From: Lagopus muta
Taxonomy: Eukaryota > Chordata > Aves > Galliformes > Phasianidae
Direction: 5' to 3'
Assembly (NCBI RefSeq): GCF_023343835.1
Contig: NC_064468.1
Span: 1 to 64,000 of the forward strand
DNA length: 64,000 nt
The number at the start of each line of letters is the position of its first letter. Position 1 is the first letter of the stretch. The notes under the pieces were generated by a model, which was not told the DNA's origin, ran no database searches, and saw only the letters and a program-made list of their open reading frames with translations. This document shows, piece after piece, positions 1-64,000 of the stretch. The position numbers were made by a program, and so were the translations under genes.

Positions 1-3000
1 AATCATGTAAAAAACCCCATATGACCTCACACAGACCTCATATGAGGACATAGCGACCAAATGAAGTCACCCGGACCAAATGACGTCCGGCGCACCAAAT
101 GACGGAGAACGCCCCAAATCATGTAAAAAACCCCATATGACCTCATACAGACCTCATATGAGGTCATGGCGACCAAATGAAGTCACCCGGACCAAATGAC
201 GTCCGGCGCACCAAATGACGGAGAACGCCCCAAATCATGTAAAAAACCCCATATGACCTCACACAGACCTCATATGAGGTCATGGCGACCAAATGAAGTC
301 ACCCGGACCAAATGACGTCCGGCGCACCAAATGACGGAGAACGCCCCATATCATGTAAAAAACCCCATATGACCTCATACAGACCTCATATGAGGACATA
401 CCGACCAAATGAAGTCACCCGGACCAAATGACGTCCGGCGCACCAAATGACGGAGAACGCCCCAAATCATGTAAAAAACCCCATATGACCTCATACAGAC
501 GTCATATGAGCTCACAGCGACCAAATGAAGTCACCTGGACCAAATGACGTCCGGCGCACCAAATGACGCAGAACGCCCCAAATCATGTAAAAAACCCCAT
601 ATGACCTCATACAGACCTCATATGAGGTCATAGCGACCAAATGAAGTCACCCGGACCAAATGACGAATGACGTCCGGCGCACCAAATGACGGAGAACGCC
701 CCAAATCATGTAAAAAACCCCATATGACCTCATACAGACCTCATATGAGGACATAGCGACCAAATGAAGTCACCCGGACCAAATGACGTCCGGCGCACCA
801 AATGACGGAGAACGCCCCAAATCATGTAAAAAACCCCATATGACCTCATACAGACGTCATATGAGCTCACAGCGACCAAATGAAGTCACCTGGACCAAAT
901 GACGTCCGGCGCACCAAATGACGCAGAACGCCCCAAATCATGTAAAAAACCCCATATGACCTCATACAGACCTCATATGAGGTCATTGCGACCAAATGAA
1001 CTCACCCGGACCAAATGACGAATGACGTCCGGCGCACCAAATGACGGAGAACGCCCCAAATCATGTAAAAAACCCCATATGACCTCATACAGACGTCATA
1101 TGAGGTCATAGCGACCAAATGAAGTCAACCGGACCAAATGACGTCCGGTGCACCAAATGACGGAGAACGCCCCAAATCATGTTAGAAACCCCATATGACC
1201 TCATACAGACGTCATATGAGGTCATAGCGACCAAATGAAGTCACCCGGACCAAATGACATCCGGCGCACCAAATGACGGAGAACGCCCCAAATCATGTAA
1301 AAAACCCCATATGACCTCATACAGACCTCATATGAGGTCATAGCGACCAAATGAAGTCACCCGGACCAAATGACGTCCGGCGCACCAAATGACGGAGAAC
1401 GCCCCAAATCATGTAAAAAACCCCATATTGACCTCATATGACCTCATATGAGGTCATAGCGACGAAATGAAGTCACCCGGACCAAATGACGTCCGGCGCA
1501 CCAAATGACGGAGAACGCCCCAAATCATGTAAAAAACCCCATATGACCTCATACAGACCTCATATGAGGTCATAGCGACCAAATGAAGTCACCCGGACCA
1601 AATGACGTCTGCCGCACCAAATGACGGAGAACGCCCCAAATCATGTAAAAAACCCCCATATGACCTCATACAGACCTCATATGAGGTCATAGCGACCAAA
1701 TGAAGTCACCCGGACCAAATGACGTCCGGCGCACCAAATGACGGAGAACGCCCCAAATCATGTAAAAAACCCCCTATGACCTCATACAGACCTCATATGA
1801 GGTCATAGCGACCAAATGAAGTCACCCGGACCAAATGACGTCCGGCGCACCAAATGACGGAGAACGCCCCAAATCATGTAAAAAACCCCATATGACCTCA
1901 TACAGACCTCATATGAGGTCATAGCGACCAAATGAAGTCACCCGGACCAAATGACGTCCGGCGCACCAAATGACGGAGAACGCCCCAAATCATGTAAAAA
2001 ACCCCATATGACCTCATATGACCTCATATGAGGTCATAGCGACCAAATGAAGTCACTCGGACCAAATGACGTCCGGCGCACCAAATGACGGAGAACGCCA
2101 CAAATCATGTAAAAAACCCCATATGACCTCATACAGACCTCATATGAGGTCATAGCGACCAAATGAAGTCACCCGGACCAAATGACGTCCGGCTCACCAA
2201 ATGACGGAGAACGCCCCCAAATCATGTAAAAAAACCCCATATGACCTCATACAGACCTCATATGAGGTCATAGTGACCAAGTGAAGTCACCCGGACCAAA
2301 TGACGTCCGGCGCACCAAATGACGGAGAACACCCCAAATCATTTAAAAAACCCCATATGACCTCATACAGACGTCATATGAGGTCATAGCGACCAAATGA
2401 AGTCACCCAGACCAAATGACGTCCGGCGCACCAAATGACGGAGAACGCCCCAAATCATGTAAAAAACCCCATATGACCTCATATGACCTCATATGAGGTC
2501 ATAGCGACCAAATGAAGTCACTCGGACCAAATGACTTCCGGCGCACCAAATGACGGAGAACGCCCCAAATCATGTAAAAAACCCCATATGACCTCATACA
2601 GACCTCATATGAGGTCATAGCGACCAAATGAACTCACCCAGACCAAATGACGTCCGGCGCACCAAATGACGGAGAACGCCCCAAATCATGTAAAAAACCC
2701 CATATGACCTCATACAGACGTCATATGAGCTCACAGCGACCAAATGAAGTCACCTGGACCAAATGACGTCCGGCGCACCAAATGACGGAGAACGCCCCAA
2801 ATCATGTAAAAAACCCCATATGACCTCATACAGACCTCATATGAGGTCATAGCGACCAAACGAAGTCACCCGGACCAAATGACATCCGGCGCACCAAATG
2901 ACCGAGAACGCCCCAAATCATGTAAAAAAACCCCATATGACCTCATACAGACGTCATATGAGGTCATAGCGACCAAATGAAGTCAACCGGACCAAATGAC

Positions 3001-3539
3001 GTCCGGTGCACCAAATGACGGAGAACGCCCCAAATCATGTAAAAAACCCCATATGACCTCATACAGACGTCATATGAGGTCATAGCGACCAAATGAAGTC
3101 ACCCGGACCAAATGGACATCCGGCGCACCAAATGACGGAGAACACCACAAATCATGTAAAAAACCCCATATGACCTCATACAGACCTCATATGAGGTCAT
3201 AGCGACCAAATGAAGTCACCCGGACCAAATGACGTCCGGCGCACCAAATGACGGAGAACGCCCCAAATCATGTAAAAAACCCCATATGACCTCATACAGA
3301 CCTCATATGAGGACATGGTGACCAAATGAAGTCACCCGGACCAAATGACGTCCGGCGCACCAAATGACGGAGAACGCCCCAAATCATGTAAAAAAAACCC
3401 CATATGACCTCATACAGACCTCATATGAGGTCATAGCGACCAAATGAAGTCACCCGGACCAAATGACGTCCGGCGCACCAAATGACGGAGAACGCCCCAA
3501 ATCATGTAAAAAAACCCCATATGACCTCATACAGACCTC

Positions 3540-6320
3540 ATATGAGGTCATGGGGACCAAATGAAGTCACCTGGACCAAATGACGTCCGGCGCACCAAAT
3601 GACGGAGAACGCCCCAAATCATGTAAAAAACCCCATATGACCTCATACAGACCTCATATGAGGTCATGGGGACCAAATGAAGTCACCCGGACCAAATGAC
3701 GTCCGGCGCACCAAATGACGGAGAACGCCCCAAATCATGTAAAAAACCCCATATGACCTCATACAGACCTCATATGAGGTCATAGCGACCAAATGAAGTC
3801 ACCCGGACCAAATGACGTCCGGCGCACCAAATGACGGAGAACGCCCCAAATCATGTAAAAAACCCCATATGACCTCACACAGACCTCATATGAGGTCATG
3901 GCGACCAAATGAAGTCACCCGGACCAAATGACGTCCGGCGCACCAAATGACGGAGAACGCCCCAAATCATGTAAAAAACCCCCTATGACCACATCCAGAC
4001 CTCATATGAGGTCATGGCGACCAAATGAAGTCACCCGGACCAAATGACGTCCGGCGCACCAAATGACGGAGAACGCCCCAAATCATGTAAAAAACCCCCA
4101 TATGACCTCATACAGACCTCATATGAGGTCATAGCGATCAAATGAAGTCACCTGGACCAAATGACGTCCCGCGGACCAAATGACGTCCGGCGCACCAAAT
4201 GACGGAGAACGCCCCAAATCATGTAAAAAACCCCATATGACCTCATACAGACCTCATATGAGGTCATGGCGACCAAATGAAGTCACCCGGACCAAATGAC
4301 GTCCGGCGCACCAAATGACGGAGAACGCCCCAAATCATGTAAAAAACCCCATATGACCTCATACAGACCTCATATGAGGTCATGGCGACCAAATGAAGTC
4401 ACCCGGACCAAATGACGTCCGGCGCACCAAATGACGGAGAACGCCCCAAATCATGTAAAAAACCCCATATGACCTCATACAGACCTCATATGAGGTCATG
4501 GCGACCAAATGAAGTCACCCGGACCAAATGACGTCCGGCGCACCAAATGACGGAGAACGCCCCAAATCATGTAAAAAACCCCATATGACCTCATACAGAC
4601 CTCATATGAGGTCATAGCGATCAAATGAAGTCACCTGGACCAAATGACGTCCCGCGGACCAAATGACGTCCGGCGCACCAAATGACGGAGAACGCCCCAA
4701 ATCATGTAAAAAACCCCATATGACCTCATACAGACCTCATATGAGGTCATGGCGACCAAATGAAGTCACCCGGACCAAATGACGTCCGGCGCACCAAATG
4801 ACGGAGAACGCCCCAAATCATGTAAAAAACCCCATATGACCTCATACAGACCTCATATGAGGTCATGGCGACCAAATGAAGTCACCCGGACCAAATGACG
4901 TCCGGCGCACCAAATGACGGAGAACGCCCCAAATCATGTAAAAAACCCCATATGACCTCATACAGACCTCATATGAGGTCATGGCGACCAAATGAAGTCA
5001 CCCGGACCAAATGACGTCCGGCGCACCAAATGACGGAGAACGCCCCAAATCATGTAAAAAACCCCATATGACCTCACACAGACCTCATATGTGGACATAC
5101 CGACCAAATGAAGTCACCCGGACCAAATGACGTCCGGCGCACCAAATGACGGAGAACGCCCCAAATCATGTAAAAAACCCCATATGACCTCATACGGACC
5201 TCATATGAGGTCATGGCGACCAAATGAAGTCACCCGGACCAAATGACGTCCGGCGCACCAAATGACGGAGAACGCCCCAAATCATGTAAAAAACCCCATA
5301 TGACCTCATACAGACCTCATATGAGGTCATACCGACCAAATGAAGTCACCCGGACCAAATGACGTCCGGCGCACCAAATGACGGAGAACGCCCCAAATCA
5401 TGTAAAAAACCCCATATGACCTCATACAGACGTCATATGAGGGCATAGCGACCAAATGAAGTCACCTGGACCAAATGACGTCCGGCGCACCGAATGACGG
5501 AGAACGCCCCAAATCATGTAAAAAACCCCACATGACCTCATACAGACCTCATATGAGGACATAGCGACCAAATGAAGTCACCCGGACCAAATGACGTCCG
5601 GCGCACCAAATGACGGAGAACGCCCCAAATCATGTAAAAAACCCCATATGACCTCATACAGACCTCATATGAGGTCATGGGGACCAAATGAAGTCACCTG
5701 GACCAAATGACGTCCGGCGCACCAAATGACGGAGAACGCCCCAAATCATGTAAAAAACCCCATATGACCTCATACAGACCTCATATGAGGTCATGGGGAC
5801 CAAATGAAGTCACCCGGACCAAATGACGTCCGGCGCACCAAATGACGGAGAACGCCCCAAATCATGTAAAAAACCCCATATGACCTCATACAGACCTCAT
5901 ATGAGGTCATAGCGACCAAATGAAGTCACCCGGACCAAATGACGTCCGGCGCACCAAATGACGGAGAACGCCCCAAATCATGTAAAAAACCCCATATGAC
6001 CTCACACAGACCTCATATGAGGTCATGGCGACCAAATGAAGTCACCCGGACCAAATGACGTCCGGCGCACCAAATGACGGAGAACGCCCCAAATCATGTA
6101 AAAAACCCCCTATGACCACATCCAGACCTCATATGAGGTCATGGCGACCAAATGAAGTCACCCGGACCAAATGACGTCCGGCGCACCAAATGACGGAGAA
6201 CGCCCCAAATCATGTAAAAAACCCCATATGACCTCATACAGACCTCATATGAGGTCATAGCGATCAAATGAAGTCACCTGGACCAAATGACGTCCGGCGG
6301 ACCAAATGACGTCCGGCGCA
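3540..6320. repeat. Duplicated satellite block, ~2.13 kb spacing
   Basis: A run of distinctive units (TCATGGGGACC, then a unit with ATGACCACATCCAGACC, then the GCGATCAAATG unit) occurs at about 3540-4200 and again at about 5660-6320. The ACATCCAGAC marker is at 3991 and 6118, an offset of 2127 bp. Several units moved together, as expected from unequal exchange or block amplification. Confidence 0.85.
4110..4690. repeat. 135-bp variant satellite units with an extra 19-bp subunit
   Basis: Two units here have the GGACCAAATGACGTCC subunit duplicated (GACGTCCCGCGGACC then GACGTCCGG), giving about 135 bp instead of 116. Their marker GCGATCAAATG ends near 4140 and again 483 bp later, which is 4 x 116 + 19. 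A third such unit lies near 6265-6320. This shows that the array can gain or lose a single 19-bp subunit, which supports the compound origin of the 116-bp unit. Confidence 0.85.
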
Positions 6321-8039
6321 CCAAATGACGGAGAACGCCCCAAATCATGTAAAAAACCCCATATGACCTCATACAGACCTCATATGAGGACATACCGACC
6401 AAATGAAGTCACCCGGACCAAATGACGTCCGGCGCACCAAATGACGGAGAACGCCCCAAATCATGTAAAAAAACCCCATATGACCTCATACAGACCTCAT
6501 ATGAGGTCATGGCGACCAAATGAAGTCACCCGGACCAAATGACGTCCGGCGCACCAAATGACGGAGAACGCCCCAAATCATGTAAAAAACCCCATATGAC
6601 CTCATACAGACCTCATATGAGGTCATGGCGACCAAATGAAGTCACCCGGACCAAATGACGTCCGGCGCACCAAATGACGGAGAACGCCCCAAATCATGTA
6701 AAAAACCCCATATGACCTCATACAGACCTCATATGAGGTCATGGCGACCAAATGAAGTCACCCGGACCAAATGACGTCCGGCGCACCAAATGACGGAGAA
6801 CGCCCCAAATCATGTAAAAAACCCCATATGACCTCACACAGACCTCATATGTGGACATACCGACCAAATGAAGTCACCCGGACCAAATGACGTCCGGCGC
6901 ACCAAATGACGGAGAACGCCCCAAATCATGTAAAAAACCCCATATGACCTCATACGGACCTCATATGAGGTCATGGCGACCAAATGAAGTCACCCGGACC
7001 AAATGACGTCCGGCGCACCAAATGACGGAGAACGCCCCAAATCATGTAAAAAACCCCATATGACCTCATACAGACCTCATATTGAGGTCATACCGACCAA
7101 ATGAAGTCACCCGGACCAAATGACGTCCGGCGCACCAAATGACGGAGAACGCCCCAAATCATGTAAAAAACCCCATATGACCTCATACAGACGTCATATG
7201 AGGGCATAGCGACCAAATGAAGTCACCTGGACCAAATGACGTCCGGCGCACCGAATGACGGAGAACGCCCCAAAATCATGTAAAAAACCCCACATGACCT
7301 CATACAGACCTCATATGAGGACATAGCGACCAAATGAAGTCACCCGGACCAAATGACGTCCGGCGCACCAAATGACGGAGAACGCCCCAAATCATGTAAA
7401 AAACCCCATATGACCTCACACAGACCTCATATGAGGTCATGGCGACCAAATGAAGTCACCCGGACCAAATGACGTCCGGCGCACCAAATGACGGAGAACG
7501 CCCCAAATCATGTAAAAAACCCCATATGACCTCATACAGACCTCATATGAGGACATACCGACCAAATGAAGTCACCCGGACCAAATGACGTCCGGCGCAC
7601 CAAATGACGGAGAACGCCCCAAATCATGTAAAAAACCCCATATGACCTCATACAGACCTCATATGAGGACATACCGACCAAATGAAGTCACCCGGACCAA
7701 ATGACGTCCGGCGCACCAAATGACGGAGAACGCCCCAAATCATGTAAAAAACCCCATATGACCTCATACAGACCTCATATGAGGTCATGGCGACCAAATG
7801 AAGTCACCCGGACCAAATGACGTCCGGCGCACCAAATGACGGAGAACGCCCCAAATCATGTAAAAAACCCCATATGACCTCATACAGACCTCATATGAGG
7901 TCATGGCGACCAAATGAAGTCACCCGGACCAAATGACGTCCGGCGCACCAAATGACGGAGAACGCCCCAAATCATGTAAAAAACCCCATATGACCTCACA
8001 CAGACCTCATATGTGGACATACCGACCAAATGAAGTCAC

Positions 8040-11000
8040 CCGGACCAAATGACGTCCGGCGCACCAAATGACGGAGAACGCCCCAAATCATGTACAAAAC
8101 CCCATATGACCTCATACAGACCTCATATGTGGACATAGCGACCAAATGAAGTCACCCGGACCAAATGACGTCCGGCGCACCAAATGACGGAGAACGCCCC
8201 AAATCATGTAAAAAACCCCATATGACCTCATACAGACCTCATATGAGGTCATGGCGGACCAAATGAAGTCACCCGGACCAAATGACGTCCGGCGCACCAA
8301 ATGACGGAGAACGCCCCAAATCATGTAAAAAACCCCATATGACCTCATACAGACCTCATATGAGGTCATGGCGACCAAATGAAGTCACCGGGGACCAAAT
8401 GACGTCCGGCGCACCAAATGACGGAGAACGCCCCAAATCATGTAAAAAACCCCATATGACCTCATACAGACGTCATATGAGGGCATAGCGACCAAATGAA
8501 GTCACCCGGACCAAATGACGTCCGGCGCACCGAATGACGGAGAACGCCCCAAATCATGTAAAAAACCCCATATGACCTCACACAGACCTCATATGAGGTC
8601 ATGGCGACCAAATGAAGTCACCCGGACCAAATGACGTCCGGCGCACCAAATGACGGAGAACGCCCCAAATCATGTAAAAAACCCCATATGACCTCATACA
8701 GACCTCATATGAGGTCATGGCGACCAAATGAAGTCACCCGGACCAAATGACGTCCGGCGCACCAAATGACGGAGAACGCCCCAAATCATGTAAAAAACCC
8801 CCATATGACCTCATACAGACCTCATATGAGGTCATACCGACCAAATGAAGTCACCCGGACCAAATGACGTTCCGGCGCACCAAATGACGGAGAACGCCCC
8901 AAATCATGTAAAAAAACCCCATATGACCTCATACAGACCTCATATGTGGACATACCGACCAAATGAAGTCACCCGGACCAAATGACGTCCGGCGCACCAA
9001 ATGACGGAGAACGCCCCAAATCATGTAAAAAACCCCATATGACCTCATACAGACCTCATATGTGCACATACCGACCAAATGAAGTCACCCGGACCAAATG
9101 ACGTCCGGCGCACCAAATGACGGAGAACGCCCCAAATCATGTAAAAAAACCCCATATGACCTCATACAGACCTCATATGAGGTCATGGCGACCAAATGAA
9201 GTCACCCGGACCCAAATGACGTCCGGCGCACCAAATGACGGAGAACGCCCCAAATCATGTAAAAAACCCCATATGACCTCATACAGACCTCATATGAGGT
9301 CATGGCGACCAAATGAAGTCACCCGGACCAAATGACGTCCGGCGCACCAAATGACGGAGAACGCCCCAAATCATGTAAAAAACCCCATATGACCTCATAC
9401 AGACGTCATATGAGGGCATAGCGACCAAATGAAGTCACCCGGACCAAATGACGTCCGGCGCACCGAAATGACGGAGAACGCCCCAAATCATGTAAAAAAC
9501 CCCATATGACCTCACACAGACCTCATATGAGGGTCATGGCGACCAAATGAAGTCACCCGGACCAAATGACGTCCGGCGCACCAAATGACGGAGAACGCCC
9601 CAAATCATGTAAAAAACCCCATATTGACCTCATACAGACCTCATATGAGGTCATGGCGACCAAATGAAGTCACCCGGACCAAATGACGTCCGGCGCACCA
9701 AATGACGGAGAACGCCCCAATCATGTAAAAAACCCCATATGACCTCATACAGACCTCATATGAGGTCATGGCGACCAAATGAAGTCACCCGGACCAAATG
9801 ACGTCCGGCGCACCAAATGACGGAGAACGCCCCAAATCATGTAAAAAACCCCATATGACCTCACACAGACCTCATATGTGGACATACCGACCAAATGAAG
9901 TCACCCGGACCAAATGACGTCCGGCGCACCAAATGACGGAGGAACGCCCCAAATCATGTACAAAACCCCATATGACCTCATACAGACCTCATATGTGGAC
10001 ATAGCGACCAAATGAAGTCACCCGGACCAAATGACGTCCGGCGCACCAAATGACGGAGAACGCCCCAAATCATGTAAAAAACCCCATATGACCTCATACA
10101 GACCTCATATGAGGTCATGGCGACCAAATGAAGTCACCCGGACCAAATGACGTCCGGCGCACCAAATGACGGAGAACGCCCCAAATCATGTAAAAAAACC
10201 CCATATGACCTCATACAGACCTCATATGAGGTCATGGCGACCAAATGAAGTCACCGGGACCAAATGACGTCCGGCGCACCAAATGACGGAGAACGCCCCA
10301 AATCATGTAAAAAACCCCATATGACCTCATACAGAACGTCATATGAGGGCATAGCGACCAAATGAAGTCACCCGGACCAAATGACGTCCGGCGCACCGAA
10401 TGACGGAGAACGCCCCAAAATCATGTAAAAAACCCCATATGACCTCACACAGACCTCATATGAGGTCATGGCGACCAAATGAAGTCACCCGGACCAAATG
10501 ACGTCCGGCGCACCAAATGACGGAGAACGCCCCAAATCATGTAAAAAACCCCATATGACCTCATACAGACCTCATATGAGGTCATGGCGACCAAATGAAG
10601 TCACCCGGACCAAATGACGTCCGGCGCACCAAATGACGGAGAACGCCCCAAATCATGTAAAAAACCCCATATGACCTCATACAGACCTCATATGAGGTCA
10701 TACCGACCAAATGAAGTCACCCGGACCAAATGACGTCCGGCGCACCAAATGACGGAGAACGCCCCAAATCATGTAAAAAAACCCCATATGACCTCATACA
10801 GACCTCATATGTGGACATACCGACCAAATGAAGTCACCCGGACCAAATGACGTCCGGCGCACCAAATGACGGAGAACGCCACCAAATCATGTAAAAAACC
10901 CCATATGACCTCATACAGACCTCATATGTGCACATACCGACCAAATGAAGTCACCCGGACCAAATGACGTCCGGCGCACCAAATGACGGAGAACGCCCCA

Positions 11001-14000
11001 AATCATGTAAAAAACCCCATATGACCTCATACAGACCTCATATGAGGTCATGGCGACCAAATGAAGTCACCCGGACCAAATGACGTCCGGCGCACCAAAT
11101 GACGGAGAACGCCCCAAATCATGTAAAAAACCCCATATGACCTCATACAGACCTCATATGAGGTCATGGCGACCAAATGAAGTCACCCGGCACCAAATGA
11201 CGTCCGGCGCACCAAATGACGGAGAACGCCCCAAATCATGTAAAAAACCCCATATGACCTCATACAGACGTCATATGAGGGCATAGCGACCAAATGAAGT
11301 CACCCGGACCAAATGACGTCCGGCGCATCCGAATGACGGGAGAACGCCCCAAATCATGTAAAAAACCCATATGACCTCACACAGACCTCATATGAGGTCA
11401 TGGCGACCAAATGAAGTCACCCGGACCAAATGACGTCCGGCGCACCAAATGACGGAGAACGCCCCAAAATCATGTAAAAAACCCCATATGACCTCATACA
11501 GACCTCATATGTGGACATACCGACCAAATGAAGTCACCCGGACCAAATGACATCGGCGCACCAAATGACGGAGAACGCCCCAAATCATGTAAAAAACCCC
11601 ATATGACCTCATACAGACCTCATATGAGGTCATGGCGACAAATGAAGTCACCCGGACCAAATGACGTCCGGCGCACCAAATGACGGAGAACGCCCCAAAT
11701 CATGTAAAAAACCCCATATGACCTCATACAGACCTCATATGAGGTCATGGCGACCAAATGAAGTCACCCGGACCAAATGACGTCCGGCGCACCAAATGAC
11801 GGAGAACGCCCCAAATCATGTAAAAAAACCCCATATGACCTCATACAGACCTCATATGTGCACATACCGACCAAATGAAGTCACCCGGACCAATGACGTC
11901 CGGCGCACCAAATGACGGAGAACGCCCCAAATCATGTAAAAAACCCCATATGACCTCATACAGACCTCATATGTGGACATAGCGACCAAATGAAGTCACC
12001 CGGACCAAATGACGTCCGGCGCACCAAATGACGGAGAACGCCCCAAATCATGTAAAAAACCCCATATGACCTCATACAGACCTCATATGTGGACATAGCG
12101 ACCAAATGAAGTCACCCGGACCAAATGACGTCCGGCGCACCAAATGACGGAGAACGCCCCAAATCATGTAAAAAACCCCATATGACCTCATACAGACCTC
12201 ATATGAGGTCATGGCGACCAAATGAAGTCACCCGGACCAAATGACGTCCGGCGCACCAAATGACGGAGAACGCCCCAAATCATGTAAAAAACCCCATATG
12301 ACCTCATACAGACCTCATATGAGGTCATGGCGACCAAATGAAGTCACCCGGACCAAATGACGTCCGGCGCACCAAATGACGGAGAACGCCCCAAAATCAT
12401 GTAAAAAAACCCCATATGACCTCATACAGACCTCATATGTGGACATACCGACCAAATGAAGTCACCCGGACCAAATGACGTCCGGCGCACCAAATGACGG
12501 AGAACGCCCCAAATCATGTAAAAAAACCCCTTATGACCTCATACAGACCTCATATGAGGTCATGGCGACCAAATGAAGTCACCCGGACCCAAATGACGTC
12601 CGGCGCACCAAATGACAGAGAACGCCCCAAATCATGTAAAAAACCCCATATGACCTCATACAGACCTCATATGAGGACATGGCGACCAAATGAAGTCACC
12701 CGGACCAAATGACGTCCGGCGCACCAAATGACGGAGAACGCCCCAAATCATGTAAAAAACCCCATATGACCTCATACAGACGTCATATGAGGGCATAGCG
12801 ACCAAATGAAGTCACCCGGACCAAATGACGTCCGGCGCACCGAATGACGGAGAACGCCCCAAATCATGTAAAAAACCCCATATGACCTCATACAGACCTC
12901 ATATGAGGTCATGGCGACCAAATGAAGTCACCCGGACCAAATGACGTCCGGCGCACCAAATGACGGAGAACGCCCCAAATCATGTAAAAAACCCCATATG
13001 ACCTCATACAGACCTCATATGAGGTCATGGCGACCAAATGAAGTCACCCGGACCAAATGACGTCCGGCGCACCAAATGACGGAGAACGCCCCAAATCATG
13101 TAAAAAACCCCATATGACCTCATACAGACGTCATATGAGGGCATAGCGACCAAATGAAGTCACCCGGACCAAATGACGTCCGGCGCACCGAATGACGGAG
13201 AACGCCCCAAATCATGTAAAAAACCCCATATGACCTCACACAGACCTCATATGAGGTCATGGCGACCAAATGAAGTCACCCGGACCAAATGACGTCCGGC
13301 GCACCAAATGACGGAGAACGCCCCAAATCATGTAAAAAACCCCATATGACCTCATACAGACCTCATATGTGGACATACCGACCAAATGAAGTCACCCGGA
13401 CCAAATGACATCCGGCGCACCAAATGACGGAGAACGCCCCAAATCATGTAAAAAACCCCATATGACCTCATACAGACCTCATATGAGGTCATGGCGACCA
13501 AATGAAGTCACCCGGACCAAATGACGTCCGGCGCACCAAATGACGGAGAACGCCCCAAATCATGTAAAAAACCCCATATGACCTCATACAGACCTCATAT
13601 GAGGTCATGGCGACCAAATGAAGTCACCCGGACCAAATGACGTCCGGCGCACCAAATGACGGAGAACGCCCCAAATCATGTAAAAAACCCCATATGACCT
13701 CATACAGACCTCATATGTGCACATACCGACCAAATGAAGTCACCCGGACCAAATGACGTCCGGCGCACCAAATGACGGAGAACGCCCCAAATCATGTAAA
13801 AAACCCCATATGACCTCATACAGACCTCATATGAGGACATACCGACCAAATGAAGTCACCCGGACCAAATGACGTCTGGCGCACCAAATGACGGAGAACG
13901 CCCCAAATCATGTAAAAAACCCCATATGACCTCATACAGACCTCATATGTGGACATAGCGACCAAATGAAGTCACCCGGACCAAATGACGTCCGGCGCAC

Positions 14001-14960
14001 CAAATGACGGAGAACGCCCCAAATCATGTAAAAAACCCCATATGACCTCATACAGACCTCATATGTGGACATAGCGACCAAATGAAGTCACCCGGACCAA
14101 ATGACGTCCGGCGCACCAAATGACGGAGAACGCCCCAAATCATGTAAAAAACCCCATATGACCTCATACAGACCTCATATGAGGTCATGGCGACCAAATG
14201 AAGTCACCCGGACCAAATGACGTCCGGCGCACCAAATGACGGAGAACGCCCCAAATCATGTAAAAAACCCCATATGACCTCATACAGACCTCATATGAGG
14301 TCATGGCGACCAAATGAAGTCACCCGGACCAAATGACGTCCGGCGCACCAAATGACGGAGAACGCCCCAAATCATGTAAAAAACCCCATATGACCTCATA
14401 CAGACCTCATATGTGGACATACCGACCAAATGAAGTCACCCGGACCAAATGACGTCCGGCGCACCAAATGACGGAGAACGCCCCAAATCATGTAAAAAAC
14501 CCCTTATGACCTCATACAGACCTCATATGAGGTCATGGCGACCAAATGAAGTCACCCGGACCAAATGACGTCCGGCGCACCAAATGACAGAGAACGCCCC
14601 AAATCATGTAAAAAACCCCATATGACCTCATACAGACCTCATATGAGGACATGGCGACCAAATGAAGTCACCCGGACCAAATGACGTCCGGCGCACCAAA
14701 TGACGGAGAACGCCCCAAATCATGTAAAAAACCCCATATGACCTCATACAGACGTCATATGAGGGCATAGCGACCAAATGAAGTCACCCGGACCAAATGA
14801 CGTCCGGCGCACCAAATGACAGAGAACGCCCCAAATCATGTAAAAAACCCCATATGACCTCATACAGACCTCATATGAGGACATGGCGACCAAATGAAGT
14901 CACCCGGACCAAATGACGTCCGGCGCACCGAATGACGGAGAACGCCCCAAATCATGTAAA
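8040..14960. repeat. Repeated ~1.9-kb satellite blocks
   Basis: Marker units recur in the same order: TGTACAAAAC at about 8092 and 9959 (spacing near 1.87 kb, about 16 units), and TATGTGCACATACC at about 9060, 10925, 11855 and 13715. The CATATGAGGGCATAGC unit is interspersed through the blocks. This is a higher-order organisation of roughly 16 units. Copies between about 7.0 and 12.6 kb carry many 1-bp indels, while those after 12.7 kb are almost clean. Confidence 0.75.
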
Positions 14961-17900
14961 AAACCCCATATGACCTCATACAGACCTCATATGAGGTCAT
15001 GGCGACCAAATGAAGTCACCCGGACCAAATGACGTCCGGCGCACCAAATGACGGAGAACGCCCCAAATCATGTAAAAAACCCCATATGACCTCATACAGA
15101 CCTCATATGAGGTCATGGCGACCAAATGAAGTCACCCGGACCAAATGACGTCCGGCGCACCAAATGACGGAGAACGCCCCAAATCATGTAAAAAACCCCA
15201 TATGACCTCATACAGACCTCATATGAGGTCATGGCGACCAAATGAAGTCACCCGGACCAAATGACGTCCGGCGCACCAAATGACGGAGAACGCCCCAAAT
15301 CATGTAAAAAACCCCATATGACCTCATACAGACCTCATATGAGGTCATGGCGACCAAATGAAGTCACCCGGACCAAATGACGTCCGGCGCACCAAATGAC
15401 GGAGAACGCCCCAAATCATGTAAAAAACCCCATATGACCTCATACAGACGTCATATGAGGGCATAGCGACCAAATGAAGTCACCCGGACCAAATGACGTC
15501 CGGCGCACCGAATGACGGAGAACGCCCCAAATCATGTAAAAAACCCCATATGACCTCACACAGACCTCATATGAGGTCATGGCGACCAAATGAAGTCACC
15601 CGGACCAAATGACGTCCGGCGCACCAAATGACGGAGAACGCCCCAAATCATGTAAAAAACCCCATATGACCTCATACAGACCTCATATGAGGTCATGGCG
15701 ACCAAATGAAGTCACCCGGACCAAATGACGTCCGGCGCACCAAATGACGGAGAACGCCCCAAATCATGTAAAAAACCCCATATGACCTCATACAGACCTC
15801 ATATGAGGTCATGGCGACCAAATGAAGTCACCCGGACCAAATGACGTCCGGCGCACCGAATGACGGAGAACGCCCCAAATCATGTAAAAAACCCCATATG
15901 ACCTCATACAGACGTCATATGAGGGCATAGCGACCAAATGAAGTCACCCGGACCAAATGACGTCCGGCGCACCGAATGACGGAGAACGCCCCAAATCATG
16001 TAAAAAACCCCATATGACCTCACACAGACCTCATATGAGGTCATGGCGACCAAATGAAGTCACCCGGACCAAATGACGTCCGGCGCACCAAATGACGGAG
16101 AACGCCCCAAATCATGTAAAAAACCCCATATGACCTCACACAGACCTCATATGAGGTCATGGCGACCAAATGAAGTCACCCGGACCAAATGACGTCCGGC
16201 GCACCAAATGACGGAGAACGCCCCAAATCATGTAAAAAACCCCATATGACCTCATACAGACCTCATATGTGGACATACCGACCAAATGAAGTCACCCGGA
16301 CCAAATGACGTCCGGCGCACCAAATGACGGAGAACGCCCCAAATCATGTAAAAAACCCCATATGACCTCACACAGACCTCATATGAGGTCATGGCGACCA
16401 AATGAAGTCACCCGGACCAAATGACGTCCGGCGCACCAAATGACGGAGAACGCCCCAAATCATGTAAAAAACCCCATATGACCTCATACAGACCTCATAT
16501 GAGGTCATGGCGACCAAATGAAGTCACCCGGACCAAATGACGTCCGGCGCACCAAATGACGGAGAACGCCCCAAATCATGTAAAAAACCCCATATGACCT
16601 CATACAGACCTCATATGAGGTCATGGCGACCAAATGAAGTCACCCGGACCAAATGACGTCCGGCGCACCAAATGACGGAGAACGCCCCAAATCATGTAAA
16701 AAACCCCATATGACCTCATACAGACCTCATATGAGGGCATAGCGACCAAATGAAGTCACCCGGACCAAATGACGTCCGGCGCACCGAATGACGGAGAACG
16801 CCCCAAATCATGTAAAAAACCCCATATGACCTCACACAGACCTCATATGAGGTCATGGCGACCAAATGAAGTCACCCGGACCAAATGACGTCCGGCGCAC
16901 CAAATGACGGAGAACGCCCCAAATCATGTAAAAAACCCCATATGACCTCATACAGACCTCATATGAGGTCATGGCGACCAAATGAAGTCACCCGGACCAA
17001 ATGACGTCCGGCGCACCAAATGACGGAGAACGCCCCAAATCATGTAAAAAACCCCATATGACCTCATACAGACCTCATATGAGGACATACCGACCAAATG
17101 AAGTCACCCGGACCAAATGACGTCCGGCGCACCAAATGACGGAGAACGCCCCAAATCATGTAAAAAACCCCATATGACCTCATACAGACCTCATATGAGG
17201 ACATACCGACCAAATGAAGTCACCCGGACCAAATGACGTCCGGCGCACCAAATGACGGAGAACGCCCCAAATCATGTAAAAAACCCCATATGACCTCATA
17301 CAGACCTCATATGAGGTCATAGCGACCAAATGAAGTCACCCGGACCAAATGACGTCCGGCGCACCAAATGACGGAGAACGCCCCAAATCATGTATAAAAC
17401 CCCATATGACCTCACACAGACCTCATATGAGGTCATGGCGACCAAATGAAGTCACCCGGACCAAATGACGTCCGGCGCACCAAATGACGGAGAACGCCCC
17501 AAATCATGTAAAAAACCCCATATGACCTCATACAGACCTCATATGTGGACATACCGACCAAATGAAGTCACCCGGACCAAATGACGTCCGGCGCACCAAA
17601 TGACGGAGAACGCCCCAAATCATGTAAAAAACCCCATATGACCTCATACAGACCTCATATGTGGACATACCGACCAAATGAAGTCACCCGGACCAAATGA
17701 CGTCCGGAGCACCAAATGACGGAGAACGCCCCAAATCATGTAAAAAACCCCATATGACCTCATACAGACGTCATATGAGGGCATAGCGACCAAATGAAGT
17801 CACCCGGACCAAATGACGGCCGGCGCACCAAATGACGGAGAACGCCCCAAATCATGTAAAAAACCCCATATGACCTCACACAGACCTCATATGAGGTCAT

Positions 17901-18949
17901 GGCGACCAAATGAAGTCACCCGGACCAAATGACGTCCGGCACACCAAATGACGGAGAACGCCCCAAATCATGTAAAAAACCCCATATGACCTCATACAGA
18001 CCTCATATGAGGACATACCGACCAAATGAAGTCACCCGGACCAAATGACGTCCGGCGCACCAAATGACGGAGAACGCCCCAAATCATGTAAAAAACCCCA
18101 TATGACCTCATACAGACCTCATATGAGGTCATAGCGACCAAATGAAGTCACCCGGACCAAATGACGTCCGGCGCACCAAATGACGGAGAACGCCCCAAAT
18201 CATGTAAAAAACCCCATATGACCTCATACAGACCTCATATGAGGTCATGGCGACCAAATGAAGTCACCCGGACCAAATGACGTCCGGCGCACCAAATGAC
18301 GGAGAACGCCCCAAATCATGTAAAAAACCCCATATGACCTCATACAGACCTCATATGAGGTCATGGCGACCAAATGAAGTCACCCGGACCAAATGACGTC
18401 CGGCGCACCAAATGACGGAGAACGCCCCAAATCATGTAAAAAACCCCATATGACCTCATACAGACCTCATATGTGGACATACCGACCAAATGAAGTCACC
18501 CGGACCAAATGACGTCCGGCGCACCAAATGACGGAGAACGCCCCAAATCATGTAAAAAACCCCATATGACCTCATACGGACCTAATATGAGGTCATGGCG
18601 ACCAAATGAAGTCACCCGGACCAAATGACGTCCGGCGCACCAAATGACGGAGAACACCCCAAATCATGTAAAAAACCCCATATGACCTCATACAGACCTC
18701 ATATGTGGACATACTGACCAAATGAAGTCACCCGGACCAAATGACGTCTGGCGCACCAAATGACGGAGAACGCCCCAAATCATGTAAAAAACCCCATATG
18801 ACCTCATACAGACCTCATATGTGGACATACCGACCAAATGAAGTCACCCGGACCAAATGACGTCCGGCGCACCAAATGACGGAGAACGCCCCAAATCATG
18901 TAAAAAACCCCATATGACCTCATACGGACCTCATATGAGGTCATGGCGA

Positions 18950-21900
18950 CCAAATGAAGTCACCCGGACCAAATGACGTCCGGCGCACCAAATGACGGAG
19001 AAAGCTCCAAATCATGTAAAAAACCCCATATGACCTCATACGGACGTCATATGAGGGCATGGCGACCAAATGAAGTCACCCGGACCAAATGACGTCCGGC
19101 GCACCAAATGACGGAGAACGCCCCAAATCATGTAAAAAACCCCATATGACCTCATACAGACCTCTTATGAGGTCATGGCGACCAAATGAAGTCACCCGGA
19201 CCAAATGACGTCCGGCGCACCAAATGACGGAGAACGCCCCAAATCATGTAAAAAAACCCCACATGACCTCATACAGACCTCATATGAGGTCATGGCGACC
19301 AAATGAAGTCACCCGGACCAAATGACGTCCGGCGCACCAAATGACGGAGAACGCCCCAAATCATGTAAAAAACCCCATATGACCTCATACAGACCTCATA
19401 TGAGGTCATGGCGACCAAATGAAGTCACCCGGACCAAATGACGTCCGGCGCACCAAATGACGGAGAACGCCCCAAATCATGTAAAAAACCCCACATGACC
19501 TCATACAGACCTCATATGAGGTCATGGCGACCAAATGAAGTCACCCGGACCAAATGACGTCCGGCGCACCAAATGACGGAGAACGCCCCAAATCATGTAA
19601 AAAACCCCATATGACCTCATACAGACCTCATATGAGGTCATGGCGACCAAATGAAGTCACCCGGACCAAATGACGTCCGGCGCACCAAATGACGGAGAAC
19701 GCCCCAAATCATGTAAAAAACCCCATATGACCTCATACAGACCTCATATGAGGTCATGGCGACCAAATGAAGTCACCCGGACCAAATGACGTCCGGTGCA
19801 CCAAATGACGGAGAACGCCCCAAATCATGTAAAAAACCCCATATGACCTCATACAGACCTCATATGTGGACATACCGACCAAATGAAGTCACCCGGACCA
19901 AATGACGTCTGGCGCACCAAATGACGGAGAACGCCCCAAATCATGTAAAAAACCCCATATGACCTCATACAGACCTCATATGTGGACATACCGACCAAAT
20001 GAAGTCACCCGGACCAAATGACGTCCGGCGCACCAAATGACGGAGAACGCCCCAAATCATGTAAAAAACCCCATATGACCTCATACAGACCTCATATGAG
20101 GTCATAGCGACCAAATGAAGTCACCCGGACCAAATGACGTCTGGCGCACCAAATGACGGAGAACGCCCCAAATCATGTAAAAAACCCCATATGACCTCAT
20201 ACGGACCTCATATGAGGTCATACCGACCAAATGAAGTCACCCGGACCAAATGACGTCCGGCGCACCAAATGACGGAGAACGCTCCAAATCATGTAAAAAA
20301 CCCCATATGACCTCATACGGACCTCATATGAGGTCATGGCGACCAAATGAAGTCACCCGGACCAAATGACGTCCGGCGCACCAAATGACGGAGAACGCCC
20401 CAAATCATGTAAAAAACCCCATATGACCTCATACAGACCTCATATGTGGACATACCGACCAAATGAAGTCACCCGGACCAAATGACGTCCGGCGCACCAA
20501 ATGACGGAGAACGCCCCAAATCATGTAAAAAACCCCATATGACCTCATACAGACCTCATATGAGGACATAGCGACCAAATGAAGTCACCCGGACCAAATG
20601 ACGTCCGGCGCACCAAATGACGGAGAACGCCCCAAATCATGTAAAAAACCCCATATGACCTCATACAGACCTCATATGAGGTCATGGCGACCAAATGAAG
20701 TCACCCGGACCAAATGACGTCCAGCGCACCAAATGTCGGAGAACGCCCCAAATCATGTAAAAAACCCCATATGACCTCATACAGACCTCATATGAGATCA
20801 TGGCAACCAAATGAAGTCACCCGGACCAAATGACGTCGGGCGCACCAAATGACGGAGAACGCCCCAAATCATGTAAAAAACCCCATATGACCTCATACAG
20901 ACCTCATATGAGGTCATACCGACAAAATGAAGTCACCCGGACCAAATGACGTCCGGTGCACCAAATGACGGAGAACACCCCAAATCATGTAAAAAACTTC
21001 ATATGACCTCATACAGACCTCATATGAGGTCATGGCGACCAAATGAAGTCACCCGGACCAAATGACGTCCGGCGCACCAAATGACGGAGAACGCTCCAAA
21101 TCATGTAAAAAACCCCATATGACCTCATACGGACCTCATATGAGGTCATGGCGACCAAATGAAGTCACCCGGACCAAATGACGTCCGGCGCACCAAATGA
21201 CGGAGAACGCCCCAAATCATGTAAAAAACCCCATATGACCTCATACAGACCTCATATGTGGACATACCGACCAAATGAAGTCACCCGGACCAAATGACGT
21301 CCGGCGCACCAAATGACGGAGAACGCCCCAAATCATGTAAAAAACCCCATATGACCTCATACAGACCTCATATGAGGACATAGCGACCAAATGAAGTCAC
21401 CCGGACCAAATGACGTCCGGCGCACCAAAGGACGGAGAACGCCCCAAATCATGTAAAAAAACCCCATATGACCTCATACAGACCTCATATGTGGACATAG
21501 CGACCAAATGAAGTCACCCGGACCAAATGACGTCCGGCGCACCAAATGACGGAGAACGCCCCAAATCATGTAAAAAACCCCATATGACCTCATACGGACC
21601 TCATATGAGGTCATGGCGACCAAATGAAGTCACCCGGACCAAATGACGTCCGGCGCACCAAATGACGGAGAAAGCTCCAAATCATGTAAAAAACCCCATA
21701 TGACCTCATACGGACGTCATATGAGGGCATGGCGACCAAATGAAGTCACCCGGACCAAATGACGTCCGGCGCACCAAATGACGGAGAACGCCCCAAATCA
21801 TGTAAAAAACCCCATATGACCTCATACAGACCTCTTATGAGGTCATGGCGACCAAATGAAGTCACCCGGACCAAATGACGTCCGGCGCACCAAATGACGG

Positions 21901-23080
21901 AGAACGCCCCAAATCATGTAAAAAACCCCACATGACCTCATACAGACCTCATATGAGGTCATGGCGACCAAATGAAGTCACCCGGACCAAATGACGTCCG
22001 GCGCACCAAATGACGGAGAACGCCCCAAATCATGTAAAAAACCCCATATGACCTCATACAGACCTCATATGAGGTCATGGCGACCAAATGAAGTCACCCG
22101 GACCAAATGACGTCCAGCGCACCAAATGACGGAGAACGCCCCAAATCATGTAAAAAACCCCATATGACCTCATACAGACCTCATATGAGGTCATGGCGAC
22201 CAAATGAAGTCACCCGGACCAAATGACGTCCGGCGCACCAAATGACGGAGAACGCCCCAAATCATGTAAAAAACCCCACATGACCTCATACAGACCTCAT
22301 ATGAGGTCATGGCGACCAAATGAAGTCACCCGGACCAAATGACGTCCGGCGCACCAAATGACGGAGAACGCCCCAAATCATGTAAAAAACCCCATATGAC
22401 CTCATACAGACCTCATATGAGGTCATGGCGACCAAATGAAGTCACCCGGACCAAATGACGTCCGGCGCACCAAATGACGGAGAACGCCCCAAATCATGTA
22501 AAAAACCCCATATGACCTCATACAGACCTCATATGAGGTCATGGCGACCAAATGAAGTCACCCGGACCAAATGACGTCCGGTGCACCAAATGACGGAGAA
22601 CGCCCCAAATCATGTAAAAAACCCCATATGACCTCATACAGACCTCATATGTGGACATACCGACCAAATGAAGTCACCCGGACCAAATGACGTCTGGCGC
22701 ACCAAATGACGGAGAACGCCCCAAATCATGTAAAAAACCCCATATGACCTCATACAGACCTCATATGTGGACATACCGACCAAATGAAGTCACCCGGACC
22801 AAATGACGTCCGGCGCACCAAATGACGGAGAACGCCCCAAATCATGTAAAAAACCCCATATGACCTCATACAGACCTCATATGAGGTCATAGCGACCAAA
22901 TGAAGTCACCCGGACCAAATGACGTCTGGCGCACCAAATGACGGAGAACGCCCCAAATCATGTAAAAAACCCCATATGACCTCATACGGACCTCATATGA
23001 GGTCATACCGACCAAATGAAGTCACCCGGACCAAATGACGTCCGGCGCACCAAATGACGGAGAACGCCCCAAATCATGTA
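18950..23080. repeat. Tandem duplicate satellite blocks, 2.67-kb period
   Basis: The rare unit with GAAAGCTCCAAATC is at 19000 and again at 21670. Each copy is followed by the same succession of marker units (GGACGTCATATGAGGGCATGG, then CAGACCTCTTATGAGG, then CCCCACATGACC, then GTCCGGTGCACC). The offset is about 23 unit lengths. The ordered match over more than 1.4 kb shows a recent block duplication. Confidence 0.85.
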
Positions 23081-23599
23081 AAAAACCCCATATGACCTCA
23101 TACAGACCTCATATGTGGACATACCGACCAAATGAAGTCACCCGGACCAAATGACGTCCGGCGCACCAAATGACGGAGAACGCCCCAAATCATGTAAAAA
23201 ACCCCATATGACCTCATACAGACCTCATATGAGGTCATAGCGACCAAATGAACTCACCCGGACCAAATGACGTCCGGCGCACCAAAGGACGGAGAACGCC
23301 CCAAATCATGTAAAAAACCCCATATGACCTCATACAGACCTCATATGAGGTCATAGCGACCAAATGAAGTCACCCGGACCAAATGACGTCCGGCGCACCA
23401 AAGGACGGAGAACGCCCCAAATCATGTAAAAAACCCCATATGACCTCATACAGACCTCATATGAGGTCATGGCGACCAAATGAAGTCACCCGGACCAAAT
23501 GACGTCCGGCGCACCAAATGACGGAGAACGCCCCAAGTCATGTAAAAAACCCCATATGACCTCATACAGACCTCATATGAGGTCATAGCGACCAAATGA

Positions 23600-26500
23600 A
23601 GTCACCCGGACCAAATGACGTCTGGCGCACGAAATGACGGAGAACGCCCTGAATCATGTAAAAAACCCCATATGACCTCATACAGACCTCATATGTGGAC
23701 ATACCGACCAAATGAAGTCACCCGGACCAAATGACGTCCGGCGCACCAAAACACGGAGAACGCCCCAAATCATGTAAAAAAACCCCATATGACCTCATAC
23801 AGACCTCATATGAGGTCATGGCGACCAAATGAAGTCACCCGGACCAAATGACGTCCGGCGCACCAAATGACGGAGAACGCCCCAAATCATGTAAAAAACC
23901 CCATTTGACCTCATACAGACCTCATATGAGGACATACCGACCAAATGAAGTCACCCGGACCAAATGACGTCCGGCGCACCAAATGACGGAGAACGCCCCA
24001 AATCATGTAAAAAACCCCATTTGACCTCAAACAGACCTCATATGTGGACATACTGATCAAATGAACTCACCCGGACCAAATGACGTCCGGCGCACCAAAT
24101 GACGGAGGACGCCCCAAATCATGTAAAAAACCCCATATGACCTCATACAGACCTCATATGAGGACATACCGACCAAATGAAGTCACCCGGACCAAATGAC
24201 GTCCGGCGCACCAAATGACGGAGAACGCCCCAAATCATGTAAAAAACCCCATATGACCTCATACAGACCTCATATGAGGACATACCGACCAAATGAAGTC
24301 ACCCGGACCAAATGACGTCCGGCGCACCAAATGACGGAGAACGCCCCAAATCATGTAAAAAACCCCATATGACCTCATACAGACCTCATATGAGGTCATA
24401 GCGACCAAATGAACTCACCCGGACCAAATGACGTCCGGCGCACCAAAGGACGGAGAACGCCCCAAATCATGTAAAAAACCCCATATGACCTCATACAGAC
24501 CTCATATGAGGTCATAGCGACCAAATGAAGTCACCCGGACCAAATGACGTCCGGCGCACCAAAGGACGGAGAACGCCCCAAATCATGTAAAAAACCCCAT
24601 ATGACCTCATACAGACCTCATATGAGGTCATAGCGACCAAATGAAGTCACCCGGACCAAATGACGTCTGGCGCACGAAATGACGGAGAACGCCCTGAATC
24701 ATGTAAAAAACCCCATATGACCTCATACAGACCTCATATGTGGACATACCGACCAAATGAAGTCACCCGGACCAAATGACGTCCGGCGCACCAAAACACG
24801 GAGAACGCCCCAAATCATGTAAAAAACCCCATATGACCTCATACAGACCTCATATGAGGTCATGGCGACCAAATGAAGTCACCCGGACCAAATGACGTCC
24901 GGCGCACCAAATGACGGAGAACGCCCCAAATCATGTAAAAAACCCCATTTGACCTCATACAGACCTCATATGAGGACATACCGACCAAATGAAGTCACCC
25001 GGACCAAATGACGTCCGGCGCACCAAATGACGGAGAACGCCCCAAATCATGTAAAAAACCCCATTTGACCTCAAACAGACCTCATATGTGGACATACTGA
25101 TCAAATGAACTCACCCGGACCAAATGACGTCCGGCGCACCAAATGACGGAGAACGCCCCAAATCATGTAAAAAACCCCATATGACCTCATACAGACCTCA
25201 TATGAGGACATACCGACCAAATGAAGTCACCCGGACCAAATGACGTCCGGCGCACCAAATGACGGAGAACGCCCCAAATCATGTAAAAAACCCCATATGA
25301 CCTCATACAGACCTCATATGAGGTCATAGCGACCAAATGAAGTCACCCGGACCAAATGACGTCCGGCGCACCAAATGACGGAGAACGCCCCAAATCATGT
25401 AAAAAACCCCATATGACCTCATACAGACCTCATATGAGGACATACCGACCAAATGAAGTCACCCGGACCAAATGACGTCCGGCGCACCAAATGACGGAGA
25501 ACGCCCCAAATCATGTAAAAAACCCCATATGACCTCATACAGACCTCATATGAGGTCATGGCGACCAAATGAAGTCACCCGGACCAAATGACGTCCGGCG
25601 CACCAAATGACGGAGAACGCCCCAAATCATGTAAAAAACCCCATATGACCTCATACAGACCTCATATGAGGACATAGCGACCAAATGAAGTCACCCGGAC
25701 CAAATGACGTCCGGCGCACCAAATGACGGAGAACGCCCCAAATCATGTAAAAAACCCCATATGACCTCATACAGACCTCATATGAGGTCATGGCGACCAA
25801 ATGAAGTCACCCGGACCAAATGACGTCGGGCGCACCAAATGACGGAGAACGCCCCAAATCATGTAAAAAACCCCATATGACCTCACACAGACCTCATATG
25901 AGGTCATACCGACAAAATGAAGTCACCCGGACCAAATGACGTCCGGCGCACCAAAGGACGGAGAACGCCCCAAATCATGTAAAAAACCCCATATGACCTC
26001 ATACAGACCTCATATGAGGTCATGGCGACCAAATGAAGTCACCCGGACCAAATGACGTCCGGCGCACCAAATGACGGAGAACGCTCCAAATCATGTAAAA
26101 AACCCCATATGACCTCATACAGACGTCATATGAGGTCATACCGACCAAATGAAGTCACCCGGACCAAATGACGTCCGGCGCACCAAATGACGGAGAACGC
26201 CCCAAATCATGTAAAAAACCCCATATGACCTCATACAGACCTCATATGAGGTCATAGCGACCAAATGAAGTCACCCGGACCAAATGACGTCCGGCGCACC
26301 AAATGACGGAGAACGCCCCAAATCATGTAAAAAACCCCATATGACCTCATACAGACCTCATATGAGGTCATAGCGACCAAATGAAGTCACCCGGACCAAA
26401 TGACGTCCGGCGCACCAAATGACGGAGAACGCCCCAAATCACGTAAAAAACCCCATATGACCTCATACAGACGTCATATGAGGTCATAGCGACCAAATGA

Positions 26501-29500
26501 AGTCACCCGGACCAAATGACGTCCGGCGCACCAAAGGACGGAGAACGCCCCAAATCATGTAAAAAACCCCATATGACCTCATACAGACCTCATATGAGGT
26601 CATGGCGACCAAATGAAGTCACCCGGACCAAATGACGTCCGGCGCACCAAATGACGGAGAACGCCCCAAATCATGTAAAAAACCCCATATGACCTCATAC
26701 AGACCTCATATGAGGTCATAGCGACCAAATGAAGTCACCCGGACCAAATGACGTCCGGCGCACCAAAGGACGGAGAACGCCCCAAATCATGTAAAAAAAC
26801 CCCATATGACCTCATACAGACCTCATATGAGGTCATAGCGACCAAATGAAGTCACCCGGACCAAATGACGTCCGGCGCACCAAAGGACGGAGAACGCCCC
26901 AAATCATGTAAAAAACCCCATATGACCTCATACAGACCTCATATGAGGTCATAGCGACCAAATGAAGTCACCCGGACCAAATGACGTCTGGCGCACGAAA
27001 TGACGGAGAACGCCCTGAATCATGTAAAAAACCCCATATGACCTCATACAGACCTCATATGTGGACATACCGACCAAATGAAGTCACCCGGACCAAATGA
27101 CGTCCGGCGCACCAAAACACGGAGAACGCCCCAAATCATGTAAAAAACCCCATATGACCTCATACAGACCTCATATGAGGTCATGGCGACCAAATGAAGT
27201 CACCCGGACCAAATGACGTCCGGCGCACCAAATGACGGAGAACGCCCCAAATCATGTAAAAAACCCCATTTGACCTCATACAGACCTCATATGAGGACAT
27301 ACCGACCAAATGAAGTCACCCGGACCAAATGACGTCCGGCGCACCAAATGACGGAGAACGCCCCAAATCATGTAAAAAACCCCATTTGACCTCAAACAGA
27401 CCTCATATGTGGACATACTGATCAAATGAACTCACCCGGACCAAATGACGTCCGGCGCACCAAATGACGGAGAACGCCCCAAATCATGTAAAAAACCCCA
27501 TATGACCTCATACAGACCTCATATGAGGACATACCGACCAAATGAAGTCACCCGGACCAAATGACGTCCGGCGCACCAAATGACGGAGAACGCCCCAAAT
27601 CATGTAAAAAACCCCATATGACCTCATACAGACCTCATATGAGGTCATAGCGACCAAATGAAGTCACCCGGACCAAATGACGTCCGGCGCACCAAATGAC
27701 GGAGAACGCCCCAAATCATGTAAAAAACCCCATATGACCTCATACAGACCTCATATGAGGACATACCGACCAAATGAAGTCACCCGGACCAAATGACGTC
27801 CGGCGCACCAAATGACGGAGAACGCCCCAAATCATGTAAAAAACCCCATATGACCTCATACAGACCTCATATGAGGTCATGGCGACCAAATGAAGTCACC
27901 CGGACCAAATGACGTCCGGCGCACCAAATGACGGGAGAACGCCCCAAATCATGTAAAAAACCCCATATGACCTCATACAGACCTCATATGAGGACATAGC
28001 GACCAAATGAAGTCACCCGGACCAAATGACGTCCGGCGCACCAAATGACGGAGAACGCCCCAAATCATGTAAAAAACCCCATATGACCTCATACAGACCT
28101 CATATGAGGTCATGGCGACCAAATGAAGTCACCCGGACCAAATGACGTCGGGCGCACCAAAATGACGGAGAACGCCCCAAATCATGTAAAAAACCCCATA
28201 TGACCTCACACAGACCTCATATGAGGTCATACCGACAAAATGAAGTCACCCGGACCAAATGACGTCCGGCGCACCAAAGGACGGAGAACGCCCCAAATCA
28301 TGTAAAAAACCCCATATGACCTCATACAGACCTCATATGAGGTCATGGCGACCAAATGAAGTCACCCGGACCAAATGACGTCCGGCGCACCAAATGACGG
28401 AGAACGCTCCAAATCATGTAAAAAACCCCATATGACCTCATACAGACGTCATATGAGGTCATACCGACCAAATGAAGTCACCCGGACCAAATGACGTCCG
28501 GCGCACCAAATGACGGAGAACGCCCCAAATCATGTAAAAAACCCCATATGACCTCATACAGACCTCATATGAGGTCATAGCGACCAAATGAAGTCACCCG
28601 GACCAAATGACGTCCGGCGCACCAAATGACGGAGAACGCCCCAAATCATGTAAAAAACCCCATATGACCTCATACAGACCTCATATGAGGTCATAGCGAC
28701 CAAATGAAGTCACCCGGACCAAATGACGTCCGGCGCACCAAATGACGGAGAACGCCCCAAATCACGTAAAAAAACCCCATATGACCTCATACAGACGTCA
28801 TATGAGGTCATAGCGACCAAATGAAGTCACCCGGACCAAATGACGTCCGGCGCACCAAAGGACGGAGAACGCCCCAAATCATGTAAAAAACCCCATATGA
28901 CCTCATACAGACCTCATATGAGGTCATGGCGACCAATGAAGTCACCCGGACCAAATGACGTCCGGCGCACCAAATGACGGAGAACGCCCCAAATCATGTA
29001 AAAAACCCCATATGACCTCATACAGACCTCATATGAGGTCATAGCGACCAAATGAAGTCACCCGGACCAAATGACGTCCGGCGCACCAAAGGACGGAGAA
29101 CGCCCCAAAATCATGTAAAAAACCCCATATGACCTCATACAGGACCTCATATGAGGTCATTGCGACCAAATGAAGTCACCCGGACCAAATGACGTCTGGC
29201 GGACAAAATGACGGAGAACGCCCTGAATCATGTAAAAAACCCCATATGACCTCATACAGACCTCATATGAGGTCATAGCGACCAAATGAAGTCACCCGGA
29301 CCAAATGACGTCCGGCGCACCAAAGGACGGAGAACGCCCCAAATCATGTAAAAAAACCCCATATGACCTCATACAGACCTCATATGAGGTCATAGCGACC
29401 AAATGAAGTCACCCGGACCAATGACGTCCGGCGCACCAAATGACGGAGGAACGCCCCAAATCATGAAAAAAACCCCATATGACCTCATACAGACATCATA

Positions 29501-30960
29501 TGAGGTCACAGAGACCAAATGAAGTCACCCGGACCAAATGACGTCCGGCGCACCAAATGACGGAGAACGCCCCAAATCATGTAAAAAAACCCCATATGAC
29601 CTCATACAGACCTCATATGAGGTCATGGCGACCAAATGAAGTCACCCGGACCAAATGACGTCGGCGCACCAAATGACGGAGAACGCCCCAAATCATGTAA
29701 AAAACCCCATATGACCTCATACAGACCTCATATGAGGTCATAGCGACCAAATGAAGTCACCCGGACCAAATGACGTCCGGCGCACCAAATGACGGAGAAC
29801 GCCCCAAATCATGTAAAAAACCCCATATGACCTCATACAGACGTCATATGAGGTCATAGCGACCAAATGAAGTCACCCGGACCAAATGACGTCCGGCGCA
29901 CCAAATGACGGAGAACGCCCTGAATCATGTAAAAAACCCCATATGACCTCATACAGACCTCATATGTGGACATACCGACCAAATGAAGTCACCCGGACCA
30001 AATGACGTCCGGCGCACCAAAACACGGAGAACGCCCCAAATCATGTAAAAAACCCCATATGACCTCATACAGACCTCATATGAGGTCATGGCGACCAAAT
30101 GAAGTCACCCGGACCAAATGACGTCCGGCGCACCAAATGACGGAGAACGCCCCAAATCATGTAAAAAACCCCATTTGACCTCATACAGACCTCATATGAG
30201 GACATACCGACCAAATGAAGTCACCCGGACCAAATGACGTCCGGCGCACCAAATGACGGAGAACGCCCCAAATCATGTAAAAAACCCCATTTGACCTCAA
30301 ACAGACCTCATATGTGGACATACTGATCAAATGAACTCACCCGGACCAAATGACGTCCGGCGCACCAAATGACGGAGGACGCCCCAAATCATGTAAAAAA
30401 CCCCATATGACCTCATACAGACCTCATATGAGGACATACCGACCAAATGAAGTCACCCGGACCAAATGACGTCCGGCGCACCAAATGACGGAGAACGCCC
30501 CAAATCATGTAAAAAACCCCATATGACCTCATACAGACCTCATATGAGGACATACCGACCAAATGAAGTCACCCGGACCAAATGACGTCCGGCGCACCAA
30601 ATGACGGAGAACGCCCCAAATCATGTAAAAAACCCCATATGACCTCATACAGACCTCATATGAGGTCATGGCGACCAAATGAAGTCACCCGGACCAAATG
30701 ACGTCCGGCGCACCAAATGACGGAGAACGCCCCAAATCATGTAAAAAACCCCATATGACCTCATACAGACCTCATATGTGGACATACCGACCAAATGAAG
30801 TCACCCGGACCAAATGACGTCCGGCGAACCAAATGACGGAGAACCCCCCAAATCATGTAAAAAACCCCATATGACCTCATACAGACCTCATATGTGGACA
30901 TACCGACCAAATGAAGTCACCCGGACCAAATGACGTCCGGCGCACCAAAACACGGAGAAC
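23600..30960. repeat. Higher-order satellite block with CCCTGAATC and AAAACACGG marker units
   Basis: A marker series (CGCACGAAATG with CGCCCTGAATC, then CACCAAAACACGG, then CCCATTTGACC, then CATACTGATCAAATGAAC) occurs near 23.64, 24.69, 27.01 and 29.92 kb. Spacings are about 1.05, 2.32 and 2.9 kb, near multiples of 116. A partial copy lies near 30.9 kb. The copies are nearly identical to each other, more so than to units outside the block. Confidence 0.82.
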
Positions 30961-31899
30961 GCCCCAAATCATGTAAAAAACCCCATATGACCTCATACAG
31001 ACCTCATATGAGGTCATGGCGACCAAATGAAGTCACCCGGACCAAATGACGTCCGGCGCACCAAATGACGGAGAACGCCCCAAATCATGTAAAAAAACCC
31101 CATTTGACCTCATACAGACCTCATATGAGGACATACCGACCAAATGAAGTCACCCGGACCAAATGACGTCCGGCGCACCAAATAACGGAGAACGCCCCAA
31201 ATCATGTAAAAAACCCCATATGACCTCATACAGACCTCATAATTGGACATACCGACCAAATGAAGTCACCCGGACCAAATGACGTCCGGCGCACCAAATA
31301 ACGGAGAACGCCCCAAATCATGTAAAAAACCCCATATGACCTCATACAGACCTCATATGAGGTCATAGCGACCAAATGAAGTCACCCGGACCAAATGACG
31401 TCCGGCGCACCAAATGACGGAGAACGCCCCAAATCATGTAAAAAACCCCATATGACCTCATACAGACCTCATACGAGGTCATAGCGACCAAATGAAGTCA
31501 CCTGGACCAAATGACGTCCGGCGCACCAAATGACGGAGAACGCCCCAAATCATGTAAAAAACCCCCTATGACCTCATACAGACGTCATATGAGGTCATAG
31601 CGACTAAATGAAGTCACCCGGACCAAATGACGTCCGGCGCACCAAATGACGGAGAACGCCCCAAATCATGTAAAAAACCCCATATGACCTCATACAGACC
31701 TCATATAAGGTCATAGCGACCAAATGAAGTCACCCGGACCAAATGACGTCCGGCGCACCAAATGACGGAGAACGCCCCAAATCATGTAAAAAACCCCATA
31801 TGACCTCATACAGACCTCATATGAGGTCATAGCGACCAAATGAAGTCACCCGGACCAAATGACGTCCGGCACACCAAATGACGGAGAACGCCCCAAATC

Positions 31900-32520
31900 A
31901 TGTAAAAAACCCCATATGACCTCATACAGACCTCATATGGGGACTAAGCGACCAAATGAAGTCACCCAAACCAAATGACGTCCGGCGCACCAGATGACGG
32001 AGAACGCCCCAAATCATGTAAAAAACCCCATATGACCTCATACAGACCTCATATGAGGTCATAGCGAACAAATGAAGTCACCTGGACCAAATGACGTCCG
32101 GCGCACCAAATGACGGAGAACGCCCCAAATCATGTAAAAAACCCCCTATGACCTCATACAGACCTCATATGGGGACTAAGCGACCAAATGAAGTCACCCA
32201 AACCAAATGACGTCCGGCGCACCAGATGACGGAGAACGCCCCAAATCATGTAAAAAACCCCATATGACCTCATACAGACCTCATATGAGGTCATAGCGAA
32301 CAAATGAAGTCACCTGGACCAAATGACGTCCGGCGCACCAAATGACGGAGAACGCCCCAAATCATGTAAAAAACCCCATATGACCTCATAGAGACCTCAT
32401 ATGGGGACTTAGCGACCAAATGAAGTCACCCAAACCAAATGACGTCCGGCGCACCAGATGACGGAGAACGCCCCAAATCATGTAAAAAACCCCATATGAC
32501 CTCATACAGACCTCATATAG
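31900..32520. repeat. Dimeric (232-bp) satellite sub-array
   Basis: The unusual unit reading CATATGGGGACTAAGCGACC with CACCCAAACCAAATG recurs at about 31936, 32168 and 32401 (TTAGCG in the last). It alternates with a unit carrying ATAGCGAACAAATG and CACCTGGACC. The spacing of 232 bp is exactly two units, so a dimer has been amplified locally. Confidence 0.8.
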
Positions 32521-35500
32521 GGACATACCGACCAAATGAAGTCACCCGGACCAAATGACGTCCGCCACACCAAATGACGGAGAACGCCCCAAATCATGTA
32601 AAAAACCCCCTATGACCTCATACAGACGTCATATGAGGTCATAGCGACTAAATGAAGTCACCCGGACCAAATGACGTCCGGCGCACCAAATGACGGAGAA
32701 CGCCCCAAATCATGTAAAAAACCCCATATGACCTCATACAGACCTCATATGAGGTCATAGCGACCAAATGAAGTCACCCGGACCAAATGACGTCCGGCGC
32801 ACCAAATGACGGAGAACGCCCCAAATCATGTAAAAAACCCCCTATGACCTCATACAGACCTCATATGAGGTCATAGCGACCAAATGAAGTCACCCGGACC
32901 AAATGACGTCCGGCGCACCAGATGACGGAGAACGCCCCAAATCATGTAAAAAACCCCATATGACCTCATACAGACCTCATATGAGGTCATAGCGACCAAA
33001 TGAAGTCACCCGGACCAAAAGACGTCCGTCGCACCAAATGACGGAGAACGCCCCAAATCATGTAAAAAACCCCATATGACCTCATACAGACGTCATATGA
33101 GGTCATAGCGACCAAATGAAGTCACCCAAACCAAATGACGTCCGGCGCACCAAATGACGGAGAACGCCCCAAATCATGTAAAAAACCCCATATGACCTCA
33201 TACAGACCTCATATGAGGTCATAGCGAACAAATGAAGTCACCTGGACCAAATGACGTCCGGCGCACCAAATGACGGAGAACGCCCCAAATCATGTAAAAA
33301 ACCCCCTATGACCTCATACAGACGTCATATGAGGTCATAGCGACTAAATGAAGTCACCCGGACCAAATGACGTCCGGCGCACCAAATGACGGAGAACGCC
33401 CCAAATCATGTAAAAAACCCCATATGACCTCATACAGACCTCATATGAGGTCATAGCGACCAAATGAAGTCACCCGGACCAAAAGACGTCCGTCGCACCA
33501 AATGACGGAGAACGCCCCAAATCATGTAAAAAACCCCATATGACCTCATACAGACGTCATATGAGGTCATAGCGACCAAATGAAGTCACCCAAACCAAAT
33601 GACGTCCGGCGCACCAAATGATGGAGAACGCCCCAAATCATGTAAAAAACCCCATATGACAGCATGCAGACGCCATATGAGGTCATAGCGACCAAATGAA
33701 GTCACCCGGACCAAATGACGTCCGGCGCACCAAATGACGGAGAACGCCCCAAATCATGTAAAAAAACCCCATATGACCTCATACAGACGTCATATGAGGT
33801 CATAGCGACCAAATGAAGTCACCCGGACCAAATGACGTCCGGCGCACCAAATGACGGAGAACGCCCCAAATCATGTAAAAAACCCCATATGACCTCATAC
33901 AGACCTCATATGGGGACATAGCGACCAAATGAAGTCACCCTAACCAAATGACGTCCGGCGCACCAAATGACGGAGAACACCCCAAATCATGTAAAAAACC
34001 CCCTATGACCTCATACAGACGTCATATGAGGTCATAGCGACCAAATGAAGTCACCCGGACCAAATGACGTCCGGCGCACCAAATGACGGAGAACGCCCCA
34101 AATCATGTAAAAAACCCCATATGACCTCATACAGACCTCATATGAGGTCATAGCGACCAAATGAAGTCACCCGGACCAAATGACGTCCGGCGCACCAAAT
34201 GACGGAGAACGCCCCAAATCATGTAAAAAACCTCATATGACCTCATACAGACCTCATATGAGGTCATAGCGACCAAATGAAGTCACCCGGACCAAATGAC
34301 GTCCGGCGCACCAAATGATGGAGAACGCCCCAAATCATGTAAAAAACCCCATATGACCTCATACAGACCTCATATGAGGTCATAGCGACCAAATGAAGTC
34401 ACCCGGACCAAATGACGTCCGGCGCACCAAATGACGGAGAACGCCCCAAATCATGTAAAAAACCCCCTATGACCTCATACAGACCTCATATCAGGTCATA
34501 GCGAACAAATGAAGTCACCCGGACCAAATGACGTCCGGCGCACCAAATGACGGAGAACGCCCCAAATCATGTAAAAAACCCCATATGACCTCATACAGAC
34601 CTCATATGAGGTCATAGCGACCAAATGAAGTCACCCGGACCAAATGACGTCCGGCGCACCAAATGACGGAGAACGCCCCAAATCATGTAAAAAACCCCAT
34701 ATGACCTCATATAGACCTCATATGAGGTCATAGCGACCAAATGAAGTCAACCGGACCAAATGACGTCCGGCGCACCAAATGACGGAGAACGCCCCAAATC
34801 ATGTAAAAAACCCCATATGACCTCATACAGACCTCATATGAGGTCATAGCGACCAAATGAACTCACCCGGACCAAATGATGTCCGGCGCACCAAATGACG
34901 GAGAACGCCCCAAATCATGTAAAAAACCCCATATGACCTCATACAGACCTCATATGGGGACATAGCGACCAAATGAAATCACCCGGACCAAATGACGTCC
35001 GGCGCACCAAATGACGGAGAACGCCCCAAATCATGTAAAAAACCCCATATGACCTCATACAGACCTCATATGAGGTCATAGCGACCAAATGAACTCACCC
35101 GGACCAAATGACGTCCGGCGCACCAAATGACGGAGAACGCCCCAAATCATGTAAAAAACCCCATATGACCTCATACAGACCTCATAATTGGACATACCGA
35201 CCAAATGAAGTCAACCGGACCAAATGACGTCCGGCGCACCAGATGACGGAGAACGCCCCAAATCATGTAAAAAACCCCCATATGACCTCATACAGACGTC
35301 ATATGAGGTCATAGCGACCAAATGAAGTCACCCGGACCAAATGACGTCCGGAGCACCAAATGACGGAGAACGCCCCAAATCATGTAAAAAAACCCCATAT
35401 GACCTCATACAGACCTCATATGAGGTCATAGCGACCAAATGAAGTCACTCCGGTCCAAATGACGTCCGGCGCACCAAATGACGGAGAAACGCCCCAAATC

Positions 35501-38500
35501 ATGTAAAAAACCCCCCTATGACCTCATACAGACCTCATATGAGGTCATAGCGACCAAATGAAGTCACCCGGACCAATGACGTCCGGCGCACCAAATGACG
35601 GAGAACGCCCCAAATCATGTAAAAAACCCCATATGACCTCATACAGACCTCATATGGGGACATACCGACCAAATGAAGTCACCCGGACCAAATGACGTCC
35701 GGCGCACCAAATGACGGAGAACGCCCCAAATCATGTAAAAAAACCCCCTATGACCTCATACAGACCTCATATGAGGTCATAGCGACCAAATGTAGTCACC
35801 CGGACCAAATGACGTCCGGCGCACCAGATGACGGAGAACGCCCCAAATCATGTAAAAAACCCCCCTATGACCTCATACAGACCTCATATGAGGTCATGGC
35901 GACCAAATGAAGTCACCCGGACCAAATCACGTCCGGCGCACCAAATGACGGAGAACGCCCCAAATCATGTAAAAAAACCCATATGACCTCATACAGACCT
36001 CATATGAGGTCATAGCGACCAAATGAAGTCACCCGGACCAAATGACGTCCGGCGCACCAAATGACGGAGAACTGCCCCAAATCATGTAAAAAACCCCCTA
36101 TGACCTCATACAGACCTCATATGAGGTCATAGCGACCAAAATGAACTCACCCGGACCAAATGACGTTCCGGCGCACCAAATGACGGAGAACGCCCCAAAT
36201 CATGTAAAAACCCCATATGACCTCATACAGACCTCATAATTGGACATACCGACCAAATGAAGTCAACCGGACCAAATGACGTCCGGCGCACCAAATGACG
36301 GAGAACGCCCCAAATCATGTAAAAAACCCCATATGACCTCATACAGACCTCATATGAGGTCATAGCGACCAAATGAAGTCACCCGGACCAAATGACATCC
36401 GGCGCACCAAATGACGGAGAACGCCCCAAATCATGTAAAAAACACCATATGACCTCATACAGACCTCATATGAGGTCATAGCGACCAAATGAAGTCACCC
36501 AGATCAAATGACGTCCGGCGCACCAAATGACGGAGAACGCCCCAAATCATGTAAAAAACCCCATATGACCTCATACAGACGTTCATATGAGGTCATAGCG
36601 ACCAAATGAAGTCACCCGGACCAAATGACGTCCGGCGCACCAAATGACGGAGAACGCCCCAAATCATGTAAAAAACCCCATATGACCTCATACAGACCTC
36701 ATATGAGGTCATAGCGACCAAATGAAGTCACCCGGACCAAATGACGTCCGGCGCACCAAATGACGGAGAACGCCCCAAATCATGTAAAAAACCCCATATG
36801 ACCTCATACAGACCTCATATGAGGTCATAGCGACCAAATGAAGTCACCCGACCAAATGACGTCCGGCGCACCAAATGACGGAGAACGCCCCAAATCATGT
36901 AAAAAAACCCCATATGACCTCATACAGACGTCATATGAGGTCATAGTGACCAAATGAAGTCACCGGGACCAAATGACGTCCGGCGCACCAAATGACGGAG
37001 AACGCCCCAAATCATGTAAAAAACCCCCTATGACCTCATACAGACGTCATATGAGGTCATAGCGACCAAATGAAGTCACCCAGACCAAATGACATCCAGC
37101 GCACCAAATGACGGAGAACGCCCCAAATCATGTAAAAAACCCCCTATGACCTCATACAGACCTCATATGAGGTCATAGCGACCAAATGAAGTCACCCGGA
37201 CCAAATGACGTTCGGCGCACCAAATGACGGAGAACGCCCCAAATCATGTAAACAACCCCATATGACCTCATACAGACCTCATATGAGGTCATGGCGACCA
37301 AATGAAGTCACCCGGACCAAATGACATCCGGCGCACCAAATGACGGAGAACGCCCCAAATCATGTAAAAAACCCCATATGACCTCATACAGACCTCATAT
37401 GAGGTCATAGCGACCAAATGAAGTCACCCGGACCAAATGACGTCCGGCGCACCAAATGACGGAGAACGCCCCAAATCATGTAAAAAACCCCATATGACCT
37501 CATACAGACCTCATATGGGGACATACCGACCAAATGAAGTCACCCGGACCAAATGACGTCCGGCACACCAAATGACGGAGAACGCCCCAAATCATGTAAA
37601 AAACCCCATATGACCTCATACAGACCTCATATGAGGTCATAGCGACCAAATGAACTCACCCGGACCAAATGACGTCCGGCGCACCAAATGACGGAGAACG
37701 CCCCAAATCATGTAAAAAACCCCATATGACCTCATACAGACCTCATATGAGGTCATAGCGACCAAATGAAGTCACCCGGACCAAACGACGTCCGGCGCAC
37801 CAAATGACGGAGAACGCCCCAAATCATGTAAAAAACCCCCTATGACCTCATACAGACCTCATATGAGGTCATAGCGACCAAATGAACTCACCCGGACCAA
37901 ATGACGTCCGGCGCACCAAATGACGGAGAACGCCCCAAATCATGTAAAAAACCCCCTATGACCTCATACAGACCTCATATGAGGTCATAGCGACCAAATG
38001 AACTCACCCGGACCAAATGACGTCCGGCGCACCAAATGACGGAGAACGCCCCAAATCATGTAAAAAACCCCCTATGACCTCATACAGACCTCATATGAGG
38101 TCATAGCGACCAAATGAACTCACCCGGACCAAATGACGTCCGGCGCACCAAATGACGGAGAACGCCCCAAATCATGTAAAAAACCCCATATGACCTCATA
38201 CAGACCTCATATGAGGTCATAGCGACCAAATGAAGTCACCCGGACCAAATGACGTCCGGCGCACCAAATGACGGAGAACGCCCCAAATCATGTAAAAAAC
38301 CCCATATGACCTCATACAGACCTCATATGAGGTCATAGCGACCAAATGAAGTCACCCGGACCAAATGACGTCCGGCGCACCAAATGACGGAGAACGCCCC
38401 AAATCATGTAAAAAACCCCATATGACCTCATACAGACCTCATATGAGGTCATAGCGATCAAATGAAGTCACCCGGACCAAATGACGTCCGGCGCACCAGA

Positions 38501-38665
38501 TGACGGAGAACGCCCCAAATCATGTAAAAAACCCCATATGACCTCATACAGACCTCATATGAGGACATAGCGACCAAATGAAGTCACCCGGACCAAATGA
38601 CGTCCGGCGCACCAAATGACGTAAAACACACCAAAGGACGTCAATCACCCCATATGACCTCATGG

Positions 38666-40642
38666 GGAGGCCATTGGGAGCCACAGGGAATCACTGGGAC
38701 CGCATAGTGAAACATAATGCAACACAGAGACCCAAGAGGGGATACAGAGAGACCCCTAAGTGGCCCCATAGGGACCCCATAGATAGAGACAGGGACCATA
38801 TACAGAGAGAGACCCGATAGAGATTCCATAGAGGCACGTGGGGACCCCATAGGGACCCCATAGGGACACATAGAGACCCCATAGAGACCCATTGGGGACC
38901 TATTAGCGACCCGACCGGGACCAATATGGACACGTAGACACCCAATAGGGGACAGAGTGAGAGCCATTAGAGACCCTACAGTGACCCCTTAGAGGTAAAC
39001 AGGAACATATGGAAATCCCATAGGGAAACATAGAGGACCCCATAGGGACACATAGAGACCCCACAGGGACAGCACAGGGACACATAGAGACAAAGAGGGT
39101 CCCCATATGGAACACACTGAGATCCCATATAGAACCCATTGAGATCCCATACAGAAACCATTGAGATCCAATACAGACCCCAAAAGGACCAATGAGGGGA
39201 CACAGAGGGACCTCACAGGGACACACAGGGACCTCACAGGAACACATAGGGAAACACAGAGACCGAAAACAGACACAGAGAAACCCCATAGAGACACCAT
39301 AGGAACACAGAGAGTCCCCATAGGGACACAGATAAACCCATTGGAGTTGCCATGGAGGCCCCATAGGAACACAAACGCCAGAGAGACCCCATCGGGACCC
39401 CACAGAGTTCCTATAGGGACCCCACAGGGACAAATAGGGACACCATTGGGACACAGAGGGACCCAATAGGGACACAGAGGGACACACAGAGACCCCATAG
39501 AGACCCATAGGGACACAGAGAAACCCCATAAAGACCCCATAGGGGCCCCACAGGGACAGATGGAGACATGATAGGGAACACACAGAGCCCCATAGAGATG
39601 CATAGAGACCCCACAGGGAACCACAGGGATTCATAGGGAGAGCATAGTGACACATAAAAAAACACAGAGACCCAAAAGGGACATAGAGAGACCCCAAAGA
39701 GAACCCATAGGGACAGACAGAGACCATTCCCGGACAGAGAGAGACCCCATAGAGATTCCAAAGAGACACACAGGGCCTCCATAGGACACATAGGAACCCC
39801 ATCGGGATACATAAAGACCCCATAGGGACCCTTTATAGAACACATTGAGACCCCATAGGGACCCCACAGGGAGAAATAGGGACATGGAAGGACACAGAGG
39901 GACCGCATAGGGACACAGAGAGCCCCCATTGGGGCACAGAGGGACACATGGGTATCCCATAGGAACACATCGGGACCCCACAGGGAAACACAGAGACCCA
40001 AACGGGACACAGAGAAACCCCATAGAGATACCATAGGAACACAGAGAGTCCCCATAGGGACACATAGGGACCCCACAGGGACATGCAGAGACACGCAGGG
40101 AGACCCCATAGAGGCCCCATAGGAACACAAAGAGACCCCATAGGGACAGACAGAGACCCCATAAAGATTCCATAGAGACATGTGGGGATCCCATAGGGAC
40201 CCCATGGGGACAGATGGAGACATGATAGGGATCACACAGAGCCCCATAGAGATGCAGAGACCCCACAGAGATGCATAGAGACCCCACAGGGAACCACAGG
40301 AACTCATACGGACCACATAGGAACACAAAGGGAAACACAGAGACCCCATAGGGACACAGAGAGACCCCAAAGAGACCCCATAAAGAAACAGAGAGATCCA
40401 AAAGGGACCCCATAGAGACCCCATAGGAATACATAGGGACACATAGGGACTCATTAGGGAACCACCGGGATTCATAGGGAGCGCATAGTGACACATAAGG
40501 AAACACAGAGACCCGAAAGGGACACAGAGAGGTCAAATGAGACCCCATAGGGACCCAGAGAGGGACCCCATAGGGAACCCATAGGGACAGACAGAGACCA
40601 TATACAGACAGAGAGAGACCCCATAGAGATTCCACAGAGACA
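38666..40642 (+). repeat. GGGACCCCATAG-type minisatellite, first block
   Basis: This is degenerate tandem sequence built from 10-11-bp words such as GGGACCCCATA, GGGACACATA and GAGACCCCATA. The satellite decays into it between 38620 and 38690. Longer internal copies exist: the segment near 39803-40142 is repeated at about 41503-41843, and a shorter one (GATGGAGACATGATAGGGA) occurs near 39557 and 40212. The other strand has few stops, which creates long open frames of Gly/Ser/Leu/Val/Cys/Trp-rich repeats; these are a by-product of the repeat, not genes. Confidence 0.93.
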
Positions 40643-41152
40643 CGAGTACTGTGTCCAGTTTTGGGCCCCTCACTGCAAGAAAGATATTGAGGCCCTGGAA
40701 CGTGTTCAAAGGAGGGCAACAAAGCTGGTGAGGGGTCTGGAACACAGGGCTGCTGAGGAGAGGCTGAAGGAGCTGGGAATGTTCAGCCTGGAGAAGAGCA
40801 GCTCAGGGGAGACCTCACTGCTCTCTATAACTTCTGAAGGGAGGCTGTGGTGAGCTGGGGGTCGGCCTCTGCTCTCGTGTCAGTAGTGATGGGAGCAGAG
40901 GGAATGGTTTCAAGCTGCGGCAGGGGAGATTCAGGCTGGACATGAGGAAGTATTACTTTTCCGAAAGGGTGGTCAGGCACTGGAATGGATGCCCAGGGAG
41001 GTGGTGGAGTCACCGACCCTGGGGTGTTCAAGGAAAGACTGGATGTTGTGTTGAGGGACATGGTTTAGTAGGAGCTATTGGGAATAGGTGAACGGTTGGA
41101 CTGGGTGATCTTTTAGGTCTTTTCCAACCTTAGTGATTCTATGATTCTATGT
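40643..41152 (+). mobile_element. CR1 retrotransposon, 5'-truncated, sense orientation
   Basis: This is the 3' end of a CR1 non-LTR retrotransposon. It runs from about TACTGTGTCCAGTTTTGGG through the family-typical GGGCAACAAAGCTGGTGAGG and CTGGACATGAGGAAGTATTA. It ends in the CR1 hallmark tail GATTCTATGATTCTATG at 41136-41152. The element is about 510 bp against several kb for a full copy, so almost all of ORF2 is missing. It sits inside the minisatellite and separates two longer-range copies of it. Confidence 0.93.
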
Positions 41153-42040
41153 AGGGACCCCGTAGGGACCCCACAAGGACCAATAGGGACCCGACAGGGA
41201 CACAGACGAACAGAGTGACACCCCATAGAGACCCCACAGAGATAAACAGGGACACATTGAGACCCCACAGGGACCCCACAGGGACACATAGAGACCCCAC
41301 AGGGACCCCATAGGAACACATAGGGACACATAGGGAACACAGAGAGTCCGCACAGAGACCCAAAAGGGACACATTGGAGACTCCATAGTGGCCCCATTAG
41401 GAACACAGAGAGACCCCATAGGGAACCCACAGGGACCAATAGGAACACATAAGGACTCGATAGGGACACAGAGGGAACCCACAGGGACACAGAGTCCCCA
41501 TAGGGATACATAAAGACCCCATAGGGACCCCTCATAGAACACAGTGAGACCCCATAGGGACCCCACAGGGTGAAATAGGAACTCGGAAGGACACAAAGGG
41601 ACCCCATAGGGACATAGAGAGCCCCCATAGGGACACAGAGGGACACATGGGTATCCCATAGGAACACATAGGGACCCCACAGGGAAACATAGAGACCCAA
41701 AAGGGACACAGAGAAACCCCATAGAGACACCATAGGAACACAGAGAGTCCCCATAGGGACACATAGGGACCCCACAGGGACATGCAGAGACATGCAAGGA
41801 GACCCCATAGAGGTTCCATAGGAACACAAAGAGACCCCATAGAAGCCCCATTGGAACACATGCAGACACAGAGAGACCCCATAGAGACCCATGAGGGACC
41901 CATTAGGGACCGCATATAGAGCCCATTGAGACTCCACAGGAACAAATTGGGACCCGACAGGGACACAGAGGGACCATTAAGGGACAAAGACAGAACCCAT
42001 AGGGACCCCATAGGGACACACAGAGACCCCATAGGGACCA
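41153..42040 (+). repeat. GGGACCCCATAG-type minisatellite, second block
   Basis: This is the same word family and orientation as the block before the CR1. The 340-bp segment at about 41503-41843 matches 39803-40142 almost word for word (GGGATACATAAAGACCCC start, CATGGGTATCCCATAGG inside), an offset of 1.70 kb. It ends abruptly where CpG-rich unique sequence begins. Confidence 0.92.
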
Positions 42041-42070
42041 CTTTCCCTAAACTTTCCCGTATCCTGGGCT

Positions 42071-42080
42071 CACTTACGGA
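42071..42080 (-). other. Strong splice donor leaving island A leftward
   Basis: Read on the minus strand the sequence is TCC|GTAAGTG, with GT at 42077-42076. It is close to the ideal donor and lies at the left edge of the island, where minisatellite starts. It would end a first exon transcribed from island A toward the satellite array. No acceptor was identified, so this is inference. Confidence 0.4.
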
Positions 42081-42137
42081 ACTGCAGCAGAGAGGATCTC
42101 TGCCCTTCTGCCTCTCTCTCCTCCCCTCTCTCCTTCT

Positions 42138-42158
42138 TCCTTTCCTTTCCTTTCCTTC
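42138..42158 (+). repeat. (CCTTT)n pyrimidine microsatellite
   Basis: Four CCTTT-type pentamers lie within a longer pyrimidine tract (about 42105-42200) at the edge of island A. The tract has no counterpart in island B, so it is a local expansion. Confidence 0.8.
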
Positions 42159-42471
42159 TTTGCCCGTTGTTCCCCTTTTCCATTTCCCTCCCTCCCTATC
42201 ACCCTGGCTCTCACTGCTGCCCACATCCCCGCCGTCCTTTGCCCACATCTCCCCTCCTGCCCACCTCCCGCCGTTTCGCCACATCTCCCTGCGGATCTGC
42301 CCCCCGCAGCCCCACTCCCGGCCGCCATCCCCGGAGCTCCGCCCTGCCCCGCTCGCTCCCGCACCTCCGCACCCCATCCCTGACGGCTCTCCGTTGGCCC
42401 CCGCTCTTCGCCCCCCTGCGGGCTTCAGGTCGTGCGTGCGGGCCGCGGGCGTCCCTCATTGTGGCGCCTCC

Positions 42472-42485
42472 GTTGCCGTGGCGCC
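42472..42485 (+). promoter_or_regulatory. X-box-like RFX site in island A
   Basis: GTTGCCGTGGCGCC matches the RFX X-box pattern (GTTGCCATGGCAAC) at most positions, including the whole left half-site. The inverted copy in island B (46263-46276) is present too. RFX factors are known to drive ciliary and testis genes. Confidence 0.5.
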
Positions 42486-42506
42486 GCGCCGCGCCGCCCC
42501 GCTCAG

Positions 42507-42514
42507 TGACGTCA
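42507..42514. promoter_or_regulatory. CRE, TGACGTCA, in island A
   Basis: This is a perfect palindromic cAMP-response element within the CpG island, 22 bp from the X-box-like site. An identical octamer is in island B at 46160-46167. It is a plausible binding site for CREB, CREM or ATF factors. Confidence 0.6.
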
Positions 42515-42650
42515 TCACTCCGCGACCCGAGCAGGCGGCCGCGCACGAGTGGAGCGGCGCGGCGCCGGGGCTCCGAGCGCCGCCTCGGCTCCACGCTGAG
42601 TGTTGGCGGGCGGCGGGGGCACCGGCGCTGGGCCGTCCCAGCCCTGATGG

Positions 42651-42780
42651 AATGCATGGCCTCCTGTAAACTGATGGCCGTTGGCTGCTTGTCACAGCCT
42701 GCTCCTGTACAGCAGGAGACCCAAATGGGATGGGAGACCCTCCTAAAGAGGGAGAGGAGCCCCCCACACTGGGAGGAAAG
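42651..42780. other. Short unique stretch between island A and minisatellite
   Basis: About 130 bp of non-repetitive sequence. It contains a short open run starting ATGGCCTCCTGTAAACTG that reads on into the minisatellite. There is no recognisable domain, splice structure or poly(A) signal, and I do not call a gene. Confidence 0.4.
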
Positions 42781-43247
42781 ACCCCATAGGGACGCACAGG
42801 GACACACAGGGAGACCCCATAGAGACCCCATAGGGGCACATAGGGACCCCATAGGGACAAAGTGTGAGACATAGAGACCCCCTAGGGACCCCCTAGGGAT
42901 TCCCAGGGATTAATAGAGACACCATAGGGAAACAGAGACACCTCATATGGACCCCAAAAGGGACACACAGGGACACAGAGAGACCCCATAGGGACACAGA
43001 GAGACCCCACAGGGACACAGGGAGATGCCATAAAGACCCCACAGGGACCCATAGGGACACAGAGAGACCCCATAGAATAGGGACCCCATACAGATACATA
43101 GGGACCCACAGGAAGACCCCATAGGGAGACATGGGGACCCCATAGGGACCCCATAGGGACACATCGAGCCCCATAGAGATGAATAAAGAACCCATAGAGA
43201 CCCCAGAGGGACCCCAGGGGGATCCTGTAGGGACACAGAGAGACCCC
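42781..43247 (+). repeat. GGGACCCCATAG-type minisatellite, third block
   Basis: Same orientation as the blocks at 38.7-42.0 kb (GGGACCCCATAGGGACACATAG words). It forms the inner part of the left arm of the inverted duplication and ends directly at the tail of an antisense CR1. Confidence 0.9.
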
Positions 43248-44632
43248 ATAGAATCATAGAATCACCAGGGTTGGAAAAGACCTAAAAGATCATCCAGCCC
43301 AAACGTTCACCCATTACCAACAGCTCCCACCAAACCATGTCCCTCAACATAACATCCAGCCTTTCCTTGAACACCCCAGGGTCGGTGACTCCACCACCTC
43401 CCTGGGCATCCATTCCAGTGCCTGACCACCCTTTCGGAAAAGTAATACGTCCTCATGTCCAGCCTGAATCTCCCCTGCCGCAGCTTGAAACCATTCCCTC
43501 TGCTCCTATCACTAATGACACGAGAGCAGAGGCCGACCCCCAGCTCACCACAGCCTCCCTTCAGAAGTTATAGAGAGCAGTGAGGTCTCCCCTGAGCTGC
43601 TCTTCTCCAGGCTGAACATTCCCAGCTCCTTCAGCCTCTCCTGAGCAGCCCTGTGTTCCAGACCCCTCACCAGCTTTGTTGCCCTCCTCTGAACACATTC
43701 CAGGGCCTCCAGGTCTTTCTTGCAGTGAGGGGCCCAAAACTGGACACAGCACTCGAGGTGCGGCCTCACCAGTGCTGAATATAGGGGAACAATCACCTCT
43801 CTGCTCCTGCTGGCAGCACTGTTTCTGATGCAGGCCAGGATGCCGCTGGCCTTCCTGGCCGCCTGGGCACACTGTGGGCTCCCGTTCAGCCCAGCATCCA
43901 TCCATACCCCCAGGGCCATTTACGCCATCCTCCAGCCACACCGCCCCAAGCCTGTAGCGTCGCCTGGGGTTGTTGTGGCCAAAGTGCAGGACCCGGCATT
44001 TGGCCTTGTTGAAACTCATCCCATTGGCTTCAGCCCAGCTCTCCAGCCTGTCCAGATCCCTCTGCATGGCCTCGCCACCCCCAGGCAGATCCACACTTCC
44101 AGCCCATTTGGTGCCATCTGCGAATTTACTGAGGGTGCACTCGATGCCCTCCTCCAGGCCATCAATCAAGATCTTGAGCAGGACAGGCCCAGCACCGACC
44201 CCTGGGCAACACCGCTCACGACCGGTCGCCAGCTGGATTTCACTCCATTCACCACCACTCTCTGTGCCCGGCCCTCCAGCCAGCTCCTTACCCAGCCAAG
44301 AGTGCACCCATCCAAGCCTCGGGCTGCCAGCTTCTGCAGGAGAATGCTGTGGGAGACAGTGCCAAAGGCTTTGCTGGAGTCTAGGTAGAGCACATCAACA
44401 GCCTTTCCCTCATCCACCAGACGGGTCACTAGATCGTAGAAGGAGATCAGGTTGGCCAAACAGAACCTGCCCTTCACGAACCCATGCTGCTGGGCCTGAT
44501 CCCCCGCTCATCCCGCACGTGCTGCATGATCTCCCTCAAGACAATCTGCTCCATCACCTTCCCTGGCACCGAGGTCAGGCTAACAGGCCTGTAGTTCCCC
44601 GGATCCTCCTTACGATCTCTCTTGTCAATGGA
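43248..44632 (-). mobile_element. CR1 retrotransposon, 5'-truncated, antisense orientation
   Basis: The element begins on the plus strand with the inverted CR1 tail (CATAGAATCATAGAATCACC) and continues for about 1.38 kb into reverse-transcriptase coding sequence. The 3' 500 bp is close to the copy at 40643-41152, so both belong to the same or a sister subfamily. It is 5'-truncated within the RT domain. It occupies the centre of the inverted duplication formed by islands A and B and their minisatellite flanks. Confidence 0.93.
43561..44477 (-). pseudogene. CR1 ORF2 reverse-transcriptase remnant
   Basis: Two overlapping minus-strand frames carry CR1 RT sequence. The first (44477-44166) holds an RT palm segment with LYLDSSKAF, where intact elements usually have a DFSKAFD-type motif, then VAQGSVLG. 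The second (44307-43561) continues with [19 protein letters not shown], where the usual FADD catalytic box reads FADG. The change of frame between them and the lost second catalytic aspartate show a dead copy. It has no start codon of its own, and the N-terminal endonuclease region is absent. It would once have encoded the enzyme for target-primed reverse transcription. Confidence 0.88.
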
Positions 44633-45922
44633 TGTATGTCAATTATGTGTCACTATGCGCTCCCTATGAGTGCCTGTGGTTCCCTGTGGTATACCTCTGT
44701 GACCCTATGGGGTCTCTATGCGGTCTCTCTGTGTACCCTATGTGTCTCTGTGTGTTCCTATGGGGTCCCTGTGGGATGTCTCTGTGTCCCTGTGGGGTCT
44801 CTATGTGTCCCTATGGTGTCCCTATGGGGTCCCTATATGCCCCTATGGGGTCCCTATGTGCCCCTATGGGGTCTCTGTGTGTCCCTATTGGGTCTTTATG
44901 GGGTCCCTATGGGGTCCCTCTGTGTCCTGATGGTGTCCCTATTTGTCCCTGTGGGGTCTCTATGGGGTCTCACTCTGTCCTTATCAGGTCCCTCTGTGTC
45001 TCTGTGTCACTATTGGTCCTTGTCGGGTCCCTATGGGGTCTCTCTGTGTGCCTTTTGGGTCTCTGTGTTTCCCTGTGTGCCCCTGCGGGGTCCCTATGTG
45101 TTCCTATGGGATACCTACATGTCCCTCTGTGTCCCTATGGGGACTATGTCCCTATGGGGTCCATATGTGTCCCTATGTGGTCCCTACATAGTCTGTCTCC
45201 AGGGTCTGTCTGTCTCATTATGGGGTCCCTATCGGGTCCCTCTGTGTCCCTGTCGGTCCCTCTGTGTCTCTATGTGAACCCATTGGTCCCTGTATGGTCC
45301 CTATGGGGTCTCTATGTGGTCTCTCTGTGTTCCCTATGTGCTCCTATGTGTTCCTATGGGGTTGCTGTGGGGTCCCTAAGTGTCCCTGTGGGGTCCCTCT
45401 GTGACCCAATGGGGTCCCTATGTGTCCATGTGGGGTCCCTATGGGGTCTCTCTGCCGTCTGTGTTCCTATGGGGCCTCCATGGCGTCTCCAATGGGTTTC
45501 TCTGAGCCCCTGTGGTCCGAATGAGGTCCCTACATGTCCCCATGGGGTCCCTATGGGGTCTCCCTCTGTCTCTATGTGGCCTCTGTGTGTCCATACGTGT
45601 CCCTCTGGGGTCCCTAATGGGTCCCTGCGTGTCCCTATGGGGCCTCTACGGAGTCTCCAATGGGTCTCTCTGAGTCCCAGTGGGGTCCATATGTGCCCCT
45701 GTGTGTCCCTATGGGGTCCCTATGGAGTCGCTCTGTGACCCTTTTGGGTCTCTGTGGGGTCTCTCTGTGTCCCTCTGTGTCCCTATCGGGTCCCTATGTG
45801 TCCCTCTTGGTCCCTGTGGGGTCCCTATGGGGTCCCTGCGTGTCCCTATGGGGTCCCTATGTGCCTGTGTGTGTCTCTATGAGGTGCCTGTGGCGTCTCT
45901 GTGTGTCCCTGTGGGGTCCCTG
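44633..45922 (-). repeat. GGGACCCCATAG-type minisatellite, inverted block
   Basis: The same repeat now lies on the opposite strand (CTATGGGGTCCC words on the plus strand). The local order near 45050-45130 (TGTGTTCCTATGGGATACC followed by TCCCTCTGTGTCCC) is the inverse of the segment at about 39920-39980, so this is an inverted copy of the same higher-order repeat. Long plus-strand open frames here (for example 43970-45277 and 44632-45738) are repeat artefacts. Confidence 0.92.
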
Positions 45923-46159
45923 CAAGCAGCAGAGCGCAGAGAGAACCGCGCTCCCTGTTTTCCCCTCTTGCCGACGCTGCTCTCTTTCTCCCCCGGCTCC
46001 TCACCGGCTCAGTGCTGCAGGTTCGCCGTCCTTCGCGACGCTTCGCTCCTCGCACGAACGCCAAGTCAACCCGCCCCGAGCCGGCGCTCAGAGTCCCGGG
46101 GCCGCGCCACAGGGCCCCGCTCCTCTCCCGCGTCGACGCCTCCAGGCGTCGCGACGCGA

Positions 46160-46167
46160 TGACGTCA
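46160..46167. promoter_or_regulatory. CRE, TGACGTCA, in island B
   Basis: This perfect palindromic octamer is conserved between islands A and B, while much of the surrounding sequence has diverged. It is consistent with a functional CREB, CREM or ATF site. Confidence 0.6.
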
Positions 46168-46262
46168 CTCGACGGGGACGGCGCCATCGCTATGGAGACG
46201 CCGCCGCGCACGCGCCGTCGCCGCGGGGGCGGCTTCCCGCGCCGCAACGAGGGAGGCTCGCC

Positions 46263-46276
46263 GTCGCCACGGCAAC
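46263..46276 (+). promoter_or_regulatory. X-box (RFX site) in island B
   Basis: GTCGCCACGGCAAC is a strong match to the RFX X-box, with both half-sites and the 2-bp spacer. It is the inverted counterpart of the island A site at 42472. Such sites are known from ciliary gene promoters. Confidence 0.6.
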
Positions 46277-46504
46277 GCGGCCGCACGAAGCCCCCGGGGG
46301 GCGAACGGAGAGCCGTCAGGGATGGGGTGCGGAGGCGCGGGAGCGAGCGGGGCAGGGCGGAGCTCCGGGGATGGCGGCCGGGAGTGGGGCTGCGGGGGGG
46401 AGATCCGCAGGGAGATGCGGCGAGGGGAAGGTGGGGGAGGTGCGGGGTGGGAGGGAGGGAAGGGGTGCAGAGAGGTGGGGGGAGGGAGGGGGGAGAAGGG
46501 AGGG

Positions 46505-46735
46505 CTGGTGGTGACAGGACAAGGGGAACGGCTTAAACTGAGCCAGGGGAGGTTGAGGTCAGATGGGAGGGAGGAGGAAGTTTTTCCCCCCGAGGGCGGT
46601 GAGGCACTGGCACAGGCTGCCCAAGGAGGCTGTGGGTGCCGCAGCCCTGCAGGCGGTGGAGGCCAGGCTGGATGTGGCTCTGGGCAGCCTGGGCTGCTGG
46701 TTGGCGACCTGCACGCAGCAGGGGGTTGGAAGCAG
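46505..46735 (+). mobile_element. Old CR1 fragment
   Basis: Diverged CR1 3'-region words in order: AACGGCTTAAACTGAGCCAG, GGTTGAGGTCAGATGGGAG, TGAGGCACTGGCACAGGCTG, and CTGGATGTGGCTCTGGGCAG. It lacks the octamer tail. It is a different, older subfamily than the two copies at 40.6 and 43.2 kb. It lies between island B and gene 1. Confidence 0.75.
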
Positions 46736-46769
46736 GTGAGCGGTGCGGGGCTTTGCAGCTGGTCGGGGG

Positions 46770-47040
46770 GCTGCAAAGGCAGGCTGAGGGAGCTGGGCTT
46801 GTTCAGCCTGGAGGAAAGAAGGCTGTGGGGTGAGCTCCCTGCAGCCTGCAGCAGCTCAAGGGAGCCTGCAGACAGGAGGGGAGGGAAGTCTGGGGAAGGG
46901 GAGATGGCAGCAGGACGAGGGAAAACAGTTTGGAGTGGAGGGAGGGGAGATGGAGGTTGGACGTCAGGGGGAAGTTCTGCACCGAGAGATGGAGAGGGGC
47001 TGGAACAGCTGCCCAGAGAGGCTGTGGATGCAGAGCAACG
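46770..47040 (+). mobile_element. Second old CR1 fragment
   Basis: It begins with the CR1 words GGCTGAGGGAGCTGGGCTTG and TTCAGCCTGGAGGAAAGAAG, skips part of the element, and ends near GGCTGGAACAGCTGCCCAGA and GAGGCTGTGGATGCAGAGCA. It is adjacent to the previous fragment in the same orientation but repeats the element from further 5', so it is a separate insertion. Confidence 0.72.
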
Positions 47041-47308
47041 GTCCTGTGATGTTGGGTGGTTTCCTTTCAGCTGTGTGTGTGCATCGGTGCCAGGCTGTCT
47101 GTGCGGAATCCTTCTCTTGTGGCCTCAGGCAGCAATCCGGGGGGCCCAAGTTTCAGCGCTGAAGGGAAGCGGTGAGCAGCTCAGTTCCTTCTGTCCTCGC
47201 AGGCCGTGCCTTCTGCCAGCTGCTTTCTCCTTTTGTGGCCTTCTGGGGTTTGATCGATGGCTGGAAGTGGGAGCCGAGTGGGAATTCTGAGAGGGGATCC
47301 TTGGGACG
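47041..47308 (+). other. Probable 5' untranslated region and leader of gene 1
   Basis: Unique sequence upstream of the ATG at 47309. A good acceptor (TTCCTTCTGTCCTCGCAG, ending 47202) could start a non-coding leader exon here; alternatively the transcript starts further upstream in island B. Open frames through it (47172-47435 for example) have no recognisable domain, and I treat them as chance. Confidence 0.4.
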
Positions 47309-50300
47309 ATGGCTGCCAGCACCAGGTATGGCGTGCAGAACTCAGGAGGGCGGTGAAGGTTTGCAAGGCTTCCTTTCGTATTCAGTTCTGGCCGAGGACT
47401 TGCTGCGTTGTTCCGGACGCCTTCTTCTCCGTTAAACTCCCAAAGGAACCTGGTGGCACGGATGCTGTGTGTGTTCCTGCTGGAAGCCAGCTGCTGCCTT
47501 GAGGATGGCGTCGTATCTGACCCATCTGCCGTGCTCCCGAGGCTCCTCGTGTCCTCAGAGAGCCCCAGTGCATCCATTCCGTCCGGGCTGCTTTATTCCC
47601 TGCTGAGACTGGAAGGGGCTTCAGAAAGCTCAGCACAACGGGCTGCTGCTCCAGCGTGGAAAGCAGAGAGCCCCCTGTGCGGGAATGGAACTGGATGATC
47701 TCTAGGGTCCCCTCCAACCCAAACCGTTCTACGATGCTGTGCTTTACAGACCCAGCCAGGTGAGAGAGCTTGATGCCTGCGTTGGAAATGGGGCAGGGAG
47801 GTAAGCGTCCCCCTCTGCTCGGCATTAGAGACCAATGGGATCCGCAGGGTGACATGGGGACCGGTAGGGTGCCTTAGGGAGCCATTAGGATCCAAAGGGA
47901 GCTATGGGGATCCATTAGAATCCATAGGGTGCCTTAGGAACCCATGAGGATATATAGGGTGCCACGGGGACCCACAGTGTGCCTTAGGGACTCATTAGGA
48001 TTTGTAGGGTGCCAGGGGGAGCCATTAGGATCCATTGGGTGCCAGGAGGACCCATAGGGTGCCTTAGGGAGCCATTAGGATCCTTAGGGTGCCATGAAGA
48101 CTCCTAGGGTGCCTGAGGGAACCATTAGGATTCATAGGGTACCATGGGGACCTTTAGGGAGCTTTAGAGACCCATTATGATCTATAGAATGCCATTAGGT
48201 TCCATTAGGATGAATAGTGTGCCAGGGAGACCCATTAGGATCCATGGGGTGCCATAGGGATCCCTAGGGTGCTTGAGGGACGCACTAGAATTGTAGGGTG
48301 CCATGCGTACCCAAAGTGTGCTTTAGGGACCCATTAGGATTCATAGGGTGCCACAAGGACCCGTAGAGTGCCTGAGGGACCTGTTAGGATCCATAAGGTG
48401 CAAGGGGGATCCACAGGGTGCCTTAGGAACTCATTAGGATTTCTAGGGTGCTATAGGGACCCATTAGGATCCATAGGGTGCCATGGGGACCCCTAGGGTG
48501 CCTTAGGAGCCATTAGGATTCATAGGGTGCCATGGGGACCTGTAGGGTGCCTTAGGGACCCATTAGAATCCGTAGGGTGCCTTGGGGACCCATAGAGTGT
48601 TATGGGGACCCCTAGGGTGCCTTAGGGACCCACTAGAATTTTAGGATGCCTTGGGGATTCATAGGGTGCCTTAGGGACACTTTAGGAGCCATAGGGTGCC
48701 ATGGAAACATATAGGGTGCCATAGGGACCCATTAGAATCCATAGGGTGCTATGGGGACCCATAGGGTGTATTAGGGACTCGTTAGGTTGCATAGGATTCC
48801 ATGGGGACACACAGAGTTCCTTAGGGACCCATTAGGATCCATCGGGTGCCATGGGGACCCATAGGGTGCCTTAGGGACCAGTTAGGATCCATCGGGTGCC
48901 ATGGGGACCCACAGGGTGCCTTAGGGAGCCATTAGGATCCATAGGGTGCCATGGGAACCGATTAGAGTCCATATGGTGCCATGGAGACCCGTAGGGTGCC
49001 TTATGGACCCCCTAGGATTTGTAGGGTGCCAGGGGGACCCATAGGGTGCCTTAGGGACACATGAGGATCCATAGGGTGCCAGGGGGTCCCATAGGTTGCC
49101 ACGAGAACACACAGGGTGCTTTAGGGACACGTTAGGAACCATAGGGTGCCATGTAAACATATAGGGTGCCTTAGGGACCCATTAGAATCCATAGGGTGCT
49201 ATGGGGACATATAGGGTGCCTTAGGGACTTGTTAGGATGCATAGGGTTCCACGGGGACACACAGAGTGCCTTAGGGAGCCATTAGGATGCATCGGGTGCC
49301 ATGAGGACCCATAGGGTGCCTTAGGGACTCATTCGGATCCATAGGGTGCCACGGGGACACACAGGGTGCCTTAGGGAGCCAGTAGGATCCATAGGGTTCC
49401 ATGAGGACACACAGGGTGCCTTAGGGACACGTTAGGAGCCATACGGTGCCTTGGAAACATATAGGGTGCCTTAGAGACCCATTAGAATCCATAGGGTGCT
49501 ATGGGGACCCATAGGGTGCCTGAGGGACTCGTTAGGATGCATAGGATTACACGGGGACACACAGAGTGCCTTAGGGACCCATTTGGATCCATAAGGTGCC
49601 ATGGGGGACCCATAGGATGCCTTAGAAACCCATTAGGATCAATAGGGTGCCACGGGGACCCACAGGGTGCCTTAGTGACTCATTAGGATTTGTAGGGTGC
49701 CATGGGGACCCATTAGGATCCATATGGTGCCATGGGGACCCCTAGGGTGCCTTAGGGAGCCATTAGGATTTGTAGGGTGCCAGGGGGGCCCATAGGATGC
49801 CACAAGAATTCATAGGGATTCAAAGGGTGCCTTAGGGACACTTTAGGAACCATAGGGTGCTATGGGGACTTATATAGTGCCTTAGGGACCCATTAGAATC
49901 CATAGGGTGCTATGGGGACCCATAGGTTGCCTTAGGGACCAGTTAGGATGCATAGGATTCCATGGGGACACACAGAGTGCCTTAGGGACCCATTAGGATC
50001 CATCGGGTGCCATGGGGACCCACAGGGTGCCTTAGGGACACATTAGGATTTGTAGGGTGCTATGGGGACCCATTAGGATCCATAGGGTGCCATGGGGACC
50101 CCTAGGGTGCCTTAGGGAGCCATTAGGATCCATCGGGTGCCATGGGGACCCATAGGGTGCCTTAGGGACTCATTAGGATCCATAGGGTGCCACGGGGACA
50201 CACAGTGTGCCTTAGGGAGCCATTAGGATTCATAGGTTGCCATGGGGACCCATTAGGATCCATATGGTGCCATGGGGACCCATGGGGTGCCTTATGGACC

Positions 50301-53300
50301 CATTAGGAATTGTAGGGTGCCATGAGGACCCATAGGGTGCCTTTGGGACTCATTAGGATCCATAGGGTGCCATGAGGACACACAGGGTGCCTTAGGGACA
50401 CGTTAGGAGCCATACGGTGTCATGGAAACATAGAGTGCCTTAGAGACCCATTAGAATCCATAGGGTGCTATGGGGACCCATAGGGTGCCTTAGGGACTCG
50501 TTAGGATGCATAGGATTCCATGGGGACACACAGAGTGCCTTAGGGAACCATTTGGATCCATAAGGTGCCGTGGGGACCCATAGGGTGCCTTACGGACCCA
50601 TTAGGATCAATAGGGTGCCACGGGGACCCACAGGGTGCCTTAGTGACTCATTAGGATTAGTAGGGTGCTATGGGGTCCCGTTAGGATCCATATGGTGCAT
50701 TGGGGACCCCTAGGGTGCCTTAGGGACCCACTAGAATTTTAGGATGCCTTGGGGATTCATAGGGTGCCTTAGGGACACTTTAGGAGCCATAGGGTGCCAT
50801 GGAAACATATAGGGTGCCTTAGGGACCCATTAGAATCCATAGGGTGCTATGGGGACCCATACGGTGCCTTAGGGACCAGTTAGGATGCATAGGATTCCAT
50901 GGGGACACACAGAGTGCCTTAGGGACCCATTAGGATCCATAGGGTGCAAGAGGGATCCACAGGGTGCCTTAGTGACTCATTAGGATTTGTAGGGTGCTAT
51001 GGGGACACATTAGGATCCATAGGGTGCCTTGGGGACCCCTAGGGTGCCTTAGGGAGCCATTAGGATCCGTAGGTTGCCATGGGGACCCATTAGGATCCAT
51101 ATGGTGCCATGGAGACCCGTAGGGTGCCTTATGGACCCACTAGGATTTGTAGGGTGCCACGGGGACCCATAGGGTGCCTTGGACACATGAGGATCCATAG
51201 GGTGCCAGGAGGTCCCATAGGTTGCCACGAGAACACACAGGGTGCTTTAGGGACACGTTAGGAACCATAGGGTGCCATGTAAACATATAGGGTGCCTTAG
51301 GGACCCATTAGAATCCATAGGGTGCTATGGGGACATATAGGGTGCCTTAGGGACTTGTTAGGATGCATAGGGTTCCACGGGGACACATAGAGTGCCTTAG
51401 GGAGCCATTAGGATGCATCGGGTGCCATGAGGACCCATAGGGTGCCTTAGGGACTCATTCGGATCCATAGGGTGCCACGGGGACACACAGGGTGCCTTAG
51501 GGAGCCATTAGGATCCATAGGGTGCCATGGGGACCCCTAGTGTGCCTTATGGACTTATTAGGAATTGTAGGGTGCCATGGGGACCCATAGGGTGCCTTAG
51601 GGACCCATTAGGATCCATCGGGTGCCATGAGGACACACAGGGTGCCTTAGGGACACGTTAGGAGCCATACGGTGCCTTGGAAACATATAGGGTGCCTTAG
51701 AGACCCATTAGAATCCATAGGGTGCTATGGGGACCCATAGGGTGTATTAGGGACTCGTTAAGATGCATAGGATTCCCTGGGGACACAAAGAGTGCCTTAG
51801 GAACCCATTAGGATCCATCGGGTGCCATGGGGACCCATAGGGTGCCTTAGGGACCAGTTAGGATCCATCGGGTGCCATGGGGACCCACAGGGTGCCTTAG
51901 GGACTCATTAGGATTTGTAGGGTGCCAAGGGGACCCATGAGGATCCATAGGGTGCCATGGGGACCCCTAGGGTGCCTTAGGGAGCCATTAGGATCCATCG
52001 GGTGCCATGGGGACCCATAGGGTGCCTTAAAGACTCATTAGGATCCATAGGGTGCCACGGGGACACACAGTGTGCCTTAGGGAGCCATTAGGATTCATAG
52101 GGTGCCATGGGGACCCATTAGGATCCATATGGTGCCATGGGGACCCATGGGGTGCCTTATGGACCCATTAGGAATTGTAGGGTGCCATGGGGACCCATAG
52201 GGTGCCTTTGGGACTCATTAGGATCCATAGGGTGCCATGAGGACACACAGGGTGCCTTAGGGACACGTTAGGAGCCATACGGTGTCATGGAAACATATAG
52301 AGTGCCTTAGAGACCCATTAGAATCCATAGGGTGCTATGGGGACCCATAGGGTGCCTTAGGGACTCGTTAGGATGCATAGGATTCCACGGGGACACACAG
52401 AGTGCCTTAGGGACCCATTTGGATCCATAAGGTGCCATGGGGACCCATAGGGTGCCTTGGGGACCCATTAGGATCAATAGGGTGCCACGGGGACCCACAG
52501 GGTGCCTTAGTGACTCATTAGAATTTGTAGGGTGCTATGGGGACCCGTTAGGATCCATATGGTGCCATGGGGACCCCTAGGGTGCCTTAGGGACCCACTA
52601 GAATTTTAGGATGCCTTGGGGATTCATAGGGTGCCTTAGGGACACTTTAGGAGCCATAGGGTGCCATGGAAACATATAGGGTGCCTTAGGGACCCATTAG
52701 AATCCATAGGGTGCTATGGGGACCCATAGGGTGCCTTAGGGACCAGTTAGGATGCATAGGATTCCATGGGGACACACAGAGTGCCTTAGGGACCCATTAG
52801 GATCCATAGGGTGCAAGGGGGATCCACAGGGTGCCTTAGTGACTCATTAGGATTTGTAGGGTGCTATGGGGACACATTAGGATCCATACGGTGCCATGGG
52901 GAGCCCTAGGGTGCCTTAGGGAGCCATTAGGATCCGTAGGGTGCCATGGGGACCCATTAGGATCCATATGGTGCCATGGAGACCCGTAGGGTGCCTTATG
53001 GACCCACTAGGATTTGTAGGGTGCCAGGGGGACCCATAGGGTGCCTTAGGGACACATGAGGATCCATAAAGTGCCAGGGGGTCCCATAGGTTGCCACGAG
53101 AACACACAGGGTGCCTTAGGGACACGTTAGGAACCATAGGGTGCCATGTAAACATATAGGGTGCCTTAGGGACCCATTAGAATCCATAGGGTGCTATGGG
53201 GACATATAGGGTGCCTTAGGGACTTGTTAGGATGCATAGGGTTCCACGGGGACACACAGAGTGCCTTAGGGAGCCAGTAGGATGCATCGGGTGCCATGAG

Positions 53301-56300
53301 GACCCATAGGGTGCCTTAGGGACTCATTCGGATCCATAGGGTGCCATGGGGACACACAGGGTGCCTTAGGGAGCCATTAGGATCCATAGGGTGCCATGAG
53401 GACACACAGGGTGCCTTAGGGACACGTTAGGAGCCATACAGTGCCTTGGAAACATATAGGGTGCCTTAGAGACCCATTAGAATCCATAGGGTGCTATGGG
53501 GACCCATAGGGTGCCTGAGGGACTCGTTAGGATGCATAGGATTCCACGGGGACACACAGAGTGCCTTAGGGACCCATTTGGATCCATAAGGTGCCATGGG
53601 GGACCCATAGGATGCCTTAGAAATCCATTAGGATCAATAGGGTGCCACGGGGACCCACAGGGTGCCTTAGTGACTCATTAGGATTTGAAGGGTGCCATGG
53701 GGACCCATTAGGATCCATATGGTGCCATGGGGACCCCTAGGGTGCCTTAGGGAGCCATTAGGATTTGTAGGGTGCCAGGGGGGCCCATAGGATACCACAA
53801 GAACACACAGGGTGCCTTATGGACACGTTAGGAGCCTCAGGGTGCCATGGGGATCCATTGGAGTCCATATGGTGCCATGGGGACCCCTAGGGTGCCTTAT
53901 GGACCCATTAGGAATTGTAGGGTGCCATGGGGACCCATAGGGTGCCTTAGGGACCCATTAGGATCCATAGGGTGCCAGGAAGACACACAGGGTGCCTTAG
54001 GGACACGTTAGGAGCCATACGGTGCCATGGAAACATATAGGGCACGGCTCAGGCCGTATTTTCCCTTAGTGATGAAGAAGGTGTCAGCACTCTGCCGTCC
54101 CAGCTCTGGCCCGACCTGGAAGCTGTCTGCAAACCTTGGCTGCCCGTTCCCTCCAACGTTTCTTCTTTCTCTCCTCAGAAGCAGCGCGGCGCGGTTCCCC
54201 GCGTTGGGGAGCAGCAGCCAGCAGGCTGCCAGAGATCCCACGGCGCCTGGCAGCGCACAGAGGGACGCGATGGGGACGGGCCGTCCTCAGTGCCGCGCAA
54301 AAGTGAGTTTCTGCAGTCCTCTGTCGTGAAGGATGGAGGGATGAATGTGGAGTGTTACTTCTGAGCGGGTGCAGTGCTGTAGGGATGTCCAGTAACCACG
54401 GTGGAAGCATGAGAAAGGCCGACAGCGACAGCCGATGGCAGCAGCGAGACAGAAGTCTGTGTGCAAGTGGTGCTGCTGAGAGCTGAGCGCATTCCCTCTA
54501 GGGACAAGAGATCCGTGTCTCGACGTTTGCAGCCGGTAGCGTTTTGTTTGCTGGTGCAGCTTTGCTCTGCATTCTGCAGAGCTGTCAGGCAGTCCGGGGT
54601 TCCTCTGCTGCCATCTGACAGGAAGGAGAGCAGTAGTGCTTAGTGTAAGCGCAGTGCAGTTTGAACATCAGTTTCTGCTCTGGCTGTAGAACAGCGTCTT
54701 TTGGATTTGGGGGGGGTGTGGGCTGACAGGACAGCGCTGCTCCTGGTGTCTGTGCAGTCAGACTGGATCTGTTGTTGCAGGGACGGAGCCTGCGTGTCCG
54801 TGGGATGGTGCTGGGCACGGGGGGAAGCGGAAAGCCTCCGCAGGTAAGGAGCTGCTGTGAGCTGTGCTGCGGGTGCTGCCTCTAAGGAGGGCTGCGTGCA
54901 GGGCTGTGTGTGATGGAGGAGAGAGGAAAGGGCGCTGCAGATCTGTGCTGACTGCACAAGTGGCACAACGCTGTAGCAGTGGAAAGGAAATTGAAGAAAC
55001 TGCGCTTGAAGAGCAGCAGTTTGTGTCTGACTGTGCCCAAGTCTTCCTCCAAGGAGCTGCTCTTCATGTCTTTCCTGCTTTCTTTCTGTCAGAAGCTGAG
55101 GCCAGCCTCCCTCTGAAGCGCAGCCATGCGGAAAGGCAGGGCAGGAGCACAGAATGGGACGTGGCAGCCAAGAGAGGTACAGACACCCAGCAGGCATCGG
55201 GGCTTGGTGCACTGCCTTTCTAATCAGGCTTTGTGCCTGTTCTTTCCTGGGACTGTTGTCACTGTGTGCTGGCTGTGGTCATAAGCACAGTGAGCATTCC
55301 TGCACTGATTAGAAATGGGAGCCCACAGTTCACCTGAGATCCCAAGCTCCGTGACTGTGAACACTCCAGATGAGATGTCCCAGCATCGCGGCCCATTCTG
55401 CAGACTGAAAGCAGCAGTGCGCCCTGGTTCAATCTCGTTGCTTCTTGTCTTTTCACAGAGATCGGTGCTGAGCCAAACGGCCATCTCCACGTGAAGGTGG
55501 TGCAGCAGGGGCGTTCCGAGAGAGCTTGTCTCCCTGAGAGAGCTCCAGCTCCTCTCCAGGCTGGAGGGCTTCCTGGCAGAGCAGGTCCCAGCACAGGGGG
55601 AAGAGCTTCCCCTGCCGCGTGCCCCCGCTCCGTCGGCAAGGCCCAGGCTGGATGCAAACGCAAGGCCTTGGAGGAAGGGACACCAGCAGCAGCGCAGCTG
55701 CCTGCCCACAAGAGAGCGAGGGCTGAGAGCGGAGGCAGCGTGCCGGCTCCAGCAGCGCAGCCTGGGCCTGCCGCAGCGCGGAGCTCCGGGCGCAGAGGTG
55801 AGCAGGGCTGTGTACCGCTGTGCTGAGCTGCTGCCCTTTGCCAGCACGCTGAGTTTGTTCAGGGTCTGCTTTGCCTTTTCCTTTTGTGTCGAGGGGAAAT
55901 GGGTTGAAGGCTGCCAAGTCTGAAGGCAGCCAGGTGCCAGAATGTGCAACCCCGTCTCTTTAACTGCATGGTGGTCTTCTGCACGTCCCACTGGAAAGGT
56001 CATTCACTGGGGGGTTCCTCGTCCAATTTCCTTTGTCTTTTTTCTGCCGTCTGCTTTTACGGTACCCACGTTTCTGCAGTTTTGCTGTTGACAAAAGAAA
56101 TTCCTCTTTTTTTTTTCTTGCCTGATAGCAAGAAGACAACGCCAGAAACAAAGGAGAGCAGAACTGAAGAAGGCTTCTCTGAGAGCCGCAGCTGCACGTG
56201 CAGAGGTGAGTCCTCGGTGAGCACAGACGCGGCTCTTGTTGTTGTCAGGGCCTCCGTCTGTCAGACATGGAAGAGATTTCCCAAGGGAAGCGCTGTCCTG

Positions 56301-56385
56301 TTTCTACACTCGCTCTGTTTCTTTCCAGTCCTCCGCCATGAACAGCCTGGTGGAGATGATGCAGAAGCTGCAGCTGCACGACTGA
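47309..56385 (+). CDS. Gene 1: unrecognised basic nuclear-type protein, 7 coding exons, 289 aa
   Basis: Predicted coding exons: 47309-47325, 54070-54302, 54781-54843, 55093-55176, 55459-55797, 56129-56205 and 56329-56385 (TGA at 56383). All join in frame and use GT-AG introns. Donors include GTATGG, GTGAGT, GTAAGG, GTACAG, GTGAGC and GTGAGT; most acceptors have long pyrimidine runs. The ATG has a good context (ACGATGG). Residues 6-83 form an acidic to Pro/Ser-rich start (DEEG, then SQLWPDLEAVCKPWLP). Two similar modules follow: KRKA at 99 with LPLKR at 110-114, and KRKA at 199 with LPAHKR at 213-218. These look like basic nuclear-localisation motifs. Residues 246-271 are Arg/Lys/Ala-rich and probably helical (RRQRQKQRRAELKK). 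The last 18 residues form an amphipathic segment (SLVEMMQKLQL). I recognise no family; nuclear localisation is inference. Intron 1 is 6744 bp and mostly minisatellite. The neighbouring gene 2 converges on it. The consistent phase across seven exons makes the model strong, exon 1 least so. Confidence 0.72.
47590..47745 (+). mobile_element. CR1 3'-terminal fragment in intron 1 of gene 1
   Basis: The words GGAACTGGATGATCTCTAGG, GTCCCCTCCAACCCAAACCG and TTCTACGATGCTGTG are the diverged last ~70 bp of a CR1 element. Preceding bases to about 47590 may belong to it but are too diverged to be sure. Confidence 0.7.
47820..54035 (+). repeat. GGTGCC-type minisatellite filling intron 1
   Basis: This is degenerate tandem DNA made of 10-bp words: ATAGGGTGCC, ATGGGGACCC, CTTAGGGACC and ATTAGGATCC. 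They are commonly arranged in a 50-bp period. Larger copies occur: the marker GAATTTTAGGATGCC is at about 48636, 50734 and 52601, and blocks around 48921-49690 recur about 3995 bp later at 52916-53685 with few differences. So a ~2-kb block was duplicated, then a ~4-kb one. TTAGGG occurs in most units but never in tandem. The array lies wholly inside intron 1 of gene 1. Short open frames in it are by-products. Confidence 0.93.
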
Positions 56386-56505
56386 GAGGAGGAGCATCAG
56401 CAGGCAGCGCTGCAGTGCGCGGCGTTGCAGGGCAGCGCTCCGAGTGCCGCCCAACTCGGCACTCCAACTTTGGTTGTAGTCAATAAAAACATGGCATGCT
56501 AACTC
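56386..56505 (+). other. 3' untranslated region of gene 1
   Basis: Begins after the TGA at 56383-56385 and runs past the AATAAA signal. The cleavage site, normally 10-30 bases beyond the signal, would be near 56500-56515. The region is short (about 120 bp) and contains no repeat. Confidence 0.65.
56482..56487 (+). terminator. Poly(A) signal AATAAA of gene 1
   Basis: A canonical hexamer 97 bp after the predicted stop codon, in the right orientation; it supports the last exon and the end of gene 1. Confidence 0.75.
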
Positions 56506-56519
56506 AGAGAACGATGCCG

Positions 56520-56955
56520 TAGAGATTGCTGAGTTTCCCAGGGCAGCGCTGAGTACTTTTTGCTTTATGCTGAGTGTACAATGAGCCAAGTTCCCCAAAA
56601 GGACAGCGTTTCCTCTGGGCTGTTGGTCCAGAGCAGCATCTCTGCACTTAGGACCGCCACGCTGCCATCCTGGCACTGCTCTGCTCACAGACAGCGCTCC
56701 AGGTCGTGGCGCTCAGAAGGCGCCCCTCTGTCGTGCAGCCCTCCCCAGCGCCTGCCTGCCTGTCCCTGTGTGGGCTGCGATGGAGCTTTTCCTTTGCAGC
56801 GCCTGGTGTGACGCCGTGTCCTGGTTCCGTCGGTGCCATCCTGCAGGCTGCTGTGCACAGCGCAGTGCTGCGGAGCTGTGCTTCCCGGCCCTGTGCTCTC
56901 CGGCACTCTGGTGTGAGTTCTGCCTCTCCCAGGCATCTCCTGTTCCCAGGAACCT
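56520..56955. other. Intergenic sequence with no gene seen
   Basis: Unique-looking, moderately GC-rich sequence between gene 1 and the CA/GT-rich repeat. Open frames occur on both strands (for example 56648-57286 minus and 56706-57320 plus). None shows splice sites in phase, a conserved motif or a poly(A) signal. Confidence 0.4.
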
Positions 56956-57320
56956 CCGCTGCTCCCTTGCACGCAGCTCTGTGTGCACAGCCCTGTGCAG
57001 AACCGCACACCCACGTGCAAGGACTTCCCTGCACACACCGCTGTGCATCCACACGCACAAGCACATCCTCGCACGGCCCTGTGTGCACACTCCATCCGTG
57101 TGCACACAACCGTGTGCAAAACCACACAGCCTTGTGCAAAGACCTCGATGCACAGCCCCGTGTTCGCGCACACACACACCCGTGTGCAAACCCACCCCAT
57201 TGCACAGCAACACGCATGAAGACACGAGCGCAGCTGCAGCCCTGCACACAGCCGTGCACACACACACAAACGTGCAAAAGTGACATTCACGTGCAAACAC
57301 CCTCGTGCAATGCACACTGA
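56956..57320. repeat. Degenerate GTGTGCA/TGCACAC repeat
   Basis: Words such as GTGTGCACAC, CCGTGTGCAAA and TGCACAGCC recur irregularly every 15-35 bp over about 360 bp. This is a decayed purine-pyrimidine alternating repeat. It is open in several frames as Cys/Val/His/Thr-rich peptides, an effect of the repeat. The alternating CA/TG and GCGC runs could adopt left-handed DNA, which is inference. Confidence 0.7.
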
Positions 57321-57334
57321 TATGCAGCATCACC

Positions 57335-57490
57335 TCTAAGATGATCAGAGGGCTGGAGCACCTCTGCTATGAGGAAAGGCTGAGGGAGCTGGGCTTGTTT
57401 AGCTTGGAGAAGACAAGGCTCCAGGGAGACCTCATGGTGGCCTTGCAGTGCTTGAAGGAAGTGTATAAACAGGAGGGGGAACGGCTGCCT
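57335..57490 (+). mobile_element. CR1 fragment, sense orientation
   Basis: The words AGGGCTGGAGCACCTCTGCT, AGGAAAGGCTGAGGGAGCTG, GGGCTTGTTTAGCTTGGAGA and GACCTCATGGTGGCCTTGCA are typical CR1 central-3' sequence. Both ends are missing, and it joins the minisatellite directly at about 57500. Confidence 0.85.
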
Positions 57491-57499
57491 GTGAGGGAG

Positions 57500-58215
57500 G
57501 AGAGACCCCATAGGAACACAGAGAGACCCAATAGGGACACACGGACAACCCATAGGGACCCCATAGAGTTCCCATAGGGACACCTAGGGACAAATAGGGA
57601 CCCCATAGGGTCCCCAGGGGGACACATCGTGCCCCATAGAGACGCATAAAGACCCCTTAGATACCCCATAGGGACCCCATAGGGACACAGAGAGACCTCA
57701 TAGGGAGCCAGCCGATAGAGATACATGGAGACACATAGGGACAAAGAGAGACCCAATAGGGACCCATAGAGACACACAGTGACACATAGGGATCCCAGAG
57801 GGACAAAGGGACAAACCTTAGGGGTCCCATAGAGTCCCCATAGGGACCCCATAGGGACCCCAAGGGACACATAGGGACACAGACAGACCCCATAGCATAG
57901 GGACCCCATAGGAAAATACAGGGACCCACAGGAGGACCCCATAGGGAAACATGGGGACCCCATAGGGACACAGAGAGACCCCATAGGGACCCCATAGGGA
58001 CACATCGAGCCCCATAGAGACACATAAAGAACCCATAGGGACCCCATAGGGACCCCAAAGAGACCCCATAGGGTTCCTGTAGGGACACAGAGAGACCCCA
58101 TAGTGACAAACAGACAACCCACAGGGACCCCATAGAGATCCGATAGGGACCCACAGGGACCCATAGGGACACAGGGAGCCCCATAGAGACGCATAAAGAC
58201 CCCCTAGATCCCCCA
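57500..58215 (+). repeat. GGGACCCCATAG-type minisatellite, fourth block
   Basis: Words GGGACCCCATAG and GGGACACATAG in the same orientation as at 38.7-43.2 kb. Two internal copies of a ~430-bp stretch can be seen: GGGACACATCGAGCCCCATA near 58000 resembles GGGACACATCGTGCCCCATA near 57620. Confidence 0.9.
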
Positions 58216-58950
58216 TCGGGACCCCAGAGGAGAAGCAGAGCTGCAGAGCAGGAGCAGAGCTGCGTTCCCAGGGCACTCTGTGCTCACGGAGGCAGCAGAG
58301 CTCCTGCAGGTCACCCCGTGCTCTTCTTCGCCCGCTCTTCTTCGTCGGCTCTTCTTCGTCTCCCTGCTGCTCAGCTGCGCTGTGCCTCATGGTGAGGCCT
58401 GTCCTGTCGGACGTTCTCCCGTTCCATTGGACTCGCGGCTGCCAATTCTCATGACGCTGCATGGCGACGTGTTACCTGGCGTTCTGAGCAATCCCTTGGC
58501 TTCTCCTCAGGCCGTTGCCGCTGCTTTTCATTCTGTTGGGGTCCCCTTTTTCCGGAGGCGCGGATTCTGCGACGTCCCTCCGCCCCGCAGGTCGCAGAAC
58601 CGGGCCGAAGCAGCCCTCAAAGCGCTGACCTGGGGAACCCTTAGGAGGCCCGAAGCCCCCTGGCAGCCAGCTGGGCCAGGCCGGAAGCCGGCGGGCCGCT
58701 CAGGGCAGCGCAGCCAGGCGAAAGGCGGTGGCCGGCCGGCCCGTGTAGCTCTGCTCTTCTGGAGCCCTCCGGGCCGGCCGGGGGACCGTGGCAGGCAAGA
58801 GCCGGCTGGCCTGGGTAGCCCGGACAGGCCAGCAGCCACCCGGCCAGGCTAGGAGCCGGCTGCCCGCTCAGGAAGGCAGTGCGAGGCCCAGGCCGCCCTG
58901 CCGGAGCAGATCCCGCCTGGCTGCCGTGCCCGAAGCGGCAGCCTGGTTGT
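58216..58950. other. GC-rich block between inverted minisatellites
   Basis: About 730 bp of non-minisatellite sequence. It starts with three GCTCTTCTTCG(T/C)C copies (about 58320-58360). It ends in very GC-rich sequence with GGCCGGCCGGCCCG and a diverged direct repeat (GGAAGCCGGCGGGCCGCTCAGG near 58680, then AGGAGCCGGCTGCCCGCTCAGG near 58850). Possible splice-like sites are present (CCTCATG|GTGAGG at 58391 and a CTTCTCCTCAG acceptor near 58510). No coherent coding model resulted. Confidence 0.45.
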
Positions 58951-59215
58951 CTGCCTATGGGGTCTCTATGGGTGTCTTTCCCTATGGGGGCTCTCTGTGT
59001 CCCTGTGTGTCCCTGTGGGGTCTCCATATGATTTCTCTGTGTCCCTACTGGGTCCCTATGTGTCCCTTTGATGTCTCTATGTATCCCTATGGGGTCCCTA
59101 TGGGGTCCCTGTCTGTCCCTATGCTGTCCCTGTGGGGTCTCTCTGTGTCCCTGTTGGGTCTCTATGTCTCCCTCTTTGTCCCTAGGGGGTCTCTGTGGGG
59201 TCCCATGTCTGCCCA
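58951..59215 (-). repeat. GGGACCCCATAG-type minisatellite, short inverted block
   Basis: The plus strand reads CTATGGGGTCTC and GTGTCCCTGTGGGGTC words, opposite to the block at 57500-58215. Together they form inverted arms around the GC-rich block. It lies just beyond the 3' end of gene 2. Confidence 0.88.
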
Positions 59216-59323
59216 CAGGCTCTGATGGACGCTCTGATGCCCTCCCGCAATGCTTTCTCCCTCCACCGGCGCAAACAGACGCAGTGACGCCATCGCAGGC
59301 AGTGTGGGGATGTTGAAAGGATG

Positions 59324-59329
59324 TTTATT
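59324..59329 (-). terminator. Poly(A) signal AATAAA of gene 2
   Basis: TTTATT on the plus strand is AATAAA on the minus strand, in the context CATCAATAAACATCC, about 320 bp after the predicted stop. It is the only canonical signal downstream of the gene before the inverted minisatellite. Confidence 0.7.
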
Positions 59330-59374
59330 GATGGTTCTGCCCCTCGACATTTCGCTCCAGGTCTCCTCGGTTGG

Positions 59375-59625
59375 TCTGCAGAAGGGAAGGCTGCGGGGTG
59401 ACGGCGTCGCAGCCTTCCATCCCGAAAGGGAGCCTGCGGACGGGAGGGGAGTCGGCTCTGATGGCGTGGCTGATGGTCAGCCAAGGGAAGTGGTGCCGAG
59501 TGGAAGATGGGATGTCGGGTCGGATCGCTGTGCGCAGCGCTGCGGGAACCGAACGCCCAGAGAGGCTGCGGGTGCCCCGTCCCTGGAGGCCGGGTCGGAC
59601 GGGGCCCTGGGCAGCCCGCTTGCGT
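59375..59625 (+). mobile_element. Old CR1 fragment in the 3' UTR of gene 2
   Basis: Diverged CR1 3'-region words in order: GAAGGGAAGGCTGCGGGGTG, GAACGCCCAGAGAGGCTGCG, GGTGCCCCGTCCCTGGAGG and GGGGCCCTGGGCAGCC. Many CpG substitutions suggest it is old or was altered in a CpG-rich setting. Confidence 0.75.
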
Positions 59626-59648
59626 CGGAGATGCGCTGCGGCTGGGAT

Positions 59649-62600
59649 TCACGCCTCTGTTCTGCGGCCTCTGCACTGGGCGCACCATGCCTGCATCAGC
59701 ATGGCCAGCGTGGGGCACCTCCTGTGGGGGGGGGCCTCGCTCTGCGCAGCCTGACTCTCGGGAGCCTCCGTTTCTTCCCGTATGGGCGGCAGCGATCCAG
59801 AGCGGCGGACGGGAGGCTCCTCGGGCAGCCTGGGCTCCGCACGAGGCGCTGATGCTGCCGCCCGCTCCAGCGCTTCCTGCGCCGCCCTCTTCTTCATCAC
59901 CCTCTGCCTGAGGAGCCACACCGAGTCACACGTCAGCGGGAGCCTGGATGCTCTGCCGTGCGGCTCTGTGAACGCAGCCCTGGAGGCAGATCTTCGGGAA
60001 CCTCCTTGCAACGCTGCTGTCCTCAAGGTGATCTGAGAGGGCGAGTGCTTGGCCACCGGCAGGATTCGCGCCACACCCGCACGATGGGCTTTTCCTGCTT
60101 CCAGTTCCTCGGGGAATCTCACGTGTTTGCCTCCCGGTGCTCGGCGCAGCTCTTCCTGGCTCCACGTTCCTGCCTCCCCCTGCGGCTGGCAGCTCACCGG
60201 CTGCTCCTGGGCTTCGGGCAGCGGCCGGATCGGTGGCAGCAGACTGGAAGGACAGAGCGGGAGGGGGCCGCGTGAGTGGTCGATGGCTTTGGGCCGCACG
60301 CCGCCAGCCTGAGCCGGGAGCCTGGGCCGCAACATAGCCCTGCCCACAGGCTGCTCGCCGGCTGCCCTGCGGCTCCCGAGACGCGCAGAGGGGCGGCCCT
60401 GTGAGCCGGGGGGTCCCGGTCCTCATCCCCACCAACAGGGACCCTTTGGGGCTGGGGAATGGGCTCTCGTCGGGTCGCCCCTGTGCGCACGGCAGCCCGG
60501 AGCCTCCAGCCTCACCTGGCCCTGGAGCTCTTCTTCAGCAGCAAGCTCCTGATCCGCCGGAGCCGTTCTCCATCCATGCTGTCCGAGCTCAGCCGCTTGA
60601 TGAAGGTCGGCCGGGCAGCAAATCTCACTGCAATGGGGAAGGGGAGGCGTCGGCTTTGGGAAAGAGGAGCCGGGGGGCGACGACGAGGTGGCGGGGTGAC
60701 TTTTGGGGGCCGGATCCTTCCGTCGGGGGAGGGCAGGGCCTGAGATCCGCCCGGGCCAAGCCGGGGCAGGGGGCACGGCACAGCCAGCGCCTTCGTTTGG
60801 GAGAGGCCGGCAGTCACTGATGGGAAGGGGCCGGGGGCCGATGGCTTCGGGGCCGTGCTGAGCTGGCGGGAAGCTGTGCCGCCATCAGAGCCCTGGGCTG
60901 ATGGTCAGCGGGGCATTTCCCAGCTCCGCTTGGCTGCCCGTGCCGCGGGAAGGAGCCGGTGGCTGCTTTACCTGTCTTGCCCTGGTCGAGAGGTGGGAGA
61001 GGTGGCAAAGCGTCGTCTTGCTTTGTTTTCTCCCGACCAGAGAGGCTCGCTGAGGCCTTGCGGCGCGTTGTGGGCGGTGCTTTGGGCACCAACTCCATGT
61101 GACACCTGCGCGAGAGGAGAAGACGGAGCGGTGTGACGCAGCGCTCCAGCGCTCCTTGCTGCTCTCTGGCCGTCTGCTCCCAGGCATGTTGTCACGCTGC
61201 GTGCAGCACGCTGCTTTCTAAAGCCTCGAGCAGGGTTCATCGGGACGGGGGCAGGGGAAATAGCTTCCAAGGGCAGGAGGGAAGGTTTGGGTCGGACGTA
61301 AGGAAGGAGCGCTGGACAGAAGGGCGGCGAGGCACCGCAGCATCTTGCCCAGAGAGCTGGTGGACACCCAGACGGGCAGTCGAGGCCTGCTGGACCAGGC
61401 TCAGAGCAACCTCCTCTGGGGTCCCTGTTCCCCGCAGGGGGGTGGGCGAAGTGCCTTTCGGGGTTCCGTCCAGCCCAGCTCAGTCTGCGATCCCACGACA
61501 CACGCTCACGGGCAGGACGGGCACGGACACGAGGAACAAGTGCTGCGCAACGAGAGCCGAGCGGCCGCACCAGGCAGCAGCCACCGCCACCAACGCACTC
61601 ACATGGGAAAGACGACGAGGCAGCCGGAGAGCGCCAGGGAGGCCACCGGTGCCGCCGGGGACACCACCGCGTTCAGCAGCCAGGGGGCCTGTGGGGGAGA
61701 AACAGGGAGGAGGTGGGACGTCCTGGTCACGGCTGAGGCGCCGGGGACGCGGGGAGCCCGAGGCAGGGAGAGCCGGCAGCAGCTCGGCACTCGCACGGCC
61801 CGAGCGGCCGGCAGCTCCTGGTGGGCCGCATGCGGGCACCGCGAGGTCGCGGCTCCGCCTGGGCCGCGCAGAAACGGCGGCTCACCTTGAGAGCAGCTCT
61901 GCTGAGCTCCTCTTTCCCAGACAGCTGCTCCAGGAAGCTGTAGTAGAATCTCATGTGGAACGTCAGCCCGTCTATGAGCAGCACGCCGATGTCCTTCAGC
62001 ACGACGGCCACGTTCTGCCCGTCCCGCAGGCAGCCGGAGAGCATGGACACGGTGCTCTGGATGCCGGTCTTCACGCTCTCCCAGCTCACGGCGGCGCCTG
62101 CGGCCGCTCTGCTGTATCTCAGCGGCTCCAACTTCCTGTGCACTGAAAGATGTGAGGGACAGAATTGACGGCAGGGTTGGTTTCCCACAGGCGCTTCCCT
62201 AGAAGAGCTGCTGGTGGACCTCAGCCGGAATGGCCCCGCGTTTGGACAGGCTCCTCAGAGGGGGAGCTTTGCTGGTGGGCACAGAGGTGGTGGCCGTCGG
62301 CCCCGTCCACGCAGCCGGAAGCAGCGGAATCCCCCCTCCTACCTGGCAGGGGCTCCCTGCGGGCCTTGAGGTGGTGCGTGGCCATGAGGTTGGCGGCCAG
62401 GTGGAACACGGGCCACCGCAGAGTCACGGTCCCGTCCTCGGTCCAGACGTCTTTGGAGACGGTGTCAAAGGAGCCGAAGGTGGGAATCCAGACCCCCTGT
62501 GGGCGGAAGAGAAAAGCAGGGCAGAAGGGTTACGGGCCGGCCAGGGGGAAGAGGCGCAGGGGCTCCGACGCAGGGACAGAGCTCAGGAGCCTCTGCCGCC

Positions 62601-63233
62601 GCTCAGAGGCACGAGCCGGGGCGTGGGAACGGCTTTGGGAAGGGCCGCACGGCGCTCTCCTGCCCCTCGCCCTCCCAGATGCGGCACAGCAGGCGGGGTG
62701 GAAGCGGCCTCGCAGGATCCAGAGGCTTCCAGAGAGTGGCATCGGCCCCGAGATCCGACAGCGCCCGGCACGAGGGATCGTGCGTCTGCAGGGAGCCCGT
62801 GGGACGCCCAGGAGAGAAGTGCGGGGGGAGTCTCCCGCTGCGTATGCAGGGGAAGCCTCAGAGGAAGCCCAGGCCGGACGGGGAGAGGAGGAACCGCCGG
62901 CCAACGCACCTTGTGTGCCACGAGCTGCTCCCGGACGTAGGCGGCCACCGCGTCCCAGACGGCGACTCGCACTGCAGGACAGAGGAAAAGCAGGTCACGC
63001 TCCGATCCGCCGCTGCCCGGCGCCCCTCCGGCTGCCAGGCGGGAGCGGGGCGGCAGAGCGATGCGCCGTCTCTGCACCAAGGGCGGCCGCAGCCCCGCTC
63101 CAAGCTGGCCGCAGCCCTGCACACCTTTGCTGTTCGTGTCCATGGGTCTGGAGGCGCGCCCCGCTGCGGGGCCGGCCTCGCTCCTCCTGTTCCGCCTCGT
63201 GCCGGCGGCTCGCTCCTCGTTCGCGCCAGCCAT
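59649..63233 (-). CDS. CCDC81-like: Gene 2: CCDC81-like protein with two HU-type domains, 8 exons, ~502 aa
   Basis: Exons in order: 63233-63125, 62971-62910, 62496-62343, 62142-61886, 61688-61603, 61105-60972, 60627-60516 and 60243-59649. All junctions are GT-AG and in frame, most with strong donors (GTGAGC, GTGAGT, GTAAAG, GTGAGG). The first HU-type domain (about 37-110) carries WDAVAAYVREQL, HKGVWIPTFGSF at 56-67 and RWPVF. The second (about 112-190) carries LKDIGVLLI at 157-165 and MRFYYSFLEQL at 172-182. These are the conserved motifs of CCDC81, whose HU-like domains are known; the human protein is linked to centrosomes and cilia. Exons 6-8 are basic and Pro-rich with KHVRFPEEL, and weakly coiled (RQRVMKKRAAQEALERAA). 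The long coiled-coil half of standard CCDC81 is not evident, so this is probably a short paralogue. The last exon may instead splice at 60197 to an acceptor near 59895, which would change the C terminus. Confidence 0.82.
61225..61450 (+). mobile_element. Old CR1 fragment in intron 5 of gene 2
   Basis: The words GGGGCAGGGGAAATAGCTTC, GGTTTGGGTCGGACGTAAGG and GCCCAGAGAGCTGGTGGACA follow CR1 3'-region order but are heavily diverged. It lies antisense to the gene in the intron between exons 5 and 6 (61602-61106). Confidence 0.65.
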
Positions 63234-63312
63234 GCTGGAGCTCCTCCTGCGGACGCGTCTGCTCTCGGACAGATGCTCCTCCAGGATGCGGGACCCGCCG
63301 CCGCGCTCCGCC

Positions 63313-63318
63313 TTTATA
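63313..63318 (-). promoter_or_regulatory. TATA box of gene 2
   Basis: TATAAA on the minus strand in the context GGGGTATAAAGGCGG, 80 bp upstream of the predicted start codon. Flanking GC-rich sequence and spacing fit a core promoter. Confidence 0.7.
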
Positions 63319-63344
63319 CCCCCCTGGGCGCCCGTGTCACAAAC

Positions 63345-63358
63345 GTTGTCGCGGCGAC
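63345..63358 (-). promoter_or_regulatory. X-box-like RFX site upstream of gene 2
   Basis: On the minus strand GTCGCCGCGACAAC fits the X-box pattern GTTGCCATGGCAAC at 10 of 14 positions, keeping the GT..CC and AAC ends. It lies about 27 bp upstream of the TATA box. RFX control would fit a ciliary-family protein. Confidence 0.55.
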
Positions 63359-63496
63359 GCCATGACGGTGCGGCCGGTGCTGGCCGCTGCCCATTGTGAT
63401 GCTGGCGGCGGCAGCTGCTGCCCGGCCCGGCTGGGAGTGCCGGCCCCCCTCTGCCTGCTCTCCCTTCGTTCCTCTGCTCGCCATGCCATCGGCATC

Positions 63497-63619
63497 CTCA
63501 GCAGCCCTGTGCTCCAGACCCCTCACCACTTTCGTTGCCCTTCTCTGCACACTGGGGCCTCAACATCTTTCCTGCAGTGAGGGGCCCAAAACTGAACACA
63601 GCGTTCGAGGTGTGGCCTC
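63497..63619 (-). mobile_element. CR1 fragment, antisense orientation
   Basis: The words CTGTGCTCCAGACCCCTCAC, CACTTTCGTTGCCCTTCTCT and GCAGTGAGGGGCCCAAAACT match the antisense CR1 at 43640-43760. Both ends are truncated. It separates the promoter of gene 2 from the minisatellite at the right edge. Confidence 0.88.
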
Positions 63620-64000
63620 TACGGGTCCCCATGGCACCCTATGGATACTTATGGCACCCAAGGGTGGACTAGGGAGCCTCGTAGGTCCGCATGGCACCCT
63701 ATAAATCCTAATGCATCCCTAAGGCACCCTACAGGTCCCCATAGCACTCTATGGATCCTAATGGGTCCCCCTGGTACCCTAAGGATCCTAATGGGTCCCT
63801 AAAGCACCCTACAGGACACCATGTCACCCTGAGGATCCCAAAGGGTCTCTAAAGCACCCTATGGCTTTCCCTGGCACCCTATGGATCCTAATGGTTCTCC
63901 AAAACACCCAATGGGTCCCCGTGGCACCCTATGGGTCCTAACAGGTTCCCCTGGCACCCTATGGATGCTAAAGGGTCCCTAAGACACCCTATGGATCCCT
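63620..64000 (-). repeat. GGTGCC-type minisatellite, inverted and open at the window edge
   Basis: The plus strand reads GGCACCCTATGG, ATCCTAATGGGTCCC and CCTAAGGCACCC words, the reverse of the array in intron 1 of gene 1. It continues beyond the window. The two genes from 54 to 63.4 kb are therefore flanked by inverted arrays of the same family. Confidence 0.92.

What the first reader, a model, noticed from the sequence alone, without database searches (positions are those of the whole stretch)
1..38665. 38-kb satellite with a 116-bp unit built from six 19-bp elements
The unit is a nested repeat: CCAAATGA-type cores recur at a spacing of 19, 19, 19, 19, 21 and 19 bp. Some units have gained a seventh 19-bp element (near 4150, 4635 and 6290), which shows how the unit grows. 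I do not recognise it as a named avian satellite. It could be a chromosome-specific or centromere-proximal array.
Basis: partly seen in the sequence, partly recalled or inferred. Interest (0 to 1): 0.72.

Follow-up and report, generated by a model that had tools for sequence, protein, structure and literature searches.

The report
Mirror-image satellite around amplified bird genes
A long run of a 116-letter DNA repeat, in a genome whose size matches that of the rock ptarmigan, sits in mirror image at both ends of one scaffold around at least eleven near-identical gene copies; no description of it was found, but it is an ordinary kind of fast-changing satellite DNA with no shown function.

Summary
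Window 1-38,663 is a 116-bp tandem array (331 full units, 98.0% to consensus); the unit contains six related elements spaced 19,21,19,19,19,19. The 739 genome-wide matches to a 49-bp core all lie on one 396-kb scaffold: 306 in the window, 433 in an inverted array at its far end. Between them lie at least eleven 99-100% identical copies of a CCDC81-like gene piece, two (+) and nine (-). The arrays share a consensus, an inner junction and 14 unit types, but no run of three identical units, although their flanks are 98.6% alike: unit order has been rewritten separately. CpG transitions are raised 4.5-5-fold over other C/G sites, suggesting germline methylation. A 170-bp relic on contig C1 matches at 81% in 116-bp register, so the unit is older than the arrays. 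Seven-element units are rare and differ between arrays. Most likely: a locus-restricted satellite flanking an amplified gene cluster, evolving by unequal exchange. Centromere function is untested.

The parts
1..38663 (+). 116-bp satellite array, left copy, cut off by the scaffold's first base; 331 full units, 98.0% mean identity to consensus
   Evidence: all 306 forward genome matches of the 49-bp core lie here
4078..4213 (+). seven-element unit, 136 bp, element 5 duplicated
4562..4696 (+). seven-element unit, 135 bp, same derived base and insertion point as the unit at 4,078
6205..6339 (+). seven-element unit, 135 bp, same derived base and insertion point, insertion differing by one base
578..700 (+). 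123-bp unit with an AATGACG insertion; a second one starts at 933
38515..38667 (+). inner edge: last full unit with edge-specific changes, then a degenerate partial unit; the junction also occurs, inverted, at the right array (C48 about 342,727)
38668..45400 (.). flank with diverged 10/11- and 21-bp repeats and a GC-rich island at 42,040-42,780; among the 60 matches listed the island is full length only here and, inverted, at C48:338,616-339,353
45407..64000 (+). first copy of the amplicon; parts of it recur in each of the six interior pieces of C48 that were read
47865..54030 (+). 50-bp minisatellite inside the amplicon
59300..63320 (-). CCDC81-like gene (HU-CCDC81_euk_2 match; HU-CCDC81_euk_1 partial match below its cut-off); outer limits judged by eye
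   Evidence: the 61,600-62,600 piece occurs at least 11 times on C48 at 99-100%

Best explanation
This is a locus-restricted satellite that flanks, in mirror image, a cluster of amplified CCDC81-like genes on a GC-rich scaffold, most likely heterochromatin of a very small (dot) microchromosome of the rock ptarmigan. The 116-bp unit arose from a 19-21-bp element, and its six-element form is old because a diverged fragment in the same register lies on contig C1. The present arrays were made and are kept uniform by unequal exchange or conversion that copies blocks of several units over distances of about 1-6 kb. An inverted duplication that included the inner edge, the flank and amplicons put the satellite at both ends; since then the order of units has been rewritten in each array, while the flank changed by about 1% in substitutions. 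Raised CpG decay suggests that the arrays are methylated in the germ line. I expect no sequence-specific job beyond packaging as heterochromatin. Shown from sequence: unit structure, confinement of core matches to one scaffold, inverted arrangement in the assembly, block copying, CpG decay, in-register relic. Inferred: methylation, inverted duplication as the cause, dot-chromosome location, lack of a specific function.
For: Array and unit. Confined to C48, 306 + 433 = 739 of 739 core matches. Species: 165 contigs and 1,026,658,476 bp against 165 scaffolds and 1,026,771,810 bp for bLagMut1. Inverted flank, 8,818 columns at 98.57%, 81 mismatches. Shared inner junction. At least eleven copies of the gene piece at 99-100%, two (+) then nine (-); CCDC81 domains. 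Block copying: longest run of identical consecutive units 8 (left) and 7 (right), 0 of 100 shuffles of each array reaching it; no shared run of 3 or more between arrays; identical units become rarer with distance. CpG transitions per site and unit 0.0155 and 0.0090, against 0.0031 and 0.0020 at other C/G sites. Relic: 138 of 170 aligned positions, one gap, in 116-bp register. Setting: interior pieces of C48 have GC 0.57-0.62, and chicken dot-chromosome pericentromeric heterochromatin is rich in satellite DNA and multicopy genes (PMC9974502, passages).
Against: C48 bears no chromosome name, so 'dot' rests on GC content, repeats and amplified genes; the W is not excluded, the bird being female. 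No methylation, chromatin or expression data were seen. The arrays are still close: units of different arrays are 96.2% alike on average, against 96.5% and 96.4% within, and 127 of 331 left and 120 of 460 right units belong to the 14 shared types, so exchange between the arrays is not excluded. A/T sites also show many transitions (0.0104 and 0.0081 per site), but these come from a few common variants: at sites below 3% the rates are 0.0023 and 0.0016, against 0.0126 and 0.0090 for CpG. Copies of one unit are not independent, so these ratios have no proper error. The inverted arrangement could be an assembly join; 241,198 of 396,253 bases of C48 were not read. Similarity of the unit to the neighbouring 10/11/21-bp repeats was inconclusive (score 47; shuffles mean 27, SD 4.9, maximum 62 of 300).
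Confidence: 0.6

Rival explanations
1. The array is the centromeric or centromere-core satellite of one ptarmigan chromosome, having replaced the usual repeat there.
For: Core matches confined to one scaffold with both ends still inside the array, so more may be missing. Chicken sub/metacentric macrochromosomes usually carry chromosome-specific tandem repeats in their centromeres (PMC9974502, passages).
Against: In chicken, acrocentric chromosomes use the 41-bp CNM repeat and centromere cores often hold (TTAGGG)n; exact (TTAGGG)2 and the TTTTC-N5-GAAAA dyad are absent from the window, though the rest of C48 was not tested for them. CpG decay suggests methylation, while chicken centromere cores are undermethylated. 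The assembled inner edge of both arrays leads into an amplified gene cluster.
Confidence: 0.17
2. The satellite is real but the mirror image is an assembly effect: two haplotypes or two separate loci joined head to head in one scaffold.
For: A flank identity of 98.6% could be allelic (inference; heterozygosity was not measured); scaffold ends lie in repeats; the published assembly has 210 spanned gaps and 241,198 bases of C48 were not read.
Against: The orientation switch, narrowed to C48:97.4-101.4 kb, has no N in the 7,100 bases read and no inverted self-match there at E 1e-5, so it is not a simple fold-back: the high-identity match on the (+) side ends near window position 47.8 kb and that on the (-) side starts at window position 64 kb. 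The arms hold different numbers of gene copies, 2 and 9.
Confidence: 0.25
3. It is a known, widely shared galliform satellite described in sources not held here.
For: The in-register relic shows that the family is old; many cytogenetic satellite papers are probably outside the open-access library (not counted); no repeat library or other bird genome could be searched.
Against: Text searches for 10-base core strings found 50 papers; none of the 25 listed is about a bird satellite by its title. Topic searches showed none with this unit in their listings.
Confidence: 0.15

Closest known systems
[quoted passage not shown] 2023, PMC9974502; passages read)
   Same: GC-rich sequence full of tandem repeats, with multicopy genes next to satellite DNA.
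   Different: Chromosome not assigned, expression unknown, gene family here CCDC81-like ('CCDC81' 0 times in that paper's main text), and the satellite lies in mirror image at both ends of the cluster.
PO41 and CNM 41-bp repeats of galliforms (PMC4301066, PMC3091757, PMC9974502; passages read)
   Same: Tandem repeats of galliform chromosomes, small ones included; PO41 also occurs in inverted tracts.
   Different: Unit length 116 bp made of six 19-21-bp elements, not 41 bp; the dyad printed for sate-21 and called similar to CNM's is absent from the window. Their sequences were not in the passages read, so they were not aligned.
Macro-dyad satellite arrays of Tribolium (PMC13081366; passages read)
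   Same: Satellite arrays in inverted orientation, giving long mirror-image structures.
   Different: There, subarrays within one array face each other and the satellites occupy likely (peri)centromeres of all chromosomes; here two arrays are separated by about 304 kb of amplified sequence on one scaffold.
Sex-chromosome palindromes with ampliconic genes (recalled, no call)
   Same: Inverted large duplications with near-identical multicopy genes.
   Different: Not known to be on a sex chromosome; arms unequal (2 and 9 copies) and no inverted self-match at the switch.

Membership tests
Satellite DNA (non-coding tandem family under concerted evolution) | long head-to-tail array of near-identical units | tested here: met
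   331 and 460 full units, mean identity to consensus 98.0% and 97.6%
Satellite DNA (non-coding tandem family under concerted evolution) | turnover by unequal exchange or conversion | tested here: met
   longest block runs 8 and 7 units, 0 of 100 shuffles of each array reaching them; identity falls with distance
Higher-order repeat of the alpha-satellite type | regular periodicity of diverged monomers above the unit | tested here: not met
   lags 1-40 units give mean identities of 0.9653-0.9690, slightly above the shuffled baselines 0.9656 and 0.9641 (SD about 0.0006) in most lags, with no series of multiples; the highest is lag 23 in the right array. Longer lags were not scanned for periodicity
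Chromosome-specific satellite | confined to one chromosome | tested here: inconclusive
   739 of 739 core matches on scaffold C48, but C48 bears no chromosome name, its ends are open and there is no FISH
Avian centromeric satellite | CENP-A occupancy | not testable with these tools
   no ChIP data
Avian centromeric satellite | association with CNM-type repeats or (TTAGGG)n, as in chicken | tested here: inconclusive
   none in the window by exact pattern, but the right array and the interior of C48 were not tested
CENP-B-box satellite (mammalian type) | CENP-B box in the unit | tested here: not met
   best match in the consensus has 3 of 9 fixed positions wrong; 0 exact in the left array (motif recalled)
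PO41/CNM 41-bp family | 41-bp unit | tested here: not met
   period 116 with 19-21-bp sub-elements
Dot-chromosome heterochromatin amplicon | multicopy near-identical genes beside satellite DNA | tested here: met
   at least 11 copies of a gene piece at 99-100% on C48, satellite at both ends
Dot-chromosome heterochromatin amplicon | location on a dot chromosome, testis-biased expression | not testable with these tools
   scaffold without a chromosome name, no RNA data

The most novel reading that the evidence does not exclude
The satellite and the CCDC81-like amplicons form one unit of evolution: a 116-bp satellite specific to one small chromosome brackets a selfish or testis-driven gene amplicon in mirror image, and the inverted satellite and minisatellite arrays themselves drive the inversions and copy-number changes, possibly next to or as that chromosome's centromere.
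Probability: 0.1. Interest if true: 0.7.

Novelty: new member of a known kind. Interest (0 to 1): 0.4.

Why it matters
It gives a marker confined, in this assembly, to a single scaffold, so one FISH probe could place C48 and perhaps name a small chromosome that assemblies leave unresolved. The two arrays share a consensus and an edge while their flanks differ by about 1% in substitutions, which would allow a direct measure of how fast satellite order turns over relative to ordinary sequence, if the mirror image is real. The relic on C1 lets the age and ancestral form of the family be traced in other galliforms.

Tried and rejected
A dispersed satellite: no other contig among the 739 core matches; a dimer pattern at up to 1 mismatch gave 0 matches, a weak test, since the arrays and the C1 relic do not match it either. 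Regular higher-order repeat: no series of lags. Common origin with the neighbouring 10/11/21-bp repeats: inconclusive. A more relic-like inner edge: 43 of 51 against 45 of 56, not decisive. A conserved palindrome in element 2: variants at positions 40, 48 and 51 break it rather than compensate (read by eye), so not claimed. CREB-type sites: TGACGTCA occurs 0 times in the left array, although the relic contains it by eye; not claimed. Structured RNA: 0 Rfam families at gathering scores in the window. One comparison (edgeL against edgeR, 46 of 168) was out of register and is discarded; one search gives the proper alignment.

Paper searches, listed of found: 6 of 6, 25 of 95, 20 of 29, 25 of 50, 15 of 993, 5 of 5 (no bird paper by title), 12 of 7,041 (no bird CCDC81 paper seen), 15 of 63, 15 of 35. 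Papers were seen as listings and abstract openings, except PMC10320755, PMC4301066, PMC9974502, PMC3091757, PMC12954441 and PMC13081366, of which passages were read.
Full report
What is there. The window is the first 64 kb of scaffold C48, which is 396,253 bp long. The held genome has 1,026,658,476 bases in 165 contigs; the published rock ptarmigan assembly bLagMut1 has 165 scaffolds and 1,026,771,810 bases (passages of PMC10320755). I take the species as Lagopus muta with high but not full certainty. From base 1 to 38,663 the sequence is a 116-bp tandem repeat. Stepwise alignment gives 331 full units, 98.0% identical on average to their consensus. The consensus divides into six elements spaced 19,21,19,19,19,19, with mean pairwise identity 0.593 against a maximum of 0.393 in 5000 shuffles.

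Where else it is. A 49-bp core at up to 3 mismatches occurs 739 times in the genome, 306 forward and 433 reverse, with 0 matches of the reversed control pattern. All 306 forward matches are in the window and all 433 reverse ones are in a second array at the other end of C48, from about 342.7 kb to the last base. That array holds 460 full units with the same 116-bp consensus, 97.6% mean identity. Both ends of the scaffold thus run out inside the satellite, and about 92 kb of it is assembled. The only other relative found is a 170-bp stretch on contig C1. One search reports 229 matches to that relic in a list that is cut; every row shown other than its own place is on C48. The search for diverged relatives is weak: it skips very common words and scored 1 of 4, 9 of 11 and 1 of 4 candidates, and it did not report the query's own place.

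The mirror image. The sequence inside the right array aligns with that inside the left array in inverted orientation, 8,818 columns at 98.57% with 81 mismatches, and the degenerate inner edge of the satellite is nearly the same on both sides. Between the arrays a 1-kb piece of a CCDC81-like gene (Pfam HU-CCDC81_euk_2, E 1.1e-17; HU-CCDC81_euk_1, E 1.8e-4, below its cut-off) occurs 11 times at 99-100% identity: two copies (+) and nine (-), 22-32 kb apart except for 15 kb across the switch. The other 30 of 41 matches lie on C22, C27, C29, C30, C37 and C38 at 67-83%; 40 of 95 candidates were scored, so the counts are lower bounds. Among 60 matches listed, the GC-rich island of the flank is full length only at the two ends of the scaffold's interior. 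The switch of orientation lies between 97.4 and 101.4 kb. It contains no N and no inverted self-match, and the high-identity matches on its two sides come from different points of the amplicon, which speaks against a simple fold-back artefact. Of C48, 155,055 bases were read and 241,198 were not, so gaps elsewhere are possible.

How it evolves. Inside each array, blocks of identical consecutive units recur: longest 8 units at a distance of 20 in the left array and 7 units at a distance of 7 in the right one; none of 100 shuffles of each array reaches these. Identical pairs of units fall from 5-7% at up to 50 units to 2% beyond 200 units in the left array, and from 3-5% to 1% in the right one. 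Between the arrays there is no shared run of 3 or more units. Yet they are not strangers: 14 unit types are common out of 142 and 194, and these make up 127 of 331 left and 120 of 460 right units; units of different arrays are 96.2% alike, against 96.5% and 96.4% within. Of variants at 1% or more, 14 are shared, out of 37 left and 30 right. So the order of units has been rewritten since the inverted duplication while the flank changed by about 1%, but the pool of variants overlaps; separate turnover from a common stock or some exchange between arrays would both fit. The seven-element units differ in the two arrays: element 5 is duplicated in the three on the left and element 4 in the three on the right. 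Gains of an element have thus happened more than once but stay rare, and two right-array units have lost 5 bp.

Methylation. The unit has 7 CpGs with no depletion (observed/expected 1.05). Transitions at CpG sites run at 0.0155 (left) and 0.0090 (right) per site and unit, against 0.0031 and 0.0020 at other C/G sites; 13 of 14 and 14 of 14 CpG positions show the transition, against 17 of 43 and 16 of 43 other C/G positions. A/T sites show 0.0104 and 0.0081, carried by a few common variants; at sites below 3% they drop to 0.0023 and 0.0016, while CpG stays at 0.0126 and 0.0090. This is what germ-line methylation would leave, but copies are not independent.

Age. The C1 relic aligns with the consensus over 170 positions, 138 identical with one gap, straight across 1.5 units in register. 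The six-element unit is thus older than the present arrays. I give no date, since no rate was measured.

What it does. My best account is a passive, methylated, locus-restricted satellite next to an amplified gene cluster, in the manner of chicken dot-chromosome heterochromatin (PMC9974502, passages). The dot-chromosome placement is inference. A centromeric role is open but has no support: exact (TTAGGG)2, the TTTTC-N5-GAAAA dyad and the CENP-B box are absent from the window, and chicken centromere cores are undermethylated.

Novelty. No match was seen in the listings of the open-access library for the core strings or for galliform or grouse satellites by topic. This does not cover subscription journals, unlisted hits or repeat libraries. 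I class it as a new member of a known kind.

Noticed in passing
G000:C38:801160-840552: A tandem cluster of CCDC81-like pieces at about 67-70% identity to the window copy, mostly 2.4-2.5 kb apart: a second, separate amplification of the same gene family.
   Followed up: no
window 47865-54030: A 50-bp minisatellite inside the amplicon, with an inverted relative starting near 63.6 kb (by eye); such inverted pairs could serve as sites for inversions. The orientation switch of C48 lies in or near this type of repeat.
   Followed up: partly
window 54000-56480: A gene-like stretch on the + strand, apparently with several exons, of unknown family; one piece has a weak zf-CCCH_3 match below the curated cut-off.
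   Followed up: partly
window 42240-42410 and 46290-46450: Two GC-rich island pieces about 90% alike in inverted orientation; the shorter one recurs along C48 in the amplified part.
   Followed up: partly
window 38700-42040, 42780-43250, 44640-45920, 57500-58230, 58950-59190: Diverged 10/11- and 21-bp repeats (CATAGGGACCCC type), in both orientations, reminiscent of galliform PO41 (likeness recalled; PO41's sequence was not in the passages read).
   Followed up: partly
window 40640-41150 and 43250-44630: Stretches that look like CR1 retrotransposon ends (recognised from memory, no call).
   Followed up: no
L064:1-380 (C48:185701-186080): LTR-like stretch (by eye) next to the outer end of an amplicon copy, with a related piece in L067; looked at only.
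   Followed up: no
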